From the NCBI RefSeq assembly GCF_035083965.1, contig NC_089727.1, positions 18,402,769 through 18,466,768 of the forward strand: a DNA stretch of 64,000 nucleotides, given 5' to 3'. Position 1 is the first letter of the stretch. Every line of letters begins with the position of its first letter. The notes beneath the pieces are model-generated. The model was not told the DNA's origin, did not search any database, and saw nothing but the letters and a program-made list of their open reading frames with translations. Origin of the DNA: Branchiostoma lanceolatum (Eukaryota; Chordata; Leptocardii; Amphioxiformes; Branchiostomatidae). Below are positions 1-64,000 of this stretch, piece after piece. The position numbers were made by a program, and so were the translations under genes.

Positions 1-1
1 T

Positions 2-3000
2 CAAGTCATTGAAGCAGGACTAGACCCCAAGCTTAAGCGCAAGTTCCTAGAGAGAGGTGGAAACCTAGAGCTAACAACCATGTTAGACATAGCAAGGGCA
101 CACGAGTCTGTGGGAAGGCAACTGCTTGAAATGACTGGGCAAGTAAACGCACTGTCAGTTGGACAGGGTAAGAAAGACACTAGCAGAACAACCCAGAGGG
201 GGCCCCACAGCACATTCCAAGGAAGGCCAAGAGACAGGCCTAGAGACGCCTGGACCACAAGGAAACCCGAGCCGAGGGCAGGGAAGAGCTGTTACAGCTG
301 TGGCAGACAGGGTCATATCTCCAAGGATACGGCCTGCCCGGCTAGAGGAAAAACATGCAGCCAGTGTGGGAAAATGAATCACTTCAAGGCAGTGTGTAGG
401 GGCAAGAGAGGTCAGACACAGAGGAAGTCAAACACAAACCAGGTGGAGCAGTCTGCAGATTATGTTTTCGGTGTACAGAAAGGAAGACAAGGGGACGGTA
501 CAGTAACCCTGAAGGTAGGAGGAGTGATCTTACAAGAGGTGTTGATCGACTCAGGGGCTACCTGTAATATCTTAAGCAAAGATACATGGGAGAGCATGAA
601 GAACCAGCAAGTAAAAGTCTGGGACCAACATAAGAACTGTCGGAAACTCTATCCGTATGGAAGCAACACGGCACTACCAACGTTAGGCACGTTCACCACA
701 AGCGTACTGTGTCCCAGCAACGGGGTCAGTACAGAAGGAGTCTTCGTCGTATTAGATGGCCCAGGGAGAGACCTGTTAGGGAAGAAGACGGCCGAGAAGC
801 TGATGGTTCTGCAAGTTGGACAAATGCAGAAGGACCGGGTGAACAACTTACAAGAGGGCCTAACTCCAAACGAACGTAACAAGTACAAGGACGCATTTAC
901 AGGAGTAGGACTCCTAAAGGGACATGAAGTAACCCTGCACATCGACGAGACGGTGAGACCTGTTGCGCAATCACTGAGACGTGTCCCGTACGGACTAAGA
1001 GACAAGGTGGATGAGAAGCTGGACCAGTTATTGGAGCTAGACATCATCGAAGCCGTACCTGAAGAACCGACAGGTTGGGTTTCACCACTGGTGGTGGTAC
1101 CGAAGGCAGACGGAGACATTCGCATATGCGTGGATATGCGACGTGCAAATGAAGCCATCGTGCGGGAGAGACAGCCGATACCGACGGTAGAAGATATCCT
1201 GCATGACCTCAGCGGGAGTACAGTGTTTTCCAAGCTGGATTTGAAGTGGGGTTTCCATCAGGTGCCGTTAAAGGAGGAAAGCCGCCACATTACGACGTTC
1301 GTGACGCACCGAGGCCTGTATCGGTACAAGCGGCTGATGTTTGGGATCTCATCAGCTCCGGAGAAATACCAGCAATTGGTCAAAGAAGTACTCCGCGGAT
1401 GTGAGGGAGTCAAGAACATCGCAGACGACGTCATCGTCCACGGGAGAGGTGATGAAGAGCACGACAAGAGGCTACATCACGCGCTGGACAAGATACAGCA
1501 AGCCGGTTTAACGGTAAACCCTGGCAAGTGCCTGTTCCGAGTGCCAAAGCTAACGTTCTTCGGACACGTAGTGACTCCAGACGGTGTCAATCCGAGCGAG
1601 GAGAAGGTAGCAGCCATCAGAGAGGCAGAAGCACCAAAGACGGTCGGAGAAGTAAGATCGTTCTTAGGCTTAGTCCATTACGTGGCCAAGTTCATACCTA
1701 ACCTCGCGACCATGACCGAGCCGTTGCAGAAGTTAACGCGCAAGGGAGTCGAGTTCAAGTGGAGCTCAGAGCAGCAGAAGAGTTTCGAGAAGCTGAAAGA
1801 GCTGATAACGAGTACGGAGACGTTGGCGTACTTCAGCCCCACAGGGAAGACGCGCATCGTGGCAGACGCGTCGCCTGTAGGATTGGGAGCTGTGCTGTTA
1901 CAGCTGCAAGACGAGGCATGGCGTGTGATCGCATACGCATCCCGACAGCTGTCAGAAGTAGAGCGACGCTACAGTCAGACGGAGAAGGAAGCGCTAGCCC
2001 TCGTGTGGGCATGCGAACGGTTTCATCTATACACGTTCGGACGGGAGTTCGAGTTGGAGACGGATCACCGTCCACTGGAACACATATACGCAACTAAGTC
2101 GAAGCCATCATTTCGCGTGGAAAGGTGGGTGCTGAGACTACAGGCTTACCCATATAAAGTCGTTTATCGTCCCGGGAAGACCAACATCGCTGACGCGCTA
2201 TCGCGGCTCAACAACAGCAAGTCAAGGGACAAGTCAAGTGAGAACTATGACTATGTTAGAAGCGTGGTGGAGGCGAGCACGCCAGTCAGTCTAACACCAC
2301 GCGAGATAGAACGGGCATCGGGAGAAGACCCTGAGCTGAGACAGGTCAGGAGGTGTATCCAAACAGGACAGTGGGACGAATGTCAAGTGATGTCCTACCG
2401 TCATGTGAAGACAGAACTGAGCACATATGGGCAGCTCATACTACGCGGGACGAGAATCGTGATTCCGCAGGTTTTGAGGAAGACCGTCGTGCAGTTAGCG
2501 CACGAAGGGCACCAGGGCATCCAGAAAACGAAGAACCGACTGAGGACCAAGGTTTGGTGGCCCAAAATGGAAGCAGATGCAGAGGCAGTGTGCAAACGCT
2601 GTCACGGGTGCCAGGTAGTCAGCGAGCAGACACCGCCAGAACCAATGGCACGAGTAATGCCGCCAACAGGCGCATGGCAAGCCTGTGGAGCAGATCTGTT
2701 GGGACCGCTACCAACAGGGGAGACTGTCTTAGTCGTTGTGGATTACTACAGTCGTTTTTACGAGGTTGCCATCATGAAGTCAACGTCAAGCCGAAAGGTC
2801 ATCGAAGCATTGGAGGTTATCTTCGCAAGATTTGGAAATCCATGCTCTCTACGTACTGACAACGGTCCACAGTTCGTTAGCGCAGAGTTCGCCGAGTTTC
2901 TACGAGAGCAGGGGATACAGCATCAACGAACAACGCCGCTGTGGCCGCAAGCCAACGGCGAAGTCGAGAGACAGAACCGTACACTTATGAAGGCGATCAA

Positions 3001-3595
3001 AGTGTCGAGAGTGGAAGGGAAAGACTGGAGGCGAGAGATTCTTAAACATATCCAAGCCTACAGGTCCACCCCGCAAGCAACTACAGGAGAAACTCCATAC
3101 AAGCTGATGTTTGGGAGAGAAATGAGATCTAAGTTGCCCGAGTTGCCAAGAGAACCAAAGCTGGTAAACGAAGAAGTGCGAGACCGAGACTTTGAGAGGA
3201 AAACCGCAGGGAAGGACTACGCTGATGCGAAAAGACAAGCGAAGGAAAGTACTCTACAGCCGGGCGATCGTGTGTTGGTGAAGCAGGAGAAGAGAGACAA
3301 ATTCTCCACGCAATACGAAGCAACTCCATATGAAGTGATCGAACGAGACAGAGGGGAAGTCACAGTTCGTGACCCGGACGGGAAAGTGAAAAAGAGAAAC
3401 GTTTCCTTTATGAAGAAATACGTAGCGGAAGAGGCAGCGACAACGACAACGGGTGAAGAAACAACCTGCGACGAGACTACGTGTGAGGAAATGTCAACAA
3501 CACCAGACAAGAAAGCAGAGACTGAAACAAAGACAGGCAGTTACGTAACGCGATCGGGGCGAGTTGTAAAACCACCCGAGAGACTGAACTTATAA
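2..3595 (+). CDS. gypsy gag-pol polyprotein (5'-partial)
   Basis: The frame is already open at base 2, so the left edge cuts the gag region. Counting from the first internal Met (position 80), two CCHC-type zinc knuckles lie near residues 71-107, the retropepsin motif DSGA near 157, the RT catalytic box (ADD) near 450, then RNase H, then integrase with an HHCC-like zinc module and a DDE core. No chromodomain is recognised at the C terminus. Gag and pol are fused in one frame, as in several gypsy lineages. It is a mobile-element protein, not a host gene. Confidence 0.9.
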   Translation, partial: QVIEAGLDPKLKRKFLERGGNLELTTMLDIARAHESVGRQLLEMTGQVNALSVGQGKKDTSRTTQRGPHSTFQGRPRDRPRDAWTTRKPEPRAGKSCYSCGRQGHISKDTACPARGKTCSQCGKMNHFKAVCRGKRGQTQRKSNTNQVEQSADYVFGVQKGRQGDGTVTLKVGGVILQEVLIDSGATCNILSKDTWESMKNQQVKVWDQHKNCRKLYPYGSNTALPTLGTFTTSVLCPSNGVSTEGVFVVLDGPGRDLLGKKTAEKLMVLQVGQMQKDRVNNLQEGLTPNERNKYKDAFTGVGLLKGHEVTLHIDETVRPVAQSLRRVPYGLRDKVDEKLDQLLELDIIEAVPEEPTGWVSPLVVVPKADGDIRICVDMRRANEAIVRERQPIPTVEDILHDLSGSTVFSKLDLKWGFHQVPLKEESRHITTFVTHRGLYRYKRLMFGISSAPEKYQQLVKEVLRGCEGVKNIADDVIVHGRGDEEHDKRLHHALDKIQQAGLTVNPGKCLFRVPKLTFFGHVVTPDGVNPSEEKVAAIREAEAPKTVGEVRSFLGLVHYVAKFIPNLATMTEPLQKLTRKGVEFKWSSEQQKSFEKLKELITSTETLAYFSPTGKTRIVADASPVGLGAVLLQLQDEAWRVIAYASRQLSEVERRYSQTEKEALALVWACERFHLYTFGREFELETDHRPLEHIYATKSKPSFRVERWVLRLQAYPYKVVYRPGKTNIADALSRLNNSKSRDKSSENYDYVRSVVEASTPVSLTPREIERASGEDPELRQVRRCIQTGQWDECQVMSYRHVKTELSTYGQLILRGTRIVIPQVLRKTVVQLAHEGHQGIQKTKNRLRTKVWWPKMEADAEAVCKRCHGCQVVSEQTPPEPMARVMPPTGAWQACGADLLGPLPTGETVLVVVDYYSRFYEVAIMKSTSSRKVIEALEVIFARFGNPCSLRTDNGPQFVSAEFAEFLREQGIQHQRTTPLWPQANGEVERQNRTLMKAIKVSRVEGKDWRREILKHIQAYRSTPQATTGETPYKLMFGREMRSKLPELPREPKLVNEEVRDRDFERKTAGKDYADAKRQAKESTLQPGDRVLVKQEKRDKFSTQYEATPYEVIERDRGEVTVRDPDGKVKKRNVSFMKKYVAEEAATTTTGEETTCDETTCEEMSTTPDKKAETETKTGSYVTRSGRVVKPPERLNL

Positions 3596-3793
3596 TGAGT
3601 AGAAGGAACGAAATAAACTCCACGATCCAGGAAAGAATACGGACAATGAATACGGAAATGGACTGTCTAGTATAAAGCTTAAGTTTGAAGCATAGTTGAT
3701 AATGCATGGAATTAACAAGTAGCAGTAATTGAGTAATGCATGAGTTTGATAGTTTATATACATTGTATAATGCATGTCTGAGGAAAGGAGGGA

Positions 3794-4040
3794 TGTAGTG
3801 ATGTGAAACATGTGATACTTTATATTGGCCACTCTAATCCTAGTAACTCTACACCGGATGCAGTCAAACCCTCCTACCAGATGTAGACGCAGTTGGCAAC
3901 AGAATACACTAGTGAGCAGACGTGCTTGTGTGTGTGTGCTCCTTGGGAAGCTTACATCGGGGATAGAAGTTTAGTGGCGAGTGTTTTGCAAGAATCATCT
4001 TACCGCGCATAGGAGCCGCTGCACAGTATTTTCCATTACA
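3794..4040 (+). repeat. 3' LTR of the gypsy element
   Basis: The segment begins TGTAGTG and ends CATTACA, an imperfect inverted pair with TG...CA ends as LTRs have. It is immediately preceded by a purine tract (3781-3793) that would prime plus-strand synthesis. The partner LTR is outside the window, so the boundary rests on the TG/CA ends and the tract. Confidence 0.7.
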
Positions 4041-4256
4041 ATGAACAGAAAAATTCGAATGCCGGGTTTGGAATCTATGAAGTCCTGTTCATAAGACAAA
4101 GGCCTTGTATATATTAAATGAATATTTAAAAATAACAAATATGAAATATTTCTTTATTTATTAATGAAAAAATGATATTCATAAATATGATATTGATAGA
4201 TTAATATAATATCAATATATATTTTTGATATTCAATATCTAAAAAGAAAAAAAAAA

Positions 4257-4326
4257 TCCATGCACGGACACGAACCCGGATCTTCTGGGTCCGAAGTGCT
4301 TCGCGTTGCCAGATGGGCCAAGCTGC
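4257..4326 (-). pseudogene. tRNA-Arg-like pseudogene or SINE head
   Basis: On the minus strand an A-box-like stretch (TGGCCCATCTGG), a loop CTTCGGA with a TCG anticodon, and a B box (GGGTTCGTGTCC) follow at tRNA spacing. They end in a long T run that would terminate Pol III. The 3' half fits tRNA-Arg(UCG), but the 5' side of the anticodon stem does not pair. It is therefore a degenerate tRNA or tRNA-derived SINE head, not a working tRNA. Confidence 0.5.
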
Positions 4327-5325
4327 GGTACGTAACTCATCACCCTGTAAGTAATGCTATAACCTCACTATATGGTATCATTTATGCCGATTTTTGGTCG
4401 TTTTCTTGACGAAATCATTTTTTTTCTTCTGCAATCTTGTGGAATAGATGTAATATGGTCATTTTTCAGGATATCAAAGTCTGAAACCACAATGCAATGA
4501 TATTTCCAAACAGTTGTAGCAGTTACATGCGGTCGCCCTCCTGTGTGTCATGCAAATGTAGCCTGCCTGCCTTTTCGTGCTCCCTTGCTATATAAGGCAA
4601 CGGCTATACAAGGATTTGGGAACGTATTGCTATATAAGGTCTTATTGTGTGCGACACAGTGTTGAACCAAGCTTCCTTGCTTCCTGCCTGCCTGCAAGGT
4701 AAAAGCCAGGACATTGCGTTCCGGCGCGAAGGCGCCGAAACGCAAAAAATACACAATTTTGAAATCTCCAAACAATCTGCCAAATGTTGTTGACAGGGTA
4801 ATGTTAACTTTGTTTTTTCAATAATGTTGACCTGTTTTTATACAGCCAGGTCTAAGTGTTTCATTGACTACTGTACTATGTATGTCATTTATTGCTATTT
4901 TGAGCAAGCTTGTTCATTTTGTACTCAACTGGCACGTCTCTGACTGAGACCGTGCATATGTAGCCTCTACCAGGCCCCGCAGATGGCTGGGAAAATAGTA
5001 GAAATTGGCCAAATAGAGTGAATATTATGCTAAGGGAGTTGGCTATGGAGAGAGGGTCCAATATACCATCCTAACTGGGCCTGCGAATGAAACCCTCGAT
5101 GGCCAAACTCCCCTGGCAAATATTCTCCCTAAAGCCAGCGCGGTTAGTGTGGTAGAGACTAATGCATATGGAGCGTTGTGTAACACGACTAAAACTGTGT
5201 AATATTGTTGTTTTTATTTTGAGGTAGAATAGTGAACAAGTCAATTTGTTTTGTTACTAAAACAGCCTTAGGTTATTGTACGATGTATTATCCAATATGT
5301 AACCCTCTCTTTTCTTCCAAAACAG
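4327..5325. other. RFC3 last intron, non-coding
   Basis: No coding exon was found between the gypsy element and the RFC3 last exon. The stretch 4135-4255 is very AT-rich. A possible foldback DNA transposon lies at 4957-5170, and an intronic polypyrimidine tract with acceptor CAG precedes 5326. Confidence 0.6.
4957..5170. mobile_element. MITE-like element with TAGCCTCTACCA ends
   Basis: The left end reads GCATATGTAGCCTCTACCA and the right end carries the inverted form (TGGTAGAGACTAATGCATA). This gives imperfect terminal inverted repeats around about 210 bp with no coding capacity. A target-site duplication was not resolved. Confidence 0.45.
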
Positions 5326-5517
5326 GGTCTGTTAACGGAGTTGATTGACAGCTGTGATGGCCAGCTGAAGGCGGAGGTTACCCAGTGGGCGGCGTACTAC
5401 GAACATCGGCTCCAGCTCGGATCCAAGTCCATCTACCACCTTGAGGCTTTCGTGGCCAAGTTCATGTCTATTTACAAGAAGTTCCTGGACGAAGGAATGG
5501 CGGCCATGATGTTGTAA
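5326..5517 (+). CDS. RFC3: RFC3 C-terminal exon (replication factor C subunit 3)
   Basis: This is the last coding exon of the clamp-loader subunit RFC3, part of the RFC1-5 complex that loads PCNA onto primer-template junctions. A CAG acceptor precedes 5326, and the frame gives 63 codons then TAA. The peptide starts GLLTELIDSCDGQL and includes AAYYEHRLQLGSK and YHLEAFVAKFMSIYKKF. By recollection this matches the human RFC3 C terminus nearly residue for residue and begins at an equivalent point in the protein. The region is the helical collar domain that holds the clamp-loader subunits together. Upstream exons lie left of the window, and a gypsy element sits in the preceding intron. Identification is strong despite the short length. 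Confidence 0.93.
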   Translation, partial: GLLTELIDSCDGQLKAEVTQWAAYYEHRLQLGSKSIYHLEAFVAKFMSIYKKFLDEGMAAMML

Positions 5518-5652
5518 CCTCAAGGTCATGATAGCCGAAATACTGTACATAGTGTCAAGGTCATGATGTTGAATTGTAGGTTACTATGAGATATGGAACA
5601 GTATATCTTTGCCTTCAGTCATCATTTTTTGTCCCCCAAAAAAAGATTTACT

Positions 5653-5658
5653 AATAAA
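5653..5658 (+). promoter_or_regulatory. RFC3 polyadenylation signal
   Basis: Canonical AATAAA 136 bases after the RFC3 stop codon. A second AATAAA lies at 5813-5818. Confidence 0.65.
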
Positions 5659-5843
5659 GACTTGATTTTGAACTTGACCTCTTTGTGGTACAATGTAAGG
5701 ACTTTTTTGAATCCGTATTTTGTATATTTAAAGTAATACTGAGCTTGAATGCTATGAAAAGACCAACGTGTGAACTCAAGCGTACAAATATACTGGAAGT
5801 CTGAAACATACAAATAAAGGCAAAAAAACATTTGTAGAAAAAG

Positions 5844-5849
5844 TTTATT
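5844..5849 (-). promoter_or_regulatory. candidate DELE1 polyadenylation signal
   Basis: AATAAA on the minus strand (TTTATT on plus), about 490 bases beyond the DELE1 stop. RFC3 and DELE1 are therefore convergent with almost touching 3' ends. Confidence 0.5.
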
Positions 5850-6224
5850 TACATCAGATGAACAATAGCAATGATATGTAAAGACAACTCCCCTGCTAAC
5901 TTTGATTAAACTGAAGTGAAAACAATTATTGCAAGTGTTAGAGTGAGTTTTCTTACAATCAAATCTTACATCACCCCTTACCCTTTAAAAATGTAATAGT
6001 CATGATCATATTGTTCTTGTAAGGGTAGGTAGCAAGAAGTACCGTTTCTTTATCATGTAACTCAACATCAATCCAACATCCGGTGTCAAATAGCTATTCT
6101 CAAAATGCATGTGCACCAAACATCCTACAAAATATTTACATAGTCTACTCCAGTTATGATCATGCACATCTACAGTCTGTTATATACAGTTTGTCGGATT
6201 CTGTCTGTTGTACATACATGTAAA

Positions 6225-6290
6225 CCAGGTAGGACTGGGTCTATGGGACAGCATACCTAGGTAAGACTGGGTCTATGGGACAGTTTAACT
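6225..6290. repeat. two copies of the DELE1 exon-8-junction repeat unit
   Basis: Two near copies of a roughly 32 bp unit (core ACTGGGTCTATGGGACAG) that is abundant at 8240-8590. They lie in the putative DELE1 3' UTR. Confidence 0.6.
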
Positions 6291-6340
6291 CAATGTTTTG
6301 CTACCTAGTAATTCTAGAAACATTTTATTTTCTACTAAGT

Positions 6341-9300
6341 TCAGCTCACAGCCAGTTGGACAGGTTTTGCTGTTGTTTGTCCCACATGTCGGGCCCTATA
6401 CCTGTCCATGTAGAACCTGCCATGGCTGGCTGTCCCAAAGTCATTATGGCTGTCCTCTCCAAGGTCATGATGGCTGGGTTCCCCAAGGTCACTATGGCTG
6501 TCTTTTATAAAGTCATCATTGCTGTCCTCTCCAAGGTCAGAATGGTTAATCTCCCCAAGGTCATAATGGCTGACTTTTCTAAAGTCATCTTTGTTGTCCT
6601 CTCCAAGGTCACTGAAGGTCATGGCAGATAAGTTGCAGGGTAGAACTTCAACAGACTCCTTGGGAAAGATAGACCCCTCAGATTTTATATCCTCAATGCA
6701 TGTATGTCTCTCAGTCGGTGAGGGTGATTGTTGAGATGTCTGAATGTCTGGGACATTTTTGTCTATTGCTTGAGTTGAAGGTTGGATGACTTGTGAGGAA
6801 GTCTCTGGTTTGTCTTCAAGTGCAGAAACCATCTTGTGTGATCTCTCCCGAAATCCTGCATCTCCAGTTGATCCTAGATCTAAAGGCAGATACAAAGGAC
6901 GGATTTAGAAGAAAAACGCAATTTTCTCAGATCAAGCAAGTGACAAAGTGAAGACAACATTCTAACATATTAGTCTCTTCAGGTCTGCTTTAGATGTTAC
7001 ATATTTATGGCACAGTGTCAATTGCTCTGAAGAGATCTTGCCACATTAAGTTAACTCCACTTTCTCAACTATACACTACAAAACTGTTGAAGAACCAAAG
7101 CTGGCTGTTTGTTACCATGGCTCTATGTGTCATGGTAGATTTTGGGATCTGGCAGAATTAGCGATTTTAGTGGTAGAAATCGTGATCGGAGTTTCTGTTG
7201 ACCAAGACTGGTAGACTCGCCAATTTTCTGACAGAGATCCTGATCGTGATCTCTCAACAGAGACGTGGATCGCAATCGCTACCAGTGGAATCTCCGAGCC
7301 TGACAGATCTCAATCTTCTTTACCCTGATATACACATGTTTTTCTGTCTCCCTACATACATGTAACTGCCCCCCTCCCACAATTACATTACCCCCCTCCC
7401 CCCTTCTGCATACAGACCTCCCTGTAGGACAGCCAGGTTGTGAGCTGCCTGTGTGTGGCCAGCAGCAGCAGCTGACATGTACAGCTCCACAGCTCGGGTT
7501 AGGTCCCTCTCCACACCCCCTCCCCCACACACATGTACCCCCTACTCCATACCTACCTCCCTGTAGGGCAGCCAGGTTGTGATGAGCTGCCTGTGTGTGG
7601 CCAGCAGCAGCAGCTGACATGTACAGCTCCACAGATCGAGTTAGGTCCCTCTCCACACCCCCTCCCCCACACACATGTACCCCCTACTCCATACCTACCT
7701 CCCTGTAGGGCAGCCAGGTTGTGAGCTGCCTGTGTGTGGCCAGCAGCAGCAGCTGACATGTACAGGTCCACCGCTTGGGTTAGGTCCCTCTCCACACCCC
7801 CTTCTCTACACACACATGTACCCCTTACTCCATACATACCTCCCTGTAGGACAGCCAGGTTGTGAGCTGCCTGTGTGTGACCAGCAGCGGCAGCTGACAT
7901 GTACAGCTCCACAGCTCGGGTTAGGTCCCTCTCCACACCCCAGCCTCGCTCGTAACAAACACCCAGGTGGTACTGAGAACTCTCGTGCTGGACGGAATAA
8001 AGCTGGGTTAGTACTGTACATCTTGAAATGTTTGTGGTGGTTTTATTTTATTACTGCAAAATCATGACACTGCAAAGATGTATTTTGCATTACAACTGTA
8101 CAACAAAATCACTTCTACCGCAAACCTTAAGACTGAGAAAACCTCCTTTACCCCTTACTAACGTAAAATTAAGTTGTGTCAGGACATACCTTCTGCTGTG
8201 CTGCACTGGCAAAGTGTTGGCTAGCTGTGAACATGTCTCTGTGGGGCTCCATGGTCCAGTAAACACCCAGGTAGGACTGGGCCTGCAACAAAACACACCC
8301 AGCCGGGTTAGACTGGGTCTATGAGACAACACACCCAGCTGCAGGTTAGAACGGCTCTATGATGAGAAAACACACCCATGTTAGACTGGGTCTATGAGAC
8401 AACACACCCAGGTTAGACTAGGTATATGGGACAACACACCCAGGTAATACTGGGTCTATAGCACACTAAACCCAGGTCAGAGTGGACTAAGAACACAACA
8501 CACCCATGCAAGGATTAGCCTACAATACATCAAACCCATGCCCAGGTGCATTTAAGACTGGGTCTACCATAACACACCCAGAAAAGAATCACATGCTCAC
8601 CTGTTGCACCCCCTGTGCAGCTGCCTGTTGCAGCAGACCCAGTGCCTTGTGTGTGTCCTGCTGCAGCCCCCCTCCCCCATGTAGGTACAGGGTGGCCAGG
8701 TTGTACTGTGCCCTGCCATGGCCCTGCTCAGCAGACTGTTGGTACAGCTCGGCCGCCTGCAAAACACAACAGTCTTCTCTGTCAGGATAAAACAGGACAT
8801 TTATAGATCAAAAACCCTGATAATGGTAACAATATAGAATCCTGCACACAGATTCACAACACTGCTTTTATACCATACCTTAAAATGATCAAAGGACATC
8901 AAGCTATCATTCTATGATAGTGGACTAAATATATAAAAGGTGGGCTAAGTTTGTTAATTTCTAGGCCTCTTCTGAATCTCCTCCTGGACTATTAACACTC
9001 CAAAGTATAACTGGAAATAAAGGGATATAATTGCTCATTTTGTTTAGATAAGCAACTACAGTAACAGCTATTCAGCTTTTTGTCTCACCTTGCTGAGATC
9101 TCTGTCCACCCCTCGGCCCTGTTCGTAGCAAACCCCCAGGTTGTACTGGGCCTTCGCACTGCCTGCAGCACTGGCAATCCTGTATGGGGCATAGAACATC
9201 AACATTCACACTCGCAATCTAGAAAGGACATGAAACATCAACATTCACACTCGCAATCTAGAAAGGACATGAAGCATCAACATTCACACTTGCAATGTAG

Positions 9301-12300
9301 AAAGGACATGGAACATCAACATTCACACTGATAATCAATCCTACAGGTGACATGGAACATCAATATTCACACACACAATCATAGAGATTTACACTGACAA
9401 TCGTACAAGGGACATGGAAAATCAACATTCACACTCACAATCATAAACATTCACACTGATAATCAATCCTACAGGAGGCATGGAACATCAACATTCACAC
9501 ACACAATTATAAACATTCACACTGATAATCAATCCTACAGGTGGCATGGAACATCAACATTCACACACACACAATCCTACAGGTGGCATGGAACATCAAC
9601 ATTCACACAATTATAACCGTTCACACTCACATTCCTACAGGGGACATGGCACATGAACATTCACACACACAATCATAAACATTCACACTGTCAATCAATC
9701 CTACAGGTGGCATAGAACATCAACATTCACACACACAAGCCTACAGGTGGCATGGAACATCAACATTCACACACACAATAATCAACACTAACACTGACTA
9801 TCATTCCTACAGGTGGCATGGAACATCAACATTCACACACGCAATCATAAACATTCACACTGACAATCATATCCATTCACACCAGCAATCCTACAGGCTA
9901 TATAAGGACTGCAAGGTCATGTATCATGTGGCTTCACAATGTCACTCCAAGGTCATTAGTTACCTGAACATGTCCACAGCGTGCCTGATGTCACCCTCCC
10001 GCGCCAGCTGCAGTCCAATGGCGTGCTGTATCGCTGCCGAACACGACTTTGTGGCAGTCTCAAACTCAGCCAGAGCCTGCTGTAGGAGTGCGTTATGCTG
10101 CAGTCTGTGCTCAGGCAGTGGCTGGGGAGAAACAAGACACAGAAAGAGTTCAGATCCTGCTTTTTTACCAACAAATCAGTCTACAGCTAGATAAAACATA
10201 AAGCTTTTTTCCAAACGTTTCAAACAATATTTTCAGTCTAGCTAACCCTCATCAACGTACATCCTACTTGGGTACATCCCTTTATTCTGATGGCAAAAAC
10301 TGGGAGAACACTTACTATATTAGGAACTACCGGTATAGATTTGACAATTATTTTAATTCGTCACTTTTGAGTACCCTACTGCCAATCAAAATGTAGCAGG
10401 GTAGTTCAAAAACAGTCAATTGCATTCCAAGACTTAAGCTAAGTACAAACGTTGTAAAGAAAGTACATGCACATTAAGTCTTGAAAATTAGACTTTGCAA
10501 CCACAAGGTCATCAAATCACTGACCAGTTTTAATCACATTAAGTAGGTCATGAGTAAGGTGGTATGGGATGACCTTGACTGAGGTGCCGTGACCTTTATA
10601 CAAAAAGGCAAGACTGAACACAGGTCTGTATTTGAAATCACCAGATACGAGATGTAAAAATGTTTTAACTTACTGCTGCTGCAGCTACAGATCGATGCCT
10701 GGTGTGCTCCTCTGTCAGTTCATTGTCACTACTGGGCAGCTCAGAGAGGTGGGAGGGGGGCAGCGAGTTCCTGTCATTGCTGGGCAGTACAGAGTGGTGG
10801 GAGGGGGGCAGGGAGAAGGCAAGTTTGTAGAGGGTGTGCACGAGGCGCCGCCCCTCCCCCTCTCTGCTCACGTCCCAGGACAGATGTCGGCATAGCTGGA
10901 ACCCCAGTAAAATGGCGGAACCCTGTAAGAAACATATTCACAAGGTTATGCCAAGGTCATTTGTTTTGTATAAGAATCACAAAGAAAACCAGCTAGGGAC
11001 ACTGATAGCCAGACAATACCACTGGAAGATGTCATTCCATATGCTGAGGGTGGATCGATCCTGGCTGTCAATCACGATTAGTAATTCAACCAATGAGAGA
11101 ATTGCAATTAGCAGTTTGACCAATGAGAGAGTTTGACCGATGAACACAACAGCGCAACCTCTGTTGAATATTTGCATTTTTGTGTTTTCTATCTTACATT
11201 TCTACATTTTGACAGAGGTGGGCGGGGCTATGGGATCAGTCTATTGCATTCTCATGCTTGCCTAGATGAATTCAGCTTTATATAATTTAAGATATGACTG
11301 AACATTTTTACCAATGCAAAGAGAGCAGCAAGCTTGCAGTCAGTTGTTCTTTTTTTATCATACTAGTAGATGCTGGGATTTCAATTTTATCTTTGGATCC
11401 AAAATCATTGACTTAATATAATGAAGAATGAGACTTACCCAACCAATGACATCAAACAAGCTGTTGATGTCTTTTGTGTCAAAGTTGGACCAGAAGTCTT
11501 GTTTGACCTTTTCCTTGTTCCTGCCATGATTGTGGCCAGTTCCTTCAGAGTGAAGTCTGTACAAAAAAAGCATATTGGCATTAGTGTGGCATTACTGTGG
11601 CATTAGTGTGACATTACAGTGGCATTACTGCAGCATTACTGCTGCAGTTCTAGGTTTTTTTCAAGTTCATCAGTGCTGCATATTTGCTACAAATCAGCAT
11701 GTCCAGTACATTAAATTGTATTTTTTATGGTTTCTTAAATTACTACAATACAAGAAAAGAGCACCAAATATTCCAAAAAACAGGCATTAAACACAGAGAA
11801 TGAGCGTGATCCTTACATCTGCTTGGACTAAGTTAGAGATAAATTTTCCAACTCCTGACCTGACTACAAACGGTCGAGTCCCCACAGTCGTCACCTGCGG
11901 TGACCTCTGCACTGAACTCCCATCATGCTCTCCTTCCTCCAGCCACAGCCCTGGCGACAGCGTCCTGTTGCCATGGTTACCTGCAGCTGAGCTGATCTGC
12001 GGCCGAAGCACTGAAACATTGGAAACATCACAATAAACCTAAACAGAACTTAAAACACTGCTCACACAAAACTGTAAATATATTACTGCCCTATTCATCA
12101 CACCTGGTTTAGAGCTAGCCTGTCCAAGGCCATTTTCAACAGTGTAGAAGATTTGGGTGATGCCACTTGACACTGACTAGACATCCTGTTTTAGTGTTTA
12201 AGAACTTGAATAGATTGACTTCACTTGATTTGTGAGGAGGGTGTTATTTTTATGAATGTGTGCGAAATTAAATGTGACGTTATACATCGTGTATGACCCG

Positions 12301-12781
12301 GCTTTAGATCGAATCGAATACATCCAGTGCCACCACACGATGTCTGACACTGTATGTAGGAGATGGAACAGTGCGAATCAGATTTGTCTATTAGTAAGCA
12401 TGTACAACTACAAGCAACATAAAGGCGAAGCGTAAATTAACATGACGTCATCATGACTGACCGGTATATCATGAAGGGCATGGGAAGTGTTTTATTTTTC
12501 TAATCAATACATAAAATGCTACCCTTTTAGAGACATTCTACGCACTACAGCCGGCATATATAGATCTAGATCAGCTACTGACTGTTGACATTGAAAGAAA
12601 ACATCTATTTGTCTTCAAAACCATACAAAATCGTATGTACCGCCGGCCGGTGAAAAATACAGGCGCCCTACCGGTCAAAAATTATACCGTCGCCAAAACT
12701 AGTTTCAGAGGCATGCCACATCTTCAACACAACAAGTGAACAGTCTTTACCTCGAGGGAGACCTTGTAGGATCCTCCACAT
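6341..12781 (-). CDS. DELE1: DELE1, mitochondrial stress relay protein with Sel1-like repeats
   Basis: In vertebrates DELE1 is cleaved by OMA1 on mitochondrial stress and activates the kinase HRI, starting the integrated stress response. Exons (plus coordinates, read right to left): 12751-12781, 11860-12010, 11439-11556, 10674-10922, 9964-10121, 9089-9179, 8601-8756, 8190-8282, 7840-7987, 6341-6879. Phases agree throughout and give about 577 residues. The start MWRILQGLPR resembles human MWRLPGLLGR, a mitochondrial presequence. Exon 3/4 has SLFDVIGW-GSAILLGFQL, like the human membrane-proximal segment. Exons 6-9 carry Sel1/TPR-like repeats (AKAQYNLGVCYEQGRGVDRDL; SSQYHLGVCYERGWGVERDL). The last exon is acidic, with DLGED repeats not recalled in the human protein. 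The exon 2 donor was chosen because it alone keeps phase (gtcagg at 11859); a better-looking donor at 11814 would not. Confidence 0.9.
6420..6620 (-). repeat. coding tandem repeat in the DELE1 last exon
   Basis: About six imperfect copies of a roughly 33 bp unit (core CCAAGGTCAT on plus) encode SH.DLGED-type acidic repeats near the DELE1 C terminus. The frame is kept across all copies. Confidence 0.75.
7416..7987 (-). repeat. tandem copies of the DELE1 exon 9 / donor region
   Basis: DELE1 exon 9 (7840-7987) encodes a Sel1 repeat and ends at a GTATGT donor. Its 3' part, the donor and about 45 bases of intron are repeated three more times in the following intron. Equivalent points fall at 7416, 7555, 7697 and 7838, spacing 139, 142 and 141. 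The copies keep the SAAAAGHTQAAHNLA coding sense and a GT at the donor position, but lack a good acceptor. Confidence 0.85.
8012..8185. mobile_element. MITE, TACTGTA-end family, truncated copy
   Basis: Starts TACTGTACATCTTGAAATG and resembles the copies at 14730-14927 and 19062-19272 through most of its length. Its right terminus is missing where DELE1 exon 8 begins. It fills nearly all of the 202-base intron between DELE1 exons 8 and 9. Confidence 0.6.
8240..8590. repeat. minisatellite seeded on the DELE1 exon 8 acceptor
   Basis: About nine degenerate copies of a roughly 34 bp unit with core ACACCCAGGTTAGACTGGG. The first copy is the acceptor edge of exon 8 itself (8255-8290), so the array repeats the exon start and its splice acceptor. 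Confidence 0.75.
9174..9905. repeat. minisatellite beginning at the DELE1 exon 6 acceptor
   Basis: Units contain GGAACATCAACATTCACAC together with CAATCCTACAGGTGGCAT. The second motif mirrors the exon 6 acceptor edge (GGCAATC/CTGTATGGGGCAT at 9173-9190). The length is variable, about 40-75 bp, over some 730 bp of intron 5. Confidence 0.75.
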
Positions 12782-13408
12782 GATGCAGAAGCATCAGAAG
12801 ATGTCTGTCTTTAGTGATAACCTTCCTGAAAGTCGATGAACACAACAGCGCAACAGTTTGTGCTACGCCATCGCCATGTTTGACATGTGGGGGAACCCCC
12901 GATGATGTAACATGACGTCATGCGACCGGAAGTTGTAAGGTGCGGCGGCAACTTCCACTGACATTTCGGCCAATTTTTCTATGTGTGAAGCTTGTGATGT
13001 AACCTATCAAGTAGGAACGTAATTGTGTTTGCCAATTTCTAGTATCATCTATGATTTTGCATAAAGTTTGCGTCCGTTGTGACCTTCGAAATCTGCTTCC
13101 GGGTCGTGTCTGTGGGAGTGGCCTGGGACCTTATATGTACTTCCGGGTCGTTAGGATTTGGATGTCAGCATCATTTTCACGTGTGAGACGAGCTTGATTT
13201 CAGATCGCTCTCCTCTCGTATACCGGCCTCATAAAAGTCCAGAAACCCTGGACAGTCGCACTTTGTGTTTCACAGACCAGTCTAGAGCCCGTGAGGAGTT
13301 TGTGAAGAGACCCAGTCTTTCCCACAGTTGAATTTTTTGGCGAAACCTAAGGGGCGCGGATCCCTTGATTGTTTCGTGTGCTGACTAGTTTGGGCGTGGC
13401 GACAGAGG
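12782..13408. promoter_or_regulatory. DELE1/PAXX bidirectional promoter region
   Basis: The two start codons face away from each other 627 bases apart. The segment holds an ATF4/CEBP-type element TGATGTAAC (12903-12911), a full CRE TGACGTCA (12913-12920), and ETS-type sites CCGGAAGT near 12926 and CTTCCGGG near 13097 and 13141. On the DELE1 side an upstream reading frame of eight codons (12863-12886, ending TAG) precedes the start. A second CRE lies at 12443-12450 in DELE1 intron 1. Start sites of transcription are not determined. Confidence 0.55.
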
Positions 13409-16094
13409 ATGAGTTCGGTGTCTGAGTTGGTTGGTGATGGCAGGTGTGCACAGCTGCAGCAGGTGGTAGACTGTGCAGCAGGCAGGTTTGTCTGCTTCAC
13501 CAGGTGCACAGCTGCAGCCTGGAGCGTGAGGTGGGACAACAAATTAGCAAACAGAAAAGAGTATTGCAGATTAAAGAGTAATAATAGACAAACTAGTTAA
13601 CATATGCAAGCGAATACATAATGTTTACCTTCACATGAAGTAACAAACTACTGCTCTCAGTCTGTTCACTCAAATACATTCATATACAGTAAATGGAGAC
13701 CAGCCCCTCCAGCTCTGTCCTGCCACTTGCTACATAATGTAATCAAACACCACAGGGTGGTTGCTCCTCATGCTATTGACCAGGTTATTGACCTTATTTG
13801 GAACAGAAGAGGAGGAAGAAATGTAGCAAAAACAATTCCGTCAAGTTAAACATAGATGCCGAGCTATACCTGCATTGTAGAAAAAACATGATATTCTTGA
13901 AGTCTAGGTAATATTATTGTGATTCTTTTAATTTCAGTGTGACAGACGGGGTTGATGTATGGATATGGCAGGCAGGACAGGAAGAACTCGATGCACATGT
14001 GAGTCACTTAAGCTAAACTGATTATAAGTTATTACACATATCTGCATGCATACATACATATGCACACAGGCAGCCGCACATACATCATACACACAAACAA
14101 CCATGCACACATTTTTATGTGCAAATATACTGTGCACGAGTATATTTTTGGGTACCTTAAAATAACAGTCATGAAGACATTTTGTTACAGACCACTGGAG
14201 GTGCATCATGTTTTTGAATGGCCGAGATCTATATCAGAGATCTATATTGACTTGAGCAATTTTTATGAATTTTTGTCTTTTTTTGCAGAGGGACGTTGCT
14301 GAGTTATCCAGTTTTGAAGCATACTTTTCCAGATTCAGGTAATTTCTTCTCCTCGTTATTTATTTGTTTTGTGCTTTGAACTATCTTATCAGTAACCAAG
14401 TTGAAGGCAGTTCTTCAGAATTCTATGCCTAATTTCACCAACAACTCAAAAAGCCATGATCACGTCCTGCAGTAGTTCTAGATCACAGTTTTGTCTTTGA
14501 AATCCTTTATCATTTATGTCTTCCAATCTCCCTTCAGGACAGCATTCCTGGCTGGAGAGGTCAGCATATCAGGGACAGGTCATAGGTTACAGTGCACCCT
14601 AGGAAAGGGCAGTTCAACCTTGACCTACGACCTTTATGAGGCAACAGCCAGTGAGAGGAAAGAGGATCTAAAACATATCTTGTTTCGATTGGCTGATAAA
14701 GTTACAGAGCTGGACCAGAAACTGGCAGGTACTGTAGATCTTGAAAAGTTCACTGTGGTTTTATTTTCATGATTTTTGCGGCTATCTCACACCACAAAAT
14801 CATGACTCTTACAATAAGCATTACCATTGAATTGCTAACTGTATTATAGAATTGTGTTAACTGCAAACTTAAAACTTTTACTTCCCACAGTGAAATTAGG
14901 TTATGACACTGAAAATGAATTACAGTAAGTCCTGAGCCCGGATTGTAACTTTGGTTCCATTGGCTTTTGTTTCCTTCATTATCTATTCTTTGATACACGT
15001 ATGATGCATCATACATCTGTTATTTGTTCTGTATTACTTTTTGATTGACTCAGGTGTTTGTCAAGGTTTTGTTTAAAATGATGTATACCTTTTGTCCAGA
15101 CTCTACCAACCGGCTGGATGCTTTACGGCAGAACCACCCAGAGCGCCAGGTCGGGGCAAAGGGCGGTGCCGGATTCGGTAAGGTCATCTCCATATATGGC
15201 AACAAAACATCAGCCAGTCGTCAAAGTCCATGGATTTAGTTGGAGACACTCATATGTTTATATGTGGCATATAAAATGAAGAATATTGACAATTTCTTGA
15301 AACCCAAACCAGATATTGTCAAACATTTTAACCCTCCTTTGGCCCTACATCATAATTTAAGATAGTAGAAAACTGTACCATGTGTGTCCTGTTCTCTGAC
15401 TTGAAAGGTTAAGTGTGATTGGGTACTTTTATCCATTGGCCAAAATGGTGAGGTTTTACTAAATTTCCAATGTCGTTTGAGCTTTCTTTTCAAAAACAAG
15501 CAAGGCCTCTCCACTGCAAAGTTATGATGTCTCGAATATGCATTTCCTCTATATTGCTGTTGTTCTACAGACTTACTTCAACAGCAAGCTCAATACGCTG
15601 CAAAAACCTCCTTTCTATTCTTATCATGAAATTAATTAAAAATAAATGAATTTACTGTGTTTCCTCTTCCCTCAGATTTGGACATGCAGAGAAACAGAGG
15701 GCCTGCTGCTAAAGTCAGGAGAAAGGAGGGATACAGTATTCTGAACCCTGAAAGTAAAAGGTCAGGAAATTAAAATAGGCAGACTTGTTTTTACTGCTAG
15801 GACAATGTATGATATATAAAAGAAAGAACTAGAAAAATATAACGATCAAAAGGGCTGACTTTGCTTGTATGTGAGTTATATTGTATGTTCTTATGACCAA
15901 GCAGTAGTAAGAATATTCAATAGGGCAAAATTTCCATCCATTGTTTTTCTTTCTTTCTTTCTTTGAGAAGAATTGTAAGAAAATTTTGTATGAGGCATAT
16001 TCAGTGCACTTAATGTTGTTTATTTGTTTGTTTTTATTGCAGGGTGAAGGCCCCTCGAGGAGTACACTTTGACGATGAGGAAGACAGCAGTTAG
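13409..16094 (+). CDS. PAXX: PAXX, Ku-binding non-homologous end-joining factor
   Basis: PAXX is an XRCC4-superfamily scaffold that binds Ku at double-strand breaks and stabilises end joining in the nucleus. Exons: 13409-13530, 13938-13998, 14289-14338, 14538-14728, 15100-15177, 15676-15760, 16043-16094. Phases agree and give about 212 residues, against 204 in human as I recall. The head domain includes VTDGVDVWIW and FSRFRTAFLAGEVSIS, then an XRCC4-like coiled coil (LFRLADKVTELDQKL). The C terminus GYSILNPESKRVKAPRGVHFDDEE fits the conserved Ku-binding tail (human SLINPGFKSKKPAGGVDFDET). For exon 1 the donor GAG/gtggga was chosen over the stronger nearby gtgagg because only it keeps phase. 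The exon 4 donor abuts a MITE. Confidence 0.9.
14730..14927. mobile_element. MITE, TACTGTA-end family, in PAXX intron 4
   Basis: Begins TACTGTAGATC and ends ATTACAGTA, an inverted pair. The interior (GTGGTTTTATTTTCATG) matches the 8012 and 19062 copies. Its first base overlaps the PAXX exon 4 splice donor GTACTG. Confidence 0.6.
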
Positions 16095-16377
16095 ACCTTT
16101 AGTCTATTTGACCGTAAGGCCTATAGTATCACTGGTCATGAAGTCCCCTGCTTCAACATTCATATGTTGGAACATACAATACAATGTAGTAATGAGATGT
16201 TGTAACAATGACAGAAAGATTGTCTCCCGTCCATTTTCTACTGAACGGACTTGTTAACTGGTCAATTATTCTGAACACATTGATATAGAATATAAATCAC
16301 ATGATGAAATGTCTACATGATATAAACACTAAATGAGATACAGGTACAATACAGTCTGTGGTGCCCTAAAGATATGG

Positions 16378-16440
16378 TCTTTGGGGTGCCCCAAGGTATG
16401 ATCTTAGGACCACTGTTGTAAATAAATGATCTTTTAGCTG
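16378..16440 (+). pseudogene. relic of a LINE reverse transcriptase
   Basis: Translation gives GVPQGMILGPLL, a stop, then INDL. This is the conserved GVPQGS.LGPLLF..YINDL block of LINE reverse transcriptases. No further domain is recognisable on either side, so this is a very short relic in the PAXX 3' UTR. Confidence 0.6.
16421..16426 (+). promoter_or_regulatory. candidate PAXX polyadenylation signal
   Basis: AATAAA about 330 bases past the PAXX stop. It falls inside the LINE relic at 16378-16440, where the Tyr-Ile-Asn codons would be. Confidence 0.45.
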
Positions 16441-16914
16441 ATGAAGACTTTTCATACAAACAGACTCATTTATTTGTTCATAATTGTCTCCTATGACATT
16501 ATTTCAGCCTAATTGAAGATACATGTACATGTACTTTGAAGGTATCATTTGTCGGATAAAGACATTCTGATAATCATCTTCCATTCATGATATTGATTAT
16601 AAAATGTTTTTTCAAGAGTTAATATTGTTTGGTTCAGATCAGCTAGATTATAAAATGAAGACCTCATCTTCACACTGAATCAGAAAATGATATCACAGAT
16701 TTTAGGCAGTCTGCATACATGTAGTTTGATACATTGAAGATTTTTTTTACATAATCATTCAAACAAGTCTCCTATCATACCATTCCCCCCTTACATTCTG
16801 GTAGGCTGTCACTCTACACACACACACCAATCCAAATCAACAAATACACCAGTTGATTACAATACCTCTGTTATTTTTCTTTCATGGAGATATTTCGAAA
16901 CAGTCATTTGATAA

Positions 16915-17160
16915 CTCGTGCCATGCCATGCGCACAGAATTGGTAGCGGCTTCGCAGTTGAGCCTCCTGTTTCCAATTAGTTGGATCCGGGAGACCCCAG
17001 ATCGAATCCCGGGAAGGGTATCCTTGTCGGAGCTGCACTGTCTTTCGGAAGAGACGAAAAATGGGGGTCCCGTTTTCGAGGAGGTGCCTCGAGTGTGTTA
17101 CAACAGCCTCATTACTCACGTGGGTACCTACTGGCTGAAATAATACAACCTGGTGAATAT
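16915..17160 (+). mobile_element. tRNA-derived SINE
   Basis: An A-box-like ATTGGTAGCGGCTTCGC is followed at tRNA spacing by a B box, GATCGAATCCCGG. The non-tRNA body of about 130 bp contains GGGTCCCGTTTTCGAGG and ACGTGGGTACCTACTGGCTG. It has no coding potential. Confidence 0.6.
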
Positions 17161-17225
17161 CATTCATATGCTACAAAGATACTAGTTGTATCAAAAGTAG
17201 TTCACCACCCACACTAACTAGCCTT

Positions 17226-17390
17226 AGGCTATTGACAGGATCATCCTATCAACAGTGGAAAAATTCTCACTGTTGACAGGATCAACAGTAGCGTTACAAA
17301 CTTATTCCACTGTAGACAGCATGATCCCGTCAGCAGTGCAATTTTTTCTACTGCTGACAGGATCATCCTGTCAGTAGCCACTTCCAAAAT
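17226..17390. repeat. cluster of four short palindromes
   Basis: Four related palindromes built on TGACAGGATCATCCTGTCA occur in succession between PAXX and STARD10. Copies of the flanking CAAAAGTAGTTCACCACCC motif stand at 17180-17205 and 17480-17505 on either side. Confidence 0.6.
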
Positions 17391-17750
17391 ATTTTGACAC
17401 AGCTCATTTCATAACTTGTAACAACCTGTCATAAGCATGGGATATTCGCTTTATATATTATGGTACAAAATATAATTTGCATCAAAAGTATTTCACCACC
17501 CACGCACTCACTAACTGACGTACAAAAAACAATGACGCAAACAGGTGGTGATGTCGTCATCGCTATCGTAAAATCCTGCCGCCAACCCGTCTTGTACATG
17601 CGCACTTGGTTTCACGGCCAAATTGTAAAGATTGTTCTTCGTAGCCAAAGCGATTTGTCGACGTGTAAAGCCGGATATCCACCCTTTTAAGCCGCCCAGA
17701 GGTCTATTTTCACCGTTATTTCTCGAACCAAGCTGCTGGGAGTTCTTGCC

Positions 17751-20700
17751 ATGGACGGGAGGCTGCTAGGAGAAGTGAGAATCGCCGACGACAAGGATTT
17801 CTTGGACTTTAAACAGGCGTGTTTGAACCACGACAACGGCTGGGAGCAGAAGTATAACAAACACGGAACAGTTGTCTACGCCAAACTACAGGATGCGTCT
17901 TCTGTCAAACTCTTAAAGGTACAAAAATAAGAAATTTCCTTCGTTTTCCTTCACAATTTCCATACTGAAATGGGCTTTGCTATTATCAATTATATCGCAA
18001 TAATGCACAAATGCATAATTTAAAAATGAGGGGGCGGGTCGCTCGGTTATGAATATTTGTCTGATGGCGATGTTGTAAAAAAAAAGATTTACATAAACCG
18101 TTATATTTGAATGAAAGATGAACCCAACACGTCAAGTTCACGGCCAAAAGCTCAGGGTTAGGTTTAAAAGAGGCAGACAGGAGTTTCTATTTTCTGCGGG
18201 GGGGGGGGGGGCGTCAGGTGTAACAACCACCTGTTAAATGCGCATGAACAGAGCTTAGGGTTAGGTCCGTCTTAGAAGAATCTTAAAGGTGGTGAATAAA
18301 AGAGAAGACGTTTTTTCATGTAAGATGTATATTAAACCCTTACATTGGTCCAAACACAATATCCGACATTCTAACATAAACATTGGAAATTCAAGGCATG
18401 CGATACCAGCAGTGCTGTCTGGGGTGACCATTGTATTGCAAGGGCCCATTGTCCAACAACCCATCTTGGCATTCATTCAAGAAATGTAGGAAGAGAAATC
18501 AAGGAGACCATCGGTGATAACAAGCTGCTGGGAGGCCCAATATCGAACTTCGCCTTCGTTTTTCCGACCCCTACCCACCTACCAAATATCATAAAGATCT
18601 ATCCACAGCTTCTTAAGTTATGGTGTCCACAAACAAATAAACAAAACGAGTCTCAAAACTAACCACAAATGGCACCGAAAACTTAACCTTCTTGGAGTAA
18701 ATTCATCTGTTTTCTTTAATCCCTGGTTGCAACACATGCATGATATAAAGTATAAACTGATCCCAGCTGTCCATCAAAATAATTCTATCAGCAGTTCAAC
18801 CAATGAGAGCATGTCAATAAAATCTATGTTTTTGTTATGCTCTATGGGATCTCCATTCTATGTATAATTGACTAGGCCCCCAAGGACACTACTATTCCTG
18901 TGTGACAGGTTGATAATTGTGGTTAGACCAGAACTTAGGTCATCCACTTCCACCAGATGTTGCAGGAACAAAAGCCTTTAGGACTTGTGGAGATAGTAGT
19001 TGTAACATCTGTACAGTTATGTCCCTTTGAACAGTGCTCTTACAAGTATGCCTGTTATTATTACTGTAAACGCAGAAATGTTCTCGATGGTTTTATATTC
19101 ACGGTTTTTGTGGTGAACTCTTTACCGCGAACTTAAAACCACTGAGAAAAGCCGTTCCATTGTGACTGTGTTGCTATTATTTTTTCAAACACGAACTCAA
19201 AACCACTGCAAACACTCCATTTTCCCCCAACCGTGAAATTAAATCCCCGCGAACATTTCTGCATTTACGGTACCTTCGGCAAGGAGGCTAACCTCCGACA
19301 GGGGTACTGTTTTTTGTTTTTATGTGTTTGCACCGGAAACTAAAGATCCTTTCGATGCATTTTTATGAATTATGGTATGTGGGTCGCTATTGAGGTCACA
19401 AAGAAACATGGATATTCCAGTCCCCCTAGCAGTATTTTCAGGTAAGGCAGCATTACAGGAAACACCCCTTTGTGAAAGTATTGCGATGTATTCACTTGTG
19501 GGAGGAAGATACAAATTACAATATAGCTGGGAACAGCAAAAGGAACTGGAGGATTACTACCTAATCTATGATGGCAAGTGCTATGGGATTAAGAAATTCA
19601 CTAAAACTCTAAATACAATGTATTTCACGGAAGTATTAGATCTTTAAATTTCTTGTTGTAACAGTTGTGGAACCAAATTTTGGTGTTTATCAAAAGGATT
19701 ATTTTCCAGTGCTGAAAAGCCGTTATTCCTAGGATGATTAATCGTAAGAACAACGTTTCCAAGAGAAATTCAAATGGTTTATTTGTTTGCAGATTTTTTA
19801 CAATTCTGACGTGTGATCTTTCTGACAGGTTTCGGTGACGTACAAAAAAGTTTGTGCCGCCACTTTGTACGATGTTCTTCACGATCCTGACTACAGAAAA
19901 ATGTGGGACCCAAATATGATGGACGCGTATGAAATCTGCCAACTAAACCCTAACAATGATGTAGGCTACTACTCATGTAAGTACCGCCCTAACAATGATG
20001 TAGGCTACTACTCATGTAAGTACCATCCTAACAATATGGTGTGGGCTACTAGTCATGTAAGTACCATCCGAACAATGGTGTAGGCTACTACTCATGTAAT
20101 TAACATCCTAACAATGATGTAGGCTACTACTCATGTAAGTACCGCCCTAACAATGATGTAGGCTACTACTCATGTAAGTACCATCCTAACAACAGTGTAG
20201 GCTACTACTCAGGCAAGTAACATCCTAACAATGGTGTAGGCTACTACTCATGTAAGTACCATCCTTACAATGGTGTAGGCTACTACTCATGTAAGTACCA
20301 TCCTTACAATGGTGTAGGCTACTACTCATGTAAGTACCATCCTAACAACGGTGTAGGCTACTACTCATGTAATTACCATCCTAACAATGATGTAGGCTAC
20401 TACTCATGTAAGTACCATCCTAACAATGATGTAGGATACTACTCATGTAAGTACCACCCTAACAATGGTGTAGGCTACTCACGATCATGTAAGTACTAGT
20501 ACCATCCTAAATATAATGTATGCTACTACTCATGTAATTACCATCCTAACAATGGTGTATGCTACTACTCATGTAAGTACCATCCTAGCAATATGGTGTA
20601 GGCTACTACTCATGTAAGTACCATCCTAACAATGGTGTAGGCTACTACTCATGTAAGTACCATCCTAACAATGGTGTAGGCTACTACTCATGTAAGTACC

Positions 20701-23228
20701 ATCCTAACAACGGTGTAGGCTACTACTCATGTAAGTACCATCCTAACAATGATGTAGGCTACTACTCATGTAAGTAACAATTCCTAACAATGGTGTAGGC
20801 TACTACTCATATAAGTACCATCCTAACAATGATGTAGGCTACTACTCATGTAAGTAACATCCTAACAATGGTGTAGCCGTGTAGGCTACTACTCATGTAA
20901 GTACCATCCTAACAATGATGTAGGCTACTACTCATGTAAGTACCATCCTAACAATTATGTAGGCTATTACTCATGTAAGTACCATCGTCCTAACAATGAT
21001 GTAGGCTACTACTCATGTCATGTAAGTACAGTGATCCTAACAATGGTGTACTGCATGTAAGTACCATCCTAACTACAATGTAGGCTACTACTCATATAAG
21101 TATGAGTACCATCCTAACAACGGTGTAGGCTACTACTCAATATGTAAGTAACATCGATTCCTAACTATGGTGTAGGCTAAGTTACTCATGTAAGTACCGT
21201 CCTAGCAATGGTGTAGGCTACTACTGCAGGTAAGTACTGTCCTAACAGCAATGTAGGTTACTATGTAGTACATAGCTACAAATGTAAAGTGATATGTGTG
21301 TGATCCGTGTAGTGTTGCTTTTGATTCTGCAGGGAGATGTTCCCCTCCGTTAAAGAACCGTGACTTTGTCACTCTAAGATCCTGGCTGGAGACTGGAACA
21401 GAATACATGATCATCAACCATTCTGTCAATCACCAGGTAAGTTACTGTCAATTACAGGGGTTACAATAAAGCTGATTATGCGACTGTCAGTTACTGTTTA
21501 ACTTAAGTTGCTGACGGCTGCATTTCAGTACTGATACTGATAGTAGATGCTAAATTAGCAAATGACATAATGGGTTAGGTAGGTCTTTGTAATTTCTGCT
21601 ACTGACAAAAAAAAGCTGCCCAACATTTGACAACAGGTAAATGTGTAAATGTGTGTGTGTATATTTGTGTGTGAGTGTGTGCATGACTTATGTTATAATA
21701 TTTGTGTGTGAGTCAGTGTCTAGTAAATGTTTGTTTGTGTGAGTGTGTGCATGTGTATATGTTTGCTTGCATGTGTGTGTGTGTGTGTGTGTGTGTACTT
21801 GTGTGCATGTGTCTGTGTGCATGCATGCATGTGTGAACATGCAGCTATAATGACCATGAGTTAAGTACATTATCATTTTTGGCAACCACAGAAAATGTCG
21901 CAAAACAAGGCTAATATATTGGGCATCTCCCTGCTGGCTGTTTGACTGTACATGTATACGTATGTTGACCTTGACTAAAGTACATTGTGGTTTTTGCCCC
22001 CCCCACAGAAAGTGCCACCTAAGAAGGGGTTTGTACGAGGCATCTCCCTGTTGTCGGGATACTTGATACGACCCCTGACCTCCGACAGCTGCCATTTTAC
22101 ATATCTGACACAGATGGACCCTAGAGGTGAGTTTAACGCTCTATTTAGGACAGTTTCATTATTTGTGATTTCACATTGATGTCTTAGTTTACTGTGAGGT
22201 TATGGAGTAAGGGAATAGTGCTGATCTATCTGCATTATAGTCAATCTATGTAAGACATCGGAGCCATATACATGCAGGACTCAACATTCATTTTTGGAAA
22301 TAGGTGTACTGGTCCACCTAAGCTAAAAATTTAGGTGCACGGAAAACAGGTTAACAATGATAGAATAACGTACGTAGTCCACAAGACCTGATCACAAACC
22401 TTTTGGGTCCCTTCATAGGTTTAGTCTGAAAATACTGTATAGCTGAAATTATGAGCAAATGGAATACAACTTATGGTTTTGTAATTTTTCTGTTACTTAA
22501 CTATTATACCTATACAAATATGTAAGGACCTGGTGCACAGTCAAAAATTATGTACACAGCTACTAACTTGGCTTGTTCATATTTCTGCAGGATCCCTGCC
22601 AAAGTGGGTGGTAAACAAAGCAACACAATTCTACGCTCCGAGAGTAAGTTACTTCAGTCTGTTCTTAGCAATGTGTGTGTGTGGGTTTGCATATATGTGT
22701 ATAGTATATTTGTGTGTCACTGTGTGTGTAACTATGTATTTATATATGTGTTGGTGTATAAGTATGTGTGTCTGTTAGTATGTGTGGGTGTATGAACGTG
22801 TTTGCGTGTGTTTCTGCTCAAATATTATTTTCGTAGAGATTTTGTCTCGTAGAAGTTATTGAAGGTTTTTTTCCGGTGTTTAAAGTCCGCAGTCAAAATA
22901 CTGCTGACTACCACAGAAAACACTACAGTAACTGTAAATATTTCAAGATCTAGAGTGAATGTTTTGTACCATCTTGTAGATGATGCAGAAGATCCAGAAA
23001 GCTGCCATGAAGTACCCCGCGTGGAAGTCTCAGCACAAACCATCGTTCAAACCGTGGCTCTACCCGGAACAGATCACCGTCCCCAGGGTCAACTACGACG
23101 ACCTTTCGCCCGTGATCCTCGCGGCCCTCCCAGACTCCAACAGTGACATCATGGAGGAGATGGAAGCTCTCGAAGAAGACTTCAAGGACGAAAACTTCGT
23201 AAAAGATGAAGACACGGAACCAGCATAG
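17751..23228 (+). CDS. STARD10: STARD10-like START-domain phospholipid transfer protein
   Basis: STARD10 (PCTP-like) is a cytosolic lipid carrier that binds phosphatidylcholine and phosphatidylethanolamine in a START fold. Exons: 17751-17918, 19829-19976, 21333-21436, 22009-22126, 22591-22643, 22980-23228. Phases agree and give about 279 residues, against 291 in human as I recall. Segments matching human include [66 protein letters not shown] and [21 protein letters not shown]. The C-terminal tail is acidic ([10 protein letters not shown]), as in human. Exon 2 ends inside the first unit of a splice-donor minisatellite running to about 21260, so several alternative donors are available. Confidence 0.92.
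18180..18700. other. STARD10 intron 1 segment with a G tract and a dispersed-repeat tail
   Basis: A run of 12 G at about 18199-18210. The stretch around 18530-18660 (CCAAATATCATAAAGATC ... AACAAATAAACAAAAC) looks like the end of a dispersed repeat. No exon was found. Confidence 0.35.
19062..19272. mobile_element. MITE, TACTGTA-end family, best-preserved copy
   Basis: The left end TACTGTAAACGCAGAAATG is the inverted match of the right end CATTTCTGCATTTACGGTA. The element is 211 bp, non-coding, and in STARD10 intron 1. TA at both ends is compatible with TA target duplication. Confidence 0.7.
19949..21260 (+). repeat. 39 bp minisatellite made of the STARD10 exon 2 end plus its donor
   Basis: About 30 copies of a 39 bp unit whose parts are GATGTAGGCTACTACTCAT (exon 2 end) and GTAAGTACC (donor). 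The first unit is the real exon 2 edge. Most copies keep the perfect donor TCAT/GTAAGT. Since 39 is divisible by three, the first copies read on in frame as [13 protein letters not shown]. Confidence 0.95.
21640..21835. repeat. TG-rich microsatellite
   Basis: Imperfect (TG)n with GTGTGTGTG runs in STARD10 intron 3. Confidence 0.85.
22660..22815. repeat. TG-rich microsatellite
   Basis: Imperfect (TG)n stretch in STARD10 intron 5, directly after the exon 5 donor. Confidence 0.75.
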
Positions 23229-23389
23229 CCGCTAGTTAACCTAAGTTAGCCTAATTTCTTTTTTCAGAACAATAGTCCTGCCAAGGGCCTTGAAAGCATT
23301 TTAAGAACGATAACAAAAGCAATGAAACGTGTTTAAGTATATCTGACAACTTGGGTCAAGTCTGGCTTGATCTTCCTGTAAGTTTATAT

Positions 23390-23770
23390 CTTCCATATAT
23401 GGAGTTTTTGCCTCTGAGAAACAAGTTATCTTCCATATATGGAGTTCCTGCCTCTGGGTGTGAAGGGTTCCATGTATGGAGTTTTTGCCTCTGAACAACA
23501 AGTTCTTCCATATATGGAGTTTTTGAGAAACAAGGCTTCCATATATGGAGTTTTGATAGAAACAATGCTACCATATATGGAGTTTTGAGAAAAAATGCAT
23601 GTATGGAGTTTTTGAAAGACTACACTTCCATGTATGGAGTTTTGAGAAATACTACTTCTATATATGGAGTTTTGGAAAACAAGGCTTCCATATAAGGAGT
23701 TATGAGAAACAAGCTTCCATATATGGAGCTTTTTTTAGACACAACACTTCCATATATGGAGTTTTTATCT
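23390..23770. repeat. minisatellite carrying CArG boxes
   Basis: Irregular tandem copies of TTCCATATATGGAGTTTT. Seven copies contain CCATATATGG (starting at 23393, 23433, 23508, 23539, 23571, 23717, 23750) and one CCATATAAGG (23688). All eight fit the SRF consensus CC(A/T)6GG. Confidence 0.9.
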
Positions 23771-25199
23771 CTGAAAAACAAGTCTACATGCCAGTGGGAC
23801 CATTAAGGCTGCATCACTGACAGTACATTCCACTGAAACTAGCATGGATATTCCTGGCAAACATATTATACATTCCTACAAACTCTTCTGACTGTGCCCA
23901 TTCCATATGTGGAATCCATGCATGTTAACATTCCCACACATCTGGTTGGAAAAGCCATTCTTCCAGCTACTACAGACTTCCATGGAACATGAGTTTAGTT
24001 TACATGGAAAACAAAAGCTCCATGTGTGTAAGGCCTAAGAAAATTGATGTTGTGTTTCTGATCACAGTCCTGAAAAAATTAGTTTTTTTAGAATTAGTAT
24101 TTTTTTCCAACAAATACAGTTTAGGCCACACCAATTATATTTGTTGATTCTCAGATTTTTTAGAAAAAAAAATTGGAGTGACAGGGAAAAAAAATTGAAT
24201 TTTTTGTGTGTGAATAGTCTGGGGTGATGATAAGGGTTCACATAACATAAAGAATAAGAGGAGAATTATTCCAATTTCAGCTTTGTATGGCTCATTTTAT
24301 GCAATGCACCCCTTTCTTTAATCTAGTACTATAATTTCAGAAACAAAGTTACCTTTTGCCATGTAATTTATGGATCGATATTGAGAAATAGTTTTGATAA
24401 ATGAAAAACTATAACTTATGATAAAATGTGACCCCACTTTTTAGGTATGTGCAGGCCTTTATAATCTATTTTGGTGGCTATTAAGTTTTACAACTGAACA
24501 AGTAGTGAAATCGTGAGTAAAAATTTGTAAATGGGAATTTTTTTCAAAAATGGGAAAAACAGGAGAGGCTATTCCGAGAAGCAAGAAAAAAAATGGTGTG
24601 GCCTTAACAATAGAACACTGAAATGCATCAGTACACTCAGTCTGGTATTTTCAACTTGTTCAGTCATTATTAAAAGATGTACATTGTACAAGGCTTAGCA
24701 CAGTTTTCTGTTGCAACATTGGATTTAGAAGAACATGTTGGAACATGATTCTACAATGTTTTCCTCACTCTGCTTCGGGTTCAGAAAGCAGAAACGCAAC
24801 ATTAAATTCCTACGCCTTAGTTCAATACCAGGACTGTCTCCAGGACTCATTTCTCCGTCCTGGGACTGCTTGTTGGAACGGACAAAAATTTCACCCTGGC
24901 CATAAAAAAAATCATCTTCTGAATCATGACATGAAGTTTTTAAAAGGTAATTTTGCAACTGGTAAAGAATTGATGGCAAAAATCAATTTGGGCTCCCAAA
25001 CAATGAGTGGAATGGGGAAAAAAGTTGAAGCTGGAGACAGCCCTGTTTAATACATTGGTAATACATTGTAATAATGGATAAGGAAAGGGAACTGTTCATG
25101 AGAGGCGTTGAACAGACATTTTGTACTCTATGCAAGGGGTTGTTATGAAGAGACAAGAACAGGTGTGTTCTTTTGTTGGAACGTCAGACGTAAAAAGTG

Positions 25200-25900
25200 T
25201 CCTCATGTTTACTACCACACCTAAACGACCACTTACAGGGCGTTATCGTGTCCTGCTAGAGGGAATTATCACGTGCCAGTATGGGTTTGTAAATTGTAGG
25301 GCATTATCGTGGCCCTCTTTAGGTTTTTATGATAATTATGCCCCCCACTACAGGTTTATAATCGTGATGCCATGCTACAGGTTTGTTAAGAAGGGCGTTA
25401 TCATTAGGGGTTTGTTATGACATGTCACATGTCTTGCTACAGGTTTGTTAGGAAGGGTATTATCATGTCTCTGTAGGTTTGTTAAGAAGGGTATTATCAC
25501 TAGGGGTTTGTTATCATGGACATGTCACATGTCGTGCTACAGGTTTGTTATGAAGGGTATTATCATGTCCCTCTACAGGTTATAAAAGGGCATGGTTATG
25601 GACCACTACATATTTGTATTGTACGGCTTCATTTCATTCCGCTTCAGGTTTATAATGGGAAGGCATCATAATGTATTGCTATAAAAGGTTTTGTGGGAAA
25701 ATTATTATGTTCCACTACAAGTTTATAGTGGAAACTTTAAGGCATTATCAGGTTTATTAGGAAGGGCATTAAATGTTCCACTCTAGGTGTATGATTATTA
25801 TCATGCCTAATGCTAAAGGTTTGTAATAAGATTTAGGCCATTATTTTCTTCCACTACAGGTTTGTGATTCTAGGGCATTATCGTGTGCGTATGTAGTGCT
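25200..25900. repeat. degenerate minisatellite (GGTTTGTTA / GGGCATTATC motifs)
   Basis: CTACAGGTTTGTTA and GGGCATTATCATGT alternate about twelve times with irregular spacing of roughly 40-60 bp. There is no coding sense. Confidence 0.7.
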
Positions 25901-26734
25901 AGGTTTTATGTGTGTTTTTTTCTTGTTTCCTTTTTAAAAAAATCAAAAGTGGTCAATACCTATGAATGGGTACAATCATGAAAGAGCTTTGACAACTTGC
26001 CACTGTTTGGGAACATTGGAATCACTATGGCAATGCTTCAGAGTTTCTCAAATTTAAAGTACTGTATGAAATCATTTTGCCAAATTGAGCCCTGATGTTT
26101 CTATTCCCCATTCACATATAAGCTGTTAGATGTGTTGTAAAAACAGGCTTGTCTCAAAAAGGTTTCTTTGAGTTTGAGGTACAAGAAAAGGGTGTAACAA
26201 AATGGTATGTCTTTTGTTTTTGGAGGACATCTTGCCAAAGGGTTGTTGACTTCATCAACATAGTTTGGACTTTGTTTGGGATACATGAAAAATACTGCAG
26301 TTAGAAGAAGGAGAGACTGAAACTAGTTACCGTGAAATGCGTGAATTGATTTAAGTTCGGAAGAACTTAATTTTGTGGTAGAATGTTGTATTTTAAGTAT
26401 GCGGTTGAAACCCAACAGTAGTGACACATGTTAAGTGTTAAAGCAATGGGAAGACCACCTGCAATGACCTGTTTCTTTTCTTAAACTTTTCGTTCTCGTT
26501 TCCAACTACAAATGGAGAAATTCTGCACAATGTCAGATCTCTGCTATCTAATCAAGTACAGTAGTCTTGACCTTGTAACTAAACACTTATAAGCACAAGT
26601 TCTGTTGAAGCAATATAGCCGGTGTAGAACTTTCTGATTTTGTCTGAAAGCGTAGCTCAGGTAGTTAGATGAGCATGAGGTTATGTGTGAGGAATTCCTT
26701 TGTTGTTTGTGCACACATTTACCTGCCATCCTGG

Positions 26735-27220
26735 GTGTACCCACTAGGTGGTGTACCCACTAGGTTGGGTGTACCCAGTAGTCTGGGTTTGCCCAATATC
26801 CTGGATGTGCCCAGTAGGCTGGGTGTACCCAATATCCTGGGTGTATCCAGTAGCCTGAGTTTGCCCAATATCCTGGGTGTACGTACCCAGTGGCCTGGAT
26901 GTACCCAATATCCTGGGTGTATCCAGTAGCCTGGGTATATCCTGTAGCCTGGGTGTACCCAATGTCCTTGGTGAATCCAGTAGCCTGGGTGTACCCAATA
27001 TCCTGGGTGTATCCAGTAGCCTGGGTTGGCCCATTGAATACCGTGGGTTTTTAAATATCCTGGGTGTATCCAGTATCTTGTGTTTTTCCAGGCCAATATC
27101 CTGGGTGTACCCAATAGCCTGGGTGTACCCAGGCGCTTGGGTGTATCCACTCACTGTAGCCTGGGTGTACCTGATATCCTGGGTATACCCAATAGCCTGG
27201 GTGTACCTGGCATCCAGGTG
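26735..27220. repeat. 18/36 bp minisatellite (CCTGGGTGTACCCA)
   Basis: About 26 copies of an 18 bp half-palindromic unit, CCTGGGTGTACCCAATA/GTA, alternating in two versions so that the real period is near 36 bp. Long open frames on both strands here are by-products of the repeat. Confidence 0.9.
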
Positions 27221-28379
27221 AGAATATCAACAAGGGGAGTGTAGGTATTTATTTCATATGCTGCATGTTTGATGTCAATTATATATTACACCAGCACAAT
27301 AATGTTTGAAAATGTTATGATATTTCCTCATACACCAAAATGACATATAAACATGTATATACAAAAGATATAATATATATTGTGATATAAGCGTTTTGTG
27401 TGTATCGAAATGGGTACATTTTAAGGTACACTTTATAGCCGTATGTGTTAGAAGGTATGGTATCAAAATCTGAGTTTTGTTCTCATGTAACCTATATCCG
27501 TTTTCTTCTCGTTCAAGAATTAAAGAGGTTTCAATTACCTATGGTTGTCTCATATGTTATAAAACAGAATATATGATATGCTGGGGGTAGTACTGTGTAT
27601 GGCAGTTTCTCTGAGCTGCCTTACGCTAGTGACCTTTATTCGTTGCGTTTTTCGGAAAGAGTCGATTGACACCAATCTGACCAAAAAAAGACATGTCTTT
27701 CTGTTAAATGCCAATTTAATAGTTTACCGTTGTCAGTAGTTATGTTATACATGTTATATCCTCTCTCTAGTACTGTTAGTACAAAAATGTATGGCAAATT
27801 TGAAACACCAACCGTCGCGTTGAAAACGATCGCGTTCTTGGAGGGGGTAACTTTTATCCGTTATAACTATCTTGCTACTGATCACCTTTATGTTTTACCT
27901 TTCTTGACTTGAAGACAGTGCTAAAGATATAGATTTGTCCGAGTAAAAAGAAATGACAACAAATGCAGTAGAGATTTAGCAACAAAATGATGTTGTGTTA
28001 GTAGACCGTCACGTGAGTAGTAGTAGGTATACAACGAATAATTATAAAGGTCAACTAGCGTTACACAACTTCTGTCTCAAGCACATTTTGTTTCAATTTT
28101 CTTATTACTTTTCTATTCAGGTTATTTGAAAAGCAGTGCGAGGAAAAACTTAACTTACATGATAAAAGTACATCAGGTCATTTTTGAGAAAGTTATTTTT
28201 AATCTTTAATACGCTAGTCAATTGATATCTCAAAATGAGAAACATGTAAAATAGTTATCAAAAGCAATTTTGACAACTCGAGATTCCATTCAGTATTTGG
28301 AGATTCCGTATATTTGGAGATTCCATCCAGTGTGAAGACCACTGCCTAGGATATGAGTTTGGTGGCGGTCAGCAGCAGA

Positions 28380-31300
28380 TCAGAACTTTCCCGTCATCAT
28401 CGCAACAAACTCTGAAATCGATCAGCAAACACGGGTTATTGCACTTCCTTCGAATTTACATGGCAGAAGTTTGCCCAAAGGTTTCAGAAATGCTTCAATT
28501 CATAAAATATATTCTTCAGAGCCCTATGTTTGCCCAGGCCAATCGAACCCATTGGTGCCCAGGTAAGATAACTGAACGTTTGGGCCCAGATCTAGAGGTG
28601 CCTAAACGGACCCATGACTGCAAGGACGAACCCGTGGGTTTGCAAATGACCCATGAGTAGGGGTGGGTACCGGTACAGAAAATTCAGGTCCAGGTCCAGA
28701 GGGTCAGGTCTAGGTCCGGACTTGTACCTGATTAAAGTAGTATCGCAGTACATGATATTTTGGAGAGCGAGACACAAGTAAAGGTCTCTGTGAGTCCTAC
28801 AAATTATGTTCGAATTGTATGTTAGAATAATGTGATTATTCTCGGTGCACACTAATGTGCACTCGCCGTCTGTTGACTCATCTACATATGATTAACAGCT
28901 ATTTTTAACGTCTTCGAAAAAGGAAACCACGACTCGTTAAATCTGCTTATTTTGTATTAGACCGGTTATGTGTGACCGCCTGCTGGTAGCCAGGTACTGT
29001 GAATTTTCTAATCGGTCCATAGGCCGGTCCACTGATTTTTTTCTGGACCGTTTTTTTTTTTGGACCGGTCCATAAGAAAATACCGCTTTTGTACCGGTAC
29101 GCGGTACCGGTACCCACCCCTACCCATGATCATGAGTACTCCATTAGACCCAGGGCTGTCTGGATGAACCCACGGTTTTGTAAGTAACCCATGAGCACTC
29201 AAACAGATCCATTAGGAACCCATGGGTTTGAAAGTGACCCAAGGTACTCAAACAGACCCACTACTGCCTGAACAAACCCGGGGGTTTGTAAACAACCCAT
29301 GACTACTCAGATGCACGGCTGTGGGTTTGTAAATGACCCAGGAGTAACTCGAACAGACCCAAGTTTTGTATATTTTACAGGCCGTTTAATTTAGTTGAAC
29401 TGAAATTTTGAACACCCTCTTCCATCCCCGGGTACATTATTTTGTCTCACCGTCGAAGTTGATCTGTCCGTCCCCGTCCGTGTCCACCGCCTCGATCATC
29501 TCATCCACGTCATCCAGGGACATCTCATCGTCAAGGTTCTTCATGATGTCACGAAGTTCCTCCGCACTGTAAAACAACAGTTCAGGCTGTACCAACAACG
29601 TACGTATATGTATATATATACGGTAGAGATTGGAATTCAGGAGAATCTGGAATTCTCCTAGCAGAGATTGGAATTCCAGTCTCTGCTAGGAGAATTCCAG
29701 ATTCTCCTGATTTCTCTTCTGTGACATACACATGTCCATAACCATATCCAGTTAGATAGCCGACTCAGTAACCGATGGACATAGCCTCGACCAGGTTCTT
29801 CATGATGTCCCGAAGTATTTCAGCACCAGCTGTATAACAACAGGTCAGGCTGCACGAACAACTTACATAACGGTTACCATAATCTAATCAGGTACCTAAA
29901 CGAACTACCGGATATCGCCTCACCTAGGTTCTTCATGATGTCGCGAAGTTTCTCCGCACTGTAAAACAACAGGTCAGGCTGTACTATCAACATTCATGAC
30001 TATTACTCAGTTGGGTACCTTCCCGTTCGCTTCACTCACTCGGTGGTTTATTCGGTGCTGGTGGAAGGGCCTGTACGCCCCTTTTCCGGAAAGCGAAGGT
30101 AGCTAATCTAAATTCCAGTGATTCGTAGGGAACGCTGTCTCATTCACGTAATTCATAGTGAAATGCCCAAATATTGCGAAAGTGTATTCATTGATCTAAG
30201 CGTAATACTTAAAGGTTCTTCTGAAGTCAGCATACGGCGGTGTCGGAATTACCATCCTGACCCTGTCCCCTTATTTCATGACCCTTTTCTTCATTCGCCA
30301 GGTAAGATCATGTATCAATGATTAACGCACACGAGAAAGCCGTTTGTATAACCAGATGATAAATGATGATAAAACTGTTGCCATGATAAGTGATTATCCC
30401 ACCTGATAAAACCGTTGCCATGATAAGTGATAATCCCACCTGATAAAACCGTTGCCATGATAAGTGATATCCCACCTGATAAAACCGCTGCCATGATAAG
30501 TGATAATCTCACCTGATAAACCCGTTGCCATGATAAGTGATAATCTCACCTGATAAAACCACTGAAATGATAAGTTATAATCCCACCTAATAAAACCATT
30601 GCCATGATAAATGATAATCCCACCTGATAAAACCGTTGCCATGATAAGTGATAATCCCACCTGATAAAACCGTTGCCATGATAAGTGATAATCCCACCTG
30701 ATAAAACCGTTGCCATGATAAGTGATAATCCCACCTGATAAAACCGTTGCCATGATAAGTGATAAACCCATTCCCACCTGATAAAACATTTTGTCGTGAT
30801 AAGTGATAATCCCATTCCCACCTGATAAAACCGCTGCAATGATAAGTGATAATTCAACCTGATAAAACCGTTGCCATCATAATCATAGCTTGCCGTGATA
30901 AGTGATAATCCCACCTGAAAAAACTGCTGCCATGATAAGTGATAATCTGACCTGATAAAACCGTTGCCATGATAAGTAATAAGTGATAATCCCCGCACCT
31001 GATAAATCCGTTGCCGTCCTTGTCGAAGACCCTGAAGGCCTCGGCGATCTCCTGCTCGCTGCTGTGGGATTCCATTTGCTCAACCATCATGTCCAGGAAC
31101 TCCGGGAAGTCGATCTTGAACTTTCCTGGAACGCACACGCAAAGTTAGAGTGTCTTAGAAGTCCATGTAGGCCTTTCTTCAAGAAACACAAGCTTAGAAT
31201 TCAATCTTGGGTCTTCTTGAACAAAATCCTTAATTGTTCATTAGGGTTCCATGGATCCAATAACGCAAGGAGTTTTCAATCAGGTTGAAACCTCCTTTAA

Positions 31301-33185
31301 GTAACACAGGGTGTAGATTTCCTGACGAACCAACCAGTAAGTGTACGATTACGTTTGACCCAGAGCAGCTATAGGCCCCGCTTATTGTTGAGATATATAT
31401 ATGAATATCAATGAGTGGTTATGATGACACAGAGAGGCAGAATCTGGGTGGGTCCATTCGTAATGCTATGGTTACTAGTCTATTGGAAAAGGGGACCCGC
31501 GCCGGGTAGCTTGTGGGCTTTTTTGCACTTTCGGGCGTGACCCCTAAGTGGCCCCGTGGGACTACCTTTGGGAGCACGGCCGGGCCCCAGCATTTTTTAA
31601 TTCACAGCTAAAATCAACCCGGGACCCGGCCACAAATAAGCTAACCGTAAAAAAAAAAAGATGTACCTACCCCTTTAGTTCTCACCTGCACCTACACCCA
31701 CCAGTCTACCTCCACCAGTTCTCATTTGCGCCTACCTCTACCTGCCCCCGGTTCTTATCCGTACCTATTCCCTTTAGTTCTCACCTGCGCCTATCTCCAC
31801 CTGGTTGATCATGGCGTTGAGCTCTGGCTCGGTGGGATTCTGTCCCAGGGATCTCATGACGGATCCGATCTCCTTTGTTGCGATCAGACCGTCACTGTCC
31901 TTGTCGAAGGCCACAAACGCGTCCTTGATTTCTGGACATAGGACAACATAATTTTCTGCAATGGGTAAACTATAACTCTATTGACTATTGACATAACAAA
32001 AAGAGGCTGTTGGCTGTAAGATCCGTTTCTAACAACAATAACGAGAGTTCGGAGACCTCAAACCTCCATAGAATATATTATGCAAATTAAAGGCCCACAT
32101 TTGAATAATTTATATTCAACTTTGTATATTTACATAGTTGCAACTAATGGGTCAGCATTCAGCAAGTAATTTTCCGAAAATGGTGCGTAAACAAGATAGA
32201 GAGGATTCCGTTGGGGTTCTACTAAACTAGACAGTATTCTTGTGACTTTTAAACAGTTTTATAATCACTCACCCTCGATCTGTTCGTCTGTCAAGTGTTC
32301 GACCTGAGGAAAAACAAAAACAAGTAGACATACGTGGAGGGAGTCAGTCAGTTGTACTCTATATTTTGAAGAAGAGGGTTAGTAAAAGTACACCTCGACG
32401 TTTCGTTTCACGTCTGTCAAGAATGTATATCTGAAACTGTCTATTGTTAATTTACACTGTTTAGTTGAATTTTTATATTTGAAGCTGCGTTCAAACTAAC
32501 AGCACAGTTATACATTTGTCGTAGGTTGCTGTAACTTGACAGAAACAACCACCGACAAGACAGCCTTTTCTGACTAACAAGGCAGCTGCAGTTTCTACGA
32601 CATATGCAAGACTGTCCAAAGACAGTTTGCAATCGTCGTACGACGTATATGACCGGGCCCTTACTCTGTTTTCATCGCAAGCAAACATATAGAGAGCTAG
32701 TGTCCTGTCGCATTCCTGTATGATCATATTCAAGGCTATAACCAACACTCTCACGCCATGCATTCAGCTACTATTGCGAGCTTCGTCACTTGTTCATGCG
32801 TAACATCTACTAACATAATTCCACTAGGGTACATAATTCCGCCACCCTGAAAAGATACGTCCAAACAAATCTCCAAGCCAACGTCCACCAGTTGATACCG
32901 GCACTCCTGTATATCTAAACTGTGCATACCTAGGGATTGCTGCACTAGATATCTCTCAAACCCACTGTTTGCGGATATATTTTACCCGGCGGATTAATGT
33001 TGATGGATGTTAATAGGCATTCTATTGAGTCACTCATGTGTTGTTCAAAAGGTGGTTATACGTTTGTACTTTGCTTATTCTCAAAATATGAACAAGATGC
33101 AATAAAATGCCCTTCTGGTCCAAGCCAGTCGCTGCCATGCCATATTTTATTGCAGGAAGAGTTGAAATAAAAGTTATCTTACCAT
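28380..33185 (-). CDS. calmodulin/troponin-C-like EF-hand protein, 151 residues
   Basis: A small calcium sensor of the calmodulin/troponin C superfamily. Exons (plus coordinates, read right to left): 33183-33185 (ATG only, as in calmodulin genes), 32273-32303, 31785-31931, 30999-31125, 29451-29566, 28380-28411. Phases agree throughout. EF1 ([12 protein letters not shown]), EF3 ([12 protein letters not shown]) and EF4 ([12 protein letters not shown]) are canonical 12-residue loops. EF2 ([14 protein letters not shown]) lacks the usual D-x-D-x-D/N-G and is one residue longer, so it probably does not bind calcium. The C terminus [10 protein letters not shown] resembles calmodulin EFVQMMTAK. Length is near calmodulin's 149 and shorter than vertebrate troponin C. 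It could be a troponin C, a CaVP-like or a calmodulin-like paralogue; the sequence alone does not decide. Confidence 0.9.
28530..29375. repeat. minisatellite of ACCCATG / CAGACCCA units, interrupted by a MITE
   Basis: Loose tandem copies of GACCCATGAGTACTCAAACA-like units lie at 28540-28656 and resume at 29124-29375. They are interrupted by the inverted-repeat element at 28657-29123. All lies in the EF-hand gene's last intron. Confidence 0.65.
28657..29123. mobile_element. MITE with 20 bp perfect terminal inverted repeats
   Basis: The ends TAGGGGTGGGTACCGGTAC and GTACCGGTACCCACCCCTA are exact reverse complements. The element is about 465 bp, non-coding, inserted in a minisatellite with TA at both edges, compatible with a Tc1/mariner-type TA target. 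Confidence 0.8.
29534..29995 (-). repeat. triplicated acceptor edge of EF-hand exon 5
   Basis: The start of exon 5 and its acceptor with polypyrimidine tract (29534-29600) recur at about 29791-29860 and 29927-29995. Each keeps GTTCTTCATGATGTC and the downstream AACAACAGGTCAGGCTG. The extra copies are upstream of the real exon in the minus-strand transcript. Confidence 0.85.
29637..29710. repeat. perfect 31 bp inverted repeat (hairpin)
   Basis: Arms 29637-29667 and 29680-29710 are exact reverse complements with a 12-base loop (TTGGAATTCCAG) that is itself nearly palindromic. It lies in an intron between the duplicated exon 5 edges. Confidence 0.9.
30340..31010 (-). repeat. 37 bp minisatellite made of the EF-hand exon 4 end plus its donor
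   Basis: About 17 copies of a 37 bp unit. On the minus strand the parts are GGCAACGGTTTTATCAG (EF3 loop codons NGF-I) and GTGGGATTATCACTTATC. The real exon edge GGCAACGGATTTATCAG/GTGCGG at 30999 heads the array. Confidence 0.92.
31440..31650. other. GC-rich insertion-like segment in EF-hand intron 3
   Basis: The stretch around 31490-31640 is far more GC-rich than its surroundings (GGGGACCCGCGCCGGG, ACGGCCGGGCCCC). It ends in an A run, which suggests a mobile-element insertion. Termini and family are not resolved. Confidence 0.3.
31670..31805 (-). repeat. three degenerate copies of the EF-hand exon 3 end plus donor
   Basis: The exon 3 edge and donor (plus: TTCTCACCTGCGCCTATC at 31778-31795) recur twice downstream in the intron near 31678-31700 and 31718-31740, with CTCCACC spacers. 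Confidence 0.65.
32310..33180. other. EF-hand gene intron 1, nothing recognised
   Basis: No exon, repeat array or known element was recognised in this intron beyond a possible transposon end near 32640-32670. Confidence 0.4.
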
Positions 33186-33442
33186 GGCGTGCGCACACAC
33201 CCGCTTCTCGAACTCCCAATACTCGGCGTTCTTGCAGAGACAAGTGCACAGCCCGGTCACCAAGTCCACAATAGTTTCTACGCATCTCAGCATGCGGTGG
33301 TATAATTACAAGTCCTGTTGTATTTGAGAACAAAAGGGAAAACTCCGCCCAGACCACTTTGTTAAATTAAAAGTATGAATTATTAAGCGTGTGGAGGAAT
33401 GTTCATGACGTGACGGTGAGGATGTATGGGAGAGTTGATTTT

Positions 33443-33652
33443 ATGTAATTAAAGCCCGTGTGCTTTGATTGGTCAACCATTAATGTGACGTCACACAAGC
33501 CGCGCGCATTTCAGTTCATACTCGGGAGCACCTGTTACATTAATTTGATGTAATTAAAGCCAGAATGCTTTGATTGGTCAACCATTAATGTGACGTCACG
33601 CAAGCCGCGCGCATTCCCGCTCATGCTCGGGAGCACCTGTTACATTTGCATG
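33443..33652. promoter_or_regulatory. 105 bp tandem duplication with CRE and CCAAT boxes upstream of the EF-hand gene
   Basis: Two copies, period exactly 105. Each holds TTGATTGGTCAACC (inverted CCAAT), TGACGTCA (33486-33493 and 33591-33598), a GCCGCGCGC stretch and an E-box CACCTG. It lies 260-470 bases upstream of the EF-hand start codon exon. A promoter role is inferred from position and sites; a repeat-family origin is possible. Confidence 0.5.
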
Positions 33653-33701
33653 TCACAGACACATAAACCTTTTTTTTTAATTCTTGTTTTTGGCGATATT
33701 G

Positions 33702-34067
33702 ATTTGAATATATGGATAACATCATCTGGGAACCCCAAAACTGATGCGAGCGTACGAATAAAATAAAAAGTTTTCTAAAAACACCCGTTGAATTCGTTAT
33801 GAAATCTACGTGGTCAGGAAGGCTGAATAAATAGTACTTAACACACAGATATGGTATACCAAATATTGGATTATTCATTTTTGGTCTCTCACGTCTTCCC
33901 CTTTGATTTTGGCATTGTAGACATATGTATCCGTTTTCTGAAATATATTTTTGGAATTTATGCCATATATTTTGTAGATTTTTTGCACGGTCTACAGTAA
34001 ATTAGAAAACTTTTTTAGGAAATGGACGAAAATTGATGCGCACGCGGATGTCATCCATATAATCAAA
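33702..34067. mobile_element. MITE, ATTTGATTATATGGATG-end family, copy 1
   Basis: The left end ATTTGAATATATGGATAAC is the inverted form of the right end GTCATCCATATAATCAAA. The interior matches the copy at 57642-57974 (ATCATCTGGGAA/ATCCTCTGGGAA; ACGAAAATTGATGCGC). Non-coding. Confidence 0.7.
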
Positions 34068-34268
34068 ACAGCATGGCCTTATCATTATTTTGTTTATCCT
34101 TTTTTTTTCCATTTTGTACTTTCTGGCCGTCGCACTGCCAAAGGCTGCTTGGCTATTTTGAGTCCCGAGCGGTCCCCGGGCCCGTTTGATTTTGATTTAG
34201 ACCTAAAGCCCACTTCTTACTTGTACGTATATACGAGACCGCATGAGTTGCGTATTAACATGTTTTTA

Positions 34269-34502
34269 GCCCCTGTCACACTTGTGCGTATACGCAAGCC
34301 CGCATGAGTTGCGTATTAGCATATTTTTGGTTTGGGCTAAGTTTGCAGCCGAATAAGTCATGTCTTAGGTCCGATAACCAGGCTGCACAACGGTGGGTCA
34401 AAGCAGAAAACAACTTCTTCCCCACAAACTTTACTTAAACCAAATAAATGTTGATGCGCAACTCACACGCACTTGAATATACTCACAAGTGTGACAGGGC
34501 CC
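34269..34502. mobile_element. MITE with CCCTGTCACACTTGTG ends
   Basis: The left end GCCCCTGTCACACTTGTGCG and right end CACAAGTGTGACAGGGCC are inverted. Subterminal GCATGAGTTGCGTATTAGC and GATGCGCAACTCACACGC are also inverted. A partial extra copy of the left subterminal region is at 34215-34262. Confidence 0.75.
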
Positions 34503-34659
34503 TAATATCAGTCTACGTCCCGGCGAAGAACACACCCGATCCAAGCCAAAAAAGTGAAAACATCGACAGGCGTCAGTTTGGAATATTGAGTGGATGCGAA
34601 TCATATGCAAGCTGTTATAATTAGATATAATTATATTTCAGAGTTATAACTAATATGTT

Positions 34660-35660
34660 CAATAACCACTGCACGAAATGGCCACGTATCCTGACGGATC
34701 CGACGTATCCGGAATCGGGCCTCATGGCGTTTCCGAGCGAATCCGGAAAAATCCCAGTTCACTGCTCGGATACTGAAGTGCCCGCAGATCCGACCAATTC
34801 CGACGCCGTATTCTTCTGGATTCGTGATGCGCCTCGGATACCCGAAGATATTTGCGCGGATCCCTCGTTTTTTGATATTTGGAATGTTCGGATTGTTTGT
34901 ATGTCGGTAGTTGCTTCGGATCCTGACGAATAAATACACACGGCACGGCATGATCTCATTTCCTGACGAATCCAGCAGATCCGGAATTGCGCATCATAGC
35001 AGATACGGAACGTTTCCGATTAGATCCGATGCACCTCAGATCAGACAATTCCGGCGCCGTATACGTCTGGATCCTTCATACGTTTCGGGTACAGATACGG
35101 AACGTTTCCGAGCAAATTCAGACAATTACCAGGTACACCTCAGATCCGGCAATTCCGACGCCGTATACGTCTGGATCCGTGATGCGCGTCGGATACCTGA
35201 GGATATTTGCGCGGATCCTTCGTTTCTAGATATTTGTCAATATGGCAGAGATGTTCGGATTGTTTGTCGGTAGTTGCTTCGGATCCTGACCAACAAATAC
35301 ACACTGCACGGCACGCGGCATGATCTCAGATCCTGACGAATCCAACAGATCCGGAATTGCGCATCATAGCAGATACGGAACGTTTCCGATTTGATCCGAT
35401 GCACCTCAGATCCGACAATTCCCGCGCCGTATACGTCTGGATCCTTCATATGTTTCGGGTACAGATACGGAACGTTTCCGAGCAAATTCGGACAAATACC
35501 AGGAACACCTCAGATCCAGCAATTCTGATGCCGTATACGTCTGGATACGTTTCGGGTACAGATAAAATATCTACTCGGATCTTTCATTTTTTTATGTATT
35601 TGCCAATATGTTAGAAGTTCAGATTTGCCAATATGTTAGAAGTCATGAGCTGTCTCGGAT
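34660..35660. repeat. ATCCG-rich complex satellite
   Basis: Two to three copies of a roughly 370 bp block, itself built from smaller repeats (CGGAACGTTTCCGA, CCGTATACGTCTGGATCC, TTGCGCGGATCC). The many overlapping open frames on both strands come from the repeat and are not taken as genes. Confidence 0.8.
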
Positions 35661-36518
35661 CCTGACGTGTACGGAACACGGATTCGTGTCGGATATCCAA
35701 ATTACCCACAAGACACTTCTGGGCGCGACAAACGTTAACGGTTTTCTTTCGGTTAACAGCACAGACAAGAACGGCGTTTCATCACCTTCTGTGCTTAACA
35801 TGGCATCGCCAGAGTCTACCATGGTCGACCAGTGATTTTTGAGTGACTTGAGAGTCGAAGGGAATTCGGTGTAAACTCAAACGCGCACGGAATTGCGACG
35901 TTGTCTTCTTCGTGCATGCAATATTCGTCGCCCCCCTCCCCCCTTGTAAACGCTGGTAGGGAGTTGATTCATCATTTTGAGGGACTGCCCTTTGGTAAGT
36001 ACAAATTGAAAAATTCCCGTTTCTAACTAGTTTTGACGTCAGTTATCCTCCTATTGTGGCTTGACATATCATCGCATTCGCATGACCATAAGAATTCTCC
36101 AGCCGACCTGCCCTCTTACGGCGTTAGGATCTCGGAAATTTAAAATTTCAATTTGTTCATTCTTGCCAATGGTCATCAGACATGTGTGTCTGGTTAACGT
36201 TTCAGATACAAAATAGCAAGCAGTGGAGGGAAAGATAATTAAAGATATGGAAGGGAAGAAAATGTCATAAGTATTTGTCCCACAAAGATCCCACAGTTTG
36301 TGGATAGTGAACTAGAACTTATAAGGAGGCAGTAGTGTGCCTCAGTGATTATTTCATTCAGTTATAGCTGTGCATGTTTGATCAATATCATATTCAAGTT
36401 ATAGATGTAAGTTTTACGTAGTCAATTCAACGATGCCCAGATTCATTTTTTTACACATGCGAGTATGTGATATGTTTAATATTTGTCATTGTTTCCATTT
36501 ATATATATATATATCCAG

Positions 36519-37023
36519 TACAGCATCGGCAGATACTTCCTTCACAAATGCAGCACATATTGTGAGGACCTTGGCTGGGAACAAAGCAATCAACTGTCAG
36601 ATGCTCAGCTGCTGAGTACCTCAGGCTCCTTTGGTAAGTCCATCATCGGTACACTTCAATGTTAGCTGAGAGAGGCATGATGGATATCCATTGTCCCGTG
36701 TTTTTTGTAGCTGCTGTGATGAAACGAAGCCCATGCCAAAATCATGTGACATGTTCCTTAAATACGTGAATTGATATTTATTCATCATTTGGTTTTATCA
36801 TATAGGAACTGGTTCATCACAAGATGGACTCCAAGCTGAGTCCAACATGCAGATACAGAAGAAATCAGCCTTGCCTGTCCCTTACCAAGAGTGCATGGAA
36901 GAAGTGAACTCAGATGTAGTCAGAGAATGGGGAGAGGACGATTATACACATGCAGTTCCACGGCATATGCTACTTACGTTTAAAATGTGGCGTGTCATCA
37001 TGGGAGTTCTTCAGACAGTATAA
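36519..37023 (+). CDS. unidentified two-exon coding candidate
   Basis: I do not recognise this protein. Exon A 36519-36633 has an AG acceptor and a perfect GTAAGT donor, one open frame (begins YSIGRYFLHKC, ends LLSTSGSFG). Exon B 36806-37023 joins in phase and ends TAA (begins TGSSQDGLQAESN, includes CMEEVNSDVVREWGEDDYTH). No start codon was placed. An upstream donor at 35991 (TTTG/GTAAGT) may end a 5' UTR exon, but its frame does not extend the protein. It could be a small lineage-specific gene, part of a transposon gene, or a decayed gene. Confidence 0.35.
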
Positions 37024-37080
37024 TGTTACTTTCTATTTTCAACCTCTGTATTTGAAACAATTGTATCTGATGGCTTTTAG

Positions 37081-37346
37081 ACGAAGAGCTGGCCACAAAT
37101 AAGGCTTTTATTACTTTAGTGGAATATTTAGAACATGTAGATGATTTTGGTCCAAGGGCACTATACAGTAGTAAATATTACCACAATGTTGTGATGGTGT
37201 TAATTGTAATACATTTCATAATTTTTCAGAACATTGTGCTTGCACAACCCCAATTTACCGACATTAACCTGCATATGCAGTGGTGCTTTGAGTATGTGGA
37301 TGTCCCTCAGCCTGTCTCAAATGAAATGGATCATTTAGCCACATAG
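37081..37346 (+). CDS. possible further exons of the unidentified gene
   Basis: Two exon-like pieces. 37081 onward follows TTTTAG and reads DEELATNKAFITLVEYLEHV. 37230-37346 follows a good TTTTTCAG acceptor, reads NIVLAQPQFTDINLHMQWC and ends TAG. Both look protein-like, but no donor was settled between them, so their relation to 36519-37023 is a guess. Confidence 0.25.
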
Positions 37347-37499
37347 TACTTCCGTATTGTATTGTATTTGATAGTTTTTGAACTTAGAAATACATTATGT
37401 TGAGATATGAAATGATACATATGTTACATACAGGCTTTCCCAAACTTCCTGTCATTCAAAATGATGTTTTGGGTATAGTTAAATTAGGAATGGAAGCAC

Positions 37500-38180
37500 T
37501 TAGTCGGATCCGTTACGGATTCGTTGTTTTGTCCACCTGTATCCGTCAGTATTCACCATTTTCTTCAAAATACAGAAAAATCCCTGTACGCATCCGTCAG
37601 GATCTGTGGCATTTCCGTACAGTGTACGGCTCCGTATTCGTCGAAAATCCCTTACTTTCGGATTCTTCAGGAAATATTCCATATACCGGTGCGGAAATAG
37701 TCGGATACGTTACACGAATCCGTCAGTATCCGTCAGTATCCGCCAAAAATACAGAAAAATTCCTGTTCGTATCCGTCAGGATCGGTGGCATTTCCGTACA
37801 GTGTACGGCTCCGTATTCGTCGAAAATCCCTTACTTTCGGATTCTTCAGGAAATATTCCATATACCGGTGCGGAAATAGTCGGATACGTTACACGAATCC
37901 GCATGTATCCGTCAGTATCCGCCAAAAATACAGAAAAATTCCTGTTCGTATCCGTCAGGATCGGTGGCATTTCCGTACAGTGTACGGCTCCGTATTCGTC
38001 GAAAATCCCTTACTTTCGGATTCTTCAGGAAATATTCCATATACCGGTGCGGAAATAGTCGGATACCTTACACGAATCCGCATGTATCCGTCAGTATCCG
38101 TCAGTATCCGACAAAAATACAGAAAAATCCCGGTACGTATACGCCGGGAAACGAGGCCATTTCGTGCAGTGAACCTTAGA
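37500..38180. repeat. 179 bp satellite, about four copies, ATCCGTCAG-rich
   Basis: The same block recurs at a spacing of 179 bases (equivalent points 37606, 37785, 37964) with very few differences. Inside, ATCCGTCAGTATCCG repeats on a finer scale. Long frames here are repeat artefacts; 179 is not a multiple of three, so they rotate frame. Confidence 0.9.
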
Positions 38181-38357
38181 AGGCTGTATACTCTGTAAAA
38201 ACGTATATTTCATTGAGTTAAACTTTTTTTATAAAGGTAATCAAAAACTGTAATTAGTGTCACAAGCACTTTGATATTCGTTATCTTCTATTTTAAGGGT
38301 AATCCATACGATTCCTTGCGTTGATATCTAACTCTTTACCAGTCAGGTGTCAATAGA

Positions 38358-39878
38358 TCACAATAATAACATGCCAGGGAGTTGGGTCACGTCTTCCTCC
38401 CCTCCTTCTTCCTTTTCATCACCATCACTGTCATTTCTAGACGCTGACACATGTGCAGGAACAGTAGGTATCGTGGGTTCTATGTCCTCAAGCTGAATGG
38501 CAGGTTGGTCATTATCTGGGATATCGTCCGATCCGATCAGCGTGGAAAGATGCCACTCAAAGTCGTTGGGTTCGTCCTTTCTTTGCGATCGGGCATCTTT
38601 GATCCACCTGACAGCTGCAGTTGGTACAGCTGCAGCTGTAGCTCTGTCAGATGTCGACTTGGGGCTGGGGTTGGGTAGAGGTTGGAGTTCAAGTCTCGTC
38701 GGCTGTTGATTGGACGGGGTTAATTCTGAGTGGTGGACGGGCTGTCCTCGGGTCGTGGTTACCTCTGATGAGCGGTGGACAGGCTGTTCTCGGGACGGGG
38801 TCTCCTCTGAGCGGTGAACCGTCGCGTTCTCCGAAAAAGTCTCCCGATTCTGGAACTCTAGGACAGGCGTTGGGAAGAAGTCACGCCCAGTCAAATGTCT
38901 CCACAGAGTGCTGATGACATCCCGACAAAGACTCTTCAGCGCTTTTCTGAACGACTGTTGCACTAAACTGTAGGTCACAAAGTCAAACAATGTGTTGAAC
39001 TGCATAAGCCAGAATATCCAGAATCTCGCCAGTTTAGAGACTTTTAGTAGTTCTAGTTCAAAATCAAAAGCCAGAATCGCTCCGGGTACCCAGAGGAGGT
39101 AATGCAGGGCGGTCAGCGTAAAGAGAATCCGGAACGCCAGCCCTAAGGACTGCGGTGGGGCCACAATGGGTTGCCCATGCACATCATTGGCCATCGTCCA
39201 CCAGGTCTTGATGAGGAATATCCACGTGATGGCGCCCCCTGCGAGGAAGACTACCATCGCGCCAACAATACTGAACCTATCTTGAACTATGCACGCCGCC
39301 ACTTTCCTTTCGTACTCTATCTTCATGTTACCTGTCAAGTAGACTACAGCGCACCATTGCGACGCTACCACCCATATCAGACATACGGAAACGACACAAA
39401 AACGCTTGCTCTGCATAATACCTGACGGTCTAACAACAGCCATGTATCTATCCACGCTAATGTACGCGAAGGTTATCAAAATAATGATGACGTTCATGTC
39501 ATAGACGAAGGCCTGTGCGGTACACAAGGCGTCACTGTAAGGCCAATAGCCGAGTGTGGAAGGATAGATAGAAAATGTTGACGACAATCCTTGCATAAAA
39601 TCAGCCACAGCCATAGAGCAAGCCAGGTAGCCGATGTTTCTCGGAAAGGTGTTTTTCCTCTTGATAGTTGCGAGGATTACCAATGCGTTACTAATCAAAG
39701 CACACAGGGCCAACGTACCGATAAGGATTGTTTGACCAATACCGAAAGTAACGTCACCGTCATTTTCGTCACGTAAGGAATTTTCAGTCGTAGAGTTTTC
39801 AAAAAACTCTGTTGTGTTCGTCATTATGGAGTTCGTGCGGTTGTCCATATCGGGGGCGCTGAAACCTGCCAGTGACAT
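38358..39878 (-). CDS. rhodopsin-like (class A) orphan GPCR, 506 residues
   Basis: A seven-helix plasma-membrane receptor in one coding exon. The start chosen is the ATG at 39878; the frame extends a little further up only with a non-ATG codon. A minus-strand acceptor near 39910 implies a 5' UTR exon. N-glycosylation sites NRT, NTT and NST precede TM1 (about 46-72, with N64 of the SNALV motif). TM2 has D93, TM3 ends in DRY (143-145), and C119/C196 can form the usual disulfide. TM6 carries LLWVP instead of CWxP and TM7 has FDFVTY instead of NPxxY. The 180-residue tail is Pro/Ser/Thr-rich with repeated (R/S)SE.TPS..QPVH motifs, ending in an acidic stretch. Ligand and subfamily are not recognisable to me. 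Confidence 0.88.
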   Translation of the reverse strand: MSLAGFSAPDMDNRTNSIMTNTTEFFENSTTENSLRDENDGDVTFGIGQTILIGTLALCALISNALVILATIKRKNTFPRNIGYLACSMAVADFMQGLSSTFSIYPSTLGYWPYSDALCTAQAFVYDMNVIIILITFAYISVDRYMAVVRPSGIMQSKRFCVVSVCLIWVVASQWCAVVYLTGNMKIEYERKVAACIVQDRFSIVGAMVVFLAGGAITWIFLIKTWWTMANDVHGQPIVAPPQSLGLAFRILFTLTALHYLLWVPGAILAFDFELELLKVSKLARFWIFWLMQFNTLFDFVTYSLVQQSFRKALKSLCRDVISTLWRHLTGRDFFPTPVLEFQNRETFSENATVHRSEETPSREQPVHRSSEVTTTRGQPVHHSELTPSNQQPTRLELQPLPNPSPKSTSDRATAAAVPTAAVRWIKDARSQRKDEPNDFEWHLSTLIGSDDIPDNDQPAIQLEDIEPTIPTVPAHVSASRNDSDGDEKEEGGEEDVTQLPGMLLL

Positions 39879-39911
39879 CGGCTGCTGTATCACTTAAGTA
39901 CTGGGTCTGCA

Positions 39912-41010
39912 AAATAAAACAAATCCTCACTAGACATGTACACATGCCAATAGCTACTTTTCAGAATGCATCAGACTAAACGATACCATTGCTAAGCCTC
40001 TTAGAGAGCCTCTATCCAATAAAGAGGTTCTTGCTCCTCAGACGAATCATCTAACAGTCCTTTAACCGAACGTATATCTTATGCCGCCCGGTCCTTATTA
40101 TCAGGGACAGGGAATATTTTGTCAAGAACTCTCAGAACAATACCACGGGCACTCTTTGATGCGAACTTTCTTCCTTAAAAGAATAACAAGCTTAAGCAAG
40201 AGAGATAGTGCGGAAAGGGAGTTCATGTCAGTCATTACAGTGATTTTGGTTTCTTGCCAACCAGGAGTTGCAACCATTTCTCATCAGCTTGTTGTGAGTT
40301 TCAGCGGGACGAAAAGGTATAATAATCGACGTGGTCGTTACGGTGAAACCTATATTGTAGGTGGCAGTATATGATACAGAAAGCTCGGCCCCTGCGTAAT
40401 TCTCTTATGTCTGTTTTGCCTCTGTATGGCGAAGTTGCATTACGGCATGAGAGGATCTGAGAGGTGACGAGGGATAGACCCTAGATAGCCTGGATGCCAG
40501 GCCTCGCGCAAGGTGATACCGATCTCTTTGCATTGCATGTACCGTTCGGCTGGGGGAGAAACATACAGTTGCATACCCCGCTCCTAGCCTGGATGCTAGA
40601 CTGTTACCAGGGCATACAAAGGCCAGCCCTCGGCTCTAGGGCCAACATACCCCGAAGGACATTCTACAACAGAACGCCCCCCCCCCCCACGCCGCCGCGG
40701 GTCTACTTAACTCAGGGGTGTCTGTAGTGAAATTTCCTTGGGGGCATGTTGACCCTGGACCCGAGGAGCTGGCCTGTGTAGGCCCTGGGAAACAGTCTGG
40801 CATCTAGGCTAACAAAGCCTTTGAGGACCATAGATGCAGAGGCGCCCCTGGTGCTTCTATCCGTCAGCAGCAGCAAGCAGAGATGGAGCCAGCAGTGCAC
40901 GCTGGTGAGTGACAGAGTACCTACGAGCCTGGGTGCTAATAGCAGACAGCTGCGAGTGATTAAGCAATGGAGCCAAGATCAAGAGGAAACTAGAGTTAAG
41001 TATTTGTGCC
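39912..41010. other. GPCR upstream region with foldback repeats
   Basis: No coding exon was recognised. It holds the presumed GPCR 5' UTR exon/promoter (not located), a C run at about 40678-40688, and the inverted repeat described separately. Confidence 0.4.
40586..40812. mobile_element. foldback MITE with about 80 bp inverted arms
   Basis: The left arm (about 40586-40665, starting AGCCTGGATGCTAGACTG) is the inverted match of the right arm (about 40730-40812, ending CAGTCTGGCATCTAGGCT), around 65 bp including a C run. A partial third copy of the arm tip is at 40487-40505. Confidence 0.75.
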
Positions 41011-41023
41011 AAATATACTTCAG
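41011..41023. repeat. 5' target-site duplication of the LINE
   Basis: AAATATACTTCAG here is repeated exactly at 45933-45945 after the A tail. Confidence 0.85.
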
Positions 41024-41219
41024 AAAAGAATCGGAAAGAATCCAAGATGGCGGACGAGGGAGGCTGCTAACTGACAGCGCTCCCCTATAGCTGACTCTTT
41101 AAATACTCCCGTGCAATCTTGCTGTTTTCCCGACAGTGGTCTCGCGTTAATTGAGGTCAGTAAGAAGTTATCTAACAGGCCTCAGAGCCGTGTATAGAGC
41201 TGTTTTTTGACGTGCCTGA

Positions 41220-41963
41220 ATGCTGACACGCCGGAGAGGATCGCGGCGAGGTGACAACGATATGGCGGGATCTGTTACCCTCGAAAGTATCGCCGCTCAA
41301 CTCACGACCCTCTCAACGCAGACCACCAAAAACTTCAGTGACTTGTCTAGAAGCGTCAGCGAGATGAAAAATGATATCAAATCCCTCCGTTCGGAGCTTA
41401 CTGACGTGAAAGAAAGTGTGGAAGTCGCTCATAAGGACATTGATCTAATCAAGACGGAACTCATCCCAGCTGAAACGCGCACATTACAGAGCCAGGTGGA
41501 CGAGCTGAAAACACGATTACTCGCAGCTGAGATGTACTCAAAAAAACAGAATCTGTTGTTTTGGGGCATTCAACATGACGCCAGTGAGGATGTGGTGAAA
41601 AAGGTACGAGAATTCATGTCTGCCAAACTGCAAGTTAGTCACGCCGATTCCATTCCATTTGTGAACGTCCATCGCCTCCCACGGATGAAGGGAAACCCGA
41701 TCATCGTAAAGTTTGTGTCACAGCTCCACCGTGACACAGTGCTGCGGCATGCCTTCAACCTGCCGCCCAAATCTGGATCAGGGGTGAGTCAGCACCTACC
41801 TGTAGCCCTGCAGAAGAAGAAACAGGAGCTTCGCCCAGCCTTCGATGATGCCAGGAAGAAGAACCGGAAACCTAAGTATCGAGTCGACGGAGCCCAGGTG
41901 ACTCTGGTGGTGGATGGAAAGACCTACAAGACTGCTCAGAGCTATTTTGAACACTCTACATGA
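41220..41963 (+). CDS. LINE ORF1 protein, 247 residues
   Basis: A nucleic-acid-binding chaperone of the L1 ORF1p type. A basic N terminus (MLTRRRGSRRG) is followed by a heptad-rich coiled coil (about residues 40-105), then an RRM-like core (LLFWGIQHDASEDVVKKVREF; VNVHRLPRMKGNPIIVKF) and a C-terminal domain (ALQKKKQELRPAFDDARKKNR; QVTLVVDGKTYKT). The frame is intact. It lies 212 bases upstream of ORF2. Confidence 0.85.
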   Translation: MLTRRRGSRRGDNDMAGSVTLESIAAQLTTLSTQTTKNFSDLSRSVSEMKNDIKSLRSELTDVKESVEVAHKDIDLIKTELIPAETRTLQSQVDELKTRLLAAEMYSKKQNLLFWGIQHDASEDVVKKVREFMSAKLQVSHADSIPFVNVHRLPRMKGNPIIVKFVSQLHRDTVLRHAFNLPPKSGSGVSQHLPVALQKKKQELRPAFDDARKKNRKPKYRVDGAQVTLVVDGKTYKTAQSYFEHST

Positions 41964-42175
41964 CTAAATGACTGTGACGTCAGCCTATAGGGGAATCCCC
42001 GTCATGTGAGCCAAATTTGATCTGTTTCCTTTCTCATTTCATATGTTATGTTAGTTTTGTTATATTTCATTCCATTGGATTGGACATTAGGTCCTTTATG
42101 CACATGTATGTTACATAAGTGTTGTCTGGTTTGTGTGGCAAGCCCTAATAATGTGAAATTAACATTAATGTTAGC

Positions 42176-45100
42176 ATGACTATACCGTATAAATTAGAGT
42201 GTGTCTCCATCAATGTCAGAGGTCTGAACGGTGTTATGAAAAGGAGAAAATTATTTAGATGGCTTCACTCAAAAAAGTATGACGTTATATTTCTCCAAGA
42301 AACATATTCTTCTGTTAAATGTGAAAAGTATTGGACTGCTGAGTGGGGGGGAAAGGCGATCTTCGCACACGGTACGATTCATAGTAAGGGGGTTGCGATC
42401 CTTTTCAAGCCAAGACTAGCTTTTACTATTGTGTCATGTGAAATGAACACTGAAGGTCGTTTCATAATTGCCAACATCCAGGTACATAACCATGATTTCG
42501 CCCTGATAAATGTTTATGCACCTAATAATTTACAACTACAAATTACGTTCTTTAATACACTTAAAGATAATATAATTAGATTTTGTCAGGGACAAGTTGT
42601 TTTGGGTGGTGACCTAAATGTTGCACTGAAGACATCTGACAAGGAAGGTGGTAAGCCAGTATCAGATAGAAAACAAGTAATAGAACGAGTCGAGGCTATG
42701 ATGGACTGTCTATCCTTAAAAGACATATGGAGAGAAAACAATCCTACTACTAAACGTTACACTTGGAATAACACCTCCTACACGATCAGATGCCGGTTAG
42801 ACTATTGGCTAATAGAAACAGTTAAAGATACAATAGTCCAAGCTGACATAATACACGCACCTGTCCCTGATCACAGAGCTGTAACCTTATCGTTAACATC
42901 AAGTTGCTATAAACCTAGAGGTCCTGGTTTTTGGAAATTCAATAACTCATTATTACAAGATGAATCGTTTTCAAAACAGCTTAAAAAGAATATTGTTGAA
43001 TTTAGAGATAAACACAGAAACATTGATGATCTTCGCCTAAAGTGGGACATGATAAAGTTAGAAATCAGAGGTTTCATCGTTAAGTATGCAAAACTAAAAG
43101 CTAGAAAAAACAGAAACTTGGAAAAAGAGCTAGAAATCCAAGTTAATGTCCAACACAATGCGAATTGACAAGACTCACAGAAGTGACACAGAAGCTAAAA
43201 GAGCTTCAACAAGAAAGAACAAAAGGTGCGATGGTGAGAAGCAAAAGTAGATGGTATGAAGAAGGTGAACGGAATACTAGATATTTCTTAAACTTGGAAA
43301 AGAGAAACTACGAAGAAAAATCAATCTCTGTAATTATAAATGATGATGATACTGTTGTTACGGATTCAAAAGAAATTCTTTTAACACAAGCCAGATATTT
43401 TGAAACTATGTATGAAGCGTCCGGGTGTGATCCACATAAAACGGAGTTTGAGCATTTTTTCCAATGTGAAAACATCCCAATACTGTCTGACACAGAAAAA
43501 GAAACATGTGAAGGTGAAATCCAGAAGGGAGAGCTTTTTATTGCTCTAAAACAAATGAGCAAGAAAAAGAATAAATCTCCAGGATGTGACGGCTTGACGA
43601 CCGAATTCTACTTGCATTTTTGGCAATCTTTAGAACAAGACCTTCTAGCAGCAGTAAACTATGCTATACAAAAAGGTGAACTTCCAACCTCGCAAAAACG
43701 TGGTGTTATTCATCTAATCCCTAAAAAAGATAGTGACTTAAAAAGGCTGGAAAACTGGCGCCCTATTACTTTGTTAAATATTGACTATAAACTTTTAAGT
43801 AAAACAATAGCAAACAGAGTAGAACCCCTAATGTCAAAGTTAATACATCCTGACCAAACTGGATTCATGAAAGGAAGACAGATAGGAATGAATATTCGCC
43901 ATATAGCTGATGCCATGGAATATACTGTATCGAACAACACAGCAGGTCTTGCTTTATTTATTGATTTTAAAAAGGCATTTGATTCGGTGGAGCACGAAGT
44001 TATTACAAAAACATTGAAAACTATGAATTTTGGTGAAAATTTAATTGCTTGGGTAAAACTTTTCTACACAAATGCTACCAGCTGTATTCTGAATAATGGC
44101 TTTTCTTCTCCTTGGTTCAAGGTAAAGAGAGGGGTAAGGCAAGGCGATCCTCTCTCAGCTTTTTTGTTTAATTTAGTTATTGAGATATTAGCATGTAGAG
44201 TAAGGGCCGATCCTAACGTTAAGGGTTTGTCGATTCATGGCGCTAAAAGGAAATTATCGATGTATGCTGACGATTTAACTGCCTTTGTAAATGATGAAAT
44301 TTCTGCAACAAACTTACTTGACATCCTCGAGCATTTCAAATTCTGTAGCGGCCTTGAAGTCAGCATAAAGAAAACGAAAGCAATGTGGCTGGGATCCAAT
44401 AGACACAGGATCGATAAACCTTTAAAGGTACAATGGCCTGACGGACCTATATATGCATTAGGTACTTACTTTTCGTATAACCAGGAGGAATGTGATGAGT
44501 TAAATTTCGAACATTGCTTGAAAACAATGAAGACGTTGTTAAATATATGGAAGGCAAGAGACTTAACTCCCATAGGTAGAATCACCCTTGTTAAAACACT
44601 CGGTATAACCAAGCTCATTTATAACTGCACAGTGCTTCCAGTCCCGTCTGGTTTTGCAGAGAAAGTGAATGGCTATATTTTTAAATTTATCTGGGACGAT
44701 AAGAAACCAAAGGTAAAGATGAAGACGATAATAGGAAGAAAAGATCAAGGGGGTCTAACGATGGTGGATTTTTCGGTTAAATGCAAAGCCCTTAAGGCAT
44801 CGTGGATTAAAAAACTTGAGAATAACGAGTGTAGTGATGAAATATTTAGGACTTGGGGAGGAAGATTGTTATTTAATTGTAATTTTGACGCATCTTGTCT
44901 ACAACTATCTCACTTGTCTAAGTTCTATATTAAAGTATTACAGGCTTGGCAGTCAGTTGTGCAATCCAACCCTGAGTCCAAAGAAGAAATTTGTACACAA
45001 ATTATTTGGAACAATAGATTTTTATTAGTAGGGGGAAAATCTGTATGGTACATCCGTTGGTATCAAGCTGGGATTGTGACTTTAAATGATATTGTGTCAA

Positions 45101-45801
45101 GCGATGGTAGCTTTCTGACGTTACGTGAACTAGCTCAAAACTATAACATAAATTTCTCGCCAGTGGACATACTGAGATATTGTAGTCTAAAATCAGCAAT
45201 TCCCCATGTATGGAAAGATAAGCTGAGAAATGGTCAGTGCAATCAGCCAATGGAAGAAACCATCGCTTTTCAGACGCCATCGTTTAGTTGTAAACAACTG
45301 TATGACTTATTTCTGCAGAATATGTTTGAACCCCCAGCATGTGAAAGTGAAGTCTTAAGAGGTTTAGAACACCAAGATAAGCTGAAGAAGGTGTATCTAC
45401 TACCCTTTACCTGCACTAAGAATGTAAGACTACAATATTTTCAATTTAAGATAATTCATAGAATATTACCCACAAAATGTTACCTAAAGAAGATAAATGT
45501 GTCGGAAACAGATACATGTCCATTCTGCGATGAAAAACAAACCCTGATGCATATGTTTATAGAATGTACAAGTGTTCAAGATTTTTGGAAAGAATTCTGT
45601 AATTGGTGGGGAATAACATTCTCTGAATCAAGATCTTTAAAGAAGAGTGAAATAATGTATGGTCTCCTAGAGCAGACGTCCAACGACGAGTATAGAAACT
45701 ATTGTATTATAAGGGCAAAATATCACATTTTTGGTAGTGCTGGTAGGCGAGGAAAACCTCTCTTTTCCGAGCTTGCTGGCGTTCTCAAAAGTGGGGTATA
45801 A
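42176..45801 (+). CDS. LINE ORF2: APE endonuclease and reverse transcriptase, one frameshift
   Basis: Part one, 42176-43168, is the AP-like endonuclease (SINVRGLNG, FLQETYSS, GGDLNVAL, YTWNN and DHRAVTLS motifs). Part two, open from 43165 to 45801 in another frame, has the reverse transcriptase (ENWRPITLLNIDYKLLSK, DFKKAFDSVEH, VRQGDPLSAFLFNLV, catalytic YADD) and a C-terminal CCHC zinc segment (CPFCDEKQTLMHMFIECTS). The frame change lies near 43160, so this copy cannot make full ORF2p as written. There are no other interruptions. Confidence 0.9.
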
Positions 45802-45945
45802 TTCATAATTCATGTCTGTTACTTATACCTATAATCAATGATGTATTTTCTATATTCTAAATGTAAGGGCTTGCCACAACCTCTGTTTGTTTTGTTAAAC
45901 TACTTGGAATGAATAAAAAAAAAAAAAAAAAAAAATATACTTCAG

Positions 45946-47145
45946 GTTTGTTGTGTGAGTTTGGCGAGTCTTTTATGAATATGAATTGGTATTGAATTTT
46001 TCTTTTTATTTGAGTTGAATGCGTGATAGTTGTGTGCCGCTTTGTTCAAAATAGAGAGAACGCTAGCGACCCCAAAAAACACCCCTCCCAATAAAATGGT
46101 ATGGCGACTCTGTGATGTTACAATTCAACATGGCGGCCACCACACATGCCAACGGATCCAACAAAGGTTTTGCTATAAGTGGATGTGCATGGGTGTGACA
46201 CAGGCCCAGTTTACACATGCATTTCCCAAGCACACTTGAAGCCCAAGTTCGCCTCAGCGGAGTCAATTTTAGACTGTGAAAACAAAACATTTAGGGTACT
46301 CAAGTCCCCTTTTCCCAGACTGGACTTGAGCAACCGGTCCCTAGACCATGCTGAAGTCGGAGTCAAGTCGCGTTTATTTGTATATAAATCCACGGAGTCG
46401 ACTCCAAGTGTACTCCCGATGACTTGGCGCAAACTTGGAAATTTGTTTCGTACTCTTTATGCCATAATATTTAGGTATCTATTTCATAATTTTGTGCACT
46501 CAGTCGGACATGTGCTGCCACGTACTCCAAGCGTGCTTGGAAAATTCAAATGCATGGGTAAACTGGGCCACAACCTACGTTTTTCATACTGTCACCAGTG
46601 TCTCGTGCATTCAGCTATTCTGTCCAAAATCAACTGATACACCATTCTCCGTAACGGGGAAACTTGCAAAAGAAAAAGTGTTAAAAATAAAGTTCTCCAA
46701 AATACGTGTTGCGTTAGCAGGTTTGGTTTTCGAGATTTTCAATTGTTTGAACATTTTGAAGAAGAAAATTTAATAGCAACGTAAATTACACGACAACGTA
46801 ACGTATATAATCGACCGCATCAATCCCGTACGTGGTCTGATAATGTCATACACTGACCGTACGTACCTGCCGACCGTTCGGTCGGAGATGTGCTCAGGAC
46901 TGTCACTAGAACCGGGAGCCTGTGTGATTCTCACTGTCCGGGGATCTGTGGAGTGAAGGAATAGTGGGAGAGCTACTAGAAGCGTGATATAGCCATGATC
47001 AGGCCTCGTGTTTATTTTGGCATCTCGGCACTATAGGTTGGTCCTGCTTGACGAATTGTCAGATGTTGAACTCCAGTTACTTCTCAACACCTGCCCTAAC
47101 GATGCGTGAGTAGATCAAGCTAACCTGGGTCTCTTCCAGAAAGTT
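45946..47145. other. intergenic DNA, no gene recognised
   Basis: Apart from the foldback element at 46203-46569 nothing supportable was found. Confidence 0.4.
46203..46569. mobile_element. foldback MITE with GGCCCAGTTTAC ends
   Basis: The left end GGCCCAGTTTACACATGCA and right end TGCATGGGTAAACTGGGCC are inverted, with further inner inverted matches (CCCAAGCACACTTG / CAAGCGTGCTTGG). The element is about 367 bp and non-coding. Confidence 0.7.
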
Positions 47146-47149
47146 AGGT

Positions 47150-48075
47150 TAATGACGCAAATGGATCGGCTTATGAAGCAGCAGGTCCGGCTGAGGATAG
47201 AGCAAGACCCACTGATGACGTAACAGGTTGGCGGATGATGCAACACGTCCGGCTAATGGCGTAACATGTCCGACAGATGACGCAGCAGGTTTGACTGATG
47301 ATTGGTCATTGGTCTGTGCAATGCAAACTCCAACTGTCCATGGAACTATGGTGCAACAGGTCCGTTTGATGATGCAGCAGGTCCGACTGATGGTGCAGCA
47401 GGTTCCGACTGTACGTTGATGCAGCAGGCCCTGCATGATTGCAGTAGCTATAGGTCCGACTGACGATGCAGCAGGTCTGACTGATGGTTGCAGCAGGTCC
47501 GACTAATTATGCAGCAGGTCCGACTCTGTGAGCCCGACTGATGATGCAGCAGATTCCGACTGTACGTTGATGCAGCAGGCCCTACTGATGATTGAAGTAG
47601 GTCCGACTGACGATGCAGCAGGTCTGACTGATGATGCAGCAGGTCCGATTGATGATGCAGTAGGTTCGACGGATGATGCAGCAGGCCCGACTCTGTGGGT
47701 CCGACTGATGATGCAGCAGGTCCGACTGTACGTTACTGCAGCAGGCCAGGTCCGACTGATGATGCAGCAGGTCCGACTGTACATTAATGCAGCAGGCCAG
47801 GTCCGACTGATGATGCAGCAGGTCCGACTGATGATGCAGCAGGTCCGACTGATGATGCAGCAGGTCCGACTGATGATGCAGCAGGTTCGACTCTGTGGGT
47901 CCGACTGATGATTGCAGTAGGTCCGACTGATGATGCAGTAGGTCCGACTCTGTTGGTGACTGATGATGCAGTAGGTCCGGATGACAGTGCAAAAGGTCCG
48001 CATGATGACGTGCCGTATGATGTAACAGGTCCGACTGATGATTGAAGTAGTTCCGACTGATGATGCCGAAGCTTA
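47150..48075. repeat. about 21 bp minisatellite (GATGATGCAGCAGGTCCGACT)
   Basis: About 40 copies, most of the form TGATGATGCAGCAGGTCCGA, some with a longer insert (GTACGTTGATGCAGCAGGCC). Multiples of three keep long frames open on both strands, but composition and lack of a start argue against a protein. Confidence 0.92.
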
Positions 48076-48599
48076 AGTTTCTGCATAAATTATGCAAATG
48101 GAGACCTTATTAGCACAAGCCCCATTCCGTCGTATTCGCCTTTTCTAAAGGTACATACCTACACCTCCAATTTGACATCCGTAGCATTTACCGTAAGGGA
48201 AATATAACTTCCTGTATTAATAGACCCGCCACCCTACATCTACTTGGTTTTCTGACAAAGAAAGAAGAAGAAGACAGAAGAAAGAAGAACACTCCAGCAA
48301 AAACACTATATTTCCCGCCAACCCTGTACAGGGAAACATAACAACCACAAAGTCTGCATGGTCATTAGGTAAGTTCTGAAAAGGTGGAACAAGGGAGTTG
48401 CGCTTTTATTTTGTGACGTCGCACTCTTGGGACAAATTCTCTCACGAGCTCAGAACCTGAAAATACAATCCCAAATTGACCATCCCATCTTGCCAGATCA
48501 CAATCTCTTTAAACATTTTCAGGTCTGTTTTAACTATAATTTTTTTTTCACTCACAATGCTTCAGACCATGAGATATCACGGTTTACTTGTTTAGACAC

Positions 48600-48722
48600 A
48601 TGCATGTACATATATTTGCTATTTTGAAGCTGCTTTTTACGACTTACAGTATGGCCGAAAACGTTTTTTGGAAACGGATGAAAATTGATGCGCGTGTGGA
48701 CGTCATCCATATAATCAAATCA
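48600..48722. mobile_element. MITE, ATTTGATTATATGGATG-end family, right-end fragment
   Basis: GAAAATTGATGCGCGTG and GACGTCATCCATATAATC match the right ends of the copies at 33702-34067 and 57642-57974. The left part is not recognisable. Confidence 0.6.
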
Positions 48723-49079
48723 ACATGGCCTTATCAACTTTGCAGAAGTGAAGAGAAATGATGTTTTATTCTGTCCTAGGGTCGGGGTGCAATTCACATG
48801 TTTATCAATACAGGGGTTGACGCTGAGAAGACAGCAGCTGCAGACTACAAGAACAACAAAAAAATCCGCTACATGACAACCTATACTGCTAAAGGTAACA
48901 TTATTATGATATAAACTCACAGTGTGGTGTAATTCAAAAGTAAAAATTTGCAATAGAAAAGTACAAACTTCCAATTGAAAAGGGAAAAATCTTGCCTGGT
49001 GCAGCTGATATGCTTGTACCATGAAGAAAACAACTAAACATAATTTTTTTCGAAACATACATCATGATTATTATTTTCA

Positions 49080-51640
49080 TATTGATCATGAATGTTAATA
49101 TTATTCAAATAGCAAGCCTCAGACAATCAACACCACCCTGAACGTACAAATAACCTTTGTATGTTTGTCACACGCCATTACGGATCAGCTACGGAAGGAC
49201 GTACCCTACAAGAACAACAGCAACCCGTGTCTGGGCATTCTACACGTCGAGCTTCTGCCCCAGGCCCAAAAGTACCATTTAAAGATATTTGGACTATCTT
49301 AAAAGGTATGTTTCTGCCAGTGGATAAACATTGAAGGTGTTATGGAGATGTATTGTAATACCTTGATCGGGGTTTATACAATTCACCAAGCAGATGTTGA
49401 GGTGTAAGATTGTGATGTTTTCTTACTAGTGGCAATGGTAGCTAGCTGTCAGACTACCCTGGCCGACGGATCACGTTTAAATCTCCCACCGACCCAAATA
49501 TCTGCGTGGACATTAGGTTAGCTCTGAAGAGTGGAACATGGGTGCTGCGCCCTGATCCTTTAATTTTGTGACGTTAGAATTTTGAGCCCTTTTGTAACTA
49601 TAATTTCCTATGTTAAACGGCGTGAGACAATGCCTTTTACAAATCGTCAAAGATCATTTGTTCAGACTTTTGTACAGCTTTGTACAATTGCATCATGTAG
49701 ACTAAGAGACCTATGATGAATATTTCTAATGATTTTCATAAACAGGCAGATGAACCCTTTAACGAGAGGTTAAATTTTCTATCTTTTAACTGATTTTCTT
49801 ATCAGGAAGGGGCAAATAGCGTCATAGAAATATCAGCAAAATATGAAGAGAGTAAACAACATTTATATCAATATTCAAAGCCAGCTTAGACAATCAACAC
49901 AACCTTATTACTCAAACCAGAGTAGTTTAAAACTGTTTGTTTCACACTACTGACTGTACGCATCGCACCGGCACAGCAGAAAACATGGGGGCAAAAAGAA
50001 CTACCCGCCCTAAACACTCAAACAGGACATATACAACTTTTCCGACATCTCTTTTTTTTAGGCCGCAATGATCTGGGTTTGCTGAAATCTTGACGTTGCA
50101 CATATCACAGGAGGTTGAAATGGAAAAAAAGTGCTGGGAGGACAATTTGATTCTGGCTATGCATTTTTCCTGAACTCTCTATAGTGACCAGCGGTCATGA
50201 TCAGACAGAGCATGCCCAGTCTCATGCTATCACAGAATCCAGCTCAAACAAGCTGTTATAGTATAATCATGTTCATCAAGATTATAAATGTTGATATTAT
50301 TATTATAACATGTGACCTGTGCTTAGCCCAGTGGGGCAAACATGTACAATAAAGGTCTTCATTCATTCATTCATTCATTATTCAAATAGCCAGCCTCAGA
50401 CAATCAACACCGCCCTGTGCGTTAGTCTAACTTGGGTTATTTTTCACACGGTATTACGGATCAGCTACCGAAGTACGCACCCTAGAAGAACGAACAGCAG
50501 CAACCTACGCCTGGACTAGCGTTTCTACACGAGCCCCAGTGTACACCAACGAAAGATATTCCGACCAGCTTACAAGGTAGGTTTCTGGCAGTGCACAAAC
50601 ATCAAAGGTGAATCTGTTGTGTAGACATTTTGTTATACCTTAATCAGACTTATCTAATTCACCAAGCAGATGTAAGACTGTGACGTTGTCTTACTGTTGG
50701 TAAGGGTAGCTAGGTGTCAGACTACCCTATCCGACGGATCACGTTTAACAATTTTCCACCAATTCAAACATCTGCTTGGACATTAGGTTAGTTTTGAAGA
50801 GTGGAATACGGGTGCAGCGACCTGATAGTATACTTAAATGCTTTCTAAACGTTGAAAAGGGTAGATAGCTATCAGAGAACATGTTTAACAATCTGCAAGG
50901 AGATAAGGTTGGTTTTAAACAGGGTACCACGGGTGCGGCGCACTGATACTTTTATTTTGTGACGTCACACTCTTGTGACAACTTCTTCCATAACCGAATT
51001 ATGCAAATTGTCCATGCCACCTTACCAGGTCACAGTCTCTTTAGACTATTTTAGGATTGTGATTAATGAATTTCCCTCTAGTAGACAAATCTTCAGACAA
51101 TAAACTTTTAGCAACTGTCACAATTTATGCAGCTAGAGAGAAGAATTTGTGCAAAAGAATCATTTAGACACGAGTTGCTATAAGTAACAAACAAAGTCCT
51201 ATAATAACAGTATGTGATTGTATTTCAGGAATAGGTTGATATAATTTTTTTAAGAGAAGTGTCATTTTTTGAAAATCTTTCTCCTGATTTTCTTATCTGG
51301 AAGGTGGAAAAAAATGTCATAAAAACGTCAGCCAAAAGAGTAAACAACTTTGATATCAATATTCAGAAGCCAGATTCAGACAATCAACACAAAACATAGC
51401 ACTAAGATCACAGCAATCTAAAACTGTTTGTTGAACACTACAAATGATGAACAACTACTGACTGCACGTATCACTCACTCAAACACTGCAGACAACCAGC
51501 AGAGGGGGGGGAGCAAACAAAACTTTCTGTCTTAAACAGTCAAACACGACATGTGGAACTGTTCCGAAATCTCTCGTTTTTAGGGCACAAAATCTAAATT
51601 TACTGGTTCTCTAACATTTCAAAGTAAGAAATTTACCAAG
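49080..51640. repeat. about 1.3-1.5 kb tandem duplication upstream of the LRR gene
   Basis: The block starting AGCCTCAGACAATCAACACC near 49115 recurs near 50393. The segment AAGATATT...GGTATGTTTCTG near 49285 recurs near 50550, and the TTTAAAACTGTTTGTTTCACAC area near 49925 recurs near 51420. A fragment of a third copy is at 48360-48540. Each copy has a splice-donor-like AAG/GT(A)GGTTTCTG, so these may be duplicated 5' exons or promoters of the LRR gene. Confidence 0.7.
50301..50380 (+). mobile_element. LINE 3' tail with (CATT)n
   Basis: CTTAGCCCAGTGGGGCAAA, CATGTACAATAAAGG and five CATT units are typical of the 3' end of CR1/L2-type LINEs. The other copy of the surrounding duplication (near 49100) lacks it. 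Confidence 0.6.
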
Positions 51641-51923
51641 AGCTAGGAGGATTATGTGAGTCTGACAATTTTTCTATATCTATTCTGAGTGCTATCCTAG
51701 TTAGCATAACCGGACCACCATTCTCTCCCATAAGTCATAATGGTTAGGTTTAGTGGAGAATATGGAACCCTCGGTATCCTTCCTAATATGGCACTCAGAC
51801 ACTCTCTTGTGTGACCTAAGACTTTTGACTCTCTTTACAGATTGACTTTGCACTTTGCATTTCGTCATAAAGTAAGTGTGGCTTTACAGAGGAGCTTTTG
51901 TTCTGAATAGGTGGTTGGACACC

Positions 51924-54900
51924 ATGTCGAGAAAGCTGCGAGACCTGCTCCTTTTTCTTCTCATCGTTCTAAAAGAGCCAAACATGCCAGAAGCTGACTG
52001 CCGCTGTGTACCATCATCATACTGCAACTGTCGCTTCATGCACTTCAACAGCATCCGCCGGAACCTCCCAACATCCATCTCTCACTTGGAGTTGGGGGGT
52101 AATCGTATTGCCGCTGTAAATCGGTCTGTGCTGTTACAGTATAAGGATTTGAAACAGTTGAACTTGGAGAAAAATCGCATCATCACTGTTGATTGTTTCC
52201 CCAATCTACCCCAGCTTCAAATTTTGGTTTTAAAGATGAACAAAATACCTAACATCCACCCTTGTACATTCACGAATCTACCCAAGCTCCGAGAGTTGTA
52301 CCTACACTCCAACAATATAACCAACATCCATCCTGGCACATTCACTCTACCCCAGCTTGAAACGCTGTACCTGTCCCAAAACCAGATACCGGGGATTCTG
52401 TCTGATACATTTGCAACTCTACCCCTTCTACAAGAGTTGTACATAGGCTTCAATAAGATAACAATGATTCAGCTTGGTGCATTTGCACATCTATCTCGGC
52501 TACAAAGGTTGGTCCTGTCGTTCAACCAGATAACAAAGATTCATCCTGGTACATTTGCAAATCTGACTCAGCTCCGAAAGTTGATCCTTTCCTCTAACAA
52601 GATAACAAATATTCAGGCAGATGAATTTGCAAATTTACACCAGGTTGAAAGGTTGTGGCTACGCAGCAACCAGATAGCAATGATTCAACCTCAATTGTTC
52701 GCAAATCTACACCGGCTAAAATTCTTGTCCCTGGCCTGCAACCACATAACAATGATTCCGCCTGGTTCATTCGCCAATTTACCCAAACTCGAGCGTTTAG
52801 ATCTTCAGTCAAACAAGATGTCTGTATTTACGCCTTCAGCTTTTGGCTTGTTGCCGTCTAATCTTACTGTATATGTAAACCTCAATAACAATCCCTGGCA
52901 GTGCGACTGTGACATGATTCCCTTCAGGCAAAAGATGAGTGAATTTCCTTCATTCAAAGACCAGGTAATATGTGCCAAACCCGCCAAATTCCGGGGATGG
53001 AAGGTTTTAGATATCAATCCTGACGATTTGATATGTGAAGACTCAACCATATCAACCCTGCCTTTTGATGTCCAAACCTCATCTATTTCATTTTCTTTGT
53101 CAACATCATTTGGCAAACCAGACAGCAATACTAGCCCAACGGCCACACTTTCCTTTGTTGGCCCATTTGGAAGTGTTAACAACAGTTACAATGACACCGA
53201 CACGTCTCGCTATTACTGGTACTTCAAACAAAATGCTGGCACAACATTAGGTTCTGCAGGCAATACAAGCACACCAAACCCTCTTGCAATCACTTCAGAC
53301 AAACCAGAAAGCCACAGTTCCCATGAATGTAATCCCATTCCCCCTTATCTGTGATCATTGCTTCTGTCTGTGGTTCAGTAGCTGGCATGGCCTTGATTGG
53401 CACAATCATTCTAACAATCTGGTACAAAAAGATGGCCATAATTCCCTCTTCAGGACTAAGTCCCAATGTTGCTGGTAGTAACACAAACACAGCAGTTTCT
53501 GTAATAGCGAGTGGTCATGATCATCAATATGAGGATATTGACAACCCTAACCATAATGGTCAGACAGGGCAGGGCCAGTCTCAGGCTAACTCTCAATCTC
53601 TGGTAGTTGGAAATCTATCACATGACAAAGTGCTAGCTGCCTTGAAGCCAAATCCCATGTACGCAGGTGCGGTAACACCACTAAATGACCCAACATCAAC
53701 CATTGGTCGTTATCAGACACGGCAGGGTAGGACCCATCCTAACATTCAATCTCTGAATGCTGGAAATCCATCACGTAGCAAAGTGCTAGGAGCCTTCAAG
53801 CCAAATCCCATTAACACAGGCGAGGCAATACCGCTATCGGACCAAACATCTATCAATAATCATGATCAGATAGGGCAGGGTGAGTCCCAGGCCATAACTG
53901 AATCCAAAACAAAGACAGGACCGGCTTCCTCGAACTCAAAGCTGAATTCTCTGTACAAACATGCGGGGCAGTATCAGGCCATCATTAGGTCCAAAACAAA
54001 AATCACACCCACTGCAATGACCAGTGGTCATGACCAGACAGGGCAAAGTCAGCATCAGGCTACCACTGAGTCCAACACAAACGCCACAGCTACTGTAGTG
54101 ACCAGTGATCATGATCACCAGTATGAAGATGTAGACAAACAACATAATCAGACAATACAGAGCCAGTCTCAAGCCACCACTAGACACAACACAAACGCCA
54201 CAGCTGCTGTAGTGACCAGTGATCATGATCACCAGTATGAAGATATAGAAAAACAACATAATCAGACAATACAAAGCCAGTCTCAAGCCACCACTAGACA
54301 CAACACAAACGCCACAGCTACTGTAGTGACCAGTGATAATAATCACCAGTATGAAGATGTAGACAAACAACATAATCAGACAATACAGAGCCAGTCTCAA
54401 GCCACCACTAGACCCAACACAAACACCACGGCTGCTGTAGTGACCAGTGATAATAATCACCAGTATGAAGATGTAGACAAACAACATAATCAGACAATAT
54501 AGAGCCAGTCTCAAGCCACCACTAGACCGGCCAACACAAACGCCACAGCTACTGTAGTGACCAGTGATCGTGATCACCAGTATGAGGATGTAGACAAGCA
54601 ACATAATCAGACAATACAAAGCCAGTCTCAAGCCACCACTAGACCCAACACAAACGCCACAGCTACTGTAGTGACCAGTGATCATGATCACCAGTATGAA
54701 GATGTAGACAAACAACAAAATCAGACAAGACAGAGCCAGTCTCAAGCCACCACTAGACCCAACACAAACGCCACAGCTACTGTAGTGACCAGTGATCATG
54801 ATCACCAGTATGAAGATGTAGACAAACAACAAAATCAGACAAGACAGAGCCAGTCTCAAGCCACCACTAGACCCAACACAAACGCCACAGCTGCTGTAGT

Positions 54901-56782
54901 GACCAGTGATCATGATCACCAGTATGAAGATGTAGAAAAACAACATAATCAGACAATACAGGGACAGTCTCAAGCCACCACTAGACCCAACACAAACGCC
55001 ACAGCTACTGTAGTGACCAGTGATCGTGATCACCAGTATGAAGATGTAGAAAAACAACATAATCAGACAATACAGGGTCAGTCTCAAGCCACCACTAGAC
55101 CCAACACAAACACCACAGCTGCTGTAGTGACCAGTGATTATGATCACCAGTATGAAGATGTAGAAAAACAACATAATCAGACAATACAGGGTCAGTCTCA
55201 AGCCACCACTAGACCCAACACAAACGCCACAGCTACTGTAGTGACCAGTGATAATGATCACCAGTATGAAGATGTAGACAAGCAACATAATCAGACAATA
55301 CAGAGCCAGTCTCAAGCCACCACTAGACCCAACACAAACGCCACAGCTACTGTAGTGACCAGTGATCATGATCACCAGTATGAAGATGTAGACAAACAAC
55401 AAAATCAGACAAGACAGAGCCAGTCTCAAGCCACCACTAGACCCAACACAAACGCCACAGCTACTGTAGTGACCAGTGATCATGATCACCAGTATGAAGA
55501 TGTAGACAAACAACAAAATCAGACAAGACAGAGCCAGTCTCAAGCCACCACTAGACCCAACACAAACGCCACAGCTGCTGTAGTGACCAGTGATCATGAT
55601 CACCAGTATGAAGATGTAGAAAAACAACATAATCAGACAATACAGGGACAGTCTCAAGCCACCACTAGACCCAACACAAACGCCACAGCTACTGTAGTGA
55701 CCAGTGATCGTGATCACCAGTATGAAGATGTAGAAAAACAACATAATCAGACAATACAGGGTCAGTCTCAAGCCACCACTAGACCCAACACAAACACCAC
55801 AGCTGCTGTAGTGACCAGTGATTATGATCACCAGTATGAAGATGTAGAAAAACAACATAATCAGACAATACAGGGTCAGTCTCAAGCCACCACTAGACCC
55901 AACACAAACGCCACAGCTACTGTAGTGACCAGTGATAATGATCACCAGTATGAAGATGTAGACAAGCAACATAATCAGACAATACAGAGCCAGTCTCAAG
56001 CCACCACTAGACCCAACACAAACGCCACAGCTACTGTAGTGACCAGTGATCATGATCACCAGTATGAAGATGTAGACAAACAACAAAATCAGACAAGACA
56101 GAGCCAGTCTCAAGCCACCACTAGACCCAACACAAACGCCACAGCTACTGTAGTGACCAGTGATCATGATCACCAGTATGAAGATGTAGACAAACAACAA
56201 AATCAGACAAGACAGAGCCAGTCTCAAGCCACCACTAGACCCAACACAAACGCCACAGCTACTGTAGTGACCAGTGATAATGATCACCAGTATGAAGATG
56301 TAGACAAACAACATAATCACACAATACAGAGCCAGTCTCAAGCCACCACTAGACCCAACACAAACGCCACAGCTACTGTAGTGACCAGTGATCATGATCA
56401 CCAGTATGAAGATGTAGACAAACAACATAATCAGACAATACAGGGTCAGTCTCAAGCCACCACTAGACCCAACACAAACACCACAGCTGCTGTAGTGACC
56501 AGTGATTATGATCACCTGTATGAAGATCTAGACAAACAACATAGTCAGACAAGACAGGGCCAGTCTCAGGCGACAGTCGCCGAATCCAACACAAACACTA
56601 CAAATACTTTAGTGCACATTGGTCATGATCACGGGTATGAAGACATGAACCAACAAAATCAAGCAGGGCCGGATCAGCCTCAGACCATCGCTGAATCCTT
56701 GGATACTAGAAATCTATTTTATGGCACAGGACCGACTGTCGCACAGCTAAATTACCTTTACTTTAATGAGCAAATACCATGA
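51924..56782 (+). CDS. LRR transmembrane receptor with tyrosine-motif repeat tail (frame change and one stop)
   Basis: Ectodomain 51924-53354: ATG at 51924 (CACCATG) is preferred over an earlier non-ATG codon. It has a signal peptide (LRDLLLFLLIVL), cysteine cap CRCVPSSYCNC, about ten 24-residue LRRs (NQITKIHPGTFANLTQL), a C-terminal cap NNPWQCDCDM, then a Ser/Thr-rich stalk. It runs into a stop in its own frame, but a second frame, open from 53351, supplies the membrane helix ASVCGSVAGMALIGTIILTIW and a tail of about 1,100 residues. The switch falls at a C5 run (53340-53344). Within the tail one TAG (54500-54502) interrupts an otherwise open frame to 56782. The tail has about 22 copies of a 38-residue unit with DHQYEDVDKQ. 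No Ig, TIR or kinase domain is seen. Function is inferred only: surface recognition with tyrosine signalling. Confidence 0.8.
54060..56575 (+). repeat. 114 bp coding minisatellite of the LRR receptor tail
   Basis: About 22 units of 114 bp encode TTRPNTNATATVVTSD, then HDHQYEDVDKQ, then HNQTIQSQSQA. A six-unit block of about 684 bp, recognised by the order of HDH, HDH, HDH, RDH, YDH, NDH variants, occurs twice in succession with a third start. The antisense strand is also open (53936-56515), an effect of the repeat. Confidence 0.95.
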
Positions 56783-56917
56783 TTAACTTCCATATAAATG
56801 AGACTATGGAGCAACTAATGAGTGTCAAAGAAAATGACAATTCGTCTTCAAGAGCATTGAAAGACATTTGAAAGATAATTACAGAAACCTGTAGATCATT
56901 TGAATATGAAACAACCA

Positions 56918-56927
56918 TCATTATGTG

Positions 56928-56960
<33 letters not shown>

Positions 56961-56962
56961 AA
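56918..56962. repeat. (GT)n microsatellite
   Basis: Nearly pure GT repeat 140 bases after the LRR gene's final stop. Confidence 0.9.
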
Positions 56963-57209
56963 CCGGAAAGACTATCCACTATCTTAAACTTAGTGCCTAC
57001 ATATTCATGCAGCCTAGAATTCGTAAAAACAAAATGGATGTGGTGACAGATAAAAAGACAATAAAAGCTTGCAGTCGTGCAGGGTAGGTGAAATAAATAA
57101 TAATGTATCATTTAGTAAATAGTTCGTGGATTGTGAAGACTTGCAGCGAAATACTGTTGTTGTTGTTTTACAGTTTTACGGCACGATGTGATACGTTTAA
57201 GCTACTTAA

Positions 57210-57449
57210 CCCCCTTAAGCTGCCAGTCCCGACTTAATTAGGGATACAGAAATATGCCTTGTGTGCTGGACCCGGTTATAACCGGGATAGGGTATTCCCC
57301 AGAACAAAACAGCTTTGCGTGCGTGTAGCGCGCGAAGCCGGGAAGTTAGGGGAGTTAGCGCCGCCGGGTGTTTCGCGGGTTTCGTGAGGGAGGTCAGGGG
57401 TCAAATATTTTTGATTTTTACTTGGCTAAAAAACCTGGCAGCTTAAGGG
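57210..57449. mobile_element. piggyBac-like MITE with TTAA target duplication
   Basis: The ends CCCCTTAAGCTGCCAG and CTGGCAGCTTAAGGG are inverted. TTAA flanks both sides (57206-57209 and 57450-57453), the hallmark target of piggyBac elements. The element is 240 bp, non-coding. Confidence 0.85.
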
Positions 57450-57641
57450 TTAAATTAGACTTTAATTCTAACCTTATCAATCTACTTCTCTGCTGGAAGC
57501 TATGTACAACTTTGAGGTTGGCTTGCGTTTTTACTAGTGATGTTGTTTTGAAGATTACATGAATATGTTAGAATTGTGGGAAAGATAATCGAAAGTAATT
57601 GTTTAGTGTTCCTAACTGTTAGAGCCTCATGGGCCATGTTG

Positions 57642-57974
57642 ATTTGATAATATGTATGAAATCCTCTGGGAACTCGGGCGTGCGAATAAAAACATGTTTG
57701 GCAAAGTTGCCTTCGTTGAAGGATGAACAAAACTAGACACAAAGAGTATGGTAAACCGACTAATGTATTCTTCGTTTTTGATCTTTCTCATCTTCTTTTT
57801 TCACTTTTGGATTTGACGATGGCATTTTCCGACATTAGTATCCATTTTCGGAAATATTTTTGTAATTTACAGCATATATTTTCTCATTTTGCAGCTGCTT
57901 TGTATGATTTACAGAATTTCTATGGAGGCGGACGAAAATTGATGCGCGCGCGGACGTCATCCATATAATCAAAT
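57642..57974. mobile_element. MITE, ATTTGATTATATGGATG-end family, copy 3
   Basis: Left end ATTTGATAATATGTATGAA, right end GACGTCATCCATATAATCAAA. The interior matches the copy at 33702-34067. Confidence 0.7.
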
Positions 57975-58279
57975 TAACGTGGCCTAATGGCTTTTATGTA
58001 ACAATTGTAACGTTACATGACTGTACAGAAGTTTAGATGTTACATTATCAATTCACATTGTACGGAGTTTTTGTCCTAACTTATAATTGTTGTACCAATC
58101 TGTAAGATTCAAAATCTGATAATAGAGCAAGGTACTACAGAAACTATTGAAGATATAAAAGGCTAATGGGCTACATATTCAAATAGTCATCATCACTGTT
58201 GGATTTTTTTAAATGAACGTCGACTTTACATTTGTTTATGAATAATTAGCACTTTTTTTAAATATGTCATGTATATGTC

Positions 58280-58895
58280 TGATATGTATATCCAGACATT
58301 CCTTCATAATTTAAGTGCCGATACAGGTAAACTGAGATTTTATAAAACTTGTAAATCTGTATACACTAGAGAGAGGTACCTAGAACTTGCTGATTTTGAG
58401 TCGCGCTCGGCCATCAGCTAATTAAGAATTAGTGCTCACTCCCTAGAAGTAGAGAGAGGACGATATAAGAGTTTACCAGTGTGCCAAAGAATTTGTAAAT
58501 ACTGTACGTTCAAGGCGGTGGAAGACGAAACACATTTTATTTCCAAGTGTCTATTTAACAGTGACGAAAGAACCGAATTATTTAAACAAGTTACCACGAA
58601 GTGCCCCTACTTTTACAGACTCACGGATGAACAAAAAGCTACCTTTCTCTTGAAATCACAGAACCCACAAATTCTAGAAAAAGTGGGACTTTTCGTCTTC
58701 CACTGCTTCCGAAAAAGAAGTCAAACCCAGCTAGTTTAGATATAGCCAACAATCGTATTTAGTACCAGTAGCCTATTGTTACAACAAAGTCAGACACAGT
58801 TTACTGACGCATGTATGTTTTTCTCTATGTTTTTACCATGTATTTGCAGTTAGCCCACGGGCATGAACTTGCAATAAACTTCTATTAAAGCGCCT
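58280..58895 (+). pseudogene. 3' end of a LINE (C-terminal zinc segment), decayed
   Basis: Frames read LRFYKTCKSVYTRERYLEL, then after a stop LRISAHSLEVERGRYKSL, CKYCTFKAVEDETHFISKC and LFVFHCFRKR. This is the typical C terminus of a reverse-transcriptase ORF (CxxC...VEDE.HF...C). The 3' end TTAGCCCACGGGCATGAAC and AATAAAC also fits a LINE tail. The fragment is 5'-truncated with at least one in-frame stop. Confidence 0.75.
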
Positions 58896-59063
58896 GTGCT
58901 ACTAAATGCAAAACTGTGGCGGCTTCTGGTTACATTCAACCATTAGAAGTATTACATACAGACGTCTGTATCAAATATACACCCTTCAGATGTTAGTGAA
59001 CATTGAATCATACAAATCATATTTCAGCCAGGTAATTAAGCTATATTCCGTCCGTGAAGCAAA

Positions 59064-59384
59064 CTTATGCTCTGGTCCCAATTACACCGGTGTCCATCGG
59101 GGACGTAGTCCCGGGCGGGCCCCGAAGTCACACATTTGTCCCGGTGGACTGCCGGGAACCTCCCGGTGCTCGAAAGATTAGCTCACGGAGTCTATTTGTT
59201 GTTGTGTCCCGCGTTTAATTTAAGTCGGAGTTAAATTCATTCGGGATCCCAGGCGGGTCCCCAAAAAGCCCGGTAACCGCAGGGTGTCCATCGGGGCCAC
59301 GTAGGGGTCACGCTCTAAAGTGATAAAAAACAGCCCGCGAACTACCCGGCGGGCCCCTTTTTCCAATTGGGACCGAAGTATAAG
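59064..59384. mobile_element. MITE with TTATGCTCTGGTCCCAATT ends
   Basis: The left end CTTATGCTCTGGTCCCAATT is the inverted match of the right end AATTGGGACCGAAGTATAAG. The interior is GC-rich with GCCCGGGACT-type motifs. CAAA on both sides may be the target duplication. Confidence 0.75.
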
Positions 59385-59499
59385 CAAACATAATGACAAT
59401 TCGCAATCATATATAATAATGATGATTATGCACTGTTTACCTCTCAAAAGAATATAACAGTGTGAAAAGTATCAGCATAGACAAGTGTTGTAGTTTGAA

Positions 59500-60260
59500 T
59501 TTCAATCAGCACCAAGGACAAATACCTACCAAGTGTCCCATCGTTTGAAAGTAAATTTTCAAAATTCTGGTAAAGAGATTTTTGGACCTGTGTCATTGGC
59601 ATAAAATGCTTAAGTATAGGCGGCGAAAGTTTCAACTTTGGTCAGCTATAACTCCGTAACCATGAATGAGAAAATAAAGCGGCTTCATTCCTCCAATACC
59701 TACCAAGTGTCCCATCGTTTTAAAGTAAAGTTTGAAAATTCTGGTAAATAGATTGATTTATGGACCTGTGTCATTATTGGCCTATAATGCTTAAGTATGG
59801 GCGGCGAAAGTTTCAACTTTGGTCAGCTATAACTCCGTAACCATGAATGAGAAAGTAAAGCGGCTTCATTCCTCCAATACCTATCAAGTGTCCCATCGTT
59901 TTGAAGTAAAGTTTGATAATTCTGGTGAAGAGATTGATTTTTGGACCTGTGCCATTGGCCTATGATGCGTAAGTATGGGCGGCGAAAGTTTCAACTTTGG
60001 TCAGCTATAACTCCGTAACCATGAATGAGAAAATAAAGCGGCTTCATTCCTCTAATACCTACCAAGTGCCCCATCGTTTGAACGTACATTTTGAAAATTC
60101 TGGTAAAGAGATTGATTTTTGGACCTGTGCCATTGGCCTATAATGCTTAAGTATGGGTGGCGACAGCTTCAACTTTGGACAGCTATAACTCTGTAACCAT
60201 GAATGAAAAAATCCGAGTAATATCAGAGACAACTGTTGTAGTGTGAACGTCATTCAGCAC
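59500..60260. repeat. about 178 bp satellite, four copies
   Basis: Blocks starting AATACCTACCAAGTGTCCC recur at about 59522, 59698, 59877 and 60056 and share GGCGGCGAAAGTTTCAAC and TATAACTCCGTAACCATG. Non-coding. Confidence 0.9.
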
Positions 60261-60565
60261 TAACAATGTAAACGGTAACGGATTCGAAACGACAAGCGCT
60301 GTAGTGTGGTCGTAACAAATGTACTAGACAATGACTACCCCCCCCCCCCCCAACGAATTGTCTAAAATGATCTATGAGATTGTGTTTTGTAATAAATCAG
60401 CACATTTGATATTGGTATTTTGCTGTCGTGTGCAATACTCATGTCCAATCTGCATCTGTATATGCTAAGCTGTCACTACGAGAGATTATCTCCACACAGG
60501 GTAGACTCTGGAAAATATGGTTTGCTAAATGAAGGAACATAACACACGGATAGGTACATACTTGG

Positions 60566-60571
60566 TTTATT
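60566..60571 (-). promoter_or_regulatory. candidate XPNPEP3 polyadenylation signal
   Basis: AATAAA on minus (TTTATT on plus) about 1.05 kb beyond the XPNPEP3 stop, giving a plausible long 3' UTR across 60572-61612. No other gene was recognised there. Confidence 0.4.
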
Positions 60572-61612
60572 ACAAATTTAGGGGACTATGGAACATTACC
60601 AACAACTTATTCACCTTCTCAGAATACTAGCTAACTAAAATGGTACATAACATGTTTGAAGTTGAAACTTTTGCTCCAAAACATCTTAAAAGTACATATC
60701 TTCAAGTTCAATTGTTACTTTTTTACAATTGTAAAATTGACCCCATCCCCAATCTAAAGCTGATGTCACACTGTAGATGACCTTCAGCCAAATTTGATGA
60801 ATGCCAGCAGACTGACGATTTTCAAGATTGACAGAGATTCAAGCATATTTTTCACTTAAAGATCTACCGTCACGTTGGATGGGCCTTTGGTGGATGGTGA
60901 TTTGCAACATCTATCTACAATGCAGTGATGGAAAGGACACTGGCCGTATTGCAGCTGGAATGTCCTTGAAAACTACCAGACTCATTCAGCAAGCTATTTT
61001 CCTATGAGTGACCCTGGCTTTAAAACTCTGTTAAGATGGAGGGTACTGTACAAGATTATTTTGTAAGATGTAAAGGAGGCTAAGATGGGGGGTGGTACCT
61101 ACTTTGTGGCACCTTTGACCTTGAAACTCCTGACTTCACCTTTCAACAAGGTCTCACATCAGCAGTAAAAATGACCTAAGCCTTCCCCACAAATTCTTAG
61201 TACAGTGTACTTTACTTGTGATGGAACAAAAGTTTACACTAAAAACATTGCTCATCTCTAATCATCATGGAATCTCATCTGTGTTGGTAGCACAGGACTA
61301 TTTCATGAAAGGTATAAAGGGGGCCATATACTAATACATCAGGGCACTCCAGCCATCAGTAACAGTGATGGTGGGCGTTATAAACTTCCTGGCACGTTTG
61401 AAAAATTGCTGACGTCACATATCCGCAAAGGCATGTGTCAATAAGGTCAGGTGTCTGTAACTCTCGCGAGTTTACATTCGGCAGTGATTGGTCATAATTG
61501 ATCCTGAAGAAGGCGACAGTGGCTGTTGAAAATTTGATCCACGTATACCTCAGAGTTGGAAGATTTAACATTGCACTATGATTCATCTCTGATTTGATAG
61601 GTAGTTTGTGTT

Positions 61613-63650
61613 TTACACCATCAGTTGTTCGATCTCGTGCACTTCCCTGGGGCAGATTCGGGTCAGGATCTGGGGATCTCCTTCCGTGATCAGCACGTCG
61701 TCCTCGATCCGGATCCCAATCCCACGGAACTCGGGCGGTGCCGACTGGTCGTCTTCCTTAATGTAGATTCCTGTCAATCATGAATGTAGAAATATTTAAG
61801 AAAGAGAATGAACATGAACACAAATTTGTATCATAATGGCTGTAACTAGTTCCAACCTGATTCTACTAAGCCCATCTGCCTGACAGACTAGGTGTATAAA
61901 GACCCACCCAGCTCTATGAAACCCACCTAGAACTATGAAACCCACCCAGGTTTTGAAACTCAACCATATAAATAAAAAAAACACCAAGGTTTGTGAAATC
62001 CACTTAGCTTTTACAGACCTCATTCACCCGACCCCAAACTGGTTCTATAGAGCCCACCTGGGTCTATAAAACCCATCTAGCCCTGCAGAACCCACCCAGC
62101 TCTATGAAACCCACCCAGGTTTTCATAACCCATCCAGATGATCTATATAAAAAACCCACCCAGGTTTATGAAATCCGCTTGGCTCTACAAAACTGACTAA
62201 CCCGACCCCATGGAACCCAACTGGTCCTATAGATTAGATCCCAACGAATGATGAAACCCATCTTGCTCTGTGGAACCCATCCAGCTTTATGATGAAACCC
62301 ACCCGGGTTCTATGAAACCCACCTGGTTCGACTGTGACCACCATGCCAGGCTGTAGTTGGGAGGATCGGGACATGTCCGGCGTGTCATGAACATCCATTC
62401 CGAGGTAGTGGCTGATGTGGTGGGGACAGTACCTCCGGGCTGTCTGTAAGTAAATAACAACAACAACAGGTAAACTTTGGCTGTTTCAAAGTGGGAGCGA
62501 CCTGCAAATGCGTATTACAAGAAAGTATTTCCAATGCATTCTTGCTAATACAAAGTGGTAGATTGGTTAAGCGGGCAAACTCAAACTGAGAGCAAAGCAT
62601 GATGTTTTTTGTTAGCTACATGTAGAAGTGCAATGTGGCTTTGCTACGGCTCCCATATTCAGCCAAGCACACAGGGTCACCCCTGCTATTCTAGTGTGTT
62701 GTGTTTTCTATGTGCAAAAGTTTGATGCCATAACATAAGCTCCCTCAGACACAGGGCTACTGGCTTTACCACCCCATCTGAAATGATGATGCAACTTTTC
62801 CAGTCATGTCCAGGCCCGGGTGCAAACCTGGACTGCCGGTTCCACAGAATCTGAACCAGAGAAGTGCACAGAGAACTAGACCACGCGGACACAACAGAAA
62901 ATGACCACAGTCTGTGATATCTTACCTGAGTGAGCTCGTAGCCCTCCTTGTCCCGGACTATTCCCAGATCTTTCAGTTTCAGCCCGATCAGGTTCAGCAT
63001 GACGGTGTAGATGTGGTCCAGCGAGATCTCAGGACGACAGAGGTTCAGGCACGTCTTCTGGATGCTCAGGACAGCCTCGTACAACTGAACACACAAGGTC
63101 AAGCTCAAGATCGAATACAAGGCCAACACAAGGTCAAACACACTTGTTTCTTGGATCAAACAACCATTATGTTACAGACTGCAGATCATATCTGGAAAGG
63201 GAAGCTAGGCACCACATGCTTCACTTCGGAGTACAATCCCATGAGCAAGAAATATGCCAAGCTTTCCAATGATAAAACAAATAATATGCCAATCATTAAA
63301 AAAACAGACATATGATCAAGGACAATAAGTGAATGTACAGAACATCATTTTGAACTTTAAATCATACATCATTGGAAAACATATTTCGAACCCTTTAAAT
63401 AAAAAAAGTAATAAATATATTTTGGAGATATGATCGAATGAAATTAAGTTTGTCATCTTTCTATGTTAGAGATACCAATTGCAAGGAAGACATATTAAGA
63501 ATAGGAAAACTGAAAACATATATGACCCCCGACCTGTCTCTGAGGCTCCGTGAACTTGCCACTGATTGGCCAGGTCCTGGTGATGTCACACACGTAACCA
63601 TGGTACTCGCAGCCTGCGTCAACAAGAACCAGCTCTCCGCTGTTTATAAC
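61613..63650 (-). CDS. XPNPEP3: XPNPEP3, mitochondrial Xaa-Pro aminopeptidase 3, last four exons
   Basis: A dinuclear-metal peptidase of the M24B family that removes N-terminal residues before proline, in mitochondria and cytosol. Exons in the window (plus coordinates, read right to left): 63534-63650, 62926-63084, 62323-62443, 61613-61770. Phases agree; 184 residues then TAA. Metal ligands are all present: D of LVDAGC, D of DITRTWP, H of [16 protein letters not shown] of [12 protein letters not shown] and E of GIRIEDDV. Matches to human as recalled include [28 protein letters not shown] and MDVHDTPDM. For 62443 the acceptor CAG/ACAGCC was chosen over the one four bases further because only it keeps phase. 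The 5' exons lie beyond the right edge. Confidence 0.93.
61870..62325 (-). repeat. minisatellite seeded on an XPNPEP3 splice donor
   Basis: About 20 irregular copies of CTATGAAACCCACCCAGG-type units fill the intron from the donor of exon 62323-62443. The donor itself, CCAG/GTGGGTTTCATAGA on minus, is the first unit. Confidence 0.75.
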
Positions 63651-64000
63651 CTGTCGTTTGCACAAATACAGAAACATGATTTTTGGTGACAAAGTTCAAT
63701 ACATGTCAGGGTTTTTCTAAAGAGGGGAACAAGGGCGCTGCACCCTCATGCCCTAACCATGCAACCCCTTACCCTGGGGAGTAGATATGCTGACAAGCTT
63801 AAAATTCAGATTGACCAGAGATGCTACTAGTACTAGGTCACATACTAGTATGCATGTGACGTGCCTGACAGTAATTTTCCCCTAAAGAAGCCTAATAGGA
63901 TGCCTCTTTTTAAGTTGAAATCCTCTAAACTCCACACTGTAGATGGGGAAAACCCACATCTTCCCCCGCTAGGTTGCTCCTCACAATGCCCCATGCAATT
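63651..64000. other. XPNPEP3 intron, nothing recognised
   Basis: The part right of exon 63534-63650 shows no exon or repeat that can be supported. Confidence 0.5.

Follow-up and report, generated by a model that had tools for sequence, protein, structure and literature searches.

In a 64,000-nt stretch of the Branchiostoma lanceolatum genome (GCF_035083965.1, NC_089727.1 18,402,769-18,466,768, forward strand; the window), nine exon-intron junctions in four genes are repeated in tandem in the adjoining intron. These arrays are further cases, in other genes, of the 'mirages' already known in amphioxus from the genes for Adh3, globin and troponin C; comparable repeats occur in PGBD5, and the suggestion in the preliminary description of this DNA that the pattern may be novel does not stand. 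The 2010 study of mirages in the globin genes BflGb6 and BflGb9, which cites the Adh3 case, raised only as a possibility that they are perhaps "a more general phenomenon" (PMC3087553); PGBD5 was added in 2013 in a paper that cites troponin C (PMC3902484). Finding nine junction repeats in four genes of a single 64-kb window points to mirages being common.

The boundaries repeated in the arrays appear to be those of real coding exons. Five spliced gene models translate as open frames, with solved relatives for STARD10, calmodulin, XPNPEP3 and DELE1 and a Pfam match for PAXX:

6341..12781, minus strand: DELE1 model, 10 exons, 577-aa open frame, exon 2 donor uncertain; 8d9x, E = 1.7e-37 over residues 196-396 (query, the first 428 aa), the alignment stopping just short of the exon 9/10 join
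13938..16094, plus strand: PAXX model, the control gene, start exon outside the model; PF15384, E = 1.7e-24, profile from position 33
17751..23228, plus strand: STARD10 model, 6 exons; 6ser, E = 7.9e-79
28380..33183, minus strand: calmodulin-like EF-hand model, 5 exons preceded by a first exon that carries the ATG and ends at 33183
61613..63650, minus strand: XPNPEP3, last four exons of a gene that extends past the model; 5x49, E = 3.4e-77

The EF-hand exon numbers used here are one lower than in the preliminary description because they leave the ATG exon uncounted.

We scanned the 52 junctions of the five models for recurrence of a 24-base junction window (at least 17 of 24 bases within 700 bases). 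Eight junctions pass, exactly the eight exon edges in four genes that the preliminary description had named and no others; with 30- and 40-base windows, six and seven of those eight pass and none besides. The STARD10 exon 4 acceptor, absent from the preliminary description, was added as the ninth by gapped searches. The repeated unit contains the exon-intron boundary at all nine, the exon share in XPNPEP3 being only 1-2 bases by the tools. The repeats are:

7399..7941, minus strand: DELE1 exon 9 donor mirage, 4 copies of a 142-base unit, TRF score 922
8263..8538, minus strand: DELE1 exon 8 acceptor mirage, 8 aligned copies of a 32-base unit, AG retained in 7/8
9169..9893, minus strand: DELE1 exon 6 acceptor mirage, compound units with decoy acceptors such as CTGTAG/GATTG (slash, splice boundary)
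19949..21263, plus strand: STARD10 exon 2 donor mirage, 32 aligned copies of a 39-base unit, GT retained in 29/32
21851..22070, plus strand: STARD10 exon 4 acceptor, degenerate two-copy duplication of about 110 bases spanning the junction
29518..29980, minus strand: EF-hand exon 4 acceptor (previously exon 5), upstream copies of the acceptor plus about 49 exon bases
30367..31018, minus strand: EF-hand exon 3 donor mirage (previously exon 4), 37-base unit, 17 aligned copies
31663..31801, minus strand: EF-hand exon 2 donor (previously exon 3), degenerate copies of the exon end plus GTGAGAACTAAAGGG, found by alignment
61895..62330, minus strand: donor array of XPNPEP3 exon 62443-62323, 13 aligned in-phase copies of a degenerate 19-base unit, GT retained in 9/13

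Gapped 40-base queries beat all 200 intron shuffles at seven of the eight scanned junctions, the exception being the DELE1 exon 6 acceptor (p = 0.055), and with the query limited to exon sequence six of the eight still pass, the DELE1 exon 6 acceptor and XPNPEP3 being the two that fail. Sequence from the exon edge is found again in the adjoining intron (score at least 26) for 6/54 edges, versus 4/1316 non-adjacent edge-intron pairs (Fisher P = 5e-07). None of the 10 modelled PAXX junctions passes in the 24-base scan or the exon-only test, in agreement with the preliminary description; one PAXX match, at the exon 6 acceptor (gapped 40-base p = 0.015), covers intron bases only and was not repeated by the exon-only query. 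Three further arrays were set aside: 11576-11641 (19 bases from an acceptor) and 63091-63142 (6 bases from one) contain no exon sequence, and a weak cluster at 31929-31975, scoring 62, overlaps EF-hand exon 2 by only 3 bases, below our 4-base limit. The earlier statement that a third of the junctions are affected is accurate for introns (7/21 in the four genes as scanned) and too high for junctions (8/42, or 19%).

The arrays are in phase with the junctions, and where the exon share is long the exon is their source. The DELE1 exon 9 unit consists of about 100 bases of exon end, the GT donor and the intron start; the final 100 bases of the exon appear again in the intron with GT after them (score 190, against at most 25 in the null), and the copies are 92-98% alike across the exon-derived part. 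At STARD10 exon 2 the last 29 exon bases recur exactly, and an 86-base exact repeat includes the last 28 bases of the exon, so that array turnover reaches the exon copy. Units carry peptides common to solved relatives (DGNGFIS in calmodulin, DVGYYS in STARD10), which sets the direction as exon to array.

The remaining repeats differ in how far they enter the exon. At the DELE1 exon 8 acceptor, TRF extends 20 bases into the exon and the 40-base test lies above all 200 shuffles. At the DELE1 exon 6 acceptor, 11 upstream units recognised by pattern are in phase with the real acceptor and permissive TRF carries the array 11 bases into the exon; exon sequence alone gives no match. The EF-hand exon 3 donor retains GT in 15 of 16 readable copies, and its TRF interval (30367-30982) ends 16 bases short of the exon, the junction copy being visible by alignment only. 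The EF-hand exon 2 donor is absent from the initial TRF output and exceeds all 200 shuffles in the gapped test. At the EF-hand exon 4 acceptor, the copy at 29958 scores 58 against a null maximum of 24 (exon-only query), with an additional copy near 29848 recognised by eye. The STARD10 exon 4 acceptor scores 77, compared with a maximum of 36 among 1000 single-base shuffles (p = 0.010, gapped 40-base test; p = 0.005, exon-only query). For XPNPEP3, permissive TRF ends at 62323 and the 40-base test exceeds every one of 200 shuffles, its match including 2 exon bases. The preliminary claim that arrays begin exactly at the exon edge therefore applies to XPNPEP3, where the array ends within 1 base of it, and fails for most others, where TRF intervals include 102 (DELE1 exon 9), 28 (STARD10 exon 2), 20 (DELE1 exon 8) and 11 (DELE1 exon 6) exon bases.

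We consider it probable that these mirages arose by ordinary local tandem duplication, tolerated where the mRNA stays intact and followed by expansion within the intron. Ordinary slippage or misrepair would create a tandem duplicate of a short stretch that crosses a junction. The copy next to the exon would retain the real splice site, leaving the mRNA unchanged and the duplication tolerated, whereas a comparable duplication within coding sequence would usually be purged by selection. The array could then grow, shrink and homogenise in the intron via unequal exchange or slippage, with the decoy splice sites in the extra copies ignored, presumably since exon definition favours the exon-proximal site. 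Among the causes listed in the preliminary description, the best fit is selection that tolerates repeats preserving a splice site; we found no positive evidence for junction-directed slippage or repair, nor for R-loop or splicing-linked breakage.

The alternative that survives best, although we think it unlikely, is that germ-line breaks, R-loops, pausing or misrepair occur preferentially at exon-intron junctions and seed arrays there. In its favour, donors and acceptors are both hit. By base coverage, junctions carry no excess of repeats: 5-8 of 52 junctions (depending on threshold) lie in repeats, versus 25-30% of interior intron positions, a reference that is inflated by the expanded arrays themselves. 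A founder null on ten TRF arrays gives an excess, 6/10 on a junction versus 2.32 expected (P = 0.0063; P = 5.5e-05 with present rather than pre-array intron lengths), four of the six (8306-8506, 9195-9890, 30367-30982 and 61902-62137) ending short of the junction in TRF and being counted by alignment. These ten were chosen by hand among the TRF rows located in introns of the five models, with adjacent rows combined by eye at 9195-9890, 21642-21819, 30367-30982 and 61902-62137, and with 6422-6611, 10724-10815, 17232-17374, 23389-23765, 25379-25569, 26728-27207 and rows 33438 to 60212 left out. A permissive list of 25 clusters (periods below 10 dropped; unit and intron lengths entered by hand, each cluster alone subtracted from its intron, 70-base floor) gives P = 0.13, or P = 0.53 when only the four with plain TRF overlap are counted. 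If XPNPEP3 is not counted, P is 0.04 for the ten arrays and 0.29 for the 25 clusters. A version requiring at least 7 bases on each side (9.9e-05) is not relied on, because the expectation falls while XPNPEP3, which by the tools has fewer exon bases, stays counted. The EF-hand exon 2 donor and the EF-hand and STARD10 exon 4 acceptors, found by junction-directed search only, were excluded from both nulls, and the window itself was chosen for its junction pattern after reading. An excess at junctions over chance is thus not established in the window, and the earlier assertion that chance would not favour junctions in this way is insecure.

Two observations here sit poorly with tolerated ordinary duplication. 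The six best-scoring of the 25 intron clusters are all junctional, which speaks for junction-targeted mutation and which tolerated duplication does not predict unless large arrays just fill short introns, and the ten-array excess, with either set of intron lengths, is likewise a point against it. The broader proposition that lancelet splice junctions are true hotspots of minisatellite birth through a transcription- or splicing-linked mutational bias, that a sizeable share of introns hold junction-born arrays and that the spliceosome has to disregard long series of nearly identical decoys as a matter of routine, appears rather improbable to us.

It is very unlikely that the repeated splice sites are kept for a function, as redundant sites or for alternative isoforms. 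Use of the second-copy donor would keep the frame open in STARD10 (39-base insert, +13 aa) and in DELE1 (141-base insert, +47 aa that include a second Sel1-like stretch), and one EF-hand decoy would do so with an 84-base insert. Against this, the frame is open from only the first 2 of the 29 GTAAGT/GTAATT sites at STARD10 exon 2 (the real one included), from 1/3 DELE1 decoys and from 1/15 EF-hand decoys. The added DELE1 copy does not yield an extra Sel1 repeat by Pfam, the count staying at 3 and 3 as the score moves from 103.2 to 108.9 bits. Splice dinucleotides (AG or GT) are intact in many copies (73/83 aligned copies in six of the nine repeats, in regions that include the real junctions), about as well conserved as the remaining columns and no better. 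Columns of exon and of intron origin show about the same similarity in five of the six arrays, and the array copies bear no mark of coding constraint.

The sixth is XPNPEP3, where exon-side columns are less alike than the others (0.80 versus 0.95). Its unit has almost no exon sequence (1-2 bases by the tools, about 6 by eye), and the array may therefore be intronic and merely reach the donor, a point against tolerated junction duplication. An origin of the arrays in general within introns, with later extension to or conversion of the exon edge, could account for this unit and for the participation of the STARD10 exon copy in array turnover; we give it little credence, since the STARD10, EF-hand and DELE1 exon 9 units hold residues common to solved relatives, which would be unexpected of intron-born repeats. 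Spurious copies from collapsed or misjoined haplotypes are highly improbable: one mirage was aberrantly assembled in a draft genome (PMC3087553), but the copies here differ by substitutions and small indels and the PGBD5 repeats were confirmed by new data (PMC3902484).

Junction arrays bear on intron lengthening and on the possible gain of in-frame protein repeats. Natural runs of near-identical decoy splice sites, for example at STARD10 exon 2, also provide tests of how the spliceosome chooses its sites.

Splice-site sequence is likewise copied in intron gain by tandem genomic duplication, described for example for potato RdRp (PMC4974935); there a new intron is created, whereas here existing introns lengthen and we infer no new one. 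The globin and Adh3 mirages are a close counterpart, being minisatellite-like tandem duplications of 5' and 3' exon boundaries with units of 10-160 bases and many copies with splice signals (PMC3087553), the same kind as those described here. They are backed by RT-PCR and haplotype data, with length instability and normal RT-PCR products, whereas our arrays are known from one sequence. Our cases lie in other genes, and the STARD10 array has 32 aligned copies compared with 3 and 6 units for BflGb6. The lancelet PGBD5 repeats also resemble ours, with imperfect units of 60 and 108 bases that abut or overlap splice sites, and are present in 2 to 7 copies, fewer than at STARD10 exon 2 or EF-hand exon 3 (PMC3902484).

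Spliced gene models were assembled for five genes: DELE1, STARD10, an EF-hand gene resembling calmodulin, XPNPEP3 (its four final exons) and, for the most part, PAXX. The predicted reading frames are open in all five. STARD10 aligns to 6ser without gaps over the exon 2/3 join (DVGYYS/WRC) and the exon 3/4 join, XPNPEP3 aligns ungapped to 5x49 over VEPG/IYI, and the EF-hand protein aligns ungapped to calmodulin over NGFIS/AEELR, with a one-residue gap adjoining the exon 2/3 join. With the first 428 residues of DELE1 as query, residues 196-396 match human DELE1 (8d9x); this span takes in the acceptors of exons 6 and 8 and stops about 2 residues short of the exon 9/10 join, so that the exon 9 donor is based on the open frame and its GT. 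The PAXX model matches its own Pfam family. A 24-base coding repeat lies within the last DELE1 exon (6422-6611, minus strand).

Using 24 bases centred on each of 52 modelled junctions, we scanned for recurrence within 700 bases. Eight junctions recurred at 17/24, exactly those named in the preliminary description, according to which no fewer than eight minisatellites, distributed over four genes, are built on a unit that joins the edge of an exon to its splice site: the DELE1 exon 9 donor, exon 8 acceptor and exon 6 acceptor, the STARD10 exon 2 donor, the EF-hand exon 2 donor, exon 3 donor and exon 4 acceptor, and the XPNPEP3 donor. With 30-base windows six of the eight pass, and with 40-base windows seven, all passing junctions being among these eight. 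Gapped 40-base queries exceeded all 200 intron shuffles at seven of the eight (DELE1 exon 6 acceptor, p=0.055), and six pass with exon sequence alone as the query, the XPNPEP3 donor and the DELE1 exon 6 acceptor failing.

Given its p value, the case for the DELE1 exon 6 acceptor is based on phase with the real junction: a pattern search found 11 upstream units with a YAG end and then GATTG-like sequence, in phase with the real acceptor (GTTGATGTTCTATGCCCCATACAG followed across the junction by GATTGCCAGTG). Permissive TRF extends this array 11 bases into the exon, and the exon 8 array 20 bases. Repeats are present at all eight junctions, and exon origin is weakest for XPNPEP3, where the tools find 1-2 exon bases (a single one in the TRF interval, 2 in the gapped match) and about 6 are visible by eye in the next copy. 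As a control, 54 exon edges (at most 100 bases each, the ATG exon added) were compared with introns. At a score of 26, six of the 54 edges match their own intron versus 4 of 1316 non-adjacent pairs (Fisher P = 5e-07); the corresponding matches are 7 and 10 at a score of 24, and 4 and 0 at a score of 30.

The splice dinucleotide is intact in 73 of 83 aligned copies from six arrays, the real junctions being included in the regions.

Repeats at exon-intron junctions, with aligned copies retaining the splice dinucleotide
7399-7941, minus strand, DELE1 exon 9 donor array, intact in 4/4
8263-8538, minus strand, DELE1 exon 8 acceptor array, intact in 7/8
9169-9893, minus strand, DELE1 exon 6 acceptor array, intact in 9/10
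19949-21263, plus strand, STARD10 exon 2 donor array, intact in 29/32
30367-31018, minus strand, EF-hand exon 3 donor array, intact in 15/16
61895-62330, minus strand, XPNPEP3 donor array, intact in 9/13
21851-22070, STARD10 exon 4 acceptor, degenerate two-copy duplication (21851-21960 versus 21966-22070) from gapped alignment

Of the 29 GTAAGT/GTAATT sites in STARD10, the real one among them, just the first 2 would give an open frame, as would 1 of 3 decoys at DELE1 exon 9 and 1 of 15 at EF-hand exon 3. If the proteins are produced, the outermost splice site would have to be the one in use. The second DELE1 exon 9 copy (7699-7839, minus strand) is in frame for 47 aa with a Sel1-type-like stretch; its donor, if used, would give a longer, stop-free predicted protein, in which Pfam did not count an extra Sel1 repeat.

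The STARD10 exon 4 acceptor is a ninth junction site, absent from the preliminary description and found by gapped searches (p=0.010 with the gapped 40-base query, 0.005 with the exon-only query). Its duplication, missing from the initial TRF run, scores 77 versus a best of 36 among 1000 single-base shuffles. Two arrays with 11- and 12-base units lacking exon sequence (11576-11641 and 63091-63142) end 19 and 6 bases from DELE1 exon 3 and XPNPEP3 exon acceptors, respectively. A weak 24-base cluster (31929-31975, permissive TRF score 62) reaches 3 bases into EF-hand exon 2 on the acceptor side and was excluded from the junctional count.

Units with a long exon share encode residues that the proteins require (DGNGFIS of the EF-hand loop and a 10-residue STARD10 stretch), so these arrays derive from the exon and not the reverse. 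Copies are about as alike in exon-derived as in intron-derived columns in five of six arrays, as expected of copies no longer coding; in XPNPEP3 the exon-side columns are less alike (0.80 versus 0.95 on the intron side). The 28 last bases of STARD10 exon 2 together with 58 intron bases are exactly repeated 158 bases downstream, showing that this array exchanges sequence with the exon copy. The DELE1 exon 9 pattern is mixed: the distal copy is closest to the exon in the exon-derived part (98%) but least like it in the intron-derived part (69%), where the two inner copies do not differ from each other.

Tests of junction placement against chance disagree, and the window was itself selected for its striking look. 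By base coverage, repeats take in 25-30% of interior intron positions, a figure inflated by expanded arrays, and a smaller share of junctions, 5-8 of 52 depending on the threshold. Under a founder null, in which each array starts from the duplication of a single unit at a random position and is kept only if the mRNA stays intact, six of ten arrays hand-picked from the initial TRF run are junctional, versus 0.94 expected at present intron lengths (P=5.5e-05) and 2.32 with the array subtracted from the intron (P=0.0063); with XPNPEP3 not counted, 5/10 are junctional (P=0.04). Among 25 permissive clusters, 6 are junctional versus 3.69 expected (P=0.13), with P=0.29 for five (XPNPEP3 not counted) and P=0.53 counting only the four with plain TRF overlap. 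The earlier claim that arrays favour junctions beyond chance is backed by the hand-picked founder null and opposed by base coverage and the 25-cluster null; an excess is possible, and the enrichment as claimed is unproven. The six top-scoring of the 25 clusters all lie at junctions, which tolerance alone would not predict. The best mechanism is ordinary local duplication with selection on mRNA and array turnover within the intron: a local duplication would copy a junction-spanning unit, selection on mRNA would filter such duplications, and a surviving array would later turn over inside the intron.

Elsewhere in the window, an open frame (54072-56568, plus strand) that has one stop near 54500 and adjoins a leucine-rich-repeat ORF is made up of about 22 copies of a 114-base unit (a multiple of three), a coding-type minisatellite. 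A reverse-transcriptase domain (Pfam RVT_1) lies in an open frame of 884 aa (43147-45801, plus strand), apparently a non-LTR retrotransposon, and a long one-piece frame (38358-39893, minus strand) matches a 7-transmembrane receptor (Pfam 7tm_1).

The junction repeats described here are real and well formed, and they add members to a known class, the mirages: lancelet minisatellites whose unit straddles an exon boundary together with its splice site. A 2002 Adh3 paper is reportedly the cited source on Adh3 mirages. The suggestion that the pattern is novel fails, as the accessible portions of PMC3087553 and PMC3902484 already report this class in lancelets. The latter (2013) describes repeats of 60 and 108 bases at lancelet PGBD5 splice sites and also cites troponin C. 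In PMC2632668 (2008), VCBP3 introns are described as holding whole or incomplete copies of exons, a number of them with splice sites, and tandem-repeat density is counted across the genome. Among the matches listed from a literature search without most subscription journals, none tested junction placement genome-wide. According to the accessible part of PMC3087553, mirages affect both exon boundaries and occur at Adh3 and further loci, Adh3 copy number varies between haplotypes and somatically, and both the Adh3 data and RT-PCR on globin point to regular splicing. The homogenisation of inner copies at DELE1 exon 9 is like that reported there for the globin mirages.
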